DNA of 64,000 bases from Calothrix sp. PCC 7716 (GTDB taxonomy: Bacteria > Cyanobacteriota > Cyanobacteriia > Cyanobacteriales > Nostocaceae): the NCBI RefSeq assembly GCF_019977735.1, contig NZ_AP025018.1, positions 10,544,580-10,608,579 on the forward strand, given 5' to 3'. Shown piece by piece: positions 1 through 64,000 of this stretch. Position numbers and translations under genes: made by a program. Position 1 is the first letter of the stretch. Each line of letters begins with the position of its first letter. The notes under the pieces are model-generated. The model ran no database searches, was not told the DNA's origin, and saw only the letters and a program-made list of their open reading frames with translations.

Positions 1-2
1 TG

Positions 3-209
3 TGGTATGAGGTTGGTTCTCGGAATGAGAAAGCGGGTGAAAATGGGATTTCTCACCAGCTTGAACATTTACTGTTTAAGGCTACTACTGCACGTCCGGT
101 GCAATTTGGGCGCTTGTTTAGCGCTTTGGGTAGTCAGTTCAATGCGTTTACGAGTTATGACGAAACGGCTTATTTTGGTACGGTGCAGCGTGATAAGTTG
201 CAGTTTTAA
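3..209 (+). pseudogene. M16 zinc peptidase fragment (truncated)
   Basis: The frame is open from the window edge and ends at TAA 207-209. It encodes about 68 residues typical of the N-terminal catalytic part of M16 (pitrilysin/processing-peptidase) proteins: the inverted zinc motif HQLEH, then LLFKATTARP, QFGRLFSALGS and AFTSYDETAYFGTV. In intact family members this stretch continues for several hundred residues, with the third zinc ligand further on; here it stops abruptly after RDKLQF. The sequence beyond the stop matches nothing in M16 and is instead the antisense of the neighbouring minus-strand gene, so the end looks like a rearrangement junction. The true 5' end lies outside the window. 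Family call is confident; 'inactive remnant' is inference. Confidence 0.75.
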
Positions 210-920
210 AAGTTTCTTCTTGCGTTTATCTTTAATTTTTCTGACGGTAAGACCTATTCCTATTGTTAAAATTCCCCAAGGAATAGAAGATTCAGGTATA
301 CTGACTTTTCGATATTCTATTGGTGTGGCGACTAATAAATTACCTTGTGCATTAAATATTTGGTCTAGAGAATTAACACCATTATCAAATATAGTTACTT
401 TGGAAACTACTTTACCTCCTGTGCTTGTAGGGCAACCGTTAGGTGCATTGTTACCAACATAGCGTTGCGGTTCCCATAATAGTAAAAGATTACATGCAGC
501 AGTCGATATGTTATTGCTAGTTACTACTCTTTCTAATTCGGGTTTATCGCATAACCCATTCACAATACTTGGGTTAATGAAGGGGCGAACGTCAAGGTTT
601 ACTGCGGAATTTCCTTTGTTAAATGAGTAAAAACTGGTACGTTGAAAAGCCGAGCTTTTTTGTTCTAAAAAGATAGTCTCTGTGTCTTGATTGGGTAATG
701 CATCTGATAACCGGACTTTACAATTTGACATGGTAATGAGCGGAATATTGGGATTATTTGTGACTTGCTGAAAGTTATTAAATAAACCTGTAAACCAGCC
801 TGATACTTCTTTGACTTGCGTTTCTAATGGGGGTGGCGTGAGGACTGATGCTGTACTGGGTTGAGATAATATGAATGTTGATGCTAAAATACTAAGGCTA
901 CAGGCTTTTAACTTATTCAT
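69..920 (-). CDS. Secreted protein with PEP-CTERM-like C-terminal anchor, 3' end fused to foreign sequence
   Basis: 283 residues. An N-terminal signal peptide (hydrophobic core at about residues 8-24, ending STAS) is followed by a soluble domain I do not recognise. Around residues 210-236 is a sorting-signal-like segment: PESS, a hydrophobic stretch (WGILTIGIGLTV) and a basic cluster (KIKDKRKKK), as in cyanobacterial PEP-CTERM/PESS proteins exported and processed by exosortase. Such proteins normally end at the basic cluster. Here about 45 more residues follow, and they are the antisense translation of the M16 peptidase fragment, so the native stop was probably lost at a recombination junction near 205-212. 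Whether the tail blocks exosortase processing is unknown. Confidence 0.6.
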   Translation of the reverse strand: MNKLKACSLSILASTFILSQPSTASVLTPPPLETQVKEVSGWFTGLFNNFQQVTNNPNIPLITMSNCKVRLSDALPNQDTETIFLEQKSSAFQRTSFYSFNKGNSAVNLDVRPFINPSIVNGLCDKPELERVVTSNNISTAACNLLLLWEPQRYVGNNAPNGCPTSTGGKVVSKVTIFDNGVNSLDQIFNAQGNLLVATPIEYRKVSIPESSIPWGILTIGIGLTVRKIKDKRKKKLLKLQLITLHRTKISRFVITRKRIELTTQSAKQAPKLHRTCSSSLKQ

Positions 921-1072
921 ACTTGTCTATTTGTTTTTATTTAAATTGTTTATATATTACTGCATAGGCATTCTGACGGCAAAAGCTACCTAACTATTGG
1001 CGCCAGTCTTAAATCTCTTATACTCTTCTCTCTGTGGTTTGTGTGACTCTGTGGTAAAAAGAATGACTTGAA

Positions 1073-1101
1073 GGAACAGGCAGGGATGCCTGTTCCACAA
1101 G
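1073..1101. repeat. Dispersed palindromic repeat (GCAGGGATGCCTGTTCCACAAG type)
   Basis: GGAACAGGCA and TGCCTGTTCC form a hairpin around GGGA, followed by ACAAG. Near-identical copies occur around 42648 and 63592. It lies just downstream of the SGNH hydrolase gene and could act as a terminator hairpin, but there is no clear T-run. Confidence 0.7.
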
Positions 1102-1107
1102 AGGGGA

Positions 1108-2115
1108 TTATACTTTTTTGAGGCGTTTTGCTTTTGTTAGGGCGTTTTTGGTTTCGATTTGTTGGATGGCTGCTTGCCAGACTTCATAACCGTTGAGACT
1201 GAGGTGTAAGCCGTCGGTTGTTAGTTCTTGACGGAGGTTGCCTTGAAAGTCGGTGAACCAGTGGTGAATGTTTAGGTAGTTGGCGCCTTCTTGTTTGGCG
1301 ATAGTTGAGAGTTTTTGGTTGATATTACGGATGCGGGTGTTGGGTATTGTTGGTAGGCGTGTTGGTAAGATTGATTGAACGATGATTTGTGTCATCGGAT
1401 GTTCTTCGCGCAGACGGCGAATGATGCGGCGATGATTACGTAATATTGTTTCGTCTGTGGCGCCTCGACGCAGGTCGTTTATTCCTGCCATGAGGTAAAT
1501 TACGTCGGGTCTTGTTTTGGAGAAGGCTGATATTCTTTTTAATACGCCTGCTGAGGTGTCTCCAGAAATTCCTTGATTTAACCATAGTTTCCCTGAAGGT
1601 AGTTTGTCTTTAGGGAACCACATGCTTAAGGAGTCTCCGACTAATACGCTAAGACGATTATCTCCTTGACCATCTGACATTGCGCGCGCTTCTAAGGCTA
1701 GTAGTCCTTTCCAGTCTTCGTAAGATAGCTGACTTTTTCTACCATCGGGCTGCTGGGTTGATCTTACTGATGCTAGTCGAGTATAAATTGTGCCAAGCCT
1801 TAAGGCTGCTAATCGTTGGTAATATAGTTGACTTCCAGATAATGGTCTAGTGGCGCTGGGCTGCGTAATTCTACTAGGCGCCACTGAATTACTTGGGTTA
1901 CTAACTGGGTTACTAAATTCAGGTGCGGAATTTTCGGGAGTTGCAAGTGGTGGTAATTGGTTTTGGGTGGCGTGGGACTGCTGCGACTGCGAACCAACGT
2001 TGATGTCTATAGGTAATGGTGCATCTTGTTGGGCAATTGACAACTGAGGTAAAGCTGATGTGGGCACTGCCAATCCTGTCAACACTCCCGCTGCTAACAG
2101 ATATACATCCTTCAT
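1108..2115 (-). CDS. SGNH/GDSL-family hydrolase (lipase/esterase-like), secreted
   Basis: 335 residues. A hydrophobic N-terminus (about 1-22) looks like a signal peptide or anchor, followed by a low-complexity Pro/Ser/Asn/Gln linker to about residue 95. The catalytic domain has all four SGNH blocks in order: GDS at 160-162 (nucleophile Ser), NQG at 180-182 (block II Gly), GIND at 211-214 (block III Asn) and DGLH at 301-304 (Asp-His of the triad). The family hydrolyses ester or acyl groups on lipids or polysaccharides; the substrate cannot be told here. Related cyanobacterial proteins are often cell-wall or exopolysaccharide esterases. Transcribed alone, with dispersed repeats flanking it. Confidence 0.85.
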   Translation of the reverse strand: MKDVYLLAAGVLTGLAVPTSALPQLSIAQQDAPLPIDINVGSQSQQSHATQNQLPPLATPENSAPEFSNPVSNPSNSVAPSRITQPSATRPLSGSQLYYQRLAALRLGTIYTRLASVRSTQQPDGRKSQLSYEDWKGLLALEARAMSDGQGDNRLSVLVGDSLSMWFPKDKLPSGKLWLNQGISGDTSAGVLKRISAFSKTRPDVIYLMAGINDLRRGATDETILRNHRRIIRRLREEHPMTQIIVQSILPTRLPTIPNTRIRNINQKLSTIAKQEGANYLNIHHWFTDFQGNLRQELTTDGLHLSLNGYEVWQAAIQQIETKNALTKAKRLKKV

Positions 2116-2258
2116 CGCTTTATCTCCCCTCTTAAATAATGAATATATTCCCTAATCTCAGCCTATAGCGACTGATTTCAGGAAATTTCTTTGAATACTA
2201 ATTTATTATTTTTATTTACACCGCCTCCAAATGTAAAGCCAGCTGCATGTGATACTTT

Positions 2259-2741
2259 TCACAAACTCTTTAAAAAAGCCTTGTTAGCTTGAATTGTTTG
2301 TGTGATTTTTAGCCAAGCTTCAGCGGATAATGCGGACTTTATCAAGATTAACATCTTCCACCACTCAAGCAAATACTCAGAGCTATTACTTTGCTGTATT
2401 TGATCGATGTAATAATTTTGCCACCAATCTGGGGCATATTTACTGTTCCAACGCTTTTTCCAACGACGGCGCCAACGCCAAAAAACCTGAGAAAAGTTTG
2501 CCCCAGCAACAGGTGGGGGAGGAAAATCGGCGTAACTGATAAATCTACTGAGATTAGCACCATGAACGTAAGCTACGTAGCAATAACAGTCAATTCGCTT
2601 TATTTCCTCAATTTGAATGTTGAACATCATCGCGATAGCTTCCTCTGTCACAAATCGTGCTAACGGATGTATAAAAGGAGACTTATAGGCAATTTTGGAT
2701 ACACGAATTGAGGGTGCTGCGACCCTGATTGTTGTTACCAT
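2259..2741 (-). CDS. Hypothetical protein, Trp/Tyr-rich
   Basis: 160 residues; I do not recognise a family. It has no signal peptide or clear membrane span. The middle is basic and rich in Trp and Arg (VFWRWRRRWKKRW at about residues 86-98), followed by an aromatic segment (WWQNYYIDQI) and a C-terminal helix-like region. No catalytic motif is visible. The ATG is the first in the frame. It stands alone between the SGNH hydrolase and the methyltransferase, all on the minus strand with gaps over 140 bp, so it need not be cotranscribed with either. Confidence 0.5.
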   Translation of the reverse strand: MVTTIRVAAPSIRVSKIAYKSPFIHPLARFVTEEAIAMMFNIQIEEIKRIDCYCYVAYVHGANLSRFISYADFPPPPVAGANFSQVFWRWRRRWKKRWNSKYAPDWWQNYYIDQIQQSNSSEYLLEWWKMLILIKSALSAEAWLKITQTIQANKAFLKSL

Positions 2742-2947
2742 AGGTATATGAGTCCCTTTGACAAGGGATGTGCTTGATTGAATATTTATAGCTACGAGTG
2801 AGATTACCGACGCATATAAATGTTGTCGGCAACCTGACTAGCTTGGAAAAAGGCTATTTATCTATAAATTGATAGTACATCTATCTTACCTTATAAATTC
2901 CGAAAAAATCATAAAAATTAGTATAAATATTCTATTAAAATTTTAAA

Positions 2948-3907
2948 TTAATCATCGAAACGATACTGGCTGCCTTTTACATAGTCTTCATTCAGTTCAA
3001 AACTAAGCCATTGGCGCCGTAGTGTTTCGGCGACAAAGCCTGTAGTGTTGGAGCCTGCAAAGGGGTCTAGCACGATGTCGCCTTCCGAGGTGAGGAATTT
3101 GATAAAAAATTCTGCGAATCCTGACGGGTAGCGTGCCGGGTGTGGTTTAATATCGGCTTGTTTACAGCGTTTTAAATATGGAGTGTTAGATTCGGTGTTG
3201 GCAAATTCGAGTAAATTCGGTGGAATGGCGCCTTCATTATCTTTTTGAAATTTGGTTGAAATATCATGACCACTGGGACGTAGTTTGGCTTTGTACCCAT
3301 TTTTGAGTAAGTTTTTCATACTCTCGCTGTATGGTTTGAGAACTTTACGATTATCTGCTCGTGGGTTGGGGGTTTTTGAGAGCCACCAGACAACATTTAC
3401 TGAGTCTTTAACGCGAATGCGCCGGACATTGACCCACTCGGCTGGTGTTGGCAAGCGTGCTGGGTTGTAATGAAAGAATTCTTGTGCTAAATAGAACCCG
3501 ACTTCTCTACACAGTTTTACTAATAGTTCGTATTGATAAATACTGCGTATTGGGTTTCCTGGAAGATAGGCGCCGCCTAAATCTAATACAAAAGAGCCGT
3601 TTTCAGCTAAAACGCGCTTAAATTCGTGGGCAAAGGGTAAGAACCATTCTATGTATTTTTCCGCACTTTCATTTCCATATTCTTTCTTACGTGTTAATGG
3701 AAAAGGAGGTGAAGTTAAAATTAAATTTATACTGTCATTTTGTATTGATTGAATTAAATTCAAGCTGTCACCCAGGTACATGGCGCCGTATGTTCGGGTG
3801 TAATATGAATTTAGTTGAAGTGTAAGATGCGATGCTGTAAAGTATGTGTCCAATCTGATTTCACTTATTGCGTCTGCAAATCGGAATATAACGCATAAGT
3901 CAACCAA
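2948..3907 (-). CDS. Orphan DNA methyltransferase, beta-class, probably N4-cytosine
   Basis: 319 residues. Motif IV (TSPPF, about residues 66-70) precedes the AdoMet-binding motif I (DPFAGSNTTG, about 282-291), the beta-class order. SPPF/SPPY at motif IV favours exocyclic amino methylation, typically m4C. The stretch between, including NPARLPTPAEWVNVRRIRVK and PSGHDISTKFQ, resembles the conserved solitary m4C methyltransferases of cyanobacteria (DmtB/M.Ssp6803II-type, known for GGCC). No restriction endonuclease lies beside it. Translation may begin later than the first ATG, since conserved similarity starts near residue 34. It is a candidate for the enzyme behind the window's GGCGCC enrichment or GGCC scarcity; target specificity cannot be read from sequence by eye. 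Confidence 0.85.
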   Translation of the reverse strand: MVDLCVIFRFADAISEIRLDTYFTASHLTLQLNSYYTRTYGAMYLGDSLNLIQSIQNDSINLILTSPPFPLTRKKEYGNESAEKYIEWFLPFAHEFKRVLAENGSFVLDLGGAYLPGNPIRSIYQYELLVKLCREVGFYLAQEFFHYNPARLPTPAEWVNVRRIRVKDSVNVVWWLSKTPNPRADNRKVLKPYSESMKNLLKNGYKAKLRPSGHDISTKFQKDNEGAIPPNLLEFANTESNTPYLKRCKQADIKPHPARYPSGFAEFFIKFLTSEGDIVLDPFAGSNTTGFVAETLRRQWLSFELNEDYVKGSQYRFDD

Positions 3908-3954
3908 AATACAATATGTTTGTGCTATTTGTAATACTAGTCAAGCCTCTTGTC

Positions 3955-4012
3955 GTGTTGAACATACATCTGTCATGTTGAACATACATCTGTCATGTTG
4001 AACGTAGTGAAA
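3955..4012. repeat. Tandem direct repeat, unit about 20 bp
   Basis: The unit CTGTCATGTTGAACATACAT is repeated, with a final copy diverging to TGTTGAACGTAGTGAAACATC. The variant GTCATGCTGAACGTAGAGAA recurs near 32012, so this belongs to a dispersed family. It lies upstream of the methyltransferase gene that reads away from it; no promoter role is evident. Confidence 0.6.
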
Positions 4013-4081
4013 CATCTTTGTAAGTTTGAAGATTAATAAGATTCTACGCTACGCTCAGAATGACAATTGTGTACAAGACAA

Positions 4082-4777
4082 TTATATACCTGTTAGTACT
4101 TGGGATAGCTCTTTGGAAAGGTCTACGTTTGATTCTTCTTGTTTGGTAAATAAAACTCCAGCTAGGAAGTAGTAGTCACCTGAATAAAATGCTGTTTTTT
4201 TGCTACGCATTTCTTCAATGTGGTTTTTGACTTTTGGTTCTGAACTGTAGTAGCCAAATTCGATAGGTAATACAGTAAATTTGTTAACTGAGTAACCGTT
4301 GGCTTTTGCTTGTTCTATGGTGCTGATGGGATTAGAATAGCTAGATACTAGTACTAAAACGTTTTCGTATCCTAATGTTAGCAGCTTGTTTGTAATGGCG
4401 GCGCCGTCGGTTCCACCAAAAAGTAATGGCATATAGATGTCTTCGTCTGGTGCGGGTAGATAAGGAGGGTTAGAGACGAGACATTCAGATTGACTTTGAT
4501 TTGATTCAAACAGGCTAGAGTTATCTATTATATATTTGTCGGTTAGGCTATATTCGTCAATAGTTAAATTCGCTGCTTTCCATGCATCGGTATTTAACTC
4601 AAATCCATGTATTAAACCTGCAAATTTATTCCGTAGTAAAGAGCAAATTACAGGACTACCATCACCTGAACCAAATTCAACTATATATTTAAAGTTTTGA
4701 CGGTTTCTTAAAACGAAGTTCTCTAAACAGTTGGAGTAAAAGTTAGATTCTTCTGGGCAGTAAAAAATATCTTTCAT
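4082..4777 (-). CDS. Class I SAM-dependent methyltransferase (HemK/PrmC-like fold, NPPY motif)
   Basis: 231 residues. Motif I is VEFGSGDGSP (about 33-42) and the catalytic motif IV is SNPPYLP (about 101-107), followed by LLFGGTDGAA. NPPY is typical of enzymes that methylate exocyclic or amide nitrogens: PrmC on release-factor Gln, or N6-adenine methyltransferases of DNA, rRNA and tRNA. The N-terminal PrmC helical domain is missing, so it is not a canonical PrmC. Substrate unknown. It begins ATG with no close upstream gene on the same strand. A short run of STRR-like GTTAGAAGTTAGAA follows its start at 4787-4808. Confidence 0.7.
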   Translation of the reverse strand: MKDIFYCPEESNFYSNCLENFVLRNRQNFKYIVEFGSGDGSPVICSLLRNKFAGLIHGFELNTDAWKAANLTIDEYSLTDKYIIDNSSLFESNQSQSECLVSNPPYLPAPDEDIYMPLLFGGTDGAAITNKLLTLGYENVLVLVSSYSNPISTIEQAKANGYSVNKFTVLPIEFGYYSSEPKVKNHIEEMRSKKTAFYSGDYYFLAGVLFTKQEESNVDLSKELSQVLTGI

Positions 4778-4815
4778 GATGTTAGGGGTTGGGAGTTAGA
4801 AGTTAGAAATGTGGA

Positions 4816-4845
4816 AACGTAGGGTGGGCACTGCCCACCTTACTA
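4816..4845. repeat. Dispersed palindrome GTAGGGTGGGCACTGCCCACCTTAC
   Basis: GGTGGGCA and TGCCCACC pair around a 1-2 nt centre. Sister copies lie at about 6387, 15879, 31912 and 57195, with a variant at 13999. The copy abuts the stop codon of the following minus-strand gene and could serve as its transcript end. Confidence 0.75.
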
Positions 4846-5949
4846 AAGGGTTTCAGCTTGGCGGATTGATTTGACGACTGATAAAGCAGCGCGGTCGCCC
4901 ATTAATTTTTCTTGGTCATATCCAAGTAGTAGTTCCCATGCGTTGTTGGGATAAAGTTCTGCTAGGGGTAATGCCACATCGTCGAGCATCCATTGACCGT
5001 GACGTTCGTCTTCACGAATGTGGAGTTCCCAGTAACCCATTGCTGCATCTGACAAATTAAGTCTTTGTGCTGCGGTTAAATAATTACGATATGCGCTGGG
5101 ACCTGCTACCTCGAAGTACGTTAAGGCGCCTGAATAACGAAGGTAATAACGTTTGCGTTCTGTAGTTAAAAAATTATGATTTGCACATGCTAAAACTTCC
5201 CAAGGAACCAAGTCGAAGTAAGCTTCTGGCTCGGTATTCAAATCAAATTCATTAAGCATAGCCGCAAAAAATGTTGAGTGTTTACGGTTGAAGCGACCAT
5301 TACCGTATTCTTCAAGCAATACTTTCACTAATGTACATTGAATGGGGTTTGCTGTGCCGCCAAGAATGCGTGATAAACGACTACCTTCGACTAATCCATC
5401 AAATGAGCCTATAGCAAGTAAATGTTTATATCCTTCAACGCTCATTTCCTCACGAATGTAACGACTTCCTTCAGAAATTTCTGGATTTAAATCATAAGCT
5501 ACGCGGTCAATTAATGCTTGCTTGACATCAACTTTTTGTAATGACTCAACATCTATTTGTGCTAACTCCCATTTTTGCCAAGCTGTCTCTATGCTATTGC
5601 GAACTTGCTGCAAGTACAAAGAGCGTTCGTTTTCGTAATTTTGTAAATCATCGTACCAAAAAAGATACAAACGATTTATTCTGTAAAGAATTCGCTGAAG
5701 GAAGCGATGTGCTTGATAGTCTTGGGCGCCATCATATGCGGCTGTTAACGCTGTAGCTAAAGCGAACTCGAATTCTTTCGCAATGTCAGGGTTTATATTT
5801 AACTGCTTGTCTAAATTTTCAACAGCCAGTAACTGCACAAACTGCTTTTCGGCAATGTCGTAGTTGTCACTGGGCGCGGTATTCTCTTGTAAATATCGGT
5901 TTTTTCCCTCGGAGTCAATGCGAGGTAGCTCAATTGAAATACTTTGCAT
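4843..5949 (-). CDS. Haem-oxygenase-like diiron (iron-containing redox enzyme) family protein
   Basis: 368 residues, soluble. The second half has the signature spacing of the HDO/TENA-like all-helical 'iron-containing redox enzyme' family: EEYGNG followed by NRKHS (about 212-223), then TYFEVAGPSA (about 278-287), then the helix WELHIREDERHGQWM (about 307-321) with His, Asp and His ligand candidates. Known members oxidise or fragment fatty acids, amino acids or N-hydroxylated substrates with a non-haem diiron centre. The N-terminal about 150 residues are extra and not recognised. No biosynthetic partners sit beside it, so the substrate is open. Expressed alone, with the stop codon against a dispersed palindrome. 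Confidence 0.65.
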   Translation of the reverse strand: MQSISIELPRIDSEGKNRYLQENTAPSDNYDIAEKQFVQLLAVENLDKQLNINPDIAKEFEFALATALTAAYDGAQDYQAHRFLQRILYRINRLYLFWYDDLQNYENERSLYLQQVRNSIETAWQKWELAQIDVESLQKVDVKQALIDRVAYDLNPEISEGSRYIREEMSVEGYKHLLAIGSFDGLVEGSRLSRILGGTANPIQCTLVKVLLEEYGNGRFNRKHSTFFAAMLNEFDLNTEPEAYFDLVPWEVLACANHNFLTTERKRYYLRYSGALTYFEVAGPSAYRNYLTAAQRLNLSDAAMGYWELHIREDERHGQWMLDDVALPLAELYPNNAWELLLGYDQEKLMGDRAALSVVKSIRQAETL

Positions 5950-6314
5950 GAAATTAGTGGTGCTTTATAGAAGCTGTAAAATTTATTCCCTTAACACTAA
6001 TTACATTTTCATTTTGTAGCGCTAATTACCTCTCACCTTCGCCATAAATACCACTAAGACTAAAGTATGATAAGAAACAAATAAAGTGTAACTATTGTAA
6101 CAGTTTTTCTTTGTTATACAGACGCAATAAATCGCGTCCGTACTGTTTGTATGTAATATTTTTTACATTATTCTGTTTTCTAAATATCTATAACTAATAC
6201 AAATTTATCGTTTACTTAAAACATTAAATAATATTTGATACTTCGTTAATTATGGTCAGGCTAAAGTAATAGAGCAATTGTTTTACTACTTTAACTTTAC
6301 TGAGGTTTTATTAT

Positions 6315-6501
6315 TGTAGGTTGGGTGGAGGAACGGAACCCAACATAGAAGATTACAGGTAGTGGTTCGTGTCAAAAGTTTTGGGTTGTTGGTAGTAAGG
6401 TGGGCATTGCCCACCATACAATTGTACGCTTATCCTACACCCCAGAATTAATGACACGAACCAGTAGTTGGGTTCCGCATTTGCGCTCCACCCAACCTAC
6501 A
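6315..6501. repeat. 187-bp nested palindromic element
   Basis: Outer arms TGTAGGTTGGGTGGAG (6315-6330) and CTCCACCCAACCTACA (6486-6501) are exact inverted copies. Inside them GGAACCCAAC pairs with GTTGGGTTCC, further in TGGTTCGTGTC (6363-6373) pairs with GACACGAACCA (6453-6463), and near the middle is the common palindrome GGTGGGCATTGCCCACC. This is a composite, MITE-like structure in the 547-bp gap between genes; no coding is seen in the gap. Its right arm supplies the TAG stop of the adjacent PLP-enzyme gene. Confidence 0.75.
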
Positions 6502-7747
6502 AATGCGATGGGCCGACGGCTTCGATGGCTGCTTCTAGGGCGATGGAGATGTGTGTCCAGTGTGTGCCGCCTTGGCAATATACTATGTAGGGTTCGCGTA
6601 GTGGTCCGTCGGCGGAGAATTCTAGGGTGCTACCTTCGATGAATGTTCCTCCTGCCATGACTACTTGACTCTCGTAACCAGGCATTTGGTCGGGGATGGG
6701 GTCGAGGTAGGAACCGATGGGTGAGTTTTGCTGGATGGCTTTACAAAAGGCGATTAGTTTTTTGGCTGAACCTAGTTTAATTGCTTGAATTACGTCGCGA
6801 CGCGGCGCCATTGGGGCTGGGTTGACAGGATAGCCTAGTCTGTCAAATACGTAACCAGTAAGGTGAGTACCTTTCATTGCTTCTCCCACCATTTGCGGCG
6901 CCAAGAATAATCCTTGAAACAGCAATCTTAGCTGGTCAAAGGTGGCGCCTCCTTCACTGCCAATACCTGGTGCTGTGAGACGACATGCTGCCATTTCTAC
7001 TAAGTCGGCACGTCCTACTACATAACCCCCAGCGGTGACTATGGTACCACCTGGGTTTTTAATTAAAGAGCCTGCCATTAAGTCAGCGCCAACGTGCGTT
7101 GGTTCTTGTGTTTCGATAAATTCGCCATAGCAGTTGTCAACAAAACAAACTGTGTTGGGGTTTTGTTGTTTGACGATAGTAACTATTTTCCCGATTTCTT
7201 CAACTGATAAACTTGGGCGCCAAGAATAACCGCAGGAACGCTGGATAAGAACAAGGCGAGTGTTTTGTTTTATACCTTGGCTCAAAGCAGACCAATCAAT
7301 CGTCCCTTCAGATGTTAGATCCAATTGACGATAAGTTATGCCAAACTCTATAAGGGAGCCTTGAGAGCTACCCCGTAAACCAATGACTTCTTCTAAAGTG
7401 TCATAAGGGGCGCCTGCTACGGCTAGCATTTCATCACCAGGACGAAGCACACCAAATAAGGCGCAAGCGATAGCATGAGTTCCCGAAACAAACTGTACCC
7501 GCACTGCAGCTTTTTCGGCACCCATGACTGTAGCAAAGACTTTATCTAAAGTTTCGCGCCCAATATCATCGTGTCCGTATCCTGTGACACCTGCGAAATG
7601 GTGCGACCCAACACTATAATCGCGAAAAGAATTTAGCACTCTAGTCAGATTTTGCTTGACTGTTGCGTCAATTCCAGAAAAAATCTGTAACAGTGCCTGT
7701 TCTGCGTCCCGCAGCTGCTCCAAGCTGTTCATTAGTCCCTCATTCAC
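6497..7747 (-). CDS. PLP-dependent methionine gamma-lyase family protein ('aluminum resistance' family)
   Basis: 416 residues, full length for the Met_gamma_lyase (PF06838-type) family of fold-type I PLP enzymes. Seen: VSGTHAIACALFG (about 88-100), a cofactor-binding Asp region FVDNCYGEF (about 202-210) and the Schiff-base lysine in GSLIKNPGG (Lys230). The C-terminal half has GIGSEGGATFDQLR and GGTFIEGSTLEFSADGPLR. Relatives were named for aluminium tolerance, but the chemistry is probably C-S lyase-like on Cys/Met-type substrates; that is family knowledge, not shown here. It is divergent from desC. The stop TAG falls inside the outer arm of a palindromic element, so the C-terminus may have been set by that insertion. 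Confidence 0.85.
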   Translation of the reverse strand: MNEGLMNSLEQLRDAEQALLQIFSGIDATVKQNLTRVLNSFRDYSVGSHHFAGVTGYGHDDIGRETLDKVFATVMGAEKAAVRVQFVSGTHAIACALFGVLRPGDEMLAVAGAPYDTLEEVIGLRGSSQGSLIEFGITYRQLDLTSEGTIDWSALSQGIKQNTRLVLIQRSCGYSWRPSLSVEEIGKIVTIVKQQNPNTVCFVDNCYGEFIETQEPTHVGADLMAGSLIKNPGGTIVTAGGYVVGRADLVEMAACRLTAPGIGSEGGATFDQLRLLFQGLFLAPQMVGEAMKGTHLTGYVFDRLGYPVNPAPMAPRRDVIQAIKLGSAKKLIAFCKAIQQNSPIGSYLDPIPDQMPGYESQVVMAGGTFIEGSTLEFSADGPLREPYIVYCQGGTHWTHISIALEAAIEAVGPSHL

Positions 7748-7873
7748 AATAAATTTACTACTTTGTGGATTTCTAGCGCATGGCAGATAAAAGCTATGCT
7801 CAATATAGGTACGCTGAACCTGAACAACAAATTACTTTGTTTTCGCGCTTTTAAATCCCATTTAGGATACTGC

Positions 7874-8707
7874 ATGACAATTGCTACATCAACCAAATCC
7901 GGACTTAATTGGGTCCACATTTTATTTTTCTCTAGCTTGCACGTTGGTGCCTTGTTCGCTCTACTTCCGAGTAACTTTAGCTGGCAAGCAGTCGGCGTAT
8001 TTGTGTTCCTTTATTGGCTAACGGGTTGCCTTGGCATTACCCTTGGATTTCACCGTTTAATTACCCACCGCAGTTTTCAAACGCCCAAGTGGCTTGAATA
8101 TTTTCTCGCTTTTTGTGGCACCCTTTCATGTCAGGGTGGACCCATTGATTGGGCTGGTTTACACCGCATCCACCATTTACACTCTGACCAAGAAAAAGAC
8201 CCGCATGACTCTAACAAAGGTTTTTGGTGGAGTCATATCGGCTGGATGTTTTATAGGTCTCCTGCCTTTGCTGATGTACCTCGCTTCACAAAAGATATAG
8301 GCGAAGACCCAGTTTACCAGTTTTTGCAAAAAAATATGATTTTGCTTCAGGTCGCTCTGGGCTTAACTTTACTAGCTATCGGTGGGTGGTCATTTGTTGT
8401 ATGGGGTATTTTTGTTCGCCTTGTACTTGTATGGCACTTTACTTGGTTTGTTAATAGCGCTACTCATAAGTTTGGTTACAAAACATATGATTCTGGCGAC
8501 CATTCCACCAACTGTTGGTGGGTTGCTTTACTAACTTATGGTGAAGGTTGGCACAATAACCATCATGCGTACCAGTACTCTGCTCGTCACGGTTTGGAAT
8601 GGTGGGAAATTGATTTTACTTGGATAGTTATTCAAGTTTTACAAATGCTTGGTTTAGCAACAAACATTAAACTGGCGCCGAAAAAGCAGTCAGGTTCCGC
8701 AGCATAA
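7874..8707 (+). CDS. desC: Acyl-lipid delta-9 desaturase DesC
   Basis: 277 residues from ATG 7874; an in-frame start 37 codons upstream is less likely because conserved sequence begins with MTIATSTKSGLNW. It introduces the first double bond at C9 of stearoyl chains on membrane glycerolipids, using ferredoxin. The three diiron histidine boxes are present: HRLITHRSF (about 59), HRIHHLHSD (about 96) and HNNHHAYQ (about 229), with four hydrophobic spans arranged around them. It opens the 6-kb desaturase cluster and is followed by a hairpin, so it is probably transcribed separately from desA. Confidence 0.9.
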   Translation: MTIATSTKSGLNWVHILFFSSLHVGALFALLPSNFSWQAVGVFVFLYWLTGCLGITLGFHRLITHRSFQTPKWLEYFLAFCGTLSCQGGPIDWAGLHRIHHLHSDQEKDPHDSNKGFWWSHIGWMFYRSPAFADVPRFTKDIGEDPVYQFLQKNMILLQVALGLTLLAIGGWSFVVWGIFVRLVLVWHFTWFVNSATHKFGYKTYDSGDHSTNCWWVALLTYGEGWHNNHHAYQYSARHGLEWWEIDFTWIVIQVLQMLGLATNIKLAPKKQSGSAA

Positions 8708-8728
8708 AATAATCTGCTTGCAATCTAT

Positions 8729-8752
8729 CCCCCGCTTTATCAACGGGGGTTT
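8729..8752 (+). terminator. Hairpin downstream of desC
   Basis: CCCCCG (8729-8734) and CGGGGG (8744-8749) enclose a 9-nt loop and are followed by TTT. A strong GC stem at the correct distance from the desC stop suggests a Rho-independent terminator, though the T-run is short. Confidence 0.6.
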
Positions 8753-8828
8753 AAAATGTCGCGAAAATTGCGATTTTATTGATATAATCCAAATCGCGAC
8801 CTTAACAAAACTTTACTCAAGATGTTAC

Positions 8829-8932
8829 AAGTTAGGAGTTAAAAGTCAGGAGTTAGGAGTTAGAAGTTAGGAGTTAAAAGTCATAACTCAGCACTCAGCA
8901 CTCAGCACTCATTACTCATAACTCATAACTCT
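8829..8932. repeat. STRR block (heptanucleotide AGTTAGG / CAGCACT families)
   Basis: Tandem 7-bp units: GTTAGGA-type, then TCAGCAC-type and CTCATAA-type. Such STRRs are typical of heterocystous cyanobacteria. The block fills most of the 258-bp desC-desA gap and ends about 30 bp before the desA start, so it lies in or beside the desA promoter/leader. Confidence 0.85.
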
Positions 8933-8965
8933 TGATTGTGGGGAGTTTTTCATAATTTAGTATTC

Positions 8966-10042
8966 ATGACAGTATCAATAGTTAAGAGCGAAGAGTCTCG
9001 CAAAAGCACTCAGACTATCGTCCCTGATAGTTTTGGTCAAGATAGCCTAAAGCTAAAGCATATTATCAAATCCATCCCGCGCGAGTGTTTCCAAAAGGAT
9101 AGTCGCAAAGCATGGACGGGGGTGATTATAAATGTGCTAATGGTGGCTTTGGGATATGCAAGTTTGGTAGTTTCTCCTTGGTATCTTTTACCACTTGCAT
9201 GGATTTTTACAGGAACTGCACTCACAGGCTTTTTTGTAATTGGGCATGATTGTGGACACCGCTCATTCTCAAACCGTCGCTGGGTTAATGATTTAGTAGG
9301 GCACATAGCATTTTTACCGTTAATTTACCCATTTCATGCTTGGCGTGTTGGTCACAATTATCACCATAAACATACTAATAAGCTTGATTTTGATAATGCT
9401 TGGCATCCAATTAGACCAGAGATGTTTGAAAGCAGTAGTCCAACATGGCGCCTAATTCTGAAAACGTTTTTAACAAACAAATTGTGGTGGGTCGGTTCTA
9501 TAGGTCATTGGGCGTTGATACATTTTAACGCCGAGAATTTTCTAGAGAAAGACCGTCCTAAAGTTAAATTATCAGTTGCAGTTGTAACAATATTTGCGGC
9601 AATAGCTTTTCCAGCGTTGATTTTTACAACTGGAATTTGGGGATTTGTGAAATTTTGGCTAGTGCCTTGGTTAGTTTATCATTTCTGGATGAGTACTTTT
9701 ACTTACGTTCACCATACGGCGCCGGATGTACCATTTGAAAATCGCTGGAAGTGGAACGAAGCAATTGCTCAGTTAGCGGGTACTATTCATTGTGATTATC
9801 CAGCCTGGGTAGAGTTTTTGTGTCACGACATTAACGTTCACGTACCACACCATATTTCAACAGCAATTCCTTCTTATAATTTGCGGAAGGCCTACCGCAG
9901 CATTAAAGAAAATTGGAATACGTATCTCCATGATGAATGTCGTTTCTCATGGTCTTTAATGAAGCGGTTGACTGATGAGTGTCAGCTATACAAAGAAGAT
10001 AATGGTTATCTAACTTTTAAGCAGTACGAAGCTGGTAAATAG
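8966..10042 (+). CDS. desA: Acyl-lipid delta-12 desaturase DesA
   Basis: 358 residues from ATG 8966 ([11 protein letters not shown]); an upstream in-frame ATG adds ten residues without conservation. It adds the C12 double bond to oleoyl lipids, giving linoleoyl chains. Histidine boxes HDCGHRSF (about 92), HNYHHKHTN (about 128) and HVPHHIS (about 292) are all present and in the delta-12/omega-3 spacing. Hydrophobic segments lie at about 45-90 and 205-250. The N-terminal [15 protein letters not shown] block is shared with DesB. An STRR block lies immediately upstream. Confidence 0.9.
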
Positions 10043-10079
10043 ACAATATCTTCTGAGCAAATATACCCTAGTCATTCTT

Positions 10080-10170
10080 GTGGAATATTGTGGAATATTG
10101 TGGAATATTGTGGAATGGGCATCCTTGCCCGTTCTTTATCCAGGGCGGGCAAGGATGCCCACCCCACAAG
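10080..10170. repeat. Dispersed palindrome (GGGCATCCTTGCCCG type) with GTGGAATATT tandem repeat
   Basis: The decamer TGGAATATTG is repeated three times, followed by GGGCATCCTTGCCCGTTC and, after a short loop, its inverted copy GGGCGGGCAAGGATGCCC then ACCCCACAAG. Related elements lie at 26601 and 37150. This copy fills the desA-desD gap. Confidence 0.8.
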
Positions 10171-10195
10171 AAAAATATAAACTAACAAAAAATAC

Positions 10196-11356
10196 ATGAC
10201 ACAAGCACAAACCCAGACACAAACACAAACACAGACACAAACACAAGCACAAACGCAACCACAAACACGAGTAACTTATACTAAGAATCTTGGTTTTAGA
10301 AAAAGACTCAATCAGCGAGTTGATGAGTATTTTGAATCGAATAATATTTCAAAGCGCGATAATGCTGCAATGTATTTTAAGACAGCAGTGATTTTAGGCT
10401 GGGTAATTGGTGCTTGGACTTTTACATTGTTTGGACCAGCAGTTATTTGGGTAAAAATAATTGGATGTATTGTATTAGGAGCAGGAATTGCTGGTATAGG
10501 TTTTAGTGTTGGACATGATGCCAACCACGGTGGTTACTCAAGTAAAAAATCTGTTAATAGATTTATTGGTTTGATTTATGATGTAATAGGTCTTTCCAGC
10601 TATTTATGGAGATATCGCCATAATTATCTTCATCATACTTTTACTAATATTTTAGGTCACGACGTAGAAATACATGGTGACGGATTGGTACGAATGACTC
10701 CTGTTATGGAGCATAAGCCTTATCAAAGGTTTCAGCATTTATTTGTATCATTTATTTATGCGATTATTCCGTTCTACTGGTCTTTAGCTGATGTACACAT
10801 AATTTTGTTTAAGCGTAAGTATCATGACCATGTAGTACCTGTCAATTTTAAAGAAATATTTACTTTACTCGTAGGTAAGGTTGTTTGGTTAGGAATTTTC
10901 TTTATAATTCCAATAGCTGCAGGATATACTCCGATTCAGGCATTTATTGGATTTAGCATTGCTTACATGACTTATGGTTTGTTGATATGCAATGTATTTA
11001 TGCTTGCTCACGTCTTGGAACCAGCAGAATTTGTTGAACCTGACCCACAGTCTAATTGTGTTGATGATGAATGGGCTGTTTCACAAGTTAAGACAACTGT
11101 TGATTTTGCACCAAAGAATGCTTTCTTAAATTGGTATTTAGGTGGTTTGAATTACCAAGTTGTTCATCATTTATTTCCTCAAGTATGTCACATACATTAT
11201 CCTAAAATCGCTCCCATTTTAGCGGAGGTTTGCGCTGAGTTTGACGTGCAGTATTATGTTTACCCAACTTTTACCGAAGCATTAGCAGCAAATTACGGTT
11301 TATTGAAAGCTTTGGGTTCCGGCGCCAATAGTACTCTTGATTTAGTTACTCCATAA
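10196..11356 (+). CDS. desD: Acyl-lipid delta-6 desaturase DesD, copy 1
   Basis: 386 residues. A front-end desaturase that adds a double bond at C6 of linoleoyl or alpha-linolenoyl lipids. It lacks a cytochrome b5 domain, as bacterial DesD does. Boxes: HDANHGGYS (about 104), HNYLHHTFTN (about 142) and the diagnostic QVVHHLFPQ with Gln replacing the first His (about 321). Membrane segments are at about 64-100, 180-200 and 222-270. Residues 2-24 are a Thr-Gln-rich repeat (TQAQTQTQTQ...) encoded by a CAAACACA-type microsatellite, absent from copy 2, so the N-terminal length probably varies. It is adjacent to copy 2 in the same orientation, suggesting tandem duplication. Confidence 0.88.
   Translation: MTQAQTQTQTQTQTQTQAQTQPQTRVTYTKNLGFRKRLNQRVDEYFESNNISKRDNAAMYFKTAVILGWVIGAWTFTLFGPAVIWVKIIGCIVLGAGIAGIGFSVGHDANHGGYSSKKSVNRFIGLIYDVIGLSSYLWRYRHNYLHHTFTNILGHDVEIHGDGLVRMTPVMEHKPYQRFQHLFVSFIYAIIPFYWSLADVHIILFKRKYHDHVVPVNFKEIFTLLVGKVVWLGIFFIIPIAAGYTPIQAFIGFSIAYMTYGLLICNVFMLAHVLEPAEFVEPDPQSNCVDDEWAVSQVKTTVDFAPKNAFLNWYLGGLNYQVVHHLFPQVCHIHYPKIAPILAEVCAEFDVQYYVYPTFTEALAANYGLLKALGSGANSTLDLVTP
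10199..10266 (+). repeat. In-frame microsatellite encoding Thr-Gln repeats at the DesD N-terminus
   Basis: Alternating ACA/ACC and CAA/CAG/CAC codons (period 6 bp, with GCA interruptions) run from the second codon for about 68 bp. A slippage-prone tract; every unit is a multiple of three, so length change alters only the tail length. Confidence 0.8.
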
Positions 11357-11360
11357 CTTT

Positions 11361-11396
11361 GTAGGTTGGGTTTTGCTATACGCTCCACCCAACCTT
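11361..11396. repeat. Dispersed hairpin GTAGGTTGGGT...ACCCAACCT
   Basis: GTAGGTTGGG and CCCAACCTTG arms surround TTTTGCTATACGCTCCA. The same family forms the outer arms at 6315/6501 and recurs at 12581 and about 32452. It sits 5 bp after the desD copy 1 stop and may terminate its transcript. Confidence 0.7.
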
Positions 11397-11463
11397 GCAT
11401 TTCTACGTAGATAATGTCAAGATATCTAGCAAATAGCTTGATTGACCAATTAGTGGCTAGTAG

Positions 11464-12573
11464 ATGATGATAGCAACGCAAACAAGAGTAACTTATGCTA
11501 AAAATATTGGTTTTAGAAAAAGACTTAACGAAAAAGTTGATGATTATTTTGAATCGAAACAAATAGCGAAACGTGATAACCTTGCAATGTATTGGAAGAC
11601 GGTAGTTATTTTAGGATGGGTAATTGGTACTTGGACTTTTATTCTTTTTAGTCCATCAATACTGTTGATTAAATTAATTGCATGTATTGTACTTGGGTTA
11701 GGAATTGCTGGTGTTGGTTTTAGTGTGGGTCATGATGCAAATCACGGTGGTTACTCAAATCATAAATCTGTTAATTATTTAATTGGTTTGATTTATGATG
11801 TAATTGGAATTTCGAGTTATCTATGGAAATTTAGGCACAATTTTCTTCATCATACGTATACTAATATTTTAGGTCATGATGTTGATATTTATGGAGATGG
11901 GTTAGTGCGGATGACTCCTCACTTAGAAAGGAAGTGGTACCACAAGTTCCAGCACATATATATCAATTTTATATACATGTTTCTTCCTTTCTATTGGTCT
12001 TTTAGTGATGTTGAGATAATTTTATTCAAGCGTAAGTATCATAATCACATAATTCCTATAAATACTAAGCAAATACTTATACTTTTAACAGGTAAAGTGG
12101 TTTGGTTGTGGCTGTTTATTGGACTTCCTATTTGGTTAGGATATAGTTTTATTGAGACAATTGTTGGATTTTGTATTACTTACATGACGTATGGTTTAAT
12201 GATAGGTAATGTGTTTTCGCTAGCTCATGTTTTAGAACCAGCGCAATTTATTGAACCATCACCTCAATCAAACCAAGTTGATGATGAATGGGCAATATCA
12301 CAAGTGAAAACAACTGTAGATTTTGCACCTGAGAACGCTTTTATTAATTGGTACGTTGGGGGTCTTAATTATCAAGTCATCCATCATTTACTTCCTCATA
12401 TTTGCCATATTCATTACCCAAAAATAGCTCCTATCTTAGCTGAGGTTTGCGCTGAGTTTGATGTACAATATAATGTTTATCCAACTTTGGCACAAGCACT
12501 AGCAGCAAATTATAGTTTACTAAAAACTTTAGGTTCCGGCGCCGAAAGTAATCTTGATTTGGTTGCTTCGTAG
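11464..12573 (+). CDS. desD: Acyl-lipid delta-6 desaturase DesD, copy 2
   Basis: 369 residues, aligned end to end with copy 1 from TRVTYAKNIGFRKRLN onward, without the Thr-Gln tail. Boxes: HDANHGGYS (about 90), HNFLHHTYTN (about 127) and QVIHHLLPH (about 305). Differences from copy 1 cluster in the loop before the third transmembrane pair (HLERKWYHKFQH against VMEHKPYQRFQH), a region that could influence substrate choice. Both copies share EPAQF/EPAEF, DDEWA and the C-terminal GSGAESNLDL/GSGANSTLDL, the latter encoded over a GGCGCC site in both genes. The two may prefer different acyl chains (18:2 versus 18:3) or be expressed under different conditions; that is inference. Confidence 0.87.
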   Translation: MMIATQTRVTYAKNIGFRKRLNEKVDDYFESKQIAKRDNLAMYWKTVVILGWVIGTWTFILFSPSILLIKLIACIVLGLGIAGVGFSVGHDANHGGYSNHKSVNYLIGLIYDVIGISSYLWKFRHNFLHHTYTNILGHDVDIYGDGLVRMTPHLERKWYHKFQHIYINFIYMFLPFYWSFSDVEIILFKRKYHNHIIPINTKQILILLTGKVVWLWLFIGLPIWLGYSFIETIVGFCITYMTYGLMIGNVFSLAHVLEPAQFIEPSPQSNQVDDEWAISQVKTTVDFAPENAFINWYVGGLNYQVIHHLLPHICHIHYPKIAPILAEVCAEFDVQYNVYPTLAQALAANYSLLKTLGSGAESNLDLVAS

Positions 12574-12580
12574 TTGCTTC

Positions 12581-12616
12581 GTAGGTTGGGTTCTGCTATC
12601 GCTCCACCCAACCTAC
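12581..12616. repeat. Dispersed hairpin GTAGGTTGGGT...ACCCAACCTAC after desD copy 2
   Basis: Same family as the hairpin after desD copy 1, placed just 7 bp after this stop codon. The remaining roughly 280 bp to desB is AT-rich, contains one GGCGCC site, and presumably holds the desB promoter, which I could not place with confidence. Confidence 0.7.
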
Positions 12617-12900
12617 TGCTTAACTATATGTGCAAAAAGAAATATTTGAATAATTGAGTTATTATAGTTTATTCGGCGCCTAATAAGTGTGTGATACGGC
12701 TATGTTTATATACAGCTTTACCAGAAATTTATAATAAGCATACTTTGATGTAAATAATTCAGATGACTTATAGGAAATGGTATTTGTCATTTGACCAATA
12801 TAGTGCTAATAATACTAAAGGCTAATTATATTTATCAAAAGTGTGAACGATTGCAATTTGCTTTCTTTTCACGTTTGAATTTTACGAACAGCAAAATCAA

Positions 12901-13983
12901 GTGACAGATACAATAATTTCTTCCAGCAATCAACAAGGCTTAAAGTCGCCAGTAGAAACAACTCTCCCTTTCACTCTTGGAGATTTGAAAGCAGCAATTC
13001 CAGCAGAATGCTTTCAACCTAGTGTTGTGAAATCGATGTATTATTTCTTTCGTGACATTGCAGTTATAGGACTACTTTATGCAGTAGCTTACCATTTTGA
13101 CTCTTGGCTATTTTTCCCAATATTTTGGGTAATGCAAGGGACAATGTTCTGGGCACTATTTGTTGTCGGACATGACTGCGGACACCAATCTTTTTCTAAG
13201 TATAAGTGGCTGAATGATTTAATGGGTCATATTTGCCATACACCAATTTTGGTACCGTATCACGGTTGGCGAATTAGCCATCGCACTCACCACAAAAATA
13301 CGGGTAGTCTTGAAAATGATGAAAGCTGGTATCCTTCGAGTGAGTCAGAATATAACGAGTCTGGTTTTATCACTAAGCTTGGACGACACTATATATTTTT
13401 GCTAGCGTACCCAATTTACTTGTTTATGCGCTCTCCTGGTAAAACAGGTTCGCATTTCCTTCCCAGTAGTTCCTTATTCAAGCCAAGTGAAAAGTGGGAT
13501 GTTATTACTAGCACTGTTTGTTGGAGTGCTATGGTAGGTTTATTAGGATTCTTAACTTACCAATTTGGCTTCATATGGTTTGTTAAGTATTATTTGGGGC
13601 CTTATTTAGTATTTGTAATTTGGTTGGATTTGGTCACATTTTTACACCACACTGAACCTACTATTCCTTGGTATCGTGGTGATGAGTGGACTTTTTTGAA
13701 AGGCGCCATTTCTTCAATTGACCGTGATTATGGTTTTATCAACAACATTCATCACGATATTGGGACTCACGTCGCACACCATATCTTCTTAAATATGCCG
13801 CATTACAATTTGAAGAAGGCTACTGCGGCTATTAAACCAATAATGGGTGATTACTTCTTCGAGTCAAACGAACCAATTTGGAAGTCACTTTGGCGTTCTG
13901 CGGCTGAGTGTCATTTTGTACCTGATAAAGGTAACAAGGTTTATTATACTTCGCACAAGCTAAAAGCTTCTACACAGGAGTAA
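12901..13983 (+). CDS. desB: Acyl-lipid omega-3 (delta-15) desaturase DesB
   Basis: 360 residues, start GTG (no in-frame ATG nearer the conserved N-terminus). It adds the omega-3 double bond to linoleoyl and gamma-linolenoyl lipids; with DesD this yields stearidonoyl (18:4) chains. Boxes: HDCGHQSF (about 96), HRTHHKNTG (about 132) and HVAHHIF (about 297). The N-terminal block DLKAAIPAECF matches DesA's, consistent with common ancestry. Family desB genes are strongly cold-induced; the long AT-rich leader here would fit that but no element is recognisable. A bidirectional hairpin separates it from the convergent ProA-like gene. Confidence 0.9.
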   Translation: MTDTIISSSNQQGLKSPVETTLPFTLGDLKAAIPAECFQPSVVKSMYYFFRDIAVIGLLYAVAYHFDSWLFFPIFWVMQGTMFWALFVVGHDCGHQSFSKYKWLNDLMGHICHTPILVPYHGWRISHRTHHKNTGSLENDESWYPSSESEYNESGFITKLGRHYIFLLAYPIYLFMRSPGKTGSHFLPSSSLFKPSEKWDVITSTVCWSAMVGLLGFLTYQFGFIWFVKYYLGPYLVFVIWLDLVTFLHHTEPTIPWYRGDEWTFLKGAISSIDRDYGFINNIHHDIGTHVAHHIFLNMPHYNLKKATAAIKPIMGDYFFESNEPIWKSLWRSAAECHFVPDKGNKVYYTSHKLKASTQE

Positions 13984-13998
13984 ATTACCTCCTTCTTG

Positions 13999-14023
13999 TA
14001 GGGTGGGCATTTTTGCCCGCCCT
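13999..14023. terminator. Bidirectional hairpin between convergent desB and proA-like genes
   Basis: AGGGTGGGCA and TGCCCGCCCT pair around a short T loop, flanked by AT-rich sequence, between two converging stop codons. It is a variant of the dispersed GGTGGGCA palindrome. Terminator role inferred from position. Confidence 0.6.
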
Positions 14024-14033
14024 TAAATTTTAA

Positions 14034-15299
14034 CTAAAATCTTCCGTTGCCTTGAACGATGTGTTTAACTGTTGTTAGACTTTCGAGGTTAATGATTCCG
14101 CGTCGGTGTCCTTTTTGATTTGACATTCCTAAGAATACAGCGTCACTACGAGATGTGTTGCGCGAAAAACGTGGGGATGCGTTGACGTATGTGGAAGCAC
14201 TATTTACACCAAGTGCAAATTGCCGACTTTCTTGATAAGATTCTGTCACAATGCAGTCAGCATGTCCACTACTGTATTGATTTATCCAGTTGATGGCTAT
14301 TTCTAAGCTATCAACGAGTTTGAATGCAACAGTTTTGTTTAAATATGGATTACCCCATTCGTTGTCACTAGCAAGTTGTAGTTGTCCAAAAGCTGCCGTT
14401 AGTTCTTCATCACCTTTAATATCAAAACCTTTTTCTTTCAAGCTGTTGAATAGAGTTGTTAGTGATGATGGTAAAGTTTGACGGTGTACTAGTACTTTTT
14501 CTATAGCGTTAACTGGGTCTGGTTCGCTAGAGTGACTATCTACAATTATTCCCCTCAGCATTTCTAAGCTGCTGTTGAGTGACCAATATGCATAGCAGTT
14601 ACCCATTGCTGATTTTAGTACAGGCGCCGTTGAAGTACGCACGACTTGCTGCACGAAACTTGGACGTCCATAAGGTATTACCAAATTTAAATATTTGTCT
14701 TGGGTTATTAAATCACGTAACGAGGCGCCGTGTTCACTGGTTATTAGCTCAATGCTTCCAACTGGTAAACCTTTATCTAAGATGGCATTTTGCAGGACAT
14801 CGACTATTGCAGCATTGGAATGACTCGATTCGGTACTGCCTTTAAGAATAATGCTATTACCTGTTTTAATACACATCGCAGCAGCAATGGCACCTAATTC
14901 TGGAAATGCCTCATAAATAAAAGCGATTACACCCAATGGCATTAAATGCGAATAAGTCTGAGAATCATCAAGCTGATAGTCAGCAGTTCTGACACGTCGC
15001 AAAGGGTCGGGTAACTCTCCTAAACGCTGCAAAATATCAACTGCTGCTTCCAAACGTTCTGGAGTTAATTTTAGCCAATCTAAAATTAACTCAGGTACCG
15101 CCATTTCTCGACTGGCTTCTAAGTCAAGGGTGTTAGCCTCCAAAATATCATCAAATGCATTATTCAGCGCTCGTGCCATTGCCAGCACAGCGCGACTGCG
15201 GTCTATTCCCTTTGTTATACCTAAACGTAAAGAAGCATTATAAGCGCGCATCGCAATACGCATTACTTCAGGTACGTCATCAAAAGCATCAACACTCAT
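14034..15299 (-). CDS. ProA-like aldehyde dehydrogenase family protein (divergent gamma-glutamyl phosphate reductase paralogue)
   Basis: 421 residues, the usual length for ProA. Recognisable blocks: GVIAFIYEAFPELGAIAAA and CIKTGNSIILKG (about 122-154), and a catalytic-cysteine region AMGNCYAYW (Cys235). Canonical ProA has an IPRGG motif and GxCHxYxD around the Cys; here these read IPYGRPS and GNCYAYWS. The ProA tail LHARGPMGL is replaced by KGHRRGIINLESLTT. The catalytic Cys survives but substrate contacts have changed, so it is probably not the housekeeping proline enzyme. It starts 7 bp after the 135-residue membrane protein gene and is likely cotranscribed with it. Confidence 0.7.
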   Translation of the reverse strand: MSVDAFDDVPEVMRIAMRAYNASLRLGITKGIDRSRAVLAMARALNNAFDDILEANTLDLEASREMAVPELILDWLKLTPERLEAAVDILQRLGELPDPLRRVRTADYQLDDSQTYSHLMPLGVIAFIYEAFPELGAIAAAMCIKTGNSIILKGSTESSHSNAAIVDVLQNAILDKGLPVGSIELITSEHGASLRDLITQDKYLNLVIPYGRPSFVQQVVRTSTAPVLKSAMGNCYAYWSLNSSLEMLRGIIVDSHSSEPDPVNAIEKVLVHRQTLPSSLTTLFNSLKEKGFDIKGDEELTAAFGQLQLASDNEWGNPYLNKTVAFKLVDSLEIAINWINQYSSGHADCIVTESYQESRQFALGVNSASTYVNASPRFSRNTSRSDAVFLGMSNQKGHRRGIINLESLTTVKHIVQGNGRF

Positions 15300-15305
15300 C
15301 TGGGA

Positions 15306-15713
15306 TTACGGTCTATGGGTCAACCACAACATTAGTGCAGGTAAAAGCGCTAATAGTACCGCTAGCATTGCCCAGGCAACCCAACTTGATGTGTTTGCCA
15401 AACGTAATGCCAATGGTAGCCATATAACCACTAGCACAAAAATAATGCCTAGCGCTACAGGTAAGTAACTTTCTCCCATTTTAGGATGAACAACGCTCCA
15501 AGCGTTACCCGACCAACGCCAAGCCTTTTTATAAGGATACGTGGTTGAAAGTTCTTCTAAAACATAACCGCTATCTTCGACGACGAAAATCCGCTGACAA
15601 CGGTCGCAGCCAAAAGCTTCTGTCAGCGTAATTGCAGTTAACTGTCCCCGACGACGACAAGGACACGGGTACTCGTTATTAAAATCTATTTTCTCTGGTT
15701 TTTTGGATTGCAC
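15306..15713 (-). CDS. Conserved hypothetical protein: N-terminal Cys4 zinc-ribbon-like motif, two C-terminal membrane helices
   Basis: 135 residues. Two Cys pairs, CPC (about 17-19) and CDRC (about 35-38), form a probable zinc ribbon. A Trp-rich segment (AWRWSGNAWSVV, about 64-75) follows, then two hydrophobic helices (about 84-104 and 111-130) close the protein, which would sit in the inner or thylakoid membrane with the ribbon in the cytoplasm. No enzymatic motif is visible. It lies immediately upstream of the ProA-like gene on the same strand with a 6-bp gap, so the two probably form an operon. Function unknown. Confidence 0.65.
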   Translation of the reverse strand: MQSKKPEKIDFNNEYPCPCRRRGQLTAITLTEAFGCDRCQRIFVVEDSGYVLEELSTTYPYKKAWRWSGNAWSVVHPKMGESYLPVALGIIFVLVVIWLPLALRLANTSSWVAWAMLAVLLALLPALMLWLTHRP

Positions 15714-15878
15714 AAGCGAATTTGATAACTTGAGCGTGTTTATATATATATAGCTACCACAGTAAAATATTTCAGTTAGCCTAAAATATCACACTGCGAA
15801 ACTTTTTATTATGATATTAGCCCTTATTAAGTGTAATGCATCTTACTGAGATTAACTATAACTAATTGATTAATTCCA

Positions 15879-15903
15879 GTAGGGTGGGCAGTGCCCACCT
15901 TAC
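15879..15903. repeat. Dispersed palindrome GTAGGGTGGGCAGTGCCCACCTTAC
   Basis: Same family as the copies at about 4816, 6387, 31912 and 57195. It lies 41 bp downstream of the cheR stop (minus strand) and could end the chemosensory transcript. Confidence 0.75.
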
Positions 15904-15944
15904 TCTGATTTTCATTCACAATTTCGATTCAGAAACCAGGTTTC

Positions 15945-16778
15945 TCAAGATTTCAACCTGTAGGTGATTGCTTGTCCCAGCTGAACCCTTTCAAAATCGT
16001 TGTCTAGGTTCAAAGTGGTTTCACCTCCACCAAGGAACAAATATCCTTCTGGATGAAGTACTTGTTTTATTTTATACAGTATATCTTTTTTGATATTGAT
16101 GTCGAAATAAATTAAAACGTTGCGAATGAATAAAATATCCACTTGCTGGAAGGGTAAGGTAGACCAAGGTTTAATTAAATTTATTTGATGAAAATTAATT
16201 ATGTTAGAAAGTTCGTGGTCAATTTGCCATTCGTTACTGCAAGAGTGAAAGTACTTTTTTCGTAAGTTAGCAGGTAATCCTCGTCTAACTTCCAACGGAC
16301 TGTACATACCATTACGTGCGCGTGTTAGTGCTTTATTAGAAAAATCGCTAGCAAAAATTTGTAGGTTTGCTTCATTCAACATAGGGAAATGCTCGCGAAT
16401 CAGCATGGCAATACTGTAGACTTCTTGTCCCGTCGAACATGCTGCACTCCAAATCTTGATTTTTTCTAATTGACAAGACTGGCGCCTTTGAATTATCTCC
16501 GGCAAAATATAATTTTTAAGAGCTTCAAAGGGATAAATATCTCGAAAAAAAGTTGTTTCGTAATTGACTAAGTGTTCGATTGCTGCTATATGAAGGTCTC
16601 CAAATTTTGAAACCTTAAGATGTTCAATAAAATTTGCTATTGTATCAAAGCCAATCTGCCGAACGTAGTTTGACAAATGTAATTCAACTAAATATTCTTT
16701 ACCCGCATCAAGAGCAACAGCAGAGTGTTGGCGAACTAAATGACGTAGGTAGTCAAAATCTAGGTTGCTCAAGCTCAT
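15945..16778 (-). CDS. cheR: Chemotaxis protein methyltransferase CheR
   Basis: 277 residues from ATG at 16778 (MSLSNLDFDYL); a start 17 codons further upstream is possible. It transfers methyl groups from AdoMet to glutamates of methyl-accepting chemotaxis proteins. Seen: the N-terminal helical domain, the conserved VNYETTFFRD block (CheR NxTxFFR), AdoMet motif IWSAACSTGQEVYS, and FIRNVLIYFD with a C-terminal GYLFLGGGE. It is the last gene of the minus-strand cluster, 79 bp beyond the cheB stop. Its opposing partner is CheB and its presumed substrate the MCP encoded two genes upstream. Confidence 0.9.
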   Translation of the reverse strand: MSLSNLDFDYLRHLVRQHSAVALDAGKEYLVELHLSNYVRQIGFDTIANFIEHLKVSKFGDLHIAAIEHLVNYETTFFRDIYPFEALKNYILPEIIQRRQSCQLEKIKIWSAACSTGQEVYSIAMLIREHFPMLNEANLQIFASDFSNKALTRARNGMYSPLEVRRGLPANLRKKYFHSCSNEWQIDHELSNIINFHQINLIKPWSTLPFQQVDILFIRNVLIYFDINIKKDILYKIKQVLHPEGYLFLGGGETTLNLDNDFERVQLGQAITYRLKS

Positions 16779-16857
16779 TGTTTGATGACCACAGACTTTA
16801 AACATATATTCACGATAAATTTGATACAAGTTAACAAAAGTTTATAATAATGTTTTA

Positions 16858-17979
16858 TTAATTATCAGCTACTAAACGTAAAATAGCACCAGCCATTTGG
16901 TTGATAGGCAAAATAGATTCTGCCAATCCAGCATTTGCGACAAATCCTGGCATCCCCCAAACGACACTAGAAGCTTGGTCTTGTACGAAAATATGACCAC
17001 CACAAGCGCGAATATGTTCAGCACCTTGTAATCCGTCCTTTCCCATACCCGTCAATACAACACCTAAAGATTTGTTTCCGTAAACTTTTGCAACCGAACG
17101 AAATAAAACGTCAACAGCAGGACGACAATAATTTTCTGGTGGTGCTTGATTGGTTACGAGTTTTACAGTATTGTTATCGCGCTCAACAAGCAAATGATAA
17201 TCACCAGGTGCAATCCAAACATGTCCTGGTTTTACAGTTGTGCCACAAATAGCTTCAGCTACAGGAATTTGACATTTTGACGCCAAACGTTCTGCCATTA
17301 GCTTAGTAAACATTGGTGGCATGTGTTGAACTATCAAAATTGCGGCAGGAAAATCAGCAGGCAGTTTGGGTAAAATTTCTGCTAAAGCATTAGGTCCCCC
17401 TGTAGAAACACCAATTGCGACAATATCAATGGAATGAGTGATGAGTGATGAGTGCTGAGTGATGAGTGATGAGTGCTGAGTGCTGAGTGATGAGTGCTGA
17501 GTAGTGAGTGATGAGTGTTGGGTATTAGGCGCCTTATTATCTAGCACTTTATACTCAGCACTCAGCACTTTATACTCAGCACTCAATGCTTTTATTTTGG
17601 GTACTAGTTCTGTGAGAATGTGTTGGTTTGCTGCTTCTATGGTTGTGAGGTTACTTGGTTTGGTAGCATAATCGTTTGCTCCTAACATTAAAGCATCTAA
17701 TGTGGTTGCGGCTCCTAATACAGTCAAGCCACTAAACATGATTACAGGTAGTTTTGGATACTGTCGTCGAATTTCAACGAGTGTTTCTAAACCATCCATT
17801 TCTGGCATTTCCACATCCAAAATAATGATATCTGGATTGACTTGAGAGATTTTCAAAAGGGCTATTTTACCACTTGCCGCTACAGAGACAGCTTCAATTT
17901 CTGGTACGGTGGATAATATCTTGGAAACCCGATTCCGAACGATGACGGCATCATCTACTACAAGTACATGAGGTTTTAT
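16858..17979 (-). CDS. cheB: Chemotaxis response regulator / protein-glutamate methylesterase CheB, non-canonical ATA start
   Basis: 373 residues if translation begins at ATA 17977-17979. The frame then reads (M)KPHVLVVDDAVIVRNRV, a normal CheB receiver start with phosphoacceptor Asp55 in ILDVEMPE. There is no in-frame ATG, GTG or TTG between the upstream in-frame stop and TTG 17854-17856; starting there would remove 41 residues including the acidic pair. The MCP stop and this start overlap as TAATA, where TAATG would be the usual coupled arrangement. The methylesterase domain keeps its triad: Ser in GVSTGGPNA, His in VQHMPP and Asp in MGKDGLQGA. The interdomain linker is lengthened by an in-frame STRR encoding repeats of TQHSSLI. 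It demethylates MCPs when phosphorylated by CheA. Confidence 0.82.
   Translation of the reverse strand: MKPHVLVVDDAVIVRNRVSKILSTVPEIEAVSVAASGKIALLKISQVNPDIIILDVEMPEMDGLETLVEIRRQYPKLPVIMFSGLTVLGAATTLDALMLGANDYATKPSNLTTIEAANQHILTELVPKIKALSAEYKVLSAEYKVLDNKAPNTQHSSLTTQHSSLSTQHSSLITQHSSLITHSIDIVAIGVSTGGPNALAEILPKLPADFPAAILIVQHMPPMFTKLMAERLASKCQIPVAEAICGTTVKPGHVWIAPGDYHLLVERDNNTVKLVTNQAPPENYCRPAVDVLFRSVAKVYGNKSLGVVLTGMGKDGLQGAEHIRACGGHIFVQDQASSVVWGMPGFVANAGLAESILPINQMAGAILRLVADN
17431..17585. repeat. STRR inside the cheB coding sequence
   Basis: Plus-strand units GAGTGAT, GAGTGCT and similar, plus CAGCACT units, are the same heptamer family found between genes elsewhere. Read on the cheB strand, three 7-bp units make 21 bp, or seven codons, giving an open, Ser/Thr/Gln/His-rich linker with no stops. 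Confidence 0.85.
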
Positions 17980-19193
17980 TAGTATTTAAATTTACTAACT
18001 ATTTTATGTAAATCTACTGCCATGCGCGATAGTTCGTTGGCAGCTTGAGATGTATTCGCGGCACCTGTAGTGGTGTTTTGAGCATTTATGGCTACGACAG
18101 AAATATTTTTGGCAATGTCGGTGGCGCCTTTAGCAGATTCTGTGACGTTGCGGGCAATTTCGTTAGTAGTGGCTGTTTGCTCTTCGACAGCACTGGCTAT
18201 AGTATTTTGAATATCATTAATTTGATTGATAACAGTGCTAATTTCAGCAATTGCGTCTACAGCACTTTTTGTATCGGTTTGAATCGTTTCGATACGCTGA
18301 CTAATATCGTCAGTTGCTTTGGCAGTTGCGCGCGCTAATTCTTTGACTTCACCCGCAACAACGGCAAACCCTCGACCTGCATCTCCCGCGCGTGCAGCTT
18401 CGATGGTGGCATTCAAAGCCAATAAATTTGTTTGCTGGGCTATTGAAGTAATTACTTTAATGACTTTGCCTATTTCTATACTACTATTACCAAGTTTGGT
18501 AATTATGGTATTAGTATCATCAGCAGTTGTTACGGCACTTGTGGCTACTTGGGTACCTTCAGCAGCATTTTTGGCAATTTCTCTAATTGAAGCGTTCATT
18601 TCTTCGACTGCGGTAGCTACTATAATTGCATTTTGACTAACTTGGTCGGCAGAAGCTGAAGCACTCGTTGCTTGCTCGGCAGTTTGAGTTGCGTTTTTCG
18701 TCATTTCTTGACTAACAACACTAAATTCTTCAGAAGATGAAGCTACAGTAGTTGCAACTTCAGTAATTTCTTTAATTGAAGTACGCAGGTTGGTTATCAT
18801 TGTATTTACGCTGCTTGTCAGTGATTGAAATTCACCCACATTCTCAATGTCAATTGTTTGAGATAAATCGCCTTGCGATACTATAAGCATTACTTGAGCA
18901 ATATTACGAAATTGGGCGGTCAATTGAGAAGACATGTAATTAATACTGTCGATTATTTCTTTCCAACACCCAGTTGCATTATTAATTATGATTTGCGAGT
19001 CTAACTTTCCTTCTGTACCGACTTCGTGCATCATTTTGATGGTTTGAAATGCAAAATTTTCGTTAACAGTCGCTAATTCGTTGAAAGCTTGATGTACTTC
19101 GCTTAGTTCGTTTTCTTCAACTGGTAAACGATGAGCAAAATCTCCTTGCTTCAATGCGGTTAATGCTGTTAAAATTGGTTGTAGTTGACTCAT
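17979..19193 (-). CDS. Soluble methyl-accepting chemotaxis protein
   Basis: 404 residues with no membrane span. The N-terminal half contains HAMP-like segments ([15 protein letters not shown] and [19 protein letters not shown]), followed by a long coiled-coil signalling domain with the MCP hairpin tip [20 protein letters not shown] (about residues 252-271). It presumably signals to CheA through CheW from the cytoplasm or pole. No ligand-binding domain is present, so the input may come from a partner protein. It lies 15 bp after cheW, and its stop overlaps the likely cheB start by one base, so it belongs to the cheA-cheW-mcp-cheB-cheR operon. Confidence 0.88.
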
Positions 19194-19208
19194 AGTTTTC
19201 TATAATTT

Positions 19209-19640
19209 TCATTCAATATTTTGGGCTAAAACTTTATCGACGTTTAGAATTAATAAAAATTTGTCTTGTAATTTGTAGGCACCTTGCAGTAGTGAGCTAA
19301 TTTCACCTTTTAAAGTTGCAGGAGGAGGTTCAAATTCATTTTCTGCAACTTCAACTACGTCTCCAATCTCATCTACTATCAAGCTGACGAGTTCTAATTT
19401 ATTATTCAAAATAATATTGTAATTATTTTCATAATTTTTTATGTTTTGATTCATTTGTAATCGAAATTTTATATCGATGATAGTGACTATTTTACCACGT
19501 AAGTTGATTAAACCTAAAATATCGGGTGGTGCCAGTGGTACAGGTGTTATTTGTGTAAATCTAATTACTTCTTGTACTTGTAAAACATCAATGCCAAAAT
19601 AGATTTTATTTATAAAAAAAGTACAAAATTGTTGATTCAT
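19209..19640 (-). CDS. cheW: Chemotaxis coupling protein CheW
   Basis: 143 residues, one CheW (SH3-like beta) domain spanning almost the whole protein: CTFFINKIYFGIDVLQVQEV, then PPDILGLINLRGKIVTIID and LVSLIVDEIGDVVEV. CheW bridges CheA and the MCP in the signalling array. The gene starts one base after the cheA stop, so translation is probably coupled to cheA. Confidence 0.9.
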   Translation of the reverse strand: MNQQFCTFFINKIYFGIDVLQVQEVIRFTQITPVPLAPPDILGLINLRGKIVTIIDIKFRLQMNQNIKNYENNYNIILNNKLELVSLIVDEIGDVVEVAENEFEPPPATLKGEISSLLQGAYKLQDKFLLILNVDKVLAQNIE

Positions 19641-19641
19641 A

Positions 19642-21765
19642 TTATTTGATTAAATAAGGGTTCGCAAGAGCAATAATTTTTTCGATATCGAGAATTTCGG
19701 TAATTTCATTTTGAATAGTAGCAAGAATTTTCACGCCAGGACGGGTAGAAGCGCCTTGAATTTTTAACGGTTCTTCGACAATATCAATGATAGAATTAAC
19801 TATTAAGCCGTAGTTCTGATGATTGAAAGTGATAACTACAACTTGAATTATAGAATCTGGTAATATTTTTGAGGCGCCTAAAAAGACTTCGTTTAAATCA
19901 ATTAAAGATATAATTTCATTGTTATATTGTATGACCTTTTGGTTGCCTACGATTTTAATGTCTTTGCTGTCGAATTCTTCCAGACGGTTGGCAAGCGTAA
20001 GAAAAATACCCATACGCGCGTTTTCAACCCCTTCAAACAAGAGTACTGAAACGCGCTCTTTATTATCATCTATAACTGTAGTATTGAAACGTTTTTGAGT
20101 TTGAGGTGTGACACCCGCTTGTATAGCCAGTGCAATTGTATCTATGATTAAAGCAATTTTACCATCGCCAAGAATTGTGGCGCCTGTAAATATAGAAACA
20201 TCTTTAAGTTGTTTTCCTAAAGGTTTAACTACAATATCCTCAGTGTCTTCGATTGAGTCTACAACTAAACCAAAGTGATATTCATCTATATTGATAACTA
20301 CTATATATATAGTTTCTATTTCTATAGTTTCTATTTCTATATTTTTTAGTACAGATAATGGTACATCTTCATCAAATCCGAGAACTTTGTTTAAGTAGAC
20401 CAAAGGTAAGATATTTCCACGCAAACACAATACAGGAATATCATATAGTATATCAAGACGTTCGCTTATTGCATCACCCTCTAGCCTGACGAGTTCTTGA
20501 ACATTAGTTTGGGGAATAGTAAAATATTGGTCATTGGCAGTAATTATTAACGCACTAATAATTGCTAGAGTTAAAGGAATCCTGATTTTAAATACTGTAC
20601 CTTGTCCTGGTTGACTATAAACTTGTATTGAACCGTTTACCCGGTCGATATTTGTTTTGACTACATCCATTCCAACTCCTCTACCAGAAAGGTTGGTAAC
20701 TTGAGATGATGTAGATAAACCGGGTAGAAAAATTAAATTTATAATTTCAGCTTCGCTCTTAGTTTGCGCTTGTGAAGAATTAATTAAACCTAGCTCTAAT
20801 GCTTTTGCCAATACAAGCTCTGGTTCAATACCTTTACCATCATCGCCAATTTCAATATTGACTGTACCACCTTCGTGAAACGCTAGCACATACAACTTTC
20901 CTTCGATTGGTTTGCCAAGTGATGTGCGTACTTCTGGTGTTTCAATTCCGTGGTCGATACAGTTACGAACTATATGCATGATTGGGTCTTTGATGAACTC
21001 GATTATACTACGGTCAAGTTCGGTTTCGGCGCCAATGATATCGAGATGTACCCTTTTGTGTGAAGCAACTTCGATATCGCGAACAGCACGCGGTAGTTTT
21101 TGTAATATTATATTTATTGGTTGCAACCGAGTTTTCATAACTATAAATTGCAACTCTGATGAAATTACATTTAAGTTTTGGCTGATTTTAGTAAAAGCAA
21201 TATCATCTACATGATTTGCGAATTGCAACACTTGGTTACGCGATAGTATTAACTCACCTACTAAATTCATGATTTTATCGAGTACATCAACATCAACTCG
21301 GATAGTTTCTGAGGTGCTGGAAGTGGGAGCAACTTGAGAAGTTGGGTTTTCGAGAAGGGGAGTAGCTTTGATAGAAGTAGTAGACTGTAGTGAATTAATT
21401 TTTTGAATCAAATTTGAGTAATATTCGCTACCTTCGTTATTATTAGCTTCGATAGAAGTAAAGATTTTACGAATACTGTCAATTGTTTGAAGTAGAGCAG
21501 TGGCAATTTCGGTATTTATGGTTAAATTACCTGTACGCAGTTGGTTGAGTAAACTTTCACCAGCATGAGCAAGTCTTTCTAACTTATGAAATGCCAGAAA
21601 ACCGCAATTACCCTTCAATGTATGTAAACATCGGTAAATCCGAGACAATGAATCTACTGACACCGATGCTTTTTCTAAATCTACAATATCATTTTCTATT
21701 TGATTAATATTTTCATAGCTTTCTGCCAAAAAGGCTTTGATGTCATCGCTGTCGATATACTCCAT
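19642..21765 (-). CDS. cheA: Chemotaxis histidine kinase CheA with two CheW-like domains
   Basis: 707 residues. Order: HPt domain with phosphorylated His48 in RCLHTLKGN; Pro/Ser/Thr linker (about 130-155); dimerisation and ATPase core with N box HIVRNCIDHGIE, G1 IGDDGKGI and G2 GRGVGMDVV; a CheW-like domain (about 405-540); and a second C-terminal CheW/regulatory-like half (about 570-700; VSVLLFEGV, MGIFLTL, YGLIVNSIIDIVEE). No separate P2 CheY-binding domain is evident. Two regulatory domains suggest array geometry unlike that of E. coli. First gene of the minus-strand operon; its promoter faces cheY's across a 267-bp AT-rich gap. Confidence 0.9.
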   Translation of the reverse strand: MEYIDSDDIKAFLAESYENINQIENDIVDLEKASVSVDSLSRIYRCLHTLKGNCGFLAFHKLERLAHAGESLLNQLRTGNLTINTEIATALLQTIDSIRKIFTSIEANNNEGSEYYSNLIQKINSLQSTTSIKATPLLENPTSQVAPTSSTSETIRVDVDVLDKIMNLVGELILSRNQVLQFANHVDDIAFTKISQNLNVISSELQFIVMKTRLQPINIILQKLPRAVRDIEVASHKRVHLDIIGAETELDRSIIEFIKDPIMHIVRNCIDHGIETPEVRTSLGKPIEGKLYVLAFHEGGTVNIEIGDDGKGIEPELVLAKALELGLINSSQAQTKSEAEIINLIFLPGLSTSSQVTNLSGRGVGMDVVKTNIDRVNGSIQVYSQPGQGTVFKIRIPLTLAIISALIITANDQYFTIPQTNVQELVRLEGDAISERLDILYDIPVLCLRGNILPLVYLNKVLGFDEDVPLSVLKNIEIETIEIETIYIVVINIDEYHFGLVVDSIEDTEDIVVKPLGKQLKDVSIFTGATILGDGKIALIIDTIALAIQAGVTPQTQKRFNTTVIDDNKERVSVLLFEGVENARMGIFLTLANRLEEFDSKDIKIVGNQKVIQYNNEIISLIDLNEVFLGASKILPDSIIQVVVITFNHQNYGLIVNSIIDIVEEPLKIQGASTRPGVKILATIQNEITEILDIEKIIALANPYLIK

Positions 21766-21933
21766 GCAATTTAATATTTAGTCTAGGTAATGAAATATTC
21801 TACGATGAAAATAGTCAAACTAGTATACTTTCAAATTCTGTCTTCAAGTAGATATAAATTATGTCTTTAGGTAGAAGTTGATTTTTTAATTATTGATGAG
21901 AGGTTTTTATGACAAAAAATGTATCAAAATTAC

Positions 21934-21967
21934 TTGACAATTAGCAAACTATTGAATAGATGATAAA
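21934..21967 (+). promoter_or_regulatory. Possible promoter for cheY-cheC-kinase
   Basis: A perfect TTGACA (21934-21939) is followed about 17-20 bp later by TAGATGATAAAAT, a plausible but unclear -10, some 65 bp upstream of the cheY start, within the AT-rich divergent region. Judged by eye only. Confidence 0.3.
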
Positions 21968-22032
21968 ATATAGTTTATTGTTATGCATGTGTAAAATAGT
22001 TAATTGTATAATTTCAAGGCAAAATTTGAACA

Positions 22033-22401
22033 ATGGCATCAATCCTGATTGTTGACGATGCAGCCTTTGCTCGTAGAATGCTTCGTAAAATCCTCCAAGC
22101 AGATGGCTATGAAATACTCGAAGCGAGTAACGGTCGGGAAGGTTTAGAGATGGTACGCGCGCATACTCTAGATTGTGTGTTGACTGATATATTAATGCCA
22201 GATATTGATGGATTTGGATTTCTTGAGATGTTGCGGGCAGAAAAGTTTGAGGTTCCGACTATTATTATTTCTGCTGACATTCAAGATGCTTCACGTGACC
22301 GTGGTATGAAATTAGGCGCCGCAGGGTTTATTAATAAGCCAGTAAAAGAGAATGAAGTGTTAAAGGCTGTACGCGAAGCTTGTAAGCATCAAGGAGCTTA
22401 A
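22033..22401 (+). CDS. cheY: CheY-type single-domain response regulator
   Basis: 122 residues, one receiver domain: acidic pair in ILIVDDAAF (Asp8-Asp9), phosphoacceptor Asp52 in LTDILMPD, Thr/Ser switch in TIIISAD and Lys102 in FINKPV. It is the likely phosphate output of the divergently encoded CheA. It stops 2 bp before cheC, whose product presumably dephosphorylates it, and no flagellar or obvious pilus gene is in the window. In cyanobacteria such regulators control type IV pilus motility or gene expression. Confidence 0.9.
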   Translation: MASILIVDDAAFARRMLRKILQADGYEILEASNGREGLEMVRAHTLDCVLTDILMPDIDGFGFLEMLRAEKFEVPTIIISADIQDASRDRGMKLGAAGFINKPVKENEVLKAVREACKHQGA

Positions 22402-22403
22402 TT

Positions 22404-23024
22404 ATGATACATGAGTTAACGGATGCTCACTTAGATGCTTTACAAGAATTAATAAATATTGGTGTGGGTCGAGCTGCTAGTATGCTCAACCAAATGTTAG
22501 ATTCTCAGATTATTTTAGAAATTCCGGTTGTTAGCGTATTAAATTTGAGTCAAATACAAGCAGAACTAGAAAAAAGATTTGAAGGAGATTCGTTAGCGGC
22601 GGTAAAATTAAATTTTACAGGTTCGTTTTCGGGAAAAGCAAACTTAGTTTTTCCAACAGAGAGTGCAGCAACATTAGTTAGCTTACTTACAGGAGAAGAA
22701 ATAGGTAGTCCGGATTTAGACTCAGTAAAAATTGGTACACTTAGCGAAGTAGGCAATATTGTAATTAATGGAATCATGGGGTCAATTAGTAACGTATTAA
22801 ATCAACACCTCAACTATGCGATACCCATTTACATGGAAGATTCAATAAAGCATATATTATCTTTGGAATATATAAAGGAAGAAACAGTTTTTTTACTGGC
22901 ACAAACGCGCTTTGCAATTAAAACGTTAGAAATTATAGGAGAAATCGTTCTAATTTTTGAAATGGAGTCGTTTGGTACGCTGATTAAAGTTATTGACCAA
23001 CAGTTAGAATTTCAACCTTCTTAG
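22404..23024 (+). CDS. cheC: CheC-family CheY phosphatase
   Basis: 206 residues, the usual CheC length. Two copies of the active-site helix are visible: LDALQELINIGVGRAA (about 10-25, Glu and Asn in E-x-x-N spacing) and IGTLSEVGNIVING (about 111-124, again E-x-x-N). CheC proteins hydrolyse CheY-P, and in Bacillus also bind CheD; no cheD is seen here. The gene follows cheY by 2 bp, an arrangement that supports direct pairing. It also shares a strand with the hybrid kinase 21 bp downstream, so the three likely form one operon. Confidence 0.85.
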   Translation: MIHELTDAHLDALQELINIGVGRAASMLNQMLDSQIILEIPVVSVLNLSQIQAELEKRFEGDSLAAVKLNFTGSFSGKANLVFPTESAATLVSLLTGEEIGSPDLDSVKIGTLSEVGNIVINGIMGSISNVLNQHLNYAIPIYMEDSIKHILSLEYIKEETVFLLAQTRFAIKTLEIIGEIVLIFEMESFGTLIKVIDQQLEFQPS

Positions 23025-23045
23025 CACAGATATAATACCTAAATA

Positions 23046-24638
23046 ATGCTAGAAATAATCGCTCAAGCGCAGGAGAAATTTAGTCATTTTGACCTTATAC
23101 CGTTGGGTTTGTGTATTTTAAAATTTGATTACACAGTGATTTATTGGAATAACTTTTTAGAAGAATGGACGAAAATTCCGCGTGAGTCGATTTTAAGTAC
23201 TTCGCTAATTGAGAGATTTCCGCATTTAAGTCAACCACAGTATGCAAATCGGCTAGAAGATATATTTAAGGGTGGTCCACCAGCAATTTTTTCTTCACAA
23301 CTACATAATTACGTAATTCCGGCGCCAAGTAAACAAGGAAATAATCGCATTCAACATACCACTGTAACATCGCTACCTGGTATAGAAGAAGATAGTTATT
23401 ATGCGTTGATGTCAATACAAGACGTAACAGATTTAACATATCGTGTCCAAGAATATAGAACAATGCGTGACCGTGCGTTAGCGGAAGCAGTAGAACGAAA
23501 ATTAGCGCAAGAATCAGCAGAAGCGGCAAACCGAGTCAAAGATGAGTTTTTAGCTATTTTATCGCACGAGTTGCGTACACCGCTAAATCCAATATTGGGA
23601 TGGTCAAAATTGCTAAGAACTCGGACTTTAGATGAAAAGAGTAAAGATTTAGCAATAGAAACAATTGAACGTAATGCCAAATTACAGGTGCAACTAATTG
23701 ATGATTTACTAGATGTATCGCGAATACTACGAGGTAAGCTGGAATTAGAATTAGAAACTGTAGATTTGGGTTATGTTATTCAAGCAGCATTAGAAACAGT
23801 TAGGTTAGCAGCAGAAGCAAAATCGATTCAGCTAAATATCGAAATTAATTATGATGTCGGTAAAGTATTGGGTGATGCCAACCGTTTACAGCAAATCGCA
23901 ATCAATTTACTTGCTAATGCCGTTAAGTTTACACCTACAGGTGGAAAAGTTTCAATTAGCCTTGAACAAATTGATACGCAGGTTCAATTAAAGGTTAGTG
24001 ATACTGGAAAAGGTATTACACGGGAGTTTTTACCACACATATTTGAGTCTTTCCGTCAAGCCGATAGCAGTACTACTAGAAAATTTGGTGGGTTAGGGTT
24101 AGGTTTAGCAATTTCGCGTCATTTAGTTGAGTTGCACGGTGGCACAATTATGGCAGAAAGTTTAGGTGAAGGACTTGGAGCAACTTTCACTTGTTGTTTT
24201 CCTGTTGTAGCAGTTATGGCGCCACAAGTAAAACAAGAATTAGAAGAAGATTTTACATCGTTAGCTGAAGTAAACGTGTTAGTAGTTGATGATGAAGTTG
24301 ATAATTTAGAACTGATAACATTTGTATTAGAACAATATGGCGCCAGAGTAACAGCTTTTAACTCTGGTACTGATGCACTGGAAGCAATTAGATTGAATCA
24401 GCCAGATGTAATAATAAGCGATATTGGAATGCCAACAATGGATGGTTATGAACTGATGCGTCAAATTCGCGCGTTGCCACAGTATCAAAATATATCAGTT
24501 CCAGCGATTGCGCTTACAGCTTACGGTACGGATATAGATAATGACAGAATTCTTAATGCAGGTTATAAATATCACATACTAAAACCTGTTGCTTTTGATG
24601 AATTAGTGCGTGCAGTTGTTGAATTAGCCAGGTTGTAG
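23046..24638 (+). CDS. PAS-histidine kinase-receiver hybrid sensor kinase
   Basis: 530 residues, soluble. Domains: PAS-like (about 13-135, including GLCILKFDYTVIYWNN), a short coiled coil, HisKA with phospho-His174 in SHELRTPLNP, HATPase with N box NLLANAVKFT (about 287-296), G boxes SDTGKGI and GGLGLGLAI, and a C-terminal receiver (LVVDDEVDN; phosphoacceptor Asp459 in ISDIGMPT). No transmembrane segments, so it senses a cytoplasmic cue. Being in the cheY-cheC operon, it may feed into or tune the chemosensory output, but cross-talk is inference. Third gene of the plus-strand unit. Confidence 0.88.
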   Translation: MLEIIAQAQEKFSHFDLIPLGLCILKFDYTVIYWNNFLEEWTKIPRESILSTSLIERFPHLSQPQYANRLEDIFKGGPPAIFSSQLHNYVIPAPSKQGNNRIQHTTVTSLPGIEEDSYYALMSIQDVTDLTYRVQEYRTMRDRALAEAVERKLAQESAEAANRVKDEFLAILSHELRTPLNPILGWSKLLRTRTLDEKSKDLAIETIERNAKLQVQLIDDLLDVSRILRGKLELELETVDLGYVIQAALETVRLAAEAKSIQLNIEINYDVGKVLGDANRLQQIAINLLANAVKFTPTGGKVSISLEQIDTQVQLKVSDTGKGITREFLPHIFESFRQADSSTTRKFGGLGLGLAISRHLVELHGGTIMAESLGEGLGATFTCCFPVVAVMAPQVKQELEEDFTSLAEVNVLVVDDEVDNLELITFVLEQYGARVTAFNSGTDALEAIRLNQPDVIISDIGMPTMDGYELMRQIRALPQYQNISVPAIALTAYGTDIDNDRILNAGYKYHILKPVAFDELVRAVVELARL

Positions 24639-24664
24639 TATTGGGATGGGCGCCTGTTGTAGTA

Positions 24665-24955
24665 TCATATGCGAAAAACGGGACCATCAGGATGTTTAGG
24701 ATTTGGAATCAAACGATGATTTTCAATATCAACAACAAAACCTAAAGTTTCTAAGGCAATTCGACCTATTAATATTTCATCTCCTCCAACTAATGGTTCT
24801 TCCGAAGTTTCTTGTCTGTCATCTGTACACTTTGCTACTTGCTCACTACGAATTCGTAAACCCAATTTTTGTGCTACCTCCATTGGAATGACAGCGCGCA
24901 CTGAGCTAGTATCGACTAGTGCTGTTGTTTCATATACATGTAAATCACTTGGCTT
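24665..24955 (-). pseudogene. Decayed retropepsin-like (clan AA) aspartyl protease gene
   Basis: The frame encodes ALVDTSSVRAVIPMEVAQKLG, the active-site turn of cyanobacterial clan AA proteins (normally LVDTGAxRxVIP), then GGDEILIGRIALETLGFVVD and LIPNPKHPDGPV. The catalytic turn lies upstream of the only start codon in this frame (GTG 24901), so a protein beginning there lacks it. The DTG turn is changed to DTS, and about 20 residues expected between the RQ and GGDEILIG segments are missing. Upstream, residues resembling the family's N-terminus (LQLEVRNVGL) lie in another frame. A relic rather than a functional gene. Confidence 0.6.
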
Positions 24956-25189
24956 AAGCCCACATTCCGCACTTCAAGTTGAAGTACAAAAAGATTACAA
25001 ACAAGGAAAAAGTAAAAAATTAGGATAATAAAGAAATAGAGTGCTAAACGAATATATTTTTAAAAATAAATAATAAAAGATAAAAGATTTGACCCATAAA
25101 ATAAATTATACAAGCACTAAAATTTGAGGAGCAATTACTGTTCCTTTGAATGTTGATAAATTTTATTTGCATTCAAAATCTTGTTTAAC

Positions 25190-26464
25190 TTAAGAAAGCA
25201 AATAGTATTTTTGACAAGATGATGGTAAACAACTCAAAATAAAATGGCGTTCTGGTGTTAAATTAAAAATTTGATTAATACCATCTAAAATAAAAATGTG
25301 AACTCCTTGAAAACATTGAAATACCCATCTTAATGTAGGAGATAAGGTTAGCTTTCCTAATTGGTTCTTGATTCCGATTTTGATTCTTTTTAAGCTATTT
25401 CTTAGTTCCCTTTGACCAAGATTATAGACTAGTAAACATAAAGACATTAAAAATAGCATTGTTTCGATTCTTTCAGGGTTTTCAACGAAAAAACTATCAG
25501 CAAAAAATAAAGGGTCTTTTAGAAATCTAAATCCTCGCTCACAAGACTGTTGATTTTTATATGTTGTAATAATCTCTTCTGGTTTTAATTTTTCGTCGTC
25601 ATTAACTATATTAGTTGCTAAAATAAATCTCCCGGCTTCTCTTCTTCGTATTTCTATCTCTTTTAATTTTTCATGACCTACACCCTCCATTTTATAAATA
25701 GTTTTATTATCTTTTGATTTACTTTCAGTCAGTTTAACTTCTTTAATTTCAAATAATTTCAAATGTTTGTTAACCCCTTTTAATTTATACCGCGCTTGCT
25801 CTGGAGTTTCAAAATCCTCTTTTTTCAAATCTTTGAGCAACTTTTCAACTTTACCTTTTTCTTTTTTTATCTTTTTATCTAGCTTTTCTAAATCGCTATT
25901 TCTTCTTTTTTGACTTTCTACTATTAGCCAAATTTGTTTAATACCACCATAATTCACTATTTCTTCTTTCCACTTGTATCCGTCTAAATTTTGATATGTT
26001 TTTTTTCCCTTTTTTTCTGTATCTATCTCTTCTATCTCTTCTATCTCCTCTACCTCTTTCATATCCTCTGTATTTACAGACTGAACTAATTCTTGTGCTT
26101 TCTTAATCGTCAGTGGTACTCGACTTATCCATTTTAAATGCTCAATTAATTGGAGATTCTCTTGACTATATAATGCGCTGTCACAAACCATAATACTGTC
26201 AAAAACTATTTGTTTTTTAAACTCTGTTAAAATTTTCCCAAATACTGCTTTATCTGCTTCATTCCCATCTCCTGCTCTCATTAATAATGGTATATCTCCA
26301 TCACTACTCGTGATTAAATCTAAAACACATTGTTTTAAATCTGGTCTGTGGTCACGAGAATATCCTTTAGTTATAAATATTGGTCTTTCTTTATTACTTT
26401 CTTCTTGATTTTCTTGATTTATTTCGCTTTGATACTTCCCATGTAGATGAAATGATGTTGCAAG
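25190..26464 (-). pseudogene. IS1634-family transposase, 5' truncated
   Basis: The frame is open from 26464 without a normal start and runs about 424 codons. Seen: TSFHLHGKY, then TKGYSRDHRPDLKQ and DIPLLMRAGDGNEADK, catalytic Asp in MVCDSALYS, a lysine-rich middle with an EIEEIEEI repeat, and the Glu region QQSCERGFRFLKDP. Full-length IS1634 transposases carry about 150 further N-terminal residues, including the first catalytic Asp just before TSFHLHG; here that position reads LA after a stop. No terminal inverted repeats could be found. A dead IS remnant. Confidence 0.75.
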
Positions 26465-26600
26465 TTAGTGAGCTTAACTTTAACTCTTACTTCTGCTGCG
26501 TCGTTATTTACTTTGTCCTGTATTCGATTAAAATCTAACATCTTAATTTTCTCCTCTTTTTAAGCTGTTAGGGACTTACAAAAAATTAATTCTCCATATT

Positions 26601-26662
26601 GTGGAATGGGCATCCTTGCCCGTTCCAAACATGAGGGCGGGCAAGGATGCCCACCCCACAAG
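26601..26662. repeat. Dispersed palindrome GGGCATCCTTGCCCG...CGGGCAAGGATGCCC
   Basis: Same element as at 10110 and 37150, ending in ACCCCACAAG. It lies in the 330-bp gap between the transposase relic and the zinc-ribbon gene; the rest of that gap shows nothing I recognise. Confidence 0.8.
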
Positions 26663-26796
26663 AAAGTTTTGGATATTTCTTTATTTGGAAGTCCCGTTGT
26701 ATAGGCGCCTCATCTATTTAGTAGGTCAAACGAGATGCGGTGAGCTGAGAGGTTAGCTAAAATTAGGTAAACATCTATATTAATAATATTTTTAAA

Positions 26797-27162
26797 GTGG
26801 CTAGTATATTTTGTCCCCGTTGTAATCAGCAAGTTGACTCACAAGCTGTCACTTGTCCTTTTTGTCGCACTGAGTTAAAAGCGTTTGGACATCCTGGTAT
26901 TCCGTTGCACCGTGCGGGAAAAGGTGAGTATTTGTGTGACACTTGTACTTACCATGTGGATGATAGCTGTAATTATCCGCAGCGTCCTACAGCGAAAGAG
27001 TGTACTTTATATCAAAATTTTGAGGAGTATCAAGCGCAGAAGCAACAGCAGTATCGTAAACCTAGTTCTAATGATTTACAGAGTTGGGTACGACGAAATC
27101 AAACGCTGTTGCTATTTGTAGGTTTGTTTGTTGTTTGTTTAATGATAGCGGCTTTTACTTAA
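26797..27162 (+). CDS. Zinc-ribbon membrane protein, conserved hypothetical
   Basis: 121 residues, start GTG 26797. Two Cys pairs at the N-terminus (CPRC about 6-9, CPFC about 20-23) form a zinc ribbon. A second Cys set (CDTC about 47-50, with further Cys at about 58 and 69) may bind another metal. A Gln-rich linker leads to a single C-terminal membrane helix (about 102-120). Tail-anchored zinc-ribbon proteins of this layout are common and uncharacterised in cyanobacteria. Convergent with nblS; two perfect palindromes lie between. Confidence 0.7.
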   Translation: MASIFCPRCNQQVDSQAVTCPFCRTELKAFGHPGIPLHRAGKGEYLCDTCTYHVDDSCNYPQRPTAKECTLYQNFEEYQAQKQQQYRKPSSNDLQSWVRRNQTLLLFVGLFVVCLMIAAFT

Positions 27163-27179
27163 TACTGACTTGCAAGCAA

Positions 27180-27197
27180 TGTGAACCGTGGTTCACA
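27180..27197. repeat. Perfect palindrome TGTGAACCGTGGTTCACA
   Basis: First of four copies in the window (others 50226, 51175 and 59672). Arms TGTGAACC/GGTTCACA around GT. With no loop it suits a dimeric protein site better than an RNA hairpin. It lies just beyond the zinc-ribbon gene. Confidence 0.8.
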
Positions 27198-27227
27198 TTT
27201 ACATTTCTTCACATTTTGCTCATTTTG

Positions 27228-27249
27228 GAGACGTGACATGTCACGTCTC
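27228..27249. repeat. 22-bp perfect palindrome overlapping the nblS stop
   Basis: GAGACGTGACA joined to its reverse complement, within TTGTAGAGACGT-type flanks; a sister is at 48754-48785. The nblS TGA (27241-27243) and its last codons (VVET) are encoded by this repeat. Confidence 0.8.
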
Positions 27250-29136
27250 TACAACATGGTGCGGCGCCTGTTGTTCTACAATTGATAAGTCAAACCAAAA
27301 GGTGGTGCCTGTACCAACTTCGCTAACTAGGTTGACTCGACTGTGGTGTTTGTCGATGATGTTACGGACAATGGAAAGTCCTAAACCTGTACCTTCAAGG
27401 GTATGTACTCGGTTTTCGACGCGAAAGAAACGGTCGAATATCGCTTCTTGGTCTTCTGGTGCAATTCCAATTCCTGTGTCGGATATTTCTATTCGCACTT
27501 TTTTTGCATCGAGTTGATACGCACGGAAAGCAATTTGACCACCAGGAGTGGAAAATTTGAGTGCGTTACCAATTAAGTTACCAAAGACTTGCAGTAATAA
27601 ATCGTAGTTACCGACGACTAAAGGTATGTTGGGTTCAACTTCTTGAAATATTTCGATTCCTTTGTCTTTAGCGTTAAGTTGATAAGTACGTAGCGTTTGT
27701 TCGATTGCTTGACTTAAATCTACTCCATCTAAATTGTAAATGCGTCCCGATTCTAATTTTGATAAATCTAATACATCGTTAACTAATCGAGTTAGACGGT
27801 CTGTTTCGTGATTTACTGTTGATAAGAACTCTTTTCGCTGTTCTACTTCTAAATCTTCACCGTAGTCATGCAGTGTTTCGATGTATGTTTTGATATTAAA
27901 TAATGGTGTTCGTAATTCGTGGGAGACGTTACTAATAAATTGACTTTTGGCTTCGTTTAGCTCAACTTCGCGTGTAATATCTTGAACGGTTATGGCAATA
28001 CCTTTGATACTTTCGCGTTGAAGATTAAGAACTGTTGTCAATAAAATACGAATGGTACGTTTTGTGGGTTGACCGAGTGGAATACGAAACTCAGCACTTT
28101 CACGTTCTCCTGCTGCCATTTCGTACAAAGGACGTGTAATTTCCATTTGTACTCCAGTTGGTAGCTGATGCAATACGTTACTACCTTCAACCTTAATATC
28201 GTCCCAACCAAAAATACGACGTGCGTTTGGGTTGGCAAGAATTACCTGCATATTATTGTCAATCAACACGGCGCCGTCAGCAATAGTAGAGACGAGGGTT
28301 TCAAGTTTGGCTTTTTCAGCAGTGAGTTCTTCGATGTTTTGTTCTTCGTAACGTTCCAAACGTTCTGCCATATCGTTAAAACTGAAGATTAATTCTCCAA
28401 GTTCTCCACCAAGAGGCAAATCGATTCGCTGTTGAAAATTACCAGCAGCAATTTGCTTGACACCTGCTAAAAGTTCTTTAATAGGTTTAGTAATAGTTAA
28501 AGCATTAACAACACCAGCCAAAATTACCATTACCCAAATCGTGATAAATACGGCAATAGTGACATCACGAGTAAAGTTAGTGGAAATAACTGCTGTTTGG
28601 TTGGGGTTTATACCAACTGCCATGACACCAAGGTACTTACCATTGATTGTTAATGGTACAAATACATCAGTAACTTCGCCATCAGGTGATTGGTGCTGAC
28701 GTACCATTGGTTTCTCAGCATCAGTTGCGTAGTCGTCAGGTAGTTGTATTCGTCGTTGAATTGTGAGTGAGTTCTCAACTTCTGGTTCCCAAAAGGGAAT
28801 GCCAAAAAAGATTTTTCCAGTATCATCTGCATAGAGTATGTATCGAATGCTAGATGTACTGCTATAAAACCTTTGAGATAGTTGGGCAACCTCAGTTAAA
28901 TTATTATCGGCAATTAAAGGCGCCACGTTAGCAGCAAGCAATAATCCTAAGTCGCGACCAAAACGAGTATCATTCAAGCGCGCGTCTTGTTGAATAGTAT
29001 TGACTGCCCAAAACGTCAAACCACTCATAACTAAAGATACCACTAGGGTGGCGGCAGCCAAGAGCTTAGTTTGGAGTGTAAACTGCGACCACCAGGAGGC
29101 AATCGCTTCTCGGATATAAGTAAAAACAGCGAGCAT
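27241..29136 (-). CDS. nblS: Sensor histidine kinase NblS (Hik33/DspA type)
   Basis: 631 residues. Two membrane helices (about 25-47 and 190-212) flank a periplasmic sensor loop, then HAMP (about 213-265), PAS (about 280-390), HisKA with His406 in SNVSHELRTPL, and HATPase (NLIGNALKFS, SDTGIGI, GTGLGLSIV). This architecture and the neighbouring purD match the conserved cyanobacterial NblS/Hik33, which integrates high light, nutrient and cold stress and controls phycobilisome degradation and high-light genes through RpaB. Because Hik33 also regulates desaturase transcription in Synechocystis, it may act on the des cluster in this window; inference. Its C-terminus is repeat-derived. Confidence 0.9.
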   Translation of the reverse strand: MLAVFTYIREAIASWWSQFTLQTKLLAAATLVVSLVMSGLTFWAVNTIQQDARLNDTRFGRDLGLLLAANVAPLIADNNLTEVAQLSQRFYSSTSSIRYILYADDTGKIFFGIPFWEPEVENSLTIQRRIQLPDDYATDAEKPMVRQHQSPDGEVTDVFVPLTINGKYLGVMAVGINPNQTAVISTNFTRDVTIAVFITIWVMVILAGVVNALTITKPIKELLAGVKQIAAGNFQQRIDLPLGGELGELIFSFNDMAERLERYEEQNIEELTAEKAKLETLVSTIADGAVLIDNNMQVILANPNARRIFGWDDIKVEGSNVLHQLPTGVQMEITRPLYEMAAGERESAEFRIPLGQPTKRTIRILLTTVLNLQRESIKGIAITVQDITREVELNEAKSQFISNVSHELRTPLFNIKTYIETLHDYGEDLEVEQRKEFLSTVNHETDRLTRLVNDVLDLSKLESGRIYNLDGVDLSQAIEQTLRTYQLNAKDKGIEIFQEVEPNIPLVVGNYDLLLQVFGNLIGNALKFSTPGGQIAFRAYQLDAKKVRIEISDTGIGIAPEDQEAIFDRFFRVENRVHTLEGTGLGLSIVRNIIDKHHSRVNLVSEVGTGTTFWFDLSIVEQQAPHHVVET

Positions 29137-29225
29137 TTTAAATTTAAGTTGTTAGTAGTTTTTTATAAACAAACTGCAACAACTAAAAAATTAACAGTTA
29201 TTTACATAAATTGCGAATCAAAAGA

Positions 29226-29326
29226 GTGTTGAGTTCTGAGTGCTGAGTGCTGAGTGAGGAGTTAGGAGATAAAACTCAGCACTCAACACTTTCCACTCAG
29301 AACTTAATACTCAGCACTCAGCACTT
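29226..29326. repeat. STRR block between nblS and purD
   Basis: Units GAGTGCT, GAGTTAG, CAGCACT and related forms fill the gap and run into the last codons of purD, including its TGA stop. Confidence 0.85.
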
Positions 29327-30606
29327 TTAACTCTATATCCAATGTCTCTTCGATAGTACATGCCGTCAAAGTTAATTTTGGCAATTCCTGCATACGCTTG
29401 GTTGAGTGCTTGTTTAAAGTCTTCTCCCACACCAGTGACGTTCAAGACTCTACCACCATCAGTACATACTTCTGAAGCTTGTGTTGATGATTGTAACGTT
29501 GTTCCGGCGTGAAATACAGTGGCGCCAGTTGAAACAGCATCATTAAATCCTGTGATAATTTTACCTTTGGTGTAATCACCAGGATAACCGCCACTAGCAG
29601 CGACAACAGTGGCACATGCACCAGTGTTCCATACTATGGGAAGCATTTGTGCTAGGCGCCTTTCTACGCAGGCTAAAAGAAGTTCTTCTAAAGGTGTTTC
29701 GAGTAAAGGTAAAATGACTTGTGTTTCGGGGTCGCCAAAACGGCAGTTAAATTCTAAGACTTTAAAATTTCCATCTTCTGAAACCATTAATCCAGCATAT
29801 AAAACACCTCGATAGTCAATACCCTTGGCTTTTAAAGCTGCAATTGTACGTTCTAGTACTTCAGTTTGAACTCTAGCCATTAAAGCATCGGTGGCAATAG
29901 GAGCAGGAGCATAGGCGCCCATACCACCCGTATTTTCACCAGTATCACCTTCACCAATACGTTTATGGTCTTGTGCGGGTAATAAAGGACAAATAGTCTC
30001 ACCATCAGTTAGCGCTAAAATAGAAACTTCTTGTCCAATTAAAAATTCTTCAATAACAGCAAAATTGCCAGCGCTTCCAAACTGCCCGCCAAAAATTGCA
30101 TCAAGTCCCGCAGTAGCTTCTTCAACAGTTTGAGCGACTATCACACCCTTGCCTGCTGCTAACCCATCAGCTTTAACAACGATAGGCGCCCCTTTAGATT
30201 TGACATACGATTTCGCTGCTTTCACATCAGTAAATACCGCAGAAGCCGCAGTAGGTATATGTGCTTCTTGCATCAATGCTTTTGCCCATGCTTTACTTGC
30301 CTCAATTTGGGCACCAGCACGACTTGGGCCAAATACTTTTAAACCTTTGGCTTGTAAAAAGTCTGTAAGACCCTTAGCTAAAGGAACTTCGGGACCAATA
30401 ACTACTAATGAAACACCTTCAGAGTGGGCTATTTGGTTAATCCCTTCAAAATCATCAACCTTTACAGGAACGTTTTCACAGCGTTCCATACTGGCAGTTC
30501 CACCATTTCCTGGGGCACAGAAAACACGCTCAATTTGCTTCGATTGTAGAAGTTTCCAAGCCAGGGCATGTTCGCGCCCACCATTACCAACAACTAAAAC
30601 TTTCAC
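29311..30606 (-). CDS. purD: Phosphoribosylamine-glycine ligase PurD
   Basis: 431 residues, normal length. ATP-grasp enzyme of purine biosynthesis joining phosphoribosylamine and glycine. Seen: N-terminal VLVVGNGGREHAL and CAPGNGGTA, the ATP-grasp core APIVVKADGLAAGKGV (about 145-160), QDHKRIGEGDTGENTGGMGA and metal-binding LEFNCRFGDPE. The final residues (KSAEC) and the TGA stop are encoded by a CAGCACT-type STRR, so the C-terminus has been reset by the repeat. It lies upstream of nblS on the same strand with the STRR between them, a neighbourhood conserved in cyanobacteria. Confidence 0.93.
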   Translation of the reverse strand: MKVLVVGNGGREHALAWKLLQSKQIERVFCAPGNGGTASMERCENVPVKVDDFEGINQIAHSEGVSLVVIGPEVPLAKGLTDFLQAKGLKVFGPSRAGAQIEASKAWAKALMQEAHIPTAASAVFTDVKAAKSYVKSKGAPIVVKADGLAAGKGVIVAQTVEEATAGLDAIFGGQFGSAGNFAVIEEFLIGQEVSILALTDGETICPLLPAQDHKRIGEGDTGENTGGMGAYAPAPIATDALMARVQTEVLERTIAALKAKGIDYRGVLYAGLMVSEDGNFKVLEFNCRFGDPETQVILPLLETPLEELLLACVERRLAQMLPIVWNTGACATVVAASGGYPGDYTKGKIITGFNDAVSTGATVFHAGTTLQSSTQASEVCTDGGRVLNVTGVGEDFKQALNQAYAGIAKINFDGMYYRRDIGYRVKSAEC

Positions 30607-30879
30607 CCTTTTCCCTCAATATGGCGCCACCATTAAGCAGACTTTGTGACAATTTTTAATATTACACCAATTGATATGTAGTTTCTCTAGGCTGTCACAT
30701 TTATAAAAAATTCTTAAATAATCCTAAAATTCAAAGTTTATACTGAGGACTTTTGAAACAAAATCAAACAACCTAGGAGAAGACAAAAAACATCGCTTTC
30801 TTAGTAGCGGTTATATTGGTATAAAGATTACGCTTTAAATATTGGTCTTTAAATATTGTACGAACGTGATATAAAAACA

Positions 30880-31851
30880 ATGAACATGAATAAAAGTATA
30901 GTAACAGGCGCCGCAGGTTTTATAGGCTCGCACTTGGTCGAAACTTTATTAAAACAAGGGCAGCAAGTAATTGGTATAGACGAGTTCAACAGTTACTATG
31001 ACCCAGCGCTCAAACGTAAAAATATCGCCCATTTACACAACAACCCAAATTTTGAGTTAATTGAAGATGATGTTCAGTTTGTAGACTGGCAAACGCTTTT
31101 ATCAGACGTTGACGTGGTTTATCACCAAGCAGCACAAGCAGGTGTACGCGCGTCGTGGGGTAAAGGGTTTCGTTCGTATACAGAACGTAATATTAGCGCT
31201 ACACAAATCTTATTAGAAGCAGCCAAAGACGCAAAGCATCTTAAACGCTTAGTATTCGCATCAACATCGAGCATTTATGGAGATGCGGAAACATTACCCA
31301 CACACGAAGGTATTTGTCCGGCGCCAGTATCACCTTATGGCATTACTAAACTAGCAGCAGAGAGATTATGCGGACTGTACTATAAAAACTTTGGCGTACC
31401 ATTTGTAGCTCTGCGTTACTTTACAGTTTACGGGCCACGTCAGCGTCCAGACATGGCATTTCATAAATTCTTCAAAGCTGTTATCGAAAACGAAGCAATT
31501 CCAGTATATGGAGATGGAGAACAAACACGGGACTTTACATATATAAGTGATGCAGTAACAGCAAACTTAGCAGCAGCAACGGCGCCAGACGCTATTGGAC
31601 ATATCATTAATATTGGTGGCGGTAGTCGTGCAGTACTATCAGATGTACTTAATATAATGGAAGAAATAGTAGGACAACCTATTAAACGTCAACATATAGA
31701 AAGAGCAATGGGTGACGCACGACATACAGGCGCCGATATTACCAAAGCAAAACAACTTCTAGGATGGCAACCACAAGTTTCCTTGCGTGAAGGTTTAACC
31801 CAAGAATGGCAATGGGTCAAGGAATTGTATCAGTTAGGAGTTAGGAGTTAG
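30880..31851 (+). CDS. NAD-dependent nucleotide-sugar epimerase/dehydratase (SDR family)
   Basis: 323 residues from ATG 30880; a TTG eight codons upstream is possible. Extended short-chain dehydrogenase: NAD-binding VTGAAGFIGSHL, HQAAQAGVRASW, catalytic Ser/Thr region FASTSSIYGD and Tyr-Lys pair in SPYGITKLAAE. The C-terminal substrate part has PRQRPDMAF and DGEQTRDFTY, typical of UDP-glucuronate 4-epimerase and UDP-glucose 4-epimerase relatives that feed cell-envelope polysaccharide synthesis. The exact sugar cannot be decided. The last codons and the TAG stop belong to a GTTAGGA-type STRR, so the tail was set by the repeat. Confidence 0.85.
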   Translation: MNMNKSIVTGAAGFIGSHLVETLLKQGQQVIGIDEFNSYYDPALKRKNIAHLHNNPNFELIEDDVQFVDWQTLLSDVDVVYHQAAQAGVRASWGKGFRSYTERNISATQILLEAAKDAKHLKRLVFASTSSIYGDAETLPTHEGICPAPVSPYGITKLAAERLCGLYYKNFGVPFVALRYFTVYGPRQRPDMAFHKFFKAVIENEAIPVYGDGEQTRDFTYISDAVTANLAAATAPDAIGHIINIGGGSRAVLSDVLNIMEEIVGQPIKRQHIERAMGDARHTGADITKAKQLLGWQPQVSLREGLTQEWQWVKELYQLGVRS

Positions 31852-31912
31852 GAGTTAGGAGTTAGGAGTTAGGAGTTAGGAGTTGGGAGTTAGGAGTTGG
31901 GAGTTGGGAGTT
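31832..31912. repeat. STRR block, (GTTAGGA)n
   Basis: About eleven near-perfect 7-bp units run from inside the epimerase gene's last codons to the next palindrome. Confidence 0.9.
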
Positions 31913-32084
31913 GTATGGTGGGCATTGCCCACCTTACGAAGTGCATTTAATATTTTTTACCACAGAGACTCAAAAAACACAGAGAGAGAACTTACGCAAA
32001 AATTTTATCCTGTCATGCTGAACGTAGAGAAGCATCTTTAAGATTCTTCACTACGTTCGCTTGGGACTGTTAGTTTTTCGCGGT
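31912..32084. repeat. Cluster of dispersed repeats in an intergenic gap
   Basis: Holds the palindrome GGTGGGCATTGCCCACC (to about 31935), an ACCACAGAGACTC...ACACAGAGAG stretch of the family also at 1030, 32409 and 41640, and GTCATGCTGAACGTAGAGAA with an imperfect inverted copy. No coding was found until the small open frame at 32085. Confidence 0.6.
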
Positions 32085-32360
32085 TCATGCATAAGTCCTA
32101 TATTTTTTGTATGCTTCTAATTCATCATCATCATAGTAATCTTCAATTTCAGACAAATTATGACAATGAGCATTTTTCGCTAACCAACTTAAAAAATGTA
32201 CATAGTCACTGATAGAAGTTTCAAATGTAACTTCATCGAATCCTTCATCCTCAGAAATATTATTACGCTTTAACCATTCACGTAATCTTGCTGGCTCAAA
32301 CGCGCGTTCAATTTCAACACCATCTACTGAATATCCCTGTTCTAAATTTAAATAGTCCAG
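32085..32360 (-). pseudogene. Short acidic protein frame without a usable start codon
   Basis: An open frame of about 91 codons ends at TGA 32085-32087. It reads like real protein (YSVDGVEIERAFEPARL, REWLKRNNISEDEGFDEVTF, HFLSWLAKNAHCHNLSEIED, DDDELEAY) but has no in-frame ATG, GTG or TTG; only a CTG follows the upstream stop. It may be the 3' end of a truncated gene or start at a rare codon. Family not recognised. It is hemmed in by dispersed repeats on both sides, a plausible cause of 5' loss. Confidence 0.4.
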
Positions 32361-32516
32361 CTATACTATTTTTAATAGGCACCGTTTAAATATCTTAATA
32401 ATTATTTCTCTGTGTACTCTGTGCCTCTGTGGTAGAAAACGAAATTAAAATGTTGGGTTCCAATCGGACACCCAACCTACAATGTAGTAATATAAGACAA
32501 GATACTACAAGGTGAT

Positions 32517-32825
32517 ATGGCAATTCCAAAGAAAGGTTCTAGATTAATAGTTGTAGATGGTGAGAGTTATCGTTGGCGAGTTCGTAAGAAACCAACTCAT
32601 GCTCAAGGTGATTATCCTGGGGTACATTTGACGGTAGCTGTTGAACATGCAGAAAACAGGGGCGCCAATTTGGTGGTCGTAATGCCACAAGGACATCCGA
32701 GCAGTTTTTGGACGCAGGTTATTGTTCCTGTTTATCCTGCTGATGTTAAGTGCGCGATAGAAAGAGCAATTTCCCAAGGTTGGCAACCTCAAAAACCAGG
32801 TAAACCGTTTGAATTAGTTTATTAA
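32517..32825 (+). CDS. Conserved hypothetical small cyanobacterial protein
   Basis: 102 residues. The ATG is preceded by AAGGTG at a good distance for ribosome binding. The sequence begins MAIPKKGSRLIVVDGESYRW, then RVRKKPTHAQ, and later MPQGHPSSFW and a helix followed by GWQPQKPGKPFELVY. Compact beta-rich fold expected, with no signal peptide or membrane span. Proteins of this type occur singly in many bacteria and cyanobacteria and I know no function. It is convergent with the cytochrome gene downstream. Confidence 0.7.
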   Translation: MAIPKKGSRLIVVDGESYRWRVRKKPTHAQGDYPGVHLTVAVEHAENRGANLVVVMPQGHPSSFWTQVIVPVYPADVKCAIERAISQGWQPQKPGKPFELVY

Positions 32826-32867
32826 ACAACTTATCCGTTACATCCGTTGTATCCGTTACCAAGATTG

Positions 32868-33242
32868 TTACAGGGTTTCTAAGTAACTTAATAGATCAGC
32901 CATTTCTTGGGTGCTGGGTTGAAATTTGGGCATGGGGGGAGTGTCACCGCTGATAACTTGGTGAATTAGTCCGTAGCGAGATTTATGTTTGGAAACACCT
33001 TGCAAGCTTGGTCCAACTCTACCGGCAGCTTCTAAACCATGACATCCAGCACAGTTAATTTGAAAGATAGCATGTCCTTGAACAGAGTCGCCGTTGAGAG
33101 ATAGCACTGTTTTAACGTATGGGTCGGAAGCTTGCACCACACGCACGGCAAACATGCCCAAAATAAAAGCAAGTACAACCGACAGCATGATTAACATCGC
33201 GCGCTGTACGAGAATTGAGGGTGTGGTAATGTGGTTATCCAA
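32868..33242 (-). CDS. cytM: Membrane-anchored cytochrome c, CytM-like
   Basis: 124 residues. One N-terminal membrane helix (about 13-37) acts as an uncleaved anchor. The haem motif CAGCH is at 64-68 and the sixth ligand is probably Met104 in TPPMPKF. The sequence between (RVGPSLQGVSKHKSRYGLIH) and the size match the cyanobacterial cytochrome cM family, a low-abundance monohaem cytochrome tied to suppressing photosynthesis or modulating respiration under dark or heterotrophic conditions. It is divergent from petG, the small cytochrome b6f subunit, so both flank one regulatory region. Confidence 0.8.
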   Translation of the reverse strand: MDNHITTPSILVQRAMLIMLSVVLAFILGMFAVRVVQASDPYVKTVLSLNGDSVQGHAIFQINCAGCHGLEAAGRVGPSLQGVSKHKSRYGLIHQVISGDTPPMPKFQPSTQEMADLLSYLETL

Positions 33243-33449
33243 AAGGTTTACTGTTAAATGAGAGGTTTACAAAGTTTTTTTCATTTCATACACATAGCTT
33301 AAAAGTTCTTAGCAGTGTCTGCAAGCACAAGCGGATATTTTTCTCGCCAAATTTTAGCCGTAAGCTAGATGTAGAGCCGAAAGCTACGAAATTTGGTAGA
33401 ATCACAAAACAGATACAAAAGTTTAATAATTTCTACAAGGAGATTAAAA

Positions 33450-33566
33450 GTGATTGAACCTTTATTGTGTGGTATTGTCCTTGGCTTGATTCCCGTTACT
33501 CTCGCTGGTCTGTTCTACAAGGCGTATGTTCAATACAAGCGTGGCGACCAGTTAGGAATCAATTAA
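33450..33566 (+). CDS. petG: Cytochrome b6f complex subunit PetG
   Basis: 38 residues, start GTG with AAGGAG (33437-33442) seven bases before it. The product is a single transmembrane helix: (V/M)[17 protein letters not shown], then [20 protein letters not shown], near-identical to PetG across oxygenic phototrophs, with the standard length. PetG is needed for stability or assembly of the b6f complex in thylakoids. Its promoter must lie in the 207-bp region shared with the divergent cytM-like gene. An STRR starts 4 bp after the stop. Confidence 0.95.
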
Positions 33567-33569
33567 AAG

Positions 33570-33751
33570 TGCTGAGTTGAAAGTGCTGAGTGCTGAGTAA
33601 AGTTAAGAGTTAGGAGTTAGGAGTTAGGAGTTAGGAATTAAAACTCAGCACTCAGCACTCAGCACTCAAAACTCAGCACTCAGCACTCAAAACTCAGCAC
33701 TCAGCACTCAGCACTCAGCACTCAAAACTCAGCACTCAGCACTCAGCACTC
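33570..33751. repeat. Long STRR block between petG and rsmD
   Basis: About 180 bp of GTGCTGA, GTTAGGA and CAGCACT heptamers, the longest STRR in the window. It includes the end of rsmD and its stop codon. Confidence 0.92.
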
Positions 33752-34294
33752 TTCACTTATCTTATAGAATGTGAGTGCGCTGTTTCCGTAGACTTTTTCG
33801 CGACAAATTTCTAAGGTTGGTATTTGTAGTGGTTCCCATCCTTGGGGACTGTGTTCGATGGCTATTTCACCTTCGGGATGTAAAAGGTGATGTTTGGCAA
33901 TTATTTCTAATACTGCTCTATATAAGTTAGCTGCATAAGGTGGGTCGAAGTAGATGCGATCAAATTGCTGTGGAGCTAATTTTGGTAGTTTTTGCAGTAC
34001 ATCTCCTCGCAAGATTTGAAACGTTTGCTCTTGTGATGCTACTTGCTGCCAATTTTGACTAATTACTGCACACGCACGACTTGATTGTTCTATACCTACT
34101 ACAAAACTGGCGCCTCGACATAGAGCTTCTGCTCCCATCGAACCGCTACCTGTACATATGTCAAGCCAGCTTTTTTCTAATATTTCACCCTGCCAAATAT
34201 TGAATAGTGCTTCTCTTACCCGCGCACTCGTAGGACGGGTATCTAGCCCTGGTAAAGTTTTTAACAGTCGATTCCCGTGTATTCTCAGGCTCAT
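33743..34294 (-). CDS. rsmD: 16S rRNA (guanine-966-N2)-methyltransferase RsmD
   Basis: 183 residues, the usual length. Seen: RIHGNRLLKTLPG and RPTSARVREALFNI at the N-terminus, AdoMet motif I LDICTGSGSMGAEAL (about 44-58) and catalytic motif IV FDPPYAANLY (about 115-124). It methylates G966 of 16S rRNA in the small subunit. The last residues (ISEEC) and the TGA stop are built from an STRR, as in purD. It lies 104 bp downstream of hisH on the same strand and may share its transcript. Confidence 0.9.
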   Translation of the reverse strand: MSLRIHGNRLLKTLPGLDTRPTSARVREALFNIWQGEILEKSWLDICTGSGSMGAEALCRGASFVVGIEQSSRACAVISQNWQQVASQEQTFQILRGDVLQKLPKLAPQQFDRIYFDPPYAANLYRAVLEIIAKHHLLHPEGEIAIEHSPQGWEPLQIPTLEICREKVYGNSALTFYKISEEC

Positions 34295-34398
34295 TATTAA
34301 TTTTAGATATTGGATATTAGATTGGGTTTAGTGTAATACACAAGGCAAAACATAAACAACTCATCTAAATATATAGAACCCAAATACCAAAATCGAAC

Positions 34399-35034
34399 TT
34401 ATGCGGCAACTCGTGTCCAAACTTGTGAGACGAAGTTAGAGAGGATTTGTAGTCCAATATTAGAGGATTTTTCTGGATGGAACTGTACTGCCATTAAGTT
34501 GTCGCGCGCAATAGCAGCGGTAATAGTTTGTGAACCATGTGTAATAGTTGCCGCGCGTATACTTGGGTCAGTTGGGTCTACATAATATGAGTGAACAAAA
34601 TAAACCCAAGGTTGTGGGGGTAAATGTTCCCACATTACACTTTTTGGTTGAGCAATTTGGAGTTGGTTCCAACCCATATGAGGAATTGTAATGTCAGCTT
34701 CCGGTCGAAACCGCTTAACTTTTCCTTTAATAATTCCGAGTCCTGGTTGAGTTCCTTCCTCAGAAGATTCAAAAAGAATTTGCAGTCCTAGGCAGATGCC
34801 AAGGAAAGGTTTACCTGAAGCAACGAAAGCTCTTATGGGTGCTTCTAAACCGCGCGCTCTTATGTGTTGAACGGCGGGGTCGAAGGCGCCAACACCAGGT
34901 AAAACAACTGCATCCGCTTGTTCGATAACTTTGGGAGTCGCTGTAATTTTAGGAGTTGCCCCGGCTTTTTCCAGTCCTTTACAGACCGAGTGTAAATTTC
35001 CCATGTCGTAATCTACGACTGCAATCACTGCCAT
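34399..35034 (-). CDS. hisH: Imidazole glycerol phosphate synthase glutaminase subunit HisH
   Basis: 211 residues. Class I glutamine amidotransferase that supplies ammonia to HisF in histidine biosynthesis. Seen: VDYDMGNLHSVCKGLEKAG, oxyanion region LPGVGAFDPA, nucleophile Cys81 in GICLGLQIL, and the His-Glu pair in VQFHPEKSS near the C-terminus. HisF is not in the window. The arrangement hisH-rsmD with petG close by is typical of filamentous cyanobacteria. Confidence 0.93.
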   Translation of the reverse strand: MAVIAVVDYDMGNLHSVCKGLEKAGATPKITATPKVIEQADAVVLPGVGAFDPAVQHIRARGLEAPIRAFVASGKPFLGICLGLQILFESSEEGTQPGLGIIKGKVKRFRPEADITIPHMGWNQLQIAQPKSVMWEHLPPQPWVYFVHSYYVDPTDPSIRAATITHGSQTITAAIARDNLMAVQFHPEKSSNIGLQILSNFVSQVWTRVAA

Positions 35035-35100
35035 AGACGAAAGCTCCCGATAAAACTATTATTATGGAGTCTTTTTATATTGTAATTAATATTCTTTACG

Positions 35101-35664
35101 ATGAAAAGATTATTATTAACTTCTTTTGACATTTGGCTTCCACATCACAAATCAAATTCTAGTGATGATTTATTAGAGGAAGTAACTAGACTTGGCGCCC
35201 TACCCCATGCTTCAACGCTAGTACGAAAACTACCTGTAGATGTTAAAGGAGCCACTGACCAAGTAATAGCCAAAATCCGCGAAACCCTACCTGAGTATAT
35301 AATTTGCTGTGGCATGGCAGAAAGTCGTAGCCGCTTAAGCGTGGAATCAAATGCTCGTAGTACACCCGCTTTCACTAATTGTAGTATGAGCATGTTACCA
35401 GAAGATTATCAAGAGAGTACATTACATACCTCAGTCAATTTAGAAGAATTGGTGGCGCCATGCCAAGCGACAGAGATTAGCCACGACTGCGGTAAGTTTG
35501 TATGCGAAGGACTTTATTATTCGGTTTTAGATTACCTGCACTCAAGTTCTTTCAAAAGCTCTTGCATATTTATACACGTACCAGTTTTGACAGAGAGTAA
35601 TATACGGGTTGTTGTGGACGACTTCTTATTAGTTATAGACAGACTGGCACTTTCCTCTAGATAA
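35101..35664 (+). CDS. Pyroglutamyl-peptidase I (C15)-like protein
   Basis: 187 residues. The C15 catalytic triad is recognisable: Glu in GMAESRSRLSVE (about 81-92), Cys in CGKFVCEGLYYSVL (about 131-144) and His in CIFIHVPVL (about 159-167). The start KRLLLTSFDIW corresponds to the family's VLVTGFxPF. The family removes N-terminal pyroglutamate from peptides. The glycines and prolines in the first loop of typical enzymes are changed (SFDIWLPHHKS), so substrate range may differ. It is divergent from hisH with a 66-bp gap, and 32 bp before the DUF3370 gene. Confidence 0.75.
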   Translation: MKRLLLTSFDIWLPHHKSNSSDDLLEEVTRLGALPHASTLVRKLPVDVKGATDQVIAKIRETLPEYIICCGMAESRSRLSVESNARSTPAFTNCSMSMLPEDYQESTLHTSVNLEELVAPCQATEISHDCGKFVCEGLYYSVLDYLHSSSFKSSCIFIHVPVLTESNIRVVVDDFLLVIDRLALSSR

Positions 35665-35696
35665 CAGCGTCTTGAAAAAGAAAAATATCTAAGTAT

Positions 35697-37100
35697 ATGT
35701 TGCCAATCTTACTAATCTCTCCTATTGCTCAAACAACTCCTACCCCACCTCCCCCCGAAGAAATTGTCATTCCCCAGGAAATAAGACCGCTTCCTGGTAG
35801 GTTGGATAGTGTGCCTGTATTTAACAGCAATAGTCCAGAGAAAGTAGTTTCGGAAGGAATTCTGCTCTCAACTTTTCCAAATGCAGGCAAAAAAAATCCC
35901 GAAGCGCATTTAAACTTTCCTTTTAGCGGTAGGTTTGATGTTTTTGCCCACCACGTTTTTGGGGCGCCAACACCTGATAATCTACGCTCACTTTACGTTG
36001 GCATCATCTTATATAATCCTGGCAAAAAACCAGTAACAGTCAGTGTGCTTCAAGGTGCAAGTTATTTAAGTCAACCAGATGCACCATTTATAGAGTTACC
36101 ATCCTTCGCTTTAAACACAGAAAATAATGTTTTTGCAGGGCCAGGTAGTCGAGTAATGAGCGATGTTTTACGAGGATTAAGACAAGATAATTTTCCTAAA
36201 CAAATTGTCATTGCTCCAGGTGAGTATCAAATGTTGCAAAATGCACCAATCCCAGTGCAAGGATTAACACCACCATTAAATGGACGTTCTACTTATGCAA
36301 GGTTGCGAAGTAACGGCGCCCTATATATAGCTTCTTTAGCAACTCCCGCACGTACAAATACTGATGGAACCGAACGGGCGCCGACAATTGAAGAATGGCG
36401 TAATATATTAGATAACGGTACACTCTCCACACCCAGAGACATACCACCTACCCCTCTTTCACAACCAGGTCCTAGAAAATATGGACGAGTTGCAGGAGTC
36501 GCAAGAGGTTCATATTGGCGTGCGCTACTTACCGACACTCCCAAAACAAGATTCTTAACAATTCCACAACCAGGACAAGCATTCTCCTACGGCATCAGCA
36601 CGCTTCATGGTGGCACCTTGGGTACAAATCAAATTCAAAGCGCACCCATGCTAGTTCGCTATCCAGATACAGCATATGTTGCTCATGGTAACTACGGCGT
36701 GCAATATAACTTAAGATTACCGTTATATAACAACACAAAAAACGTCCAAACGGTCAGTCTATCAATTCAAACACCACTAAAAGAAGACCAACTTAGTAAA
36801 AAAGGACTACGCTTCTTTGCCACACCCGCGCGTCCCACATTTTTTAGAGGAACAGTGAGAGTAACATACCGTGACGACCTAGGAAAAGCCCAAAGTAGCT
36901 ATATACATTTAGTACAAAGACGCGGACAACCAGGCGAGTCATTACTAGCACTACCAATAAGACCAGGACAAAGGCGCCTAGTAGAAGTAAACTTTCTCTA
37001 TCCACCCGACGCAACACCACCCCAAGTTTTAACCATTCAAACCCTTGATGGTACAAAACCACCAGTTCCCAGCATCCAACCAGACCCTATAAACCAATAA
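35697..37100 (+). CDS. DUF3370 family protein
   Basis: 467 residues, matching the length of a cyanobacterial conserved family (DUF3370 as I recall it). It opens with a short hydrophobic segment (MLPILLISPIAQ) that may be a truncated signal peptide, then a Pro-rich linker (TPTPPPPEEIVIP) and a beta-rich body with EAHLNFPFSGRFDVFAHH, SLYVGIILYNPGKKP, GKAQSSYIHLVQRRGQPG and RLVEVNFLYPPDATPP. Probably periplasmic or surface-exposed; function unknown. A hexanucleotide TTCTTG repeat and a dispersed palindrome follow its stop directly. Confidence 0.65.
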   Translation: MLPILLISPIAQTTPTPPPPEEIVIPQEIRPLPGRLDSVPVFNSNSPEKVVSEGILLSTFPNAGKKNPEAHLNFPFSGRFDVFAHHVFGAPTPDNLRSLYVGIILYNPGKKPVTVSVLQGASYLSQPDAPFIELPSFALNTENNVFAGPGSRVMSDVLRGLRQDNFPKQIVIAPGEYQMLQNAPIPVQGLTPPLNGRSTYARLRSNGALYIASLATPARTNTDGTERAPTIEEWRNILDNGTLSTPRDIPPTPLSQPGPRKYGRVAGVARGSYWRALLTDTPKTRFLTIPQPGQAFSYGISTLHGGTLGTNQIQSAPMLVRYPDTAYVAHGNYGVQYNLRLPLYNNTKNVQTVSLSIQTPLKEDQLSKKGLRFFATPARPTFFRGTVRVTYRDDLGKAQSSYIHLVQRRGQPGESLLALPIRPGQRRLVEVNFLYPPDATPPQVLTIQTLDGTKPPVPSIQPDPINQ

Positions 37101-37221
37101 TCTTCTTGTTCTTGTTCTTGTTCTTGTTTTTGTTCTTGTTTTTGTTCTTGTGGAACGGGCATCCCTGCCCGTCATAATATTAGATTTTAGGGCGGGCAAG
37201 GATGCCCACCCCACAAGAGAT
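37101..37221. repeat. (TTCTTG)n tract plus dispersed GGGCAT-type palindrome
   Basis: About eight TTCTTG/TTTTTG hexamers (37101-37150) lead into GGAACGGGCATCCCTGCCCG and its inverted partner GGCGGGCAAGGATGCCC, then ACCCCACAAG. The remaining 200 bp to lemA is AT-rich with no recognised element. Confidence 0.8.
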
Positions 37222-37419
37222 ATTCAGACATTTGTTAATCAAGTTCTAGTATAATCACTATTTTTTACATTTAAATCATATTTATATTCATAGATTTTAC
37301 TTAGATTAATCCTTCACAACTCTGCCAAAGTTAAGAACAATCACTGTTTCTACTGCAAAGTATCCTGTATAAGATATATGTATAATTTTATGCTGTATAT
37401 TAAAAACTTTTAACTACAA

Positions 37420-37998
37420 ATGGCAAGCTTTGCAATAATACTATTCATAAACTTATCAATAATTATAGGCATAAGTATAGCTGGAATAAAAATATACAAC
37501 AGCTTAATTTACAAAAAAAATCAGGTTGACAATGCATTTTCAAGCGTAGACGTATCGCTACAGAAAAGGTGGGACTTAATACCCAACTTAGTAGCAGTAA
37601 CTCAGCAGTACATGAAATTCGAGCAGCAAACCTTGACAGAAATTGCCAGACTGAGAAATCAGCTAATGTCTGAGAAACTAAATAACGAAACTCGATTAAA
37701 ACTTGAAAGCAAACTTTCAGGCGCCATAGGCAACATCATTGTAGCAGTCGAAGCATATCCACAATTAAAAGCGAACGAACACTTTACACGACTACAATTA
37801 TCGTTAAACGAAGTCGAAGAACAAATTTCAGCCGCGCGTCGATTTTATAACTCAGCAGTAACCGAATATAACAGTGCTATAGAAATGTTTCCAAGTAATA
37901 TATTCGCCTCATCTATGAAGTATAAACCGAAGCAGCATTTTCAAGCCAACGCTCAAGAACGGCAAAATGTCAACGTTGGTAGTTTATTTAATCAATAA
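37420..37998 (+). CDS. lemA: LemA family protein
   Basis: 192 residues. An N-terminal membrane helix (about 5-27) with a short outside end is followed by the LemA coiled-coil fold: YNSLIYKKNQVDNAFSSVDV, LQKRWDLIPNLVAVTQQYM, an antiparallel helix bundle and RRFYNSAVTEYNSAIEMFPS. LemA proteins are membrane-tethered helical bundles of unknown function. In many bacteria they are encoded beside a DUF3137 protein, as here (13 bp before the first DUF3137 gene), suggesting a shared membrane complex. Confidence 0.85.
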   Translation: MASFAIILFINLSIIIGISIAGIKIYNSLIYKKNQVDNAFSSVDVSLQKRWDLIPNLVAVTQQYMKFEQQTLTEIARLRNQLMSEKLNNETRLKLESKLSGAIGNIIVAVEAYPQLKANEHFTRLQLSLNEVEEQISAARRFYNSAVTEYNSAIEMFPSNIFASSMKYKPKQHFQANAQERQNVNVGSLFNQ

Positions 37999-38011
37999 AT
38001 TTAAATAAATA

Positions 38012-40342
38012 ATGAATAACCTATTAGAAACAGGGTTAAATGCAATCGAAAGAGGCAACTTTTTAGAAGCTATTAAATTATTACAAGAATATTGTCAAGA
38101 GTATGAGCTTAACTCAATAGGCAGTTTCCGCGAATATATTCAAGCACAAGCAAACTTAATCAAAGCTTATACTTATGCAAATAATAAACCGCAAGCAATC
38201 GTACATTGTAAAAAACTAATAACAAGTGAGTATCCACAAGTTCGTGAATGGGCAAAAAAAGTTCTTACTTCCTTATCTCCACAAGCAGTAATACCAGAAT
38301 CAAACGAAGTAAGTACAGTTAACATTACGCAACAATCGCTTTATACATCTGAGGAAGTTGTAGGATGGTTAAAGGCAATTGATAAATCTGTATTCTATGG
38401 TAATAATACTTTAGCAATTAATCTACTAGAACCATTTTGTAAAAGTGTCAGTCCAGACAGCAAAGAGTATTTGTACGCACAAGTATTATTAGTAGAAGCT
38501 TATCACAATGATAATCAACGTGAAAAAGCTGTAGAACTTTCGCAACAGCTTTGTGACAGCAAACATTATTTAACTCAGCGACTTGCAAATCATTACCTAT
38601 CAACATCATCAATAGATATAATTTCAGAAAACGTATTGGTTGTGAATGGGCAAAGTTTAATAACTCCTGTAGAAGCTTCACAACTTTTTCAAAAAGGGTA
38701 CGATGCAATAGTCAGCAAAGATTATACAAAAGCAATTCAAATATTTGAAGAATATCACCAAAGTGCTTCTCCATCTAGAAGTGAGTATTTACAAGCTAGT
38801 AAATGGTTACTCAAAGTATACCAGGCTAATCAACAGTTAGATAATGCTATTGATTTATGCCAACAATTACTAACTTGCCAGCATAAACCGACTCGTAGAT
38901 GGGCAAGAGAACTTTTATTTACAGATTTATTTAATAATAATAAACCATTACCTCTTATTTCGTTGGTAAGTGAGCGTAAGCAACCATCTTTAAGTCAAGA
39001 GATAACTCAGCAAGCTGATTCGGTGCCTTTTAAGCATACTGGTATTAACTTTACATCAAAAAATTTACATTCATTTAAAAATTTTTGTAAACAAGAGTTA
39101 CTGTTAGATTTACGAATGTTTGAAAAAGGAAGAAGACAAGCATTAGTCACTTTAATAGTATCAAGCGTAATATTAATAGTTTCGATTTATTTGCCAACTC
39201 CACTATTTATCAAACTAATTTCTACATCACACACTACAACAGATGAAGTTTTTGAGTTTATAGATTTTGGCTTATTCAGTATAACACTGCCTATATCTTG
39301 GTATGCAAACCTTATTATTCGATTATCTATATTATTTATATATGTAATAATGATACTAGTTTTATTTTCTGGATGGTCGCTTTTGTATAACTCGTTGTTT
39401 GAAACTTTTAGTTATGGCTTTGATAATAAGATTGGGGGTAAAATACATCAATTTATTAGCTCTCAGGAAAATTCAAATACATCAAATCTTTTCTTTGAAC
39501 AAGATATCAATAAAACTTTACAGAATCTACAGCATAGTCAAATACTAGATGGAGTTTTTAAACCTAATAATATAAAGCAAGATAGTTATATTCATGGTTA
39601 TGCGAATGACATTAGTATAAACATTACACAGATTGAGGCACAATCAGGTTTTGACCATTATTGGACTCGAATGCTAGATATAGATTTATCTGCTACGGCG
39701 CCGGAAAATTTTGTTTCTTTAAATGGGTTAATGTTAATTGGTAACGTAGTACTATTGTGTATTCCAACTCTTGTAATGTTAATTATAAGGCTAATCAAAG
39801 GTGTTCCATACGTGTTAACTCAAGTATTTCAGGGTAAAAACATTGATTATAAACGTTTTAAAATAGAGATTATAAATAATCAATCTTATCATAAAAATAT
39901 ATTTAAAGGCTTATTTTTTGGCGCCAAGTTTAACAAATATACGAAAGTTACAACAATCATACAACCAAAAGGCTTAAAAACTGATATAAACTCAATCAGT
40001 CATGGTAATAAAGAATTAATTAAACTTGAAGACCCAGAGTTTTCGCAATATTTCACAGTATATAGTGAAGACCAAGTAGAAGCACGTTACATATTATCTA
40101 CAAACTTGATGGAAAAATTAGTTAATTTTAAAAAGAAGGTAGGTAAAAACGTTTATGTATCATTTTTAGAAAACATGATTTATATTGCAGTTGAATATCC
40201 AAATGGTTTATTTGAACCCAATTTATATAAAAGTATGTTGAGCTTTGGTCCATTGCGTGAATATTTTGAAGCCATACAATTGATGCTAGGAATAGTCGAA
40301 GACTTAAATCTTGATAGAAAAATTTGGAGTACTAATGAATAG
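38012..40342 (+). CDS. TPR-like repeat + DUF3137 membrane protein
   Basis: 776 residues. The first about 310 contain three roughly 80-residue helical repeats, each with a TPR-like AI..LE/AIxLxQQL pattern (start points near residues 5, 120 and 225). Then comes a DUF3137-type module: FKNFCKQELLLDLRMFEKGR, two or three hydrophobic helices (about 370-390, 425-460 and 570-590), and a soluble C-terminus with GLFFGAKFNKYTKVTTIIQP and QYFTVYSEDQVEARY. The second half is closely repeated by the next gene. The TPR extension probably recruits partners at the membrane. Overlaps the next gene by 8 bp, so translation is coupled. Confidence 0.65.
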   Translation: MNNLLETGLNAIERGNFLEAIKLLQEYCQEYELNSIGSFREYIQAQANLIKAYTYANNKPQAIVHCKKLITSEYPQVREWAKKVLTSLSPQAVIPESNEVSTVNITQQSLYTSEEVVGWLKAIDKSVFYGNNTLAINLLEPFCKSVSPDSKEYLYAQVLLVEAYHNDNQREKAVELSQQLCDSKHYLTQRLANHYLSTSSIDIISENVLVVNGQSLITPVEASQLFQKGYDAIVSKDYTKAIQIFEEYHQSASPSRSEYLQASKWLLKVYQANQQLDNAIDLCQQLLTCQHKPTRRWARELLFTDLFNNNKPLPLISLVSERKQPSLSQEITQQADSVPFKHTGINFTSKNLHSFKNFCKQELLLDLRMFEKGRRQALVTLIVSSVILIVSIYLPTPLFIKLISTSHTTTDEVFEFIDFGLFSITLPISWYANLIIRLSILFIYVIMILVLFSGWSLLYNSLFETFSYGFDNKIGGKIHQFISSQENSNTSNLFFEQDINKTLQNLQHSQILDGVFKPNNIKQDSYIHGYANDISINITQIEAQSGFDHYWTRMLDIDLSATAPENFVSLNGLMLIGNVVLLCIPTLVMLIIRLIKGVPYVLTQVFQGKNIDYKRFKIEIINNQSYHKNIFKGLFFGAKFNKYTKVTTIIQPKGLKTDINSISHGNKELIKLEDPEFSQYFTVYSEDQVEARYILSTNLMEKLVNFKKKVGKNVYVSFLENMIYIAVEYPNGLFEPNLYKSMLSFGPLREYFEAIQLMLGIVEDLNLDRKIWSTNE

Positions 40343-41612
40343 TCAAAACACATTAAGCGAATTTAAAGATTTTTGCAAGAAAAATATATTGCAGGATTTA
40401 CATAAAGCTGAAAGAGAGAGAAAGCAGGTACTTGTAGCTGTAATCATTTCAAGCTTAACATTTTTATTTTTCGTAAATTTTCTAAATCAGATATTTTTTA
40501 TAAATGTCTCGGATTCGGAATCTTATATATCTTTCTATATAGGTAATTTTTCTATATCTTTATCTACATTTTTGCCAACTAGATTATTCTTCTTACTAAT
40601 TTATTTAATTTTATTTCTAGGATTATTTATAATTTGGTCACTTTTCTATAACGCTTCATTTGAAAGCTTTAGCAGTAATTTAGAAAGACAGGTTAATAAA
40701 AAAATATTTGAATTTATTAATAGTCATCAAACTTTAAACTTATCAACTAAGCCTTTTGATACAGATATTGATGGAACTCTAAGCTATATACAACACAGTC
40801 AAATGTTTGATGGACTATTTAAACCTAACAGTATTAAACAATATAACCATATATCTGGCTACGTAAATAATATTATTATAAATATTACACAAGTTGATAT
40901 TCAATCAGGATTAAACCATCGGTGGACAGAAATATTTGATATAACTAAAGATATTTCTTACGCTTCGTCAAAAAACGTTACCTCATTAGAGGAGATTATA
41001 GCCTTATTAAACGTAGTGCTATTTTTTATACCAACTACTTTACTGCTTTTACTAAGACTTATCAAAGGTTTTCCATATGTGTTGAAGCGAATTGCACAAG
41101 GTAAAAACATTGATTATCAACGTTTTGAGGTTGAGATTTTAAAAAATCAGGTTTTTAATTATAACATTTTTAAAGGCTTATTGTTCCGCGCAAAGTTTAA
41201 TAAATTTGCAAAATCTATAACTGTCATTCAACCTAACACCCTAAAAGTCAACGTTCATTCTATTAATCATGGTGATAAGCAACTGATTAAACTTGAAGAC
41301 TCAGAATTTGCCAAGTATTTCACAGTGTATAGTGAAGACCAAGTAGACGCGCGTTATATATTGTCTACAAACCTGATGGAAAAGTTAGTTGGTTTTAGGG
41401 AGAAAGCAAATAAAAATATTTATGCATCGTTTGTGGACGATATGATATATTTTGCAATTGAATACCCAGATGGGTTGTTTGAGGCAAATTTGTACAGAAG
41501 TATGTTGAGCTTTGCACCATTGCGTGAATACTTTGAAGCAATACAGCTAATGTTGGGACTTGTTGAAGAGTTGAATCTTGATAGACAAATTTGGAAAAGC
41601 GACGATATGTAA
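40335..41612 (+). CDS. DUF3137 membrane protein, paralogue without TPR region
   Basis: 425 residues from ATG 40335, overlapping the upstream stop as ATGAATAG. It aligns along its whole length with the last about 425 residues of the previous protein: SEFKDFCKKNILQDLHKAER, membrane helices at about 30-50, 80-105 and 220-245, GLLFRAKFNKFAKSITVIQP, KYFTVYSEDQVDARYILSTN and a near-identical C-terminus. Tandem duplication followed by gain (or loss) of the TPR part is likely. With LemA the three genes form one operon of unknown role. Confidence 0.7.
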   Translation: MNSQNTLSEFKDFCKKNILQDLHKAERERKQVLVAVIISSLTFLFFVNFLNQIFFINVSDSESYISFYIGNFSISLSTFLPTRLFFLLIYLILFLGLFIIWSLFYNASFESFSSNLERQVNKKIFEFINSHQTLNLSTKPFDTDIDGTLSYIQHSQMFDGLFKPNSIKQYNHISGYVNNIIINITQVDIQSGLNHRWTEIFDITKDISYASSKNVTSLEEIIALLNVVLFFIPTTLLLLLRLIKGFPYVLKRIAQGKNIDYQRFEVEILKNQVFNYNIFKGLLFRAKFNKFAKSITVIQPNTLKVNVHSINHGDKQLIKLEDSEFAKYFTVYSEDQVDARYILSTNLMEKLVGFREKANKNIYASFVDDMIYFAIEYPDGLFEANLYRSMLSFAPLREYFEAIQLMLGLVEELNLDRQIWKSDDM

Positions 41613-41639
41613 GTTGTAGACTCTTTCTTTGTGTTCTTT

Positions 41640-41735
41640 GTGTCCTTTGTGGTTTATTTTTTCTTCTCTCTGTGTTCTCTGTGCCTCTGTGGTAAATATA
41701 ATAATATCACTGCACAGGCGAGACACCTGTGCTAC
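41640..41735. repeat. Dispersed CTCTGTG...GCCTCTGTGGTAAA repeat and ACAGGCGAGACACCTGTGCTACAAG hairpin
   Basis: The TTCTTTGTGT/CTCTGTG stretch recurs at 1030 and 32409. The following ACAGGCGAGACACCTGT is a small inverted repeat. It lies between convergent genes. Confidence 0.55.
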
Positions 41736-41743
41736 AAGACGGG

Positions 41744-42352
41744 TTATCCTACTCGTTGAATACCTACGTGTTTGATAAATGCGTACCAATCTCGTGAGAA
41801 TCCTTTGATTTCTATATCATCAAGATTAAATCTAACGTGACTGTCTTGAATTGGTAGTCTGACTGTATTGGTGTTGTCAGGTAAGCTGGTAGATAGTACT
41901 AACTCTGTACCAGCAGGTATTAACTGTTTAGATTGGTCGTTTAAAACATTTGAGTCTATTGGTTGACGTTTAATAAATGTATCAACGTTGAAAACTAGCT
42001 TGAGGAAACCTTGTTGAGTTCCGAGTGTGTTGCGGTCTACTGCAATTCTAGCAACGTTTTTCTCGGTTTGTCTGTTAACTACAGCTTCTACAGTGGTGGC
42101 TTGTACTATTGGTTCTTGAATGATTTGTACGTGGTCTGCAAATGCGAACCAGTTACTGAATCCTTTGAATTGAAGGTTTTGCAGGGTAATTTTATAGTGG
42201 TCGTTGTTGCCTGGGGGTAAGCTGTATGATTGTATTACGAATGTGGTACCCGCAGGGATGTTTTGCTGTCTGTTACTTGGTAGTTGGCTTGCTTGGATGG
42301 GTTCTTGCTTGATAATGGTGTCTGTGATAAACACGATTCGGTCTAATGCCAT
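41744..42352 (-). CDS. Hypothetical protein with two tandem about 70-residue repeats
   Basis: 202 residues. Two homologous units: residues about 7-76 and about 125-200. Both contain TxIKxxPI, QL/VLxxxxxQxIPAGT, a Leu/Pro-rich strand, and end FKGFSNWFAFADHVQI or IKGFSRDWYAFIKHVGI. Similar beta-rich units occur as C-terminal repeats in cyanobacterial peptidoglycan-active or surface proteins, from memory. The protein has no signal peptide or enzyme motif. Probably a binding or structural module; function unknown. Confidence 0.55.
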   Translation of the reverse strand: MALDRIVFITDTIIKQEPIQASQLPSNRQQNIPAGTTFVIQSYSLPPGNNDHYKITLQNLQFKGFSNWFAFADHVQIIQEPIVQATTVEAVVNRQTEKNVARIAVDRNTLGTQQGFLKLVFNVDTFIKRQPIDSNVLNDQSKQLIPAGTELVLSTSLPDNTNTVRLPIQDSHVRFNLDDIEIKGFSRDWYAFIKHVGIQRVG

Positions 42353-42447
42353 ATATACACCTGGTTAATTTAATTTTGTTTGATAATTTGAGCTTCAATC
42401 TGTATATGGTCGGTTTCGGACAACTTATACACGAGTTATTAATTAAA

Positions 42448-42576
42448 TTACATCTGGCGTGAGATAGATTTTATACCTGGCGATTCGGGGGTGGCGCCCA
42501 TCATTTGGACTGATTCAATCGTTGTAATTCTCAAGGTTATTAGGCTATCTAAGTCTTTAAAATTACTATAGGACAT
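42448..42576 (-). pseudogene. 5' stub of a cyanobacterial 'MSYSxFK' protein gene
   Basis: A 42-residue frame begins MSYSNFKDLDSL, the characteristic start of a widespread cyanobacterial protein family (type I restriction R-like or Uma2-adjacent hypotheticals, from memory), then turns into unrelated sequence and stops. A decayed remnant is the simplest reading. The rest of the 321-bp gap is AT-rich and carries one GGCGCC and a copy of the GCAGGATGCCTGTTCCACAA repeat at about 42648. Confidence 0.35.
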
Positions 42577-42673
42577 TGCGTCCTCCGCAAATTTTTGAAG
42601 TTAAATTGATTTTAATTTTAGGTAAATATGAATATATGTGGTTACAGGCAGGATGCCTGTTCCACAAATCTAA

Positions 42674-43999
42674 TTATGCTGAGAAGCCTTTTTTGGCTGC
42701 GGGTTTTTTGCTTTTGGTTTTGGATTTACTGACTTCTGTAACAGCTTCTTGGAAGAGGTTGTGTAGATGTAAAGGTACGCTGGCAATTTCTGGGAGTTCG
42801 GGTTCTAGGAGTTTGTGGTTGCTTTCTAGGAGTGGGTCGAGGTCGCTTTGTAGGTTGAAGTCTGGGCGCCCTAATATTGTTTGTAGGATTTTTTCTAGTT
42901 GTGCTGGATATTCTTTTGCTAAACGGCGCCAAATAAAAGCGTTGATAGTTTTGTCTTCAAGGTAAAAGCGTACTAGTTTCTCGGCGCCTTCAATGCTTTG
43001 CCAGTCGTCTGCTGTTAATATAGATTTCATTTTGGCATAAGTTGGTAAAAGCATTTGTCCCCAACGCGGATGTGATATTGCTGTTAGTTGTTCTGCTTTT
43101 TTAAGGTCTGGTGGTAATTCAACTTTTGGCGCCACCATTTTACCTGTAGTATTTTTAGCATCGAATAATTGTGATACTACACTCTCAGTGGCGCCTAATT
43201 CTGTTGCAGCAGCTTTAATTTCGTCTTCATCTACACCCGCAGATTCTGCCATCTCTGTAAGTGACTTAGAAGTATCAACACCTGCTTGTTCTAATTGCTT
43301 CTGTGTCAAAATTTCTTGAAACTCGGTCATTTTCTTACTAAGTTGGTATCCCGGCATTGTGACTTCATCACTACCAAAAAAGTCAACAAACTGTTGGTGA
43401 TACTTTTCTACAGATAGCCAAGCTTCTTCGAGTAAGTCGGGTGCATCACTATATAGATGATTACGATGATTATCTTTAAACTTACCAATAGCGACAGCTA
43501 ACTTGGGTCTACCTAATTTACCCATTACCGAACAAGGTCCCGAAAAACTCCAGTATGTGTCTGTAACAGGGGATATGCGAGTTAATAAAATTTCTCCAAC
43601 TGAACATCTTGATAAGTCTTGTAACATCCGCTGATTATCTGGCTTTACAATATACCGTTTTTCTGTTAACCAGTTCGTCAACTCAAAACCATCGGGTAGT
43701 ACTTCAGATACTGTAAATAAACCAATGAAACTGCGGCGCCAGTTTTGAAGTAAGTCAATATCGGCTTGTGGTAATTTATTATCTTGCAAAAATATATCGA
43801 GCGGCGCCTTATCGCCAACTTTACCTTCGGTAATAAAGCCATCGATAATCATATCGCGTTGAACAGTATCACCAGAACCGCGACGCGCTTGAATTGCTGC
43901 ATAGCTTTCCAATGCTTGCGCTAGTGTACCTTCAGCATCCATGACAAAATCGATTAAATCTTGCTTGAGTTGGTGCGTGCGCTCTAATATTGCATCCAC
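42674..43999 (-). CDS. Conserved hypothetical protein
   Basis: 441 residues, start GTG. I do not recognise a characterised family. N-terminal helical part (ILERTHQLKQDLIDFVMDAE), then a GDTVQRDMIIDGFIT segment, FTVSEVLPDGFELTNWLTEKR and RMLQDLSRCSVGEILLTRIS in a mixed alpha/beta middle. A helical stretch (TEMAESAGVDEDEIKAAATE) is followed by ISHPRWGQMLLPTYAKM and a Lys-rich C-terminus (KSKTKSKKPAAKK). No membrane segments. It carries an unusual density of GGCGCC sites (about eight). Probably a cytoplasmic cyanobacteria-specific protein. Confidence 0.6.
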   Translation of the reverse strand: MDAILERTHQLKQDLIDFVMDAEGTLAQALESYAAIQARRGSGDTVQRDMIIDGFITEGKVGDKAPLDIFLQDNKLPQADIDLLQNWRRSFIGLFTVSEVLPDGFELTNWLTEKRYIVKPDNQRMLQDLSRCSVGEILLTRISPVTDTYWSFSGPCSVMGKLGRPKLAVAIGKFKDNHRNHLYSDAPDLLEEAWLSVEKYHQQFVDFFGSDEVTMPGYQLSKKMTEFQEILTQKQLEQAGVDTSKSLTEMAESAGVDEDEIKAAATELGATESVVSQLFDAKNTTGKMVAPKVELPPDLKKAEQLTAISHPRWGQMLLPTYAKMKSILTADDWQSIEGAEKLVRFYLEDKTINAFIWRRLAKEYPAQLEKILQTILGRPDFNLQSDLDPLLESNHKLLEPELPEIASVPLHLHNLFQEAVTEVSKSKTKSKKPAAKKGFSA

Positions 44000-44152
44000 A
44001 AATCAATATCTCAAAAAACAACAGCAGTATATTAAACTCTATATAATCGATAAATACATCTAACTATAGCTAGATTGACTACAAAAATTATGAAATTACG
44101 TGTATCTTATAAATCTGACCACAAATATGGTTACTTTCGAGTGGTATAGAAA

Positions 44153-44632
44153 ATGCCAGACCCTATTAGACCGATAAGAAATGCTGCCAAAGCGCTCATT
44201 ATCCGTGATAATCATTTACTGGTAATCACCAAACGTGATGCTAATGGTGTGTGGTATTTATTACCTGGCGGAGGGCAAAAGCACGGTGAAACTTTAGAAC
44301 AAGCTTTGCTGCGTGAGTGTTTGGAAGAAATAGGCGCCGCAGTCAAAGTTAACAACTTGGTATTCGTGCGTGAGTTTATCGGTAAAAACCACTTAGAAGA
44401 CTGTACCGATGTTGAATGGTGTAAACTTGTTCACTCTATCGATTTTATATTTGCCTGTAGTATTGCCGATGATTATATTTTAGGAAATGGGACACTACCC
44501 GATGAAGGGCAAGAAAAAGTCGAGTGGTTGCCCATTGCAGAGCTACATAAATACCGTATATATCCCAGTCCATTAAAAGATTTATTAATCAATCAAATAT
44601 ATAACAAAGTTTACCTAGGAGATGTGAATTAG
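44153..44632 (+). CDS. Nudix hydrolase
   Basis: 159 residues. A complete Nudix box, GGQKHGETLEQALLRECLEE then IGA (about residues 40-62), matches GX5EX7REUXEEXGU, so the Mg-binding helix is intact. N-terminal NAAKALIIRDNHLLVITKR forms the typical first strands. The family cleaves nucleoside diphosphates linked to another moiety; the substrate cannot be predicted. Monocistronic. A short run GGATGACTCTAGGATGTAACGGAT follows, of a kind also seen at 32835 and 46030. Confidence 0.85.
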   Translation: MPDPIRPIRNAAKALIIRDNHLLVITKRDANGVWYLLPGGGQKHGETLEQALLRECLEEIGAAVKVNNLVFVREFIGKNHLEDCTDVEWCKLVHSIDFIFACSIADDYILGNGTLPDEGQEKVEWLPIAELHKYRIYPSPLKDLLINQIYNKVYLGDVN

Positions 44633-44682
44633 CAACGGATGACTCTAGGATGTAACGGATAATTTATTTTAAATAATAAAAT

Positions 44683-44909
44683 TTAATAAATATTTGTTGT
44701 AACGCGCAGTAAGTTACCTGCGTTTGTTGTCACAACGTAACCATCATTCCAAGCAGCTACTCCAGATGGTATACCAAAACCAAGGGCGCCAAGGTCAGAA
44801 ATAACAGAAATATTATCGTTCTCAACCTGTATAAGCTTTCCAGTGTTAGAGGTAATAATTAAATTGGCGCCAACTGAGAGCTTCGTTTTGCTTTGGAAGT
44901 TGACTCGGA
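44683..44909 (-). pseudogene. 3' remnant of a beta-propeller (NHL/SMP-30-like) protein gene
   Basis: An open frame ending at TAA 44683-44685 encodes KTKLSVGANLIITSNTGKL, QVENDNISVISDLGALGFG, IPSGVAAWNDGYVVTTNAGN and LLRVTTN, the rhythm of the last blades of a propeller protein. It is closed upstream by a stop codon and has no start codon, so the first several hundred residues are missing. Confidence 0.45.
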
Positions 44910-44910
44910 A

Positions 44911-45093
44911 TTAGAAAATTATTTGTACACTCAAATTATCAATCAAAGTTAAAAATTTTAATTTAGACTTATAAACCCTATACTCACAGGGTTTATAAGT
45001 AACAAAATGGTTTGGACGAGCTTTTTTGTATTCAAAGTTATATTCTGGTAGCAAATCGTCATTATCTTCATTAGGAGTTTGTGTATTGTTCAT
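44911..45093 (-). CDS. Short, probably truncated antitoxin-like protein
   Basis: 60 residues. The N-terminal DDLLPEYNFEYKKARPNHF resembles the start of small cyanobacterial antitoxin-type proteins that read 'LRPEYDFxxxxxxPN'. The C-terminal half (YKSKLKFLTLIDNLSVQIIF) does not continue that family, suggesting truncation or frameshift; no toxin gene is adjacent. It abuts the propeller remnant. The 370 bp to the next gene shows one GGCGCC and nothing else recognised. Confidence 0.4.
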   Translation of the reverse strand: MNNTQTPNEDNDDLLPEYNFEYKKARPNHFVTYKPCEYRVYKSKLKFLTLIDNLSVQIIF

Positions 45094-45467
45094 AGTCCCT
45101 ATGCTCTATGATTGAAATTTTTAGTAAGCATTAGATTGGTGCTTAAGAAATAATAGCAGCATTACCAACAGGTGCCCAAGTGAATGCAAGACTAAGAAAA
45201 GCATGTACAAAAGCATTGAAGCAGTATAGTCACATACTCTTATAGGGCAAGGCGCCTGACTCGTTACAAACTGTAATATTACAAATTCGTAATTATACTG
45301 AATGCATTAATTCCTTATGGTGTGATATGTAAATTATTCGGTTCTCACTACTTTTTATTCCAGAAAACCTTATTAAAAATAAAACGCTAAATACGAGATG
45401 GACTGATGGCGCTCAATCGCTGCGTGAATATAGTACAATACATTTAAAAGTTTATGGGATTGTAAAA

Positions 45468-45746
45468 ATGCGGAGCTTTTTTCTTAAAGAAATTCAACAA
45501 ACCAACAGCGAAGTATTAAATCAAGCTGATGTTGAACCTGTTTTGCTGACTGAGGAATCGCAAAAAAGCTATGTTATTATGTCAGTTGAAAATTACGAAA
45601 AACTCATGGATAAACTTGCTCTACTTGAAGATTTAATTTTAGGACAACAAGCCCAAGCAGCACTCTCTAATTCTAAAATGGTTGGTACAGAAAAGTTTAT
45701 GGCAGAACTCAAGCGATTGGCTGCGCTTGATAATGATAGTCTATAG
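45468..45746 (+). CDS. Phd/YefM-type antitoxin
   Basis: 92 residues. The central LTEESQKSYVIMSVENYEKL (about 26-45) is the Phd/YefM DNA-binding and dimerisation core, followed by a helix (MDKLALLEDLILGQQAQAAL) and a charged tail that would bind and neutralise the toxin. The adjacent RelE-type toxin overlaps its end, the standard antitoxin-first operon in which the pair represses its own promoter. Confidence 0.75.
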   Translation: MRSFFLKEIQQTNSEVLNQADVEPVLLTEESQKSYVIMSVENYEKLMDKLALLEDLILGQQAQAALSNSKMVGTEKFMAELKRLAALDNDSL

Positions 45747-46029
45747 TATGGCAAAACTTGATGGTTTAGAGATAATTCTTGAGTTTATTAAAGGTTTACA
45801 GCCTAAAATCGCTGCCCAGATAGCTAAAAAAGTTATGTCATTAAATGTTGACCCTCTACCTGCTGATTATAAAGAACTAACTGGTTACACAGGATATTAT
45901 CGTGTAGACTCAGGTGAGTATCGCATTGTTTACCGATTTGATACTGATGCTGATTTGGTTGAAATAATTTTAGTCGGAAAGCGTAACGATGATGAAGTGT
46001 ATAAACAACTTAAGCGCTTATTAGGCTGA
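45733..46029 (+). CDS. RelE/ParE-family toxin
   Basis: 98 residues from ATG 45733, overlapping the antitoxin by 14 bp; ATG 45748 is an alternative. Seen: LEFIKGLQPKIAAQIAKKVM, PLPADYKELTGYTGYYRVDS, GEYRIVYRFD and the C-terminal LVEIILVGKRNDDEVYKQL, a RelE/ParE-type beta sheet with the conserved Gly-Tyr-Arg strand and Lys-Arg end. RelE relatives cleave mRNA in the ribosome; ParE relatives poison gyrase, and which applies is not determinable. Confidence 0.78.
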   Translation: MIVYSMAKLDGLEIILEFIKGLQPKIAAQIAKKVMSLNVDPLPADYKELTGYTGYYRVDSGEYRIVYRFDTDADLVEIILVGKRNDDEVYKQLKRLLG

Positions 46030-46146
46030 CGGATGTAACGGGTAAGTTATTTATCACAAAGTGTAGAGACATTAAATGTAACGTTTTCACCTATAATTTG
46101 TAACATTCAGAGGAGAATGTTGTTTTAAATTGATATAGAGTAAATG

Positions 46147-46743
46147 TTATATAGCAATAATCTGGCTGTACTCAGATACAGCGTCGTATTGGTCAGCCAT
46201 ACGTGAATGGCGAGCTATTAGTTCTAAATCCAAATCTGGTAGCAAAACACTTTTTGTAACTTTTTGATACATACCTGCTTGTAGCGAATGAACTGAGATT
46301 AGTCCATCTTCCCAATACCAAACTTCTGGTACACCTAAACGCTTGTATATTTCTAACTTATTGATACCACCACTTGTAACTGTTACTTCTAAAATTAGAT
46401 CAGGAATGGGTTTCTTTGTTTCTATGTTATATGACTCATCTGGCTCTCGACGACCCTTCTTTTCTTCTCTACCAAGCGTCGCACTTCCCCGCTTTTAAAA
46501 ACGTATTCTTTTTTCTCGAAAGTATGCTTCTAGCAATAAACTAAGAGTGCTTTTCGCATCTTCATGATCATCAGAAAGTGGGGACATAATTTCTAGAACA
46601 CCATCCAAATAAGTTAATCGGGCACCTGTTCCTGCAAGAGTGACATCAAGTTGCTCTAACTGTTCCCAGCTAACATCGTATAGCAAAACGTAAGTGCTAC
46701 TAGGTGTAGTAGGTTTTTCGAGGACTGGATTTGTCACGGTCAT
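46147..46743 (-). pseudogene. Uma2-family endonuclease gene with in-frame nonsense codon
   Basis: One frame of 199 codons covers a complete Uma2 (DUF820, PD-(D/E)XK-like) protein except for TAA at 46495-46497. Before it: VSWEQLEQLDVTLAGTGARL, YLDGVLEIMSPLSDDHE and YFREKRIRF. After it, in the same frame: KRGSATLGREEKKGRREPDE, SYNIETKKPIPDLILEVTVT, SGGINKLEIYKRLGV and PEVWYWEDGLI. The stop falls where relatives have a Tyr-type residue, so a single TAT/TAC to TAA change is enough. Uma2 proteins are abundant nuclease-like accessories in cyanobacteria. Probably inactive. Confidence 0.75.
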
Positions 46744-46796
46744 AAAGGTGTACTACGAAGAAACTTATTTCATAAATTATAGACCCCAAATTAAGA

Positions 46797-46945
46797 ACGG
46801 GCAAGGATGCCCATTCCACAAGACCTATTCCACAAGCCTATTCCACAAGACCTATTCCACAAGCCTATTCCACAAGCCTATTCCACAAGCCCATTCCACA
46901 AGCCCATTCCACAAGCCTATTCCACAGATGCCCATTCCATAGATG
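46797..46945. repeat. Tandem (CCTATTCCACAAG)n / (CCCATTCCACAAG)n tract
   Basis: About nine units of 13-16 bp derived from the end of the dispersed GGGCAAGGATGCCCATTCCACAAG element, apparently by local amplification. Occupies most of the gap upstream of the argS stop. Confidence 0.85.
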
Positions 46946-46962
46946 AGTTAACATGTTTGTTT

Positions 46963-48720
46963 TTACATGCGTTCTAAAACTGGGATTCCTAGTAGAGATA
47001 AACCAAGTTTTAGGGTACGCGCGGTTAAATCACATAGTGCTAACCGTGATGTGCGTACTGGTTCTTCTGATTTGAGAACGGGACAGTTTTCGTAGAACTT
47101 GTTATATTTATCGCTTAAGTCATACAAGTATTCGCACAAGCGGTTGGGTAATAATTCTTGTTCAACGGTATTAATTACTTCACCTAGTTGTAGTATGTGT
47201 TTGGCTAGGGTAAATTCAGTTTCTTCGCGTAACAGAATTTTTGCGTCGGCGCCGAATTTACTGAAATCAATATTACCTTCGCGTCCAATACTTTTAACCC
47301 GTGCGTAAGCATACAACATATACGGCGCCGTATTGCCTTTGAGCGAGAGCATTCTATCAAAGCTAAATTTATAGTCTGTTGTCCGGTTTTGGCTTAAGTC
47401 TGCATATTTAACAGCACTGATACCAACTACTTTGGAAGTGTTCGCAATAAACTCTTCTGTTTCGTTGTTTCCAGATTCTTTTAACCGTGTTTCTAAATCA
47501 TTGCGCGACCGAGTTACTGCTTCGTCTAGTAAATCCCGCAACCGCACTGTATCACCTGAACGGGTTTTAAATTTCTTGCCGTCTTCTCCTAATACTAAGC
47601 CAAATGGCACATGTACGATTTCTACGTCATCAGGTATCCACCCTGCCCGACGTGCTACTTGAAACACTCCTGCAAAGTGGTTCGCTTGTCCAGCGTCGGT
47701 GACATATACTAACCGTTTGGCGCCTTCGTTTTGTATCCTTTGTCGTAATGCTGCTAAATCTGTAGTAGCGTAGTTATATCCACCGTCTGTTTTTTGGACA
47801 ATTAACGGTAATGGTTTACCTTCTTTATTAGTAAATCCTTCTAAGAATACTACTTTGGCGCCGTCAGATTCTTCTAATAAACCTGCTTTTTCTAAATCTT
47901 CTACAACTGCCTTTAAGTAAGGGTTATAAAAAGATTCGCCACGTTCGGTCAAGTTAATATCAAGCAAGTCATATATTATTTGGAATTCTTTGCGTGACTG
48001 TTCGCATAATAGCTTCCATGCATGAGTGGTATCTTCGGCGCCTGCTTGTAATCGTACAACTTCTTGCCGTGCGGTTTCTTGGAATTTTTCGTCTGCGTCA
48101 AACCGTGCTTTGGCTTTTTTATAAAACTCTACTAAGTCACCAATATCTAATGCGTTTGCAGTTGTTAACGCTTCGGGGTACACTTCCCGTAAATAGGTAA
48201 TTAACATTCCAAACTGCGTTCCCCAGTCACCAACATGGTTTAACCGCAGTACATCATGCCCAATAAATTCTAAAATCCGAGCAATGCTATCGCCAATAAT
48301 TGTAGACCGCAAGTGTCCAACGTGCATTTCTTTGGCAATGTTGGGACTCGAAAAGTCTACAATTTCTCGCTTGGGATGTTGTGATATTGGTACACCTAAC
48401 CGTTCGTCTGCTTGTATTGCACTAAGTTGCGCTTCGAGATATTCTGTTTTTAACCGTAAGTTAATAAACCCTGGCCCTGCTATTTCTGGCGCCTCACAAA
48501 TATCTGATACATCAAGTTTATCTACAATTGCCTGAGCTACTGCGCGCGGTTGCTGTTTTAACTTTTTGGCTAACGGTAAAGCTAAGTTTGCTTGATAATC
48601 ACCAAATTTCGGATTATTTGTGGATACTAACATTACGTCAGTTCCCGCTAAGTCGGCGCCGAACGCCGCTACCGTTGCCTGTTCTACTTTTGATTTTAGT
48701 TGTTCTTGTGTAACGTTCAT
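46963..48720 (-). CDS. argS: Arginyl-tRNA synthetase
   Basis: 585 residues, normal length. Class I synthetase: N-terminal Add1 domain, HIGH motif as HVGHLRS within [20 protein letters not shown] (about 125-144), and the KMSKS-equivalent region [15 protein letters not shown] (about 382-396; the class Lys is displaced as usual in ArgRS). The C-terminal anticodon-binding DALR domain is present (YAYARVKSI onward). Essential housekeeping gene, transcribed alone. A 32-bp perfect palindrome lies 33 bp upstream of the start. Confidence 0.95.
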
Positions 48721-48753
48721 GTGTAAGTTTGATAATTTATTTTATTCCGTTTG

Positions 48754-48785
48754 GTTGTAGAGACGTTACATGTAACGTCTCTACA
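48754..48785. repeat. 32-bp perfect palindrome upstream of argS
   Basis: TTGTAGAGACGTTACA followed directly by its reverse complement. Same family as 27228-27249. The gap to the next gene (about 350 bp) otherwise shows one GGCGCC and nothing recognised. Confidence 0.85.
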
Positions 48786-49069
48786 ACGTACATAAAATTC
48801 TGCAATGCAACAGACGTATTGTACCTCTAGCGCTTCTAAGTTATTGCGCTTATTCAGTAAATAGAATGTATGTGTAGCTGGAATGCAATCAATTATCCAG
48901 CAAGTTGATGCAAAATCCTTGCGGCGCCTATCTCTATTCTTTTACCGTCTTCGTCGCCACTTCATAAAATACATGCGTTACAACAATTAGCCGTATTATA
49001 GCAGAATATTAGTAAAAATAATTAAAATAGTACATGAGTTTGTAAAATGAGAACACGTCAAAAAAGGCA

Positions 49070-49846
49070 GTGTCTATGGTACCCCAGGTCAGTGAAGCCA
49101 CAAATAAGCGAGAAATGGTAATCACTTGGGAAGCGTTGCCCAATGATTTCCAGTTAGAGGATGAGCCAGTGGATAATACAAGTCAGCCAAAAGTGGCTGC
49201 GGCTTTAAGTGAAATTTTAGAACAATTGGGTTTTATCAAATCCAACATGTTAATCGCCTCGAATTTTGGTCTTTGTGCATATATCAACGGCGAACCAATT
49301 ATTAAAGCACCCGACTGGCTTTACGTACCTTCCGTTTTGCAAGTTTTACCAGACCGTAAAAGTTATACACCCTACTTAGAAGGGGATGTTCCTGCAATTG
49401 TAATAGAATTTTTATCTAAAACAGATGGTGGAGAATATTCTTCTAAAAGAACTCAGCCAGTAGGTAAGTGGTTTTTCTACGAGCAAATTCTACAGGTTCC
49501 TATTTACGCAATTTTTGACCCTGACGGCAGTTTACTAGAGTTTCACGAACTGGCTCAGGGACGCTATGAATTGAAGCAACCAGATGAAAATGGTCGTAAC
49601 TGGGTTGCTTCGATGGGTTTGTTTTTAGGAACATGGCGAGGAACAAAACAAGACCGAGCAGGGTATTGGTTACGATGGTGGGATGAAGCTGGTAATTTGT
49701 TGCCTTGGGGTGTAGAAGCTACCGAACAAGAACGTCAACGCGCGGAACAAGAACGTCAGCGTGCCGAACAAGAACGTTTGCAAAAAGAACGGTTAGCTGA
49801 CTATTTAAAATCTCAAGGTATTGACCCTGATAATTTACCAGCGTAA
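49070..49846 (+). CDS. Uma2-family endonuclease, intact
   Basis: 258 residues; start GTG 49070 or ATG 49076. Uma2/DUF820 core: APDWLYVPSV, AIVIEFLSKTDGGEYSSKRT, KWFFYEQILQVPIYAIFDPD and a WxRWWDEAGNLLP close. The C-terminus is a Gln/Glu/Arg coiled coil with an exact repeat of EQERQRA, common in Uma2 proteins, then LKSQGIDPDNLPA. A restriction-like PD-(D/E)XK fold is predicted for the family; the biological role is unknown. Confidence 0.75.
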   Translation: MSMVPQVSEATNKREMVITWEALPNDFQLEDEPVDNTSQPKVAAALSEILEQLGFIKSNMLIASNFGLCAYINGEPIIKAPDWLYVPSVLQVLPDRKSYTPYLEGDVPAIVIEFLSKTDGGEYSSKRTQPVGKWFFYEQILQVPIYAIFDPDGSLLEFHELAQGRYELKQPDENGRNWVASMGLFLGTWRGTKQDRAGYWLRWWDEAGNLLPWGVEATEQERQRAEQERQRAEQERLQKERLADYLKSQGIDPDNLPA

Positions 49847-50476
49847 TTTCCGTTTATCACAGTTTGTATAAAAGTACCCTCAATGGGTAATGCCGATTAG
49901 AGCTAGGCTTCGATAAGCTAAAACTGTGATACGGCAATAAATGGAAACATTCTGGTGGTTTAGATAATTATTGGTAAACTAGTAAGTATTAGTTTAGATT
50001 TGTAACATATCACACATTACAGATTTTTACTTGCTAGTTACCAATTTTTCATTTATATATGATTTTTAATACGGTTAACTAGTTAGATAGGCGCCACATA
50101 ATCAAATAGTCGTAAGATTTCTATTTAAGAACTTCAGAAACATCAACATCAGGATAATACTTAAGAGCGAAGTGCAAATAGGGCGATACAAAATACAGAG
50201 TATATCGTACATAAGAACTATATTGTGTGAACCGTGGTTCACATGAAGGTGCAGCAGAATTATTTCGACAAGCAATCATTTACGCAAGCTTGTACGCACG
50301 TTTACAGTCAATTTTTTAGAAGATTTGATATATAAACTGTAGATAGTTTTGTAGTATAACATATTTTGACATAAAATGAAATTTAAATACTACTTTACTT
50401 GCCAAAAAGTGTTTATGCAGTAGTCAAAAATTAACACGATGTTATATACTTAGAAAGTAGCTTATACGAAAATGGT
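49847..50476. other. 630-bp gap without a supported gene
   Basis: AT-rich. Holds one GGCGCC and one copy of the TGTGAACC palindrome (50226-50243). Short open frames on both strands around 50121-50330 overlap each other and lack family features. Confidence 0.5.
50226..50243. repeat. Perfect palindrome TGTGAACCGTGGTTCACA
   Basis: Second copy in the window, identical to 27180-27197, 230 bp upstream of the antitoxin gene. Confidence 0.8.
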
Positions 50477-50713
50477 ATGGTACAGCTTTTACAAGGCATA
50501 TGTAATAATGGCAAATTAATTTTGAAGGAAGAGCTTAGTTCAGAACTAGAGGGAAAAAGTTTACAAGTAATGATTATTGATACAAGCGAATCTAATCAAG
50601 ATTTTTCTTCTCATGAATCGAAGCTAAAGCAGTTTATGGAGCAAGTAAAGAGATATTCATTCCGGCTTCCTGAAGATTATAAGTTTAATAGAGACGAGAT
50701 ATATGACAGATAG
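50477..50713 (+). CDS. Probable antitoxin of a PIN-domain toxin
   Basis: 78 residues. N-terminal beta strands (LLQGICNNGKLILKEEL, GKSLQVMIID) suggest a small SpoVT/AbrB- or DUF2281-like DNA-binding fold. The C-terminal helix and tail (KLKQFMEQVKRYSFRLPEDY, KFNRDEIYDR) are typical of toxin-binding tails. It overlaps the PIN gene by 11 bp, the usual organisation of vapBC-like pairs. Assignment rests mainly on context. Confidence 0.6.
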   Translation: MVQLLQGICNNGKLILKEELSSELEGKSLQVMIIDTSESNQDFSSHESKLKQFMEQVKRYSFRLPEDYKFNRDEIYDR

Positions 50714-51117
50714 GATTTTTTTAGATACAAACCTTTGGGTTTACCTATATGCAGAAAATCCACTCGATAAACATCAAAAAGTTGAGGAGATTATTCAAAA
50801 TCAATCGAAATCAATTCAAGTCAGTACTCAGGTTTTAGGTGAATTATTCCACGTTATAACGAGAAAAAAAATTTACATCAAAACCTGATGCTGTAAATAT
50901 AATTACAAATATTGTTAATTTATTTACAATTACAGAGATAGATGCACCAAAAGTTTTGCAAGCTTTAGAGATTAATACGAGGTATGGTTACTCTTATTGG
51001 GATAGTCTTATTGTCGCAACAGCACTCATATGCGGTTGCTCAATAATATATTCGGAAGATATGCACCATAATCAACTTATAGACGGAAAACTAAATATCA
51101 TAAACCCATTTAAATGA
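50703..51117 (+). pseudogene. PIN-domain (VapC-like) toxin, frameshifted in a poly-A run
   Basis: The first frame encodes MTDRIFLDTNLWVYLYAENP with the first PIN acidic residue, and VSTQVLGELFHVITRKK with the conserved Glu, then ends at TGA 50886. The +1-shifted frame continues the domain: FTSKPDAVNIITNIVNLF, RYGYSYWDSLIVATALICGC with the third acidic residue, IIYSEDM with the fourth, and INPFK then TGA 51115-51117. The shift lies in a run of eight A (about 50854-50861); seven A would restore one 137-residue PIN protein. It could be a true mutation, phase variation, transcriptional slippage or a sequencing error. Confidence 0.78.
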
Positions 51118-51174
51118 ATGGAATGTTAGCTTAACATTGACTTTAGTGGCATACGGCTAAAATATCTATTGGAA

Positions 51175-51192
51175 TGTGAACCACGGTTCACA
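51175..51192. repeat. Perfect palindrome TGTGAACCACGGTTCACA
   Basis: Third copy (reverse-complement centre AC), 170 bp before the first kinase gene. Confidence 0.8.
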
Positions 51193-51362
51193 TTTGGGCA
51201 CCAGTTGTAGAGGAGTGATAATAAAAACTACTACTGATAAGCTGTTGTTATGTATTCTCGAACAGCGAGTCCGTTGTCCGTTCTCAGTTGCTAGCCTTTT
51301 TTTTTGCAAATGTGCCACAATCAAAAGCAATAAGTCAGTAGCGTTTGCACAAAACGATGTAC

Positions 51363-52510
51363 ATGCTCACACCGGGAACAAAACTTAACAATCGCTACGA
51401 AATTTTGAAACCATTGTCCGGTGGTGGTATGGGAGATGCTTATCTCGCGCGCGATACGTGGAAGGAAGGGGAAAATCGATGCGTTGTCAAGCAACTCAAG
51501 CCAGATAAAGTTGAACCTCGCACAATACGTTTATTTAATAATGAGGCACAAACGCTGTGTAGATTAGGAAGTCATGACCAAATTCCTGAGTTACTCGCAC
51601 ATTTTGAACAAAACGATAATTTTTACTTGGTTCAAGAATTCATTCAAGGACATGACCTCAGTGAAGAAATATCACCAAATCAACCGTGGAGTGAAGCTAG
51701 GGTTATCGAGTTTATCGAAGATATTCTCAAAATTCTAGTATTTGTGCATCATAACAAAGTTATTCATCGTGATATTAAACCAAGTAATATCATGCGGCGC
51801 GACAAAGATGGTAAACTTGTATTGATTGATTTTGGTGGAGTAAAGCAAGTCAGAATACAAGAAAATTCGACGATAGCAACACCTGTTGTTGGTACTTACG
51901 GGTACATGCCAGATGAACAAATTAAAAATCAGGCAAAACTGTGTAGTGATATTTTCGCTGTTGGAATGGTAGCTATTCAGGCATCAACAGGAAAACAGCC
52001 ATCAGAATTGTTTAAGCTGGAACGAGATGCCAAGACAGGACAATTTTTGTGGCATAATTACGCAAAACTAAACGCTAGTCTCGCGCGGATTTTATATAAG
52101 ATGGTGCAATTTCATCACGAATTGCGGTATCAGGCGGCAAATGAAGCGTTAGAAGCTGTAATAAATTTATCGTTGACTGTAGAATATTGGCTTGATAATG
52201 TTAGTCAGTTTATACAGGAAAAAGACTACCACAAAGCAGCCCAAGCGTGCCAGCAAGCGATTAATGTAAATTCAAATTCTTATACTGCCTGGTATTACCA
52301 CGGAATTATTTTGCGTAAATTGGGACAAAACGATAATGCAGTTTTATCTTACGACCAAGCAATTAGAATTCAACCACTTAGCTCAGAAGCTTGGTATAGT
52401 CGTGGTTTAGTTCTTGATGAAATGGCAAGAGACGAAGATGCGCTTGCATCATTTGATAAAGCAATTCAACTTAAGCCCGATTATGCACAAGCTTGGGTTT
52501 GTCGTGGTAC
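51363..52510 (+). pseudogene. Ser/Thr kinase-TPR gene 1, 5' part, interrupted by IS
   Basis: Encodes a complete protein kinase domain: glycine loop LSGGGMGDAYLA, catalytic-core Lys in VVKQLKP, HRDIKPSN, DFGG and GYMPDEQ, then TPR units 1-3 and the first few residues of unit 4 (AWVCRGT). There the IS enters. Reading on into the IS adds a false tail and stops at TAA 52581. Start taken at MLTPGTKLNNRY; ATG 51357 is possible. Joining this part, with its GTAC, to 53929 onward restores one 567-residue protein in frame. The truncated product could still fold as a kinase with three TPRs. It belongs to the cyanobacterial PknB-like kinase-TPR group. Confidence 0.85.
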
Positions 52511-53924
52511 CTCATATCTTGCACCTAACGTAAAAACCCGTATAAAGCCAATTAGAGATGGTAAAACTATAACCAAAAGATAATTTTATTACCTAAGTAT
52601 GAAAGAACATATTTTTGACTACGAGGCACCATATTAATACGTATTTTAAAGCTGAATTTTCATTTGATAATGGCGCCATTGAATTGAAAAATACATACAA
52701 ATATACTGTTAGCAGTAAGTGATAATGAATTTAATTTGCATTGTGGCGCCAAAACATGAGAAAAAGGGCGTTGAAGTTTATATGAATAAGCAAGAAATAT
52801 GGTTTCAATTCTTGCCCACGCCCAAAATCTAGTTTACACTTTGCTGTCATTGATGCCTTCTACCTACCAACAAGAAAATCTCGAAGCGATGTTTGGGATG
52901 TTTTTAGAGGCACAAGGTTATCCTCTACCTCAACACAGTAAAAGTAAGTCAGCTAGCGCCTTAAGCAGATTTCTCAACGTTTATAATTGGTCAACTAGAG
53001 GTGTGATTCGCACTGCCCGTAACCGTATTATTAAGGAGATTTTATCTGAGCGTTCGTTGGGGCGCCAACCATTTTTACAAGTTATTATTGACCTAACAAC
53101 TTTGGAGAAAGCCGGAAAATTTAAGGGGCTTGAAAGCTTAATCAGCGTTTACCACGGAAAACGAGGTATGCATTTGGTTGTGGTGTACTTAGTTGTTGGT
53201 CGGTGGCGAATACCCTGGAGCTTCCGTGTTTGGAGGGGGAAAGGCGCCACTTCCCCAGCAAGATTAGGATTAAAAATGGTTAAATCTTTACCTAAAAAAT
53301 TAACCAAGCACTTTAAAGAGGTAATGGTTTTAGTAGATACAGGCTTCGGCAGTATCCAATTTATACACGGTGTTCGAGAGAAAAAATTTCACATAATTGC
53401 TGGCATAGCTTGTACCCGTAAGTTAGTTGATGGGCGCAGTGTCGCCCAATTACACAAACGAGGACAGCAACTTTACCTTCAGGGTTTAAAATTTCCTGTC
53501 TATATATCCTGGTATTATTTTAAGCGTCATGACGGTAAGTATGAGAAACGATTTGTTATTTCAACCAAAGCCCTCAAAGCAAGCACTATTTCTTGGTGGG
53601 GTAAACGAAGATGGCAGATAGAGGGTTGGTTTAAAACCGCAAAACACCGTTTTGGATTACATCGCTTTGGACAAGGAACCCTCCTAGGGGTTTATCGCTG
53701 GTTAGTGTTGTCCCTGATATCTTATGTTTTGGCACATTGGGCTTATTTATCGACATCGGGCGCCAACGGCGACTTACCTGACTGGGGTGAAGCAGCAGAA
53801 ATTGCATTCCAAACTATATTTCCCCATTTAGTAGTGTTACTTCTTTTACAACATATCGAACAGATGAGAGACTTGCTACTGAGTCAAGGAATTGACATCC
53901 AAATTTCCAGGTGCAAGATATGAG
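52511..53924 (+). mobile_element. Complete insertion sequence, IS4-superfamily type (1,414 bp)
   Basis: Terminal inverted repeats are 16 bp and perfect: CTCATATCTTGCACCT at 52511-52526 and its reverse complement at 53909-53924. Target site duplications of GTAC flank it at 52507-52510 and 53925-53928. Excision of the element with one GTAC restores the kinase gene frame across a TPR unit. One transposase gene is inside and its stop lies within the right repeat. The precise repeats suggest recent insertion. Confidence 0.93.
52799..53923 (+). CDS. DDE transposase, IS4-superfamily (IS4/IS701-like)
   Basis: 374 residues, basic. Probable catalytic residues: Asp in LQVIIDLTTLEK (about 93), Asp in VMVLVDTGFGSI (about 180), and Glu in RRWQIEGWFKTAKHRFGLHR (about 281), matching the W..R..IE..F...K..xGL pattern of IS4-type enzymes. 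It catalyses cut-and-paste movement of the surrounding element. No frameshift or premature stop, so probably active. About 290 bp of non-coding leader precede it inside the IS. Exact family is uncertain: a 4-bp duplication fits IS701-like better than classical IS4, but GTAC is not the usual IS701 target. Confidence 0.85.
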   Translation: MVSILAHAQNLVYTLLSLMPSTYQQENLEAMFGMFLEAQGYPLPQHSKSKSASALSRFLNVYNWSTRGVIRTARNRIIKEILSERSLGRQPFLQVIIDLTTLEKAGKFKGLESLISVYHGKRGMHLVVVYLVVGRWRIPWSFRVWRGKGATSPARLGLKMVKSLPKKLTKHFKEVMVLVDTGFGSIQFIHGVREKKFHIIAGIACTRKLVDGRSVAQLHKRGQQLYLQGLKFPVYISWYYFKRHDGKYEKRFVISTKALKASTISWWGKRRWQIEGWFKTAKHRFGLHRFGQGTLLGVYRWLVLSLISYVLAHWAYLSTSGANGDLPDWGEAAEIAFQTIFPHLVVLLLLQHIEQMRDLLLSQGIDIQISRCKI

Positions 53925-53928
53925 GTAC

Positions 53929-54484
53929 GATACTTAATAAACAGTCAAGGTATAATATTGCTTTAGCATCATTCGGTCAAGCAATTCAATATCAACCCGA
54001 TAATACACTAGCTTGGGCTGGTCGTGGTTGGACATTAAATTGTTTGCAACGGTATTTAGAAGCGCTAGCATGTTTTAACGAAGCTATTAAAATACAACCC
54101 AATAATCCTGAAACTTGGTATAGTCGTGGTATTGCGCTTGCTAATTTGGAAAAATATGAAGATGCGGTGGCATCATACAAGCAAGCAGTAAAGATTAAAT
54201 CTAATTACTATCAAGCTTGGTACAGTCTTGGAATTGTGCTGGAGAAGTTGGGCAAGAACGAAGATGCAATGATTTACTATGACCGCGCGCTTCAAATTCA
54301 ACCCAATGACGCTGATATATGGAACAGTCGTGGTGTTACTTTGATGACCTTAAAAAAATATGACGAAGCGCTAGTTTCGTTCAAACAAGCATTAAATGTA
54401 AAGCCTGACCACGAAATGGCAATTGATAACAGTAAGAAAGCAGAGAATAAATTGCGAAAACCTTCATTCTTGCGTTGGTTGTAG
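53929..54484 (+). pseudogene. Ser/Thr kinase-TPR gene 1, 3' part
   Basis: Continues the interrupted frame: the rest of TPR unit 4 (ILNKQSRYNIALASFGQAIQ), then units 5-8, each 34 residues with the W-x-x-x-G/A-x-A and A..SY/CF..A pattern, ending KKAENKLRKPSFLRWL. Without the IS the protein would have eight TPRs and no membrane helix. A protein starting at an internal ATG (54044) is possible but unlikely to be useful. The final 16 residues recur in a relic at 57251-57301. Confidence 0.85.
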
Positions 54485-54592
54485 GTAAAATCGCTTGCTT
54501 TATACACGTTTATAATTTATAACACTTATTAACGATGTCAAAATGTATAATTAAATTTAGTAATACTGCTTATACTACATCGTATATCACCT

Positions 54593-56965
54593 ATGAGTGG
54601 AAAAATCCTTAACAGCCGCTACAAGTTAGACCGTCGATTAGGTGGTGGTGGGTTAGGTGATACATATTTAGCGTTTGACTTGTGGAAAGAAGGTGATAAT
54701 CGCTGTGTGGTCAAACAACTCAAACCCGAAATCGTTAATGCTACAACATTAAGATTGTTTGAGAAAGAAGCAGAAGCATTATCTAAACTAGGTAGTCATT
54801 CTCAAATTCCAACACTTTTGGCACATTTTCAGCAAGATGACCAATTTTACCTTGTGCAAGAGTTTATAGAAGGGCATGACCTGACGGAAGAAATCAAATT
54901 GGGAGAATGTTGGCAAGAAACTGCTGTAATCAAACTTTTACAAGATATTTTAGAAGTGCTATATTTTGTACATCAAAATCACGTTATTCATCGTGATATC
55001 AAGCCTGGTAATATAATGCGGTGCCCAGATGGTAAAATAGTACTAATTGATTTTGGTGGTGTTAAACAAGTTAAAAACAACCCTGCTTCCACACAATCAA
55101 GTGTAGTGGTTGGAACACCGGGATATATGCCCTTTGAACAAATTTATAATAATGCCCAATTGTGCAGTGATATTTATGCTGTGGGAATGGTAGCAATTGC
55201 AGCGCTGACTGGTGAAAATCCTGTTGATGTGAGTATAGACCCAGACACTTTACAACCCGTATGGCGCCAGCAGGCACAAGTTCGTGATGAGTTTGCTAGT
55301 ATTATAAATAAAATGGTGCAGTTTCATCACGTTAACCGCTACCAATCTGTATGCGAATTATCACTTGCTCTTAATAATTTAGTCGATACAGCATCTGAAT
55401 GGTGCGAACAAGGAAAATGTTTATTAAAACAAAAACACTATGCAGAGGCAATAGCAGCATTTGAACAAGCGCTTTTAGCTAGACAGAATTACCCAGAAGC
55501 TTTCAAAGGAAAAGGTTGGGCTTTGTTTAGTTTAAGACAAGAGAATGAAGCACTGGCTCTATTTGACCGAGTTCTTGAAACCCAACCTGATGATTATGAA
55601 GCATTAATCGGTCGCGGTTGGGCACTAAATAGGTTGGAGAAGTATGATGAAGCGTTAGTGGCTTGTGAGCGTGCGGTTGAAATTCAACCAAATGCAGATA
55701 AAGCAGTTACAGGTCGTGCTTGGTCGTTAGGTGGTTTAGGTAAACATGAAGAAGCGCTTGTAGTTTATGACCAGGCAATAGAAATTAATCGAGATAACGT
55801 ATATGCTTGGACAGGTCGTGCTTGGGCATTAAACGAGTTAGGAAGATATCAGGATGCACTTGCGTCTTGCGAACAAGCAATAAAGTTAGATGCTAATTAC
55901 TCAGATCCTTGGTGCAATCGTGGTTGGTCGCTATACTACTTAGGTTGCCATGAAGATGCACTTGCATCTTTTGACCGTGGGATTGAAATCGATCCAAATG
56001 ATGCTTTAAGTGTGAATTTTCGTGGATGGTTGTTGTACTTATTAGCCCGCTATGATGAAGCTCTTGTATACTATGAACAAGCATTAAAATTAAAACCAGA
56101 TGCTGCGTATATTTGGAAAAATCGGGGACTCTCACTGTATAAATTAAATGATTATAAAGCTGCTAATGCTTCTTTTCAAAAAGCAGTAAGCTATAGCGGT
56201 AATGTTCCAGAAATGTGGTTTTCCTGGGGCACAGTGTTATTAGAACAGGCAAATTACCAGCGCGCGATTATATGCTATGATACTGCTATTGAACTTAAAA
56301 AAAATTATTATCAAGCATGGACATATCGTGGTATTGCCTTAGAATGGTTACATAAATATGAAGACGCTGTTGCATCTTACAAGCAAGCAATTAAAATGAA
56401 AGAAGATTATTTTGATGCTTGGTTATCTATTGGTGTCGTGCAATGTAGATTGCTACTATACGAACAATCAGAGGCATCATTAAACCGTGCGATTCAACTC
56501 AATCAAGACTCACATATTGCTTGGTCGCATCAATGTATTACATTACAAAACTTAGGGAAATACAAAGAAGCACTTTCATCTATCGATAAAGCGATAAAAA
56601 TTAAGCATGATGATTGTTACTATTGGACAGTTCGAGGAACAACGCTAAATAATTTAAAAAGATATGAAGATGCAATTTATTCTTTGAACAAAGCTCTCGC
56701 AATTGAACCCAATTATAATCTAGCACTTCAAGCAATTAATGATGTTAAAACTCTTTCACGTAGAAGTACATTTTCAGAAAGATTGAGAGATGCTCATAAG
56801 ATATTTTTGAATAAGTATAAAGTTATCTGGATAGGAATAAGCGTTATTATTGTTATCATGTTTTGGAACACTATTATTAATAATTCGTTCAGCTTATTTA
56901 TTATTAGCGTAATTATCTTATTTTTAATTATAGATTTCTCAATCGAGATTATTTTTCCAAGATAA
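54593..56965 (+). CDS. Ser/Thr protein kinase with 13 TPR units and C-terminal membrane helices (gene 2)
   Basis: 790 residues. Kinase domain: glycine loop LGGGGLGDTYLA (about 16-27), Lys41 in VVKQLKPE, HRDIKPGN (Asp135), DFGG (153-156) and GYMPFEQ. Thirteen consecutive 34-residue TPRs follow (about residues 272-712), first DTASEWCEQGKCLLKQKHYA, last TTLNNLKRYEDAIYSLNKAL. Two hydrophobic helices (about 738-752 and 760-785) anchor the C-terminus. TPRs likely capture substrates or partners for the membrane-bound kinase. It lies 108 bp downstream of gene 1, in the same direction, with related non-coding sequence before the start (GATGTCAAAATGTATAATTA here, GATGTAAAAATGTATAATTA before gene 3). 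Confidence 0.88.
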   Translation: MSGKILNSRYKLDRRLGGGGLGDTYLAFDLWKEGDNRCVVKQLKPEIVNATTLRLFEKEAEALSKLGSHSQIPTLLAHFQQDDQFYLVQEFIEGHDLTEEIKLGECWQETAVIKLLQDILEVLYFVHQNHVIHRDIKPGNIMRCPDGKIVLIDFGGVKQVKNNPASTQSSVVVGTPGYMPFEQIYNNAQLCSDIYAVGMVAIAALTGENPVDVSIDPDTLQPVWRQQAQVRDEFASIINKMVQFHHVNRYQSVCELSLALNNLVDTASEWCEQGKCLLKQKHYAEAIAAFEQALLARQNYPEAFKGKGWALFSLRQENEALALFDRVLETQPDDYEALIGRGWALNRLEKYDEALVACERAVEIQPNADKAVTGRAWSLGGLGKHEEALVVYDQAIEINRDNVYAWTGRAWALNELGRYQDALASCEQAIKLDANYSDPWCNRGWSLYYLGCHEDALASFDRGIEIDPNDALSVNFRGWLLYLLARYDEALVYYEQALKLKPDAAYIWKNRGLSLYKLNDYKAANASFQKAVSYSGNVPEMWFSWGTVLLEQANYQRAIICYDTAIELKKNYYQAWTYRGIALEWLHKYEDAVASYKQAIKMKEDYFDAWLSIGVVQCRLLLYEQSEASLNRAIQLNQDSHIAWSHQCITLQNLGKYKEALSSIDKAIKIKHDDCYYWTVRGTTLNNLKRYEDAIYSLNKALAIEPNYNLALQAINDVKTLSRRSTFSERLRDAHKIFLNKYKVIWIGISVIIVIMFWNTIINNSFSLFIISVIILFLIIDFSIEIIFPR

Positions 56966-57001
56966 ATTATTATTGTAATATATGTTTAATGGTTCAGATT
57001 T

Positions 57002-57137
57002 CAATACTGCTCGGTTAAGCGATTTTTTCGGAATCAATCCCCCCTAACCCCCCTTAGTAAGGGGGGAAAATAGAGGCTTTTAGCCCCCCTTATCAAGGGG
57101 GGTTGGGGGGATTTTTATTCTTAACCGAGCAGTATTG
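57002..57137. mobile_element. 136-bp MITE with 18-bp terminal inverted repeats
   Basis: Termini CAATACTGCTCGGTTAAG (57002-57019) and its exact reverse complement (57120-57137). The 10-bp sequence GTTCAGATTT is duplicated at 56992-57001 and 57138-57147. Inside are complementary runs (CCCCCCTTAGTAAGGGGGG and CCCCCCTTATCAAGGGGGG) that would fold into strong hairpins, and no coding frame. A 10-bp target duplication fits mobilisation by an IS4-type transposase. Confidence 0.9.
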
Positions 57138-57194
57138 GTTCAGATTTGAGGCGCCAGTTTTGAAAAGACCTAAGACCTTGATATGCTAGGAATA

Positions 57195-57216
57195 TGGTGG
57201 GCAGTGCCCACCTTAC
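57195..57216. repeat. Dispersed palindrome GGTGGGCAGTGCCCACC
   Basis: Same family as the copies at 4816, 15879 and 31912, here between the MITE and the kinase relic. Confidence 0.75.
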
Positions 57217-57250
57217 GGGGTGTTCAAAATTGAAACAGGAATCCTATATT

Positions 57251-57301
57251 CAGAAAGCAGAGAATAAATTGCGAAAACCTTCATTTCTACGTTGGTTATA
57301 G
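57251..57301 (+). pseudogene. Relic of a kinase-TPR gene 3' end
   Basis: Seventeen codons read QKAENKLRKPSFLRWL then TAG, matching the last residues of gene 1 (KKAENKLRKPSFLRWL). The differences in PSFLRWL are all synonymous (TTC/TTT, TTG/CTA, TTG/TTA), so the lost copy was once under selection. What precedes it is unrelated repeat sequence. Confidence 0.75.
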
Positions 57302-57423
57302 TCAAATTGCTCGCTTTACCAATATTTATAATAAAAAAACATAAAAAAACACTTCTTAACGATGTAAAAATGTATAATTAAATTTCAGTCAAACCACTGT
57401 TAACACTCGACTAACTATCGCTT

Positions 57424-59622
57424 ATGAGTGGAAAAATTCTCAACAGTCGCTACGAATTAGACCAAAAACTAGGCGGTGGTGGGTTAGGCGATACATATTT
57501 GGCTTTTGACCTTTGGAAAGAAGATGATAACCGCTGTGTGGTTAAACAACTTAGACCTGGAATTGTTAATGCTACAACATTACGGTTGTTTGAGAAAGAA
57601 GCCGAAGCATTGTCAAAACTAGGAAGTCACGACCAAATTCCAACTCTTTGGGCACATTTCCAGCAAGATAACCAATTTTACCTGGTGCAAGAGTTTATAG
57701 AAGGACATGACTTGACTCAGGAAATCAAATTAGGGGAGTGTTGGCAAGAAACTGATGTAATCAAACTTTTGCAAGATATTTTAGAAGTACTAGATTTTGT
57801 ACACCAAAATAACGTTATCCATCGCGATATCAAGCCTGGTAACATTATGCGGCGCCAAGATGGCAAAATCGTACTGATTGATTTTGGCGGTGTTAAACAA
57901 GTTAAAAATAATCCAACCTCTCGGCAATCAAGTGTAGTGATTGGTACACCTGGGTATATGCCCTACGAGCAAATATATAATAATGCTCAATTCTGTAGTG
58001 ATATTTATGCTGTGGGTATGCTGGCAATAGGAGCGCTAATAGGTGAAAATCCTGTTGATATTCCCACTGATTCAAAAACATTACAGCCTATTTGGCGTAA
58101 GAATACACAGGTAAGTAATGAATTTGCTGATGTTTTAGATAAAATGGTGCAATTTCATTATGTAGAGCGATACGAGTCAGTTTCTGAACTACAAAATATA
58201 CTAAAAAGTTTTCTATTTACAGAGGTTGATTGGTGCCAAAAAGGAGAATCGCTAGTTAAAACGAAGAACTATAATGAGGCAATTATCGCATTTAAAGAAG
58301 CACTGAGCATACAGCAAGATTATCCAGACGCAATAAACGGAATTAGCTGGTCTTTATACTACTTAAGACAATATAATAAAGCACTGGCTGGTTTTAAAAA
58401 AGTATTAAAAATATATCCAAATAATTATCAGGCTTTAACTGGGTGTAGTTGGGTTTTTATTAAATTGGGCAATTACGATGAGGCATTAGCATCGAGCGAG
58501 CGCGCGATTGAAATTCAATCTGATTACGAAAAAGCATGGGTAAGTCGTGGTGGAACACTTATTTATTTAGGTTATGCAACAGAAGCGCTTACAGTCTTTG
58601 AGCAAGTACTTGGGATGAACCCAGATAATGTAGATGCTTGGGCAAGTCATGCCTGGGCATTAATTGAACTAGGAAGGAACGAGGAAGCATTAGCATCTTG
58701 CGAACAAGCAATTCAGCGTGATACAGATTTTGCTGATGCATGGAGTAATAGAGGTGTTGCGCTACTTAAATTGGGAAATTACAATGAGGCTATTGCGTGT
58801 TGTCAGCGAGCAATCAAGATCAATGCAGATGAAGTTATATATTTTGTAAATCTTGCTTGGGTACTTTACAGTTGTGGTCGGCACGATGAAGCACTGGCAA
58901 ATTACGAACTAGAATTGAAAATAAAACCCAACGATTCTAAGCTTTGGACTTATCAAGGAATTTTGTTATGTGAGCTAAAGAAATATCAACAAGCTGATTT
59001 ATCATTAAAAACAGCTATTAAACTTGATTCCAATTCAGCTTTAGCTCATCTATATTCTGGAACGGTGCTATTTTTATCAAAATCTGTAGCATTTGAACAA
59101 CTACTCGAATTAGTGGAACAAGCAATTAGCATCAAGCAAGGTTTATCAAACGAACATTTAGTACTTGCTCAGTTATATAAAGGTATATGCTTAAGCAAAC
59201 TAGGCAAGGATGAAGATGCTTTTGCAACATTAAATAAACTAACTAATGTGAGAGCAAGCGATGGACTAATTTACTTAGTTTTGTACACTTGTGGAGAAGT
59301 ACTAAATAAACTAAGAAAATATGAAGAAGCGATTATTTATTTAGATAAATCACTAACAATTCAACAAAATTGTGAATTCGCTATTAAAGCGCGGAAAAGA
59401 GCTAAGAAAAATTTATGGAAACCTTTATTTTTGAGACGTTGGGAAAGTATATTAATGAAATATATATCCTTATATTCCGTATCTGACTTAATAATTTTAT
59501 CGCCGATTGCCTTTATTTTCTTATACTTCTCTCCAATCATTATAGCTATACCTATGCTTGTCATATTGTCTATTTCTATAACTTTAGTGAAATGGTCTAG
59601 TCCCATTTCACGAAAACCTTGA
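57424..59622 (+). CDS. Ser/Thr protein kinase with TPR units and C-terminal membrane segment (gene 3)
   Basis: 732 residues. The kinase domain is nearly identical to that of gene 2 (LGGGGLGDTYLA, VVKQLRPG, HRDIKPGN, DFGG and GYMPYEQ), whereas the TPR part has diverged strongly, with about ten to twelve units (VDWCQKGESLVKTKNYNEAI onward). A segment KNLWKPLFLRRW echoes the RKPSFLRWL ending of gene 1, then one long hydrophobic region (about 683-720) anchors the protein. Conserved catalytic domain with variable TPRs suggests the same signalling chemistry directed at different partners. Third of three tandem kinase genes. Confidence 0.88.
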   Translation: MSGKILNSRYELDQKLGGGGLGDTYLAFDLWKEDDNRCVVKQLRPGIVNATTLRLFEKEAEALSKLGSHDQIPTLWAHFQQDNQFYLVQEFIEGHDLTQEIKLGECWQETDVIKLLQDILEVLDFVHQNNVIHRDIKPGNIMRRQDGKIVLIDFGGVKQVKNNPTSRQSSVVIGTPGYMPYEQIYNNAQFCSDIYAVGMLAIGALIGENPVDIPTDSKTLQPIWRKNTQVSNEFADVLDKMVQFHYVERYESVSELQNILKSFLFTEVDWCQKGESLVKTKNYNEAIIAFKEALSIQQDYPDAINGISWSLYYLRQYNKALAGFKKVLKIYPNNYQALTGCSWVFIKLGNYDEALASSERAIEIQSDYEKAWVSRGGTLIYLGYATEALTVFEQVLGMNPDNVDAWASHAWALIELGRNEEALASCEQAIQRDTDFADAWSNRGVALLKLGNYNEAIACCQRAIKINADEVIYFVNLAWVLYSCGRHDEALANYELELKIKPNDSKLWTYQGILLCELKKYQQADLSLKTAIKLDSNSALAHLYSGTVLFLSKSVAFEQLLELVEQAISIKQGLSNEHLVLAQLYKGICLSKLGKDEDAFATLNKLTNVRASDGLIYLVLYTCGEVLNKLRKYEEAIIYLDKSLTIQQNCEFAIKARKRAKKNLWKPLFLRRWESILMKYISLYSVSDLIILSPIAFIFLYFSPIIIAIPMLVILSISITLVKWSSPISRKP

Positions 59623-59671
59623 TAAAAATATAAACCTGTAGAGACCGCATTAATACTCATGTATTATAAAA

Positions 59672-59689
59672 TGTGAACCGTGGTTCACA
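59672..59689. repeat. Perfect palindrome TGTGAACCGTGGTTCACA
   Basis: Fourth copy, lying between the convergent kinase gene 3 and the NTF2-like gene. Confidence 0.8.
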
Positions 59690-59725
59690 TTTCAGTGCTA
59701 GTTTTTTTTGTACATGCCTAATTTC

Positions 59726-60112
59726 TTAGCCACGTAATTGGGCTATCATTTCGGCTGGACTCCAATATGCGCGCGTTGTTTGAATTTTACCGTTGTCGTT
59801 GATTTCAAAAATTGTGATTCCTTCAAATGTAACGGTTTTACCTGTTTTACTGGCGCCAGTTGTTTTCCATTTTACTGCTGCTGAGTTTCCTGCGATGAAT
59901 ATTGATTCGGTGGTTGTAGCTAAGTTATTAAATACTGTTTTTAGTCTACCAATAAATTCTCCAAAACCTTCATGCACTTTTGCTGGTGGTTCTCCCACCG
60001 GGTCGTGACTAATTGCATCAAGAGCGAAGTTTGTAAGTACTCCTTCTGTGTTCATTGCGGCTAGGTTGGTATAATACGAGGCAATAATGCTTTTAATTTG
60101 CTCTGGAGACAT
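59726..60112 (-). CDS. NTF2-like / SnoaL-like small protein
   Basis: 128 residues, soluble, with the cone-shaped NTF2 fold pattern: an N-terminal helix (EQIKSIIASYYTNLAAMNTE), then HDPVGEPPAKVHEGFGEFI, strands SIFIAGNSAAVKWKTTGASK and TVTFEGITIFEINDNGKI, and a C-terminal AYWSPAEMIAQL. The family includes ketosteroid isomerases and SnoaL cyclases as well as non-enzymatic binding proteins; a His-Asp pair in ISHDPVG lines the usual pocket. Substrate unknown. Divergent from the EEP gene. Confidence 0.75.
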   Translation of the reverse strand: MSPEQIKSIIASYYTNLAAMNTEGVLTNFALDAISHDPVGEPPAKVHEGFGEFIGRLKTVFNNLATTTESIFIAGNSAAVKWKTTGASKTGKTVTFEGITIFEINDNGKIQTTRAYWSPAEMIAQLRG

Positions 60113-60212
60113 TTTATACTTCCTTTATAAAAACTAGATTTTTTCATCAAAACTATACAGTATAGAGGGAATAAACGGAACATTTCTAAAGTTTGTTTAA
60201 TCAATTTAGGAC

Positions 60213-61226
60213 ATGATTCCATCACCAAAAATACCTAACTTGAAATTTTCAACTTTAATGTCCCGAATTAGCTGGGGATATGTAATTCTGTTCGCTGTAT
60301 GGATTTTATTACGGTTAGTGTTCTTTGACAGCTTGTGGTGGTTAGCAATTATTAATACTGTTGCACTATATATTTTTGTTCCATTGTTATTGTTACTACC
60401 GCCTGCATTATTATGGCGCCAATGGAGGCTACTTTTAGGACTAGGTTTTCCGCTTGGTGTTTTTCTTGCGTTTTACGGTTCGTTGTTTTTACCTCAGTTG
60501 CCTAGTCTCGCATATAAAGCTGTTCAACCAGAAATAACTGTGATGAGTTTTAATATGCTGTTTAGCAATAATGACTATGATGAGATTGGCAGAATGATAA
60601 AAGCTAATACTCCCGATATTGTTGGTATACAAGAAGTGCCACTAAATGGTGATGCTGTGTGGATAAAACGATTTTCGTCAGAGTATCCTTATTATGCATT
60701 TCGTCCAGTTGAGGAAGGTCACAATGTTGGAATTATTAGTCGCTTCCCAATTGAAAATGTGACTATACTATCAAATCCTCCTATGCGACGCGCGTTATCT
60801 GCTACGGTTAACGTGAACAAAGGGCGTGTTAATAAGAGTTTACAGGTCATAGTCTCACACTTAACACCGAATTATCCCAGTAATGAATTTATTAAGTTCG
60901 CACACGAATGGTATACTCGCCGTGCAAACGAGGTTACATATATACGTACTTTAATACAACAACGGCGCCTACCTACAATTATGCTGTGCGATTGTAATTA
61001 CGTTGATACATCGCAAGCCTACGCACGTACACACGAAGTTATGAAAGATAGCTTTCGCGAAGTTGGATGGGGTTTTGGTCATACTTATCGCGGTCCGTTT
61101 TTTCCTATTGGTCGTATTGATTTTGTTTGGTATACGAAAGAACTCGAAGCTGTTGAGGCTTGGGTTCCCGATGGTGGCGGTTCTGACCATTTACCTGTTG
61201 CGGTACGTCTACATTTTCATGCTTAA
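60213..61226 (+). CDS. Membrane-anchored endonuclease/exonuclease/phosphatase (EEP) family hydrolase
   Basis: 337 residues. Three N-terminal membrane helices (about 20-40, 45-66 and 70-92) precede an EEP domain with SFNMLF, VGIQEVP (metal Glu), IVSHLTPNYP, MLCDCNYVDT (DxN site), GRIDFVWY and GGGSDHLPVAV (catalytic Asp-His). The EEP fold hydrolyses phosphodiesters in nucleic acids, inositol phosphates or sphingomyelin; the topology puts the catalytic part outside the membrane or in the periplasm. It overlaps the convergent nadC by 18 bp, so the two transcripts are antisense at their ends. Confidence 0.8.
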   Translation: MIPSPKIPNLKFSTLMSRISWGYVILFAVWILLRLVFFDSLWWLAIINTVALYIFVPLLLLLPPALLWRQWRLLLGLGFPLGVFLAFYGSLFLPQLPSLAYKAVQPEITVMSFNMLFSNNDYDEIGRMIKANTPDIVGIQEVPLNGDAVWIKRFSSEYPYYAFRPVEEGHNVGIISRFPIENVTILSNPPMRRALSATVNVNKGRVNKSLQVIVSHLTPNYPSNEFIKFAHEWYTRRANEVTYIRTLIQQRRLPTIMLCDCNYVDTSQAYARTHEVMKDSFREVGWGFGHTYRGPFFPIGRIDFVWYTKELEAVEAWVPDGGGSDHLPVAVRLHFHA

Positions 61227-62072
61227 ATCTAGCCATTTTGATTGTGTAACTGGTGCGCTGGTGGATATATAATCTATTCCTGTTTCTGCTACGTTGCGTA
61301 TTGTTTCTAATGTAATATTACCGGAAGCTTCGATTTTGACGCGACTATCTTGTTGGCGTATCATTTGTACTGCTTTTTTCATCATTTCGATGGGCATGTT
61401 ATCGAGCATGATAATATCGGCGCCATGTAGCAATGCTTCTTTTACTTGGTCTAACGATTCGGTTTCAATTTCGATGTTGAGGGGATAGGGAATTTGAGAA
61501 CGCACTTTTTTAATGGCGGCGCCGATACCACCTGCGGCGGCGATATGATTATCTTTGAGCATTACGGCATCATCTAAACCCATACGGTGATTAATGGCGC
61601 CACCTATTTGTGTAGCGTATTTTTCTAAAATGCGTAATCCGGGGGTTGTTTTGCGTGTATCTACTAACCTAACAGGTAAATCGATAATTTTTTCTACATA
61701 TTGTCTGGTTAATGTGGCGATACCACTTAAGCGCATGACTAAATTTAACGCGACTCGTTCTCCTGTTAATAGAGCATCCATCGAACCATGCATTCGCGCG
61801 ACTATTAAACCTCGCTCACAGTATTGACCTTCAACCGCAAAGGGTACAAAACTAACTCTTTCATTCAACAAATGAAACACCCTTGCTGCTATTGGTAAAC
61901 CAGCAATTACTCCTGTGGCTTTAACTATCCACTCAGCTTGTCCTTCGACTGTATCCGCTAAAAATAAACTTTGAGTAGTGCGGTCACCTCTACCAATATC
62001 TTCTAGTAGCCAGGTAGATAGCATTTTATCGAGGACGATAAAAGGAGGTAACGCAGCATTTGAATTCATCAT
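61209..62072 (-). CDS. nadC: Nicotinate-nucleotide pyrophosphorylase (carboxylating) NadC
   Basis: 287 residues from ATG 62072 (MMNSNAALPPFIVLDKMLST); an upstream in-frame ATG would add 24 unconserved residues. Quinolinate phosphoribosyltransferase of de novo NAD synthesis. Seen: LLEDIGRGDRTTQSL, ERVALNLVMRLSGIATLTRQ, RLVDTRKTTPGLRILEKYA, GGAINHRMGLDDAVMLKDNH, EIETESLDQVKEAL and ASGNITLETIRNVAETGIDY, covering the expected quinolinate and PRPP contacts. Monocistronic. Confidence 0.93.
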   Translation of the reverse strand: MMNSNAALPPFIVLDKMLSTWLLEDIGRGDRTTQSLFLADTVEGQAEWIVKATGVIAGLPIAARVFHLLNERVSFVPFAVEGQYCERGLIVARMHGSMDALLTGERVALNLVMRLSGIATLTRQYVEKIIDLPVRLVDTRKTTPGLRILEKYATQIGGAINHRMGLDDAVMLKDNHIAAAGGIGAAIKKVRSQIPYPLNIEIETESLDQVKEALLHGADIIMLDNMPIEMMKKAVQMIRQQDSRVKIEASGNITLETIRNVAETGIDYISTSAPVTQSKWLDLSMKM

Positions 62073-62405
62073 TGTCAGAGTGTGAGGGTAGGGGAACTGA
62101 AATATAGCCGAAAAACACTCAGTCATTTGTGCGAAAAGCTGCAAATGACAAGGCAGTTTAAATCACAGCCATCAAATAAAGCACTAAGGAACATTCTACT
62201 CGCGTAACGATAAAATATACTTTTTTTTCAGAATGATTATTCGGGATAGGCGTATACAGAGAAATTGAGTAGATACAAGTACTAACTTTTACCATTAGTA
62301 ACTTTATCTACTCAACGCATGTGTAAACTAGAAGGAAAAATCTAAAACTTTTGATGCACTTTAAAATTAAGCTTTATGTAGTTAATATATGATTGGTTAC
62401 GATAA

Positions 62406-63173
62406 TTAACCAATATTTACTTTTTTACGTTGACGTGCAGAGATTATACCAGCAATAGCCAAGGCGCCTAAGCTGATAACAGTGCCAGGTTCAGGAACAC
62501 TTACACGCATTGATACACCATCGCCAGTTTTAGGAAATAATTTGCTGTCATGATTGCCAAGCTGAATTACAAACGAGCTAACATCGTGGATAGTGATTGT
62601 CTGTCTGTTGCTATCGGCGCCAGCAACAGCGTTAATTGTAGTTGCCTTACCGTTAACTTCCAAAATGCTTGTACCTTTGTCTTCGACATCAAACAAATCA
62701 AAGGTTACGGAACCAATATTTTTACCAAGAAAATCAAACTTGAATCTACCAACTTCTAATTGACCCTTTTCAAAAGTGCTTGTTAAACCAAGCATTGCTG
62801 AGGGACGAATCCAGAGTTGATTTAGATTTGGGTTTGTGCCTGCATCTTGCTTATTAAAAATAATACCGAAACCGTAATCGTTTTTAGTGCTGCGGTCATC
62901 AACAAATAAGCGGCTTTCAACAAATTTAGGACCTTTGTTATCAAAATCATATTTTAAGCTGGTTACTGTATAACCAAAAGGTAATCCATTCGTAGCAGCA
63001 GCAGTGGTATCAATACACTTAGTAGCATCGAGACAACCAAGATTTGTTGTTTGAATTTCACCTTCTCTATTAGGTACTAAGGAAGCTGCATTTGCTGTGG
63101 AAGCAAAAGTAAGAACACTTAAGCCAAGAGTTGTTGCGGCGAAGATTTTTGCGAGTAACATAGCTTTTTGCAT
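62406..63173 (-). CDS. LEVG-type PEP-CTERM secreted protein
   Basis: 255 residues from ATG 63173 (MQKAMLLAKIF); an earlier in-frame start adds 20 unconserved residues. A signal peptide (about 1-29) ends in ANA. The domain contains GQLEVGRFKFDFLG and VTFDLFDVEDKGTSILEVNG, the motif pattern of LEVG-family proteins. The C-terminus is a canonical PEP-CTERM signal: VPEPG, a hydrophobic helix (VISLGALAIAGII) and SARQRKK, for exosortase/EpsH handling and surface or exopolysaccharide attachment. Two Cys in LGCLDATKC may form a disulfide. No exosortase gene is in the window. Confidence 0.82.
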   Translation of the reverse strand: MQKAMLLAKIFAATTLGLSVLTFASTANAASLVPNREGEIQTTNLGCLDATKCIDTTAAATNGLPFGYTVTSLKYDFDNKGPKFVESRLFVDDRSTKNDYGFGIIFNKQDAGTNPNLNQLWIRPSAMLGLTSTFEKGQLEVGRFKFDFLGKNIGSVTFDLFDVEDKGTSILEVNGKATTINAVAGADSNRQTITIHDVSSFVIQLGNHDSKLFPKTGDGVSMRVSVPEPGTVISLGALAIAGIISARQRKKVNIG

Positions 63174-63233
63174 GGTTGTATGTACGTGTTTTCTCTGGTT
63201 GATATTTGCTATGTTATGGGTGCCTAAGTGCAA

Positions 63234-63680
63234 TCGTCATCCTTTTTCTACAAGGTTTATATCAATTTGATACTAGTAATAATATTTGGAAAATTACTCA
63301 AATAACATGTGTTATTTGATAACAGTATATAAATATATAAGGTTACAAAAGTAAATACGCTAGTAAATATTTTTACTAGCGAAATAAAACTTTTTATACT
63401 ATATATTTAAAGTTTTTTAGAAGCAAGTTGCTCTGTTGATGAAGAGTAATTAATATTACTTCGTTGTTTTCAACATATCATTCTTGAAAAAGCTTGTAAA
63501 TGTGACACTTTTCAAAGTGGTTGAGTCGCGCACGAGTATTTACTGCTATGTATAGTATACGTGGGTAGTATTATTTTTTACTAAGAATAAAACAGGCAGG
63601 GATGCCTGTTCCACAAGATAAAGAAGTGCATTAGTTGAAGGCGCCTAGAAATACCTATAGATAGTGGTTCAGTAAGGATT
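63234..63680. other. 447-bp intergenic region before the exporter gene
   Basis: AT-rich. Contains the dispersed repeat ACAGGCAGGGATGCCTGTTC (63592-63611, then CACAAG), one GGCGCC, and presumably promoters for both flanking genes. No short precursor peptide was recognised here. Confidence 0.5.
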
Positions 63681-64000
63681 ATGTTGAAAATTCCGCAGTT
63701 AAAGTCAAAATACCAGCCTATTCGCCGTACTCCTACGTTGTTACAGATGGAAGCGGTAGAATGTGGCGCCGCTTCTTTGGGGATGATATTGGGATATTAT
63801 GGGCGAATTGTGCCGCTTGCTGAGTTGCGTACTGCTTGTGGGATATCTCGTGATGGTAGTAAGGCTTCTAATATTATTAATGCGGCAAAAAGTTATGATT
63901 TACAGGCGAAGGGTTTCAAAATTGATTTAGACTCTTTGAGACAGGTTGCTTGTCCTTATATAGTGTTTTGGAATTTTAATCACTTTTTAGTTGTCGAAGG
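63681..64000 (+). CDS. NHLM/NHLP-type bacteriocin export ABC transporter, N-terminal C39 peptidase domain (partial)
   Basis: About 106 codons run off the window edge. The N-terminal C39 peptidase domain is clear: [20 protein letters not shown] with the catalytic Cys, [20 protein letters not shown], and [12 protein letters not shown] with the catalytic His. This arrangement matches peptidase/permease/ATPase exporters of the NHLP-leader RiPP family, which cut after a Gly-Gly of nitrile-hydratase-like leader peptides and export the core. TAAGGA lies just before the ATG. Precursor and modification genes, if any, should lie beyond the window. Confidence 0.82.

Follow-up and report, generated by a model that had tools for sequence, protein, structure and literature searches.

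GGCGCC as the alternate HIP of Calothrix sp. PCC 7716 and a clade trait of its genus

Word counts in the 64-kb window

The window, by which we mean the whole 64,000-nucleotide stretch of the Calothrix sp. PCC 7716 genome that was analysed, contains 101 copies of GGCGCC (1..64000; this and the other word features below are unstranded), located both within and between genes. Base composition predicts 2.9 copies and order-1 and order-2 Markov models predict 4.5 and 4.7, and 200 dinucleotide shuffles of the window yielded 4.5 +/- 2.2 copies with a maximum of 10. These counts bear out the first-pass annotation of this DNA, which had estimated about 100 sites against 3-4 expected, and the Markov-corrected count that it proposed left GGCGCC well above expectation at every order used. 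Even against the maximal-order model the observed count stands at z = 13.4; that model's expectation rises to 50.2 since almost every copy of the sub-words GGCGC (108) and GCGCC (107) falls within a GGCGCC. Predicted ORFs, which make up 80% of the window, hold 86 of the 101 sites, and 8-kb stretches contain between 8 and 17 sites each. Spacing in the window is approximately random rather than regular (CV 0.93), with the densest stretch holding six sites in 0.7 kb (42493..43195; starts at 42493, 42865, 42925, 42983, 43128, and 43190).

HIP1 (GCGATCGC), which the same annotation had not seen, was counted zero times in the window, as was CGATCG. GATC and GGCC, described there as present in about ten and fewer than ten copies and far below expectation, were indeed rare. 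We counted ten residual GATC (1760..58821; first start 1760, last start 58818) against 144.5 +/- 11.7 in dinucleotide shuffles, and seven residual GGCC (6511..48476; first start 6511, last start 48473) against 103.5 +/- 9.5.

Distribution over the genome, the genus and the family

The complete PCC 7716 genome carries 20,380 GGCGCC in 12,367,066 bp, or one per 607 bp. This density of 1,648 per Mb lies within the range of about 500-2,500 per Mb for a GC-rich palindrome serving as an alternate HIP, and across about 2.1 Mb of genus sequence the word reaches 18.6 times its order-1 expectation. HIP1 is depressed in the same genome, at 66 copies compared to 64 for a control word. GGCGCC is thus the alternate HIP of PCC 7716, as the first-pass annotation had proposed, and HIP1 is gone. 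The excess was found in all seven genomes of the genus (7,475-20,380 copies; one site per ~580-870 bp) and in none of the 185 other family genomes searched (at most 1,053 copies each). HIP1 numbered 31-163 copies in the seven genomes and more than 1,000 in 181 of the 185 others. The GGCGCC excess is therefore a clade trait of the genus and not a sporadic one.

The core finding is not new. In Elhai 2015 (PMC4390886), GGCGCC is described as an alternate HIP in Calothrix PCC 7103 and D253, with HIP1 and CGATCG lost and GATC depleted in PCC 7103, a GATC endonuclease gene present in that strain, and GRCGYC-type C5-methyltransferases held to read GRCGYC rather than GGCGCC alone. The paper also suggests that a second methylase copy is needed, calls the occurrence of alternate HIPs sporadic, and names as a gap in its own model which C is methylated. 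PCC 7103, which is among our seven genomes, belongs to the same GTDB genus as PCC 7716 and is 93% identical to it in aligned regions. Our findings agree with that report in the word, the lost and depleted words, the GATC endonuclease gene, and the type of methyltransferase, but extend to seven genomes and do not require a second methylase copy. Relative to that paper, the new elements are the clade-wide trait, the probably HindVP-derived orphan enzyme, the in-place conservation, the inner-C footprint, and the DpnII-type pair in 7/7 genomes. Also from PMC4390886, rCCGGy in Oscillatoria PCC 10802 and GCsGC in Cyanothece PCC 7822 similarly combine low HIP1 with another over-represented word matching a resident methyltransferase, but these are other words, each reported from one genome. 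Like HIP1, GGCGCC is a GC-rich palindrome occurring about once per kb and tied to resident methyltransferases; unlike HIP1, which goes with GATC and CGATCG enzymes, it goes with a GRCGYC-type C5-methyltransferase.

Candidate enzymes behind the word pattern

A C5-methyltransferase of the GRCGYC lineage (predicted specificity) is present in all seven genus genomes and is single-copy in G101 and G138; in G076, the copy at the fixed locus is divided between two contig ends. It has the C5-methyltransferase fold and motifs (PF00145, E 2e-64) and is 66-73% identical to the HindVP-endonuclease-paired methylases of family relatives, where a HindVP endonuclease or remnant adjoins the homologous methylase in 18 of 23 outgroup loci. 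The recognition region, with boundaries set by hand, is 75% identical to that of the HindVP-paired enzymes, and two fixed differences occur over the whole protein. A protein search that recovered 3/3 positive controls detected the HindVP endonuclease in 0/7 genus genomes; it repeated at protein level a search with the PF09519 profile (also 0/7), a weak negative given that 14 controls were silent. In contrast to HindVP-type systems, which pair a PF09519 endonuclease with a C5-methyltransferase, the genus thus has an orphan methylase, and its target is abundant rather than avoided. These sequence comparisons point to an orphan C5-methyltransferase originating from HindVP-type (GRCGYC) restriction systems as the most likely enzyme matching GGCGCC, and to GRCGYC rather than GGCGCC alone as its most likely target. 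The orphan lineage is insufficient for the trait, being also present, with neither the endonuclease nor the GGCGCC excess, in G045 and four g22 genomes.

Methylase families PF00145, PF01555, and PF02086 were searched. Another C5-methyltransferase group (cluster 1) was rejected as the GGCGCC enzyme because it is not specific to the trait, occurring in 7/7 genus genomes and, across the family, in 146 of 192. The PF01555 methyltransferase within the window is M.PvuII-like and so likelier a CAGCTG enzyme; the window ORF at 2259-2741 was dropped as a candidate PvuII endonuclease, since nothing in NCBIfam, Pfam, or the solved structures matched it.

The first-pass annotation had also proposed that two palindromic tetramers are avoided alongside the alternate HIP. 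This view stands for GATC, which occurs at 0.17 of expected in the genus versus 0.82 in 11 outgroup samples, but not for GGCC as a special trait (0.11 versus 0.12). GGCC depletion is family background unrelated to GGCGCC. The GATC methyltransferase that the annotation suggested looking for was found, in that a D12 methylase matching M.DpnII (2dpm) adjoins a 308-aa protein in all seven genus genomes, with this neighbour called as a DpnII endonuclease by Pfam in both of the two genomes scanned. GATC depletion is genus-specific and accompanies this DpnII-type gene pair in 7/7 genomes.

Conservation, mutation and maintenance of GGCGCC sites

In close genome pairs, every one of which includes PCC 7716 as common member, GGCGCC motif columns change at 0.26, 0.28, and 0.67 of codon-matched rates, compared to 0.82-1.24 for the flanks and 0.86-1.29 of the matched rate for 11 control words. 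Transversions and outer transitions within the motif are protected (0.21-0.37). These findings suggest that GGCGCC sites are held in place, with conservation confined to the six bases.

Within the motif, inner C-to-T is the leaky change relative to the others. With codon-matched controls, inner transitions occurred at 0.78, compared to 0.21 and 0.24 for the motif's remaining transitions. This contrast was reduced against G115 and absent against G101, where the inner value was 0.63 and the other two 0.54 and 0.70. An absolute excess of inner C-to-T loss (1.6-3.6 times with trinucleotide-only controls) was discarded, as codon-matched controls leave only the within-motif contrast, with inner change at 0.34-1.50 over 12 comparisons and not above expectation. 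GGTGCC is the only enriched one-change word of GGCGCC. GACGCC had the highest inner C-to-T ratio among 131 NNCGNN words (19 vs 7.0), with the excess at GACGCC and GACGTC based on 10 and 5 unique sites, so that these unprotected words look hypermutable at the inner C, as expected for GR-m5C-GYC. The footprint suggests that GGCGCC sites may bear a DNA-methylation mark.

Several processes could keep such sites. A codon or amino-acid preference for Gly-Ala (GGC GCC) fits the phase of 324 of the 620 coding sites examined over 440 kb of PCC 7716, but it is refuted as the cause, with a likelihood we regard as negligible, by the non-coding density (1.25 per kb versus 1.79 in ORFs), the occurrence of the word in all three phases, flanks that change at about 1.0 of codon-matched rates, and the lack of excess in 185 family genomes. 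If T:G mismatches at methylated sites were corrected by Vsr-like very-short-patch repair, GGCGCC would be both kept and spread, and the strong GGTGCC/GGCGCC exchange (187 vs 16) would be explained. We rejected this process as very improbable, since Vsr (PF03852) was found in 0/7 genus genomes by a search positive in 5/14 controls, and protection extends to transversions and outer transitions beyond the reach of T:G repair. Conservation confined to six bases would suit any functional word, and uptake or recombination signals and chromosome structure have been ascribed to HIP1 (PMC6604393), but sites serving such purposes with only an incidental methylase seem improbable given the inner-C footprint at GGCGCC and GACGCC/GACGTC and the orphan GRCGYC-lineage methylase (predicted specificity) in 7/7 genomes, both of which link the word to methylation.

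Elhai's ratchet holds that G-m5C-directed mismatch repair fixes mutations creating methylated GC, converting GRCGYC-like words to GGCGCC without functional selection. It fits the methyltransferase link, the inner-C footprint, and the protection of all six bases, and one-change words do exchange with GGCGCC at raised rates (46 vs 4 for AGCGCC first-base transitions; 8 vs 2 for the GACGCC second base). Losses alone, however, would be expected to produce these raised exchanges, which are symmetric in time. Polarised gains, dropped as evidence, fell from 8 vs 1.8 without an outgroup to 2 vs 0.64 with one, too few to rest on and not clearly raised. Furthermore, G101 and G138 keep full density with a single methylase copy, contrary to the suggested second copy, and the trait is genus-wide, contrary to "sporadic". 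We consider the ratchet unlikely, if still plausible.

We favour, with a probability of roughly 60%, the reading that GGCGCC has taken the place of HIP1 in this genus, as a palindrome found throughout the genome that carries a cytosine mark and whose sites are kept in place. This reading draws on the abundance and clade distribution of the word, the lack of a HindVP partner, the six-base conservation, and the mutation footprint. In the history we infer, a DpnII-type restriction-modification pair on the genus stem would have purged GATC and thereby GCGATCGC as well, and a GRCGYC C5-methyltransferase lacking the HindVP-type endonuclease would have persisted as an orphan, presumably marking the inner C (GR-m5C-GYC). 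The unprotected words GACGTC, GACGCC, and GGCGTC would wear away as m5C deaminates, but GGCGCC would stay at about one site per 580-870 bp through conservation of the individual sites. Selection acting on marked sites is the likeliest cause of this conservation, and methyl-directed biased mismatch repair a less likely one. For HIP1 itself, maintenance by selection has been reported (Xu 2018, as cited in PMC6604393). More tentatively, and with less than even confidence, a stranded restriction-modification methyltransferase may have been domesticated on the genus stem, with ~20,000 G-m5C sites replacing HIP1 as the functional mark. After correction for m5C hypermutability, the selection holding each site would be of similar strength across the six bases, and the cell would then need a methylated GC roughly once per kilobase, regardless of which palindrome provides it.

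The seven genomes weigh against two premises of Elhai's model, the second methylase copy and sporadic occurrence, and the inner-C footprint offers a testable answer to its gap of which C is methylated. Since two genus members, Dulcicalothrix desertica PCC 7102 and Calothrix PCC 7103, have culture-collection numbers, the decisive methylome should be obtainable. To our knowledge, the function of HIP1 has long been an open question. A whole genus in which a different palindrome has supplanted HIP1 is a natural experiment separating the word from its role, and comparison of its seven genomes suggests that sites of the new word are retained where they stand.

GGCGCC and other short words in the genus and family

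The first-pass annotation had claimed that GGCGCC is abundant in the window while GATC and GGCC are nearly absent and HIP1 (GCGATCGC) is not seen. Our counts bore this out (GGCGCC, 101; GATC, 10; GGCC, 7; HIP1, 0), with 200 dinucleotide shuffles of the window giving expectations of 4.5 for GGCGCC, 144.5 for GATC, and 103.5 for GGCC. The excess of GGCGCC also withstood the proposed Markov correction, since a maximal-order model, whose expectation is as high as 50 because GGCGCC sub-words are almost confined to GGCGCC, still gave a z of 13. Mechanically called ORFs, occupying 80% of the window, contain 86 of the 101 sites, and the distances between sites vary roughly as for random placement (CV, 0.93). 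Also ranking among the commonest window 8-mers were ACTCAGCA (25 copies) and AGTTAGGA (18 copies), which are short tandem-type repeats. The complete genome (12.37 Mb, 10 contigs) contains 20,380 GGCGCC sites, and sampled parts of two smaller contigs carried 1.51 and 1.13 per kb.

We counted words in 192 genomes of the GTDB family, seven from the same genus and 185 others. The genus set includes Calothrix PCC 7103, Dulcicalothrix desertica PCC 7102, Calothrix NIES-4105, Calothrix HK-06, and two MAGs; identity in aligned regions was 93 to 95% among five members, approximately 87% for NIES-4105, and approximately 82% for the most distant member, the MAG G101. All seven genus genomes contained 7,475 to 20,380 GGCGCC sites, and the highest count among the 185 others was 1,053, in a genome with 1,270 copies of a control word. 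HIP1 mirrored this distribution, with 31 to 163 copies in the seven genus genomes and more than 1,000 in 181 of the 185 others, the remaining four being G082 (30), G022 (535), G154 (574), and G083 (990). G022 (genus g23, 10.7 Mb) contained just 326 GGCGCC sites and may use yet another alternate HIP. According to Elhai 2015 (PMC4390886), the alternate HIP of PCC 7103 is GGCGCC. Beyond that work, no report of GGCGCC as a HIP was found among the matches listed from open-licence literature, and neither Calothrix nor GGCGCC was found in the passages of PMC4752239 examined.

The search for a dam-like methyltransferase, also proposed at first pass, identified a D12 methylase in the PCC 7716 genome matching M.DpnII (2dpm, E 5.5e-51). 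This methylase adjoins a 308-aa protein in all seven genus genomes; of these proteins, two were scanned and both identified as DpnII endonucleases by PF04556 (E 1e-95 and 9e-93), and the other five belong to the same sequence cluster. The observed/expected ratio of GATC was 0.17 in the genus (0.10 to 0.37 in each of the seven genomes) versus 0.82 in 11 outgroup samples of approximately 20 kb taken around methylase genes, and that of CGATCG was 0.24 versus 12.2. For PCC 7103, Elhai 2015 reports GATC at 16% of expectation and a GATC endonuclease gene. GGCC ratios were 0.11 in the genus and 0.12 in the outgroup samples. TTCGAA, GCATGC, and CCGCGG, each with 0 window copies, were near zero in both sets of samples, a pattern suggesting that restriction targets are avoided across the family. 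CGCGCG was raised in genus samples (349 versus 55 expected in 780 kb) and showed no conservation beyond matched controls (ratio, 0.91).

Conservation of sites and the footprint at the inner C

Approximately 440 kb of the PCC 7716 genome was aligned, where possible, to the six relatives; this genome is common to all pairs, and the pairs are not independent. GGCGCC was intact at 251 of 320 aligned sites in NIES-4105 (78%, versus 46% for other 6-mers containing at least five G/C) and at 98 of 180 in G101 (54% versus 30%). The motif was symmetrised to three columns and compared with controls that shared trinucleotide and codon position; on this basis, observed/expected change in close pairs, those with the nearer genus members, was 0.26, 0.28, and 0.67 in the motif and 0.82 to 1.24 in twelve flanking columns. 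The motif ratios were 0.35, 0.44, and 0.45 against NIES-4105 and 0.49, 0.59, and 0.62 against G101, with flanking columns at 0.76 to 1.33 in these two deeper comparisons. Among 18 words tested, 11 controls at least two bases from GGCGCC changed at 0.86 to 1.29 of expectation, and the totals for seven one-change neighbours spanned 0.71 to 1.90, a spread predicted by their exchange with GGCGCC.

Transitions in close pairs were at 0.21 and 0.24 in the outer two columns and 0.78 at the inner C, with transversions at 0.35 to 0.37 in all three columns. This transition contrast was smaller against NIES-4105 (0.32, 0.39, and 0.50) and gone against G101 (0.54, 0.70, and 0.63). In absolute terms, inner change at GGCGCC was not above the matched rate (0.34 to 1.50 over 12 comparisons). 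GGTGCC was the sole enriched one-change word, and its T differed as C 11 times as often as in matched controls (187 versus 16). The highest inner C-to-T ratio of 131 NNCGNN words with enough data belonged to GACGCC/GGCGTC (19 versus 7.0 at 10 unique sites), and GACGTC, below the ranking cut-off, gave 7 versus 1.7 at 5 unique sites. The inner-C pattern fits methylation of GR-m5C-GYC, with words lacking protection eroding, which would partly account for the rarity of GACGTC, GACGCC, and GGCGTC. Dividing 0.78 by 2.7 to 4.2 gives 0.19 to 0.29, similar to other transitions, although this is small-count arithmetic and not a test. Site comparisons showed the deaminated state 172 times out of 2,226 for close pairs and 47 times out of 930 for the deeper two. 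It is thus no commoner in the deeper pairs, although words with at least two changes grow there and may hide some.

A candidate methylase and neighbouring modification genes

PF00145 searches returned 9 to 17 matches per genus genome, fragments counted, and clustering of fetched matches gave two groups common to all seven genomes. One of these two groups was rejected as the GGCGCC enzyme; 146 of the 192 family genomes have it, and it is therefore unspecific to the GGCGCC trait. The candidate is an orphan C5-methyltransferase of HindVP-type lineage (contig C1, 10950494-10951501, minus strand, in PCC 7716), with a member in each genus genome at 80 to 99% pairwise identity. In six of the seven it is intact and flanked by a RuBisCO-like mtnW-type gene on one side and a GHL10/SLH gene on the other; in G076, the copy at this locus is broken across two contig ends, and an intact member lies elsewhere. 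Homologues (E <= 1e-40) occur in 52 of the 185 non-genus genomes, and a HindVP endonuclease or remnant adjoins the homologue at 18 of 23 loci fetched from these 52 genomes; the one endonuclease scanned matched PF09519 (E 2e-154). HindVP targets GRCGYC. Protein searches found its endonuclease in none of the seven genus genomes, with three of three positive controls detected. Identity to seven HindVP-paired methylases was 75% in the recognition region (hand-set boundaries), 64% ahead of it, and 78% after it, with two fixed differences overall.

PCC 7103 contains two methylases of the orphan lineage, and Elhai 2015 assigns two PCC 7103 methylases to GrCGyC and describes its CGATCG methylase as broken. 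G101 and a second genus member, G138, have one copy only, with GGCGCC at 1.15 and 1.70 per kb (rounded genome sizes). The GGCGCC excess is absent from four g22 genomes and G045, though these have the orphan lineage without the endonuclease; orphan status alone is insufficient for the excess.

In three genomes, a 658-aa C5-methyltransferase and a 270- to 435-aa partner, for which no family match was found, adjoin the orphan-methylase locus (L159:4673-7964 in PCC 7103; also L160 and L165). PCC 7716 retains only a 178-aa partner remnant (L081:12126-12662), and the pair is perhaps a restriction-modification unit gained and then lost. The window encodes an N4/N6 methyltransferase of the M.PvuII kind (2948-3907, minus strand; 1boo, E 5e-106), a match that makes CAGCTG its probable target; CAGCTG occurs 3 times in the window versus 10.7 expected, and all seven genus genomes have a PF01555 match of like score and length.

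What keeps GGCGCC in place

We favour selection on the methylated site as what would keep GGCGCC in place. The main rival is the ratchet put forward in Elhai 2015, by which G-m5C-directed mismatch repair drives words to GGCGCC without selection for function. Protection of all six bases is predicted by the ratchet as it is by selection, and polarised gains were too few to decide between them. Vsr repair was rejected as the keeper, a PF03852 search having found Vsr in none of the seven genus genomes and in 5 of 14 controls; transversions are protected too. Selection for HIP1 is the topic of Xu et al. 2018, as cited in PMC6604393, which also places the methyl mark of Synechocystis CGATCG on the first C. 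HIP1 and GGCGCC both would then present a methylated GC, and by this analogy we infer that the two words may serve the same job.
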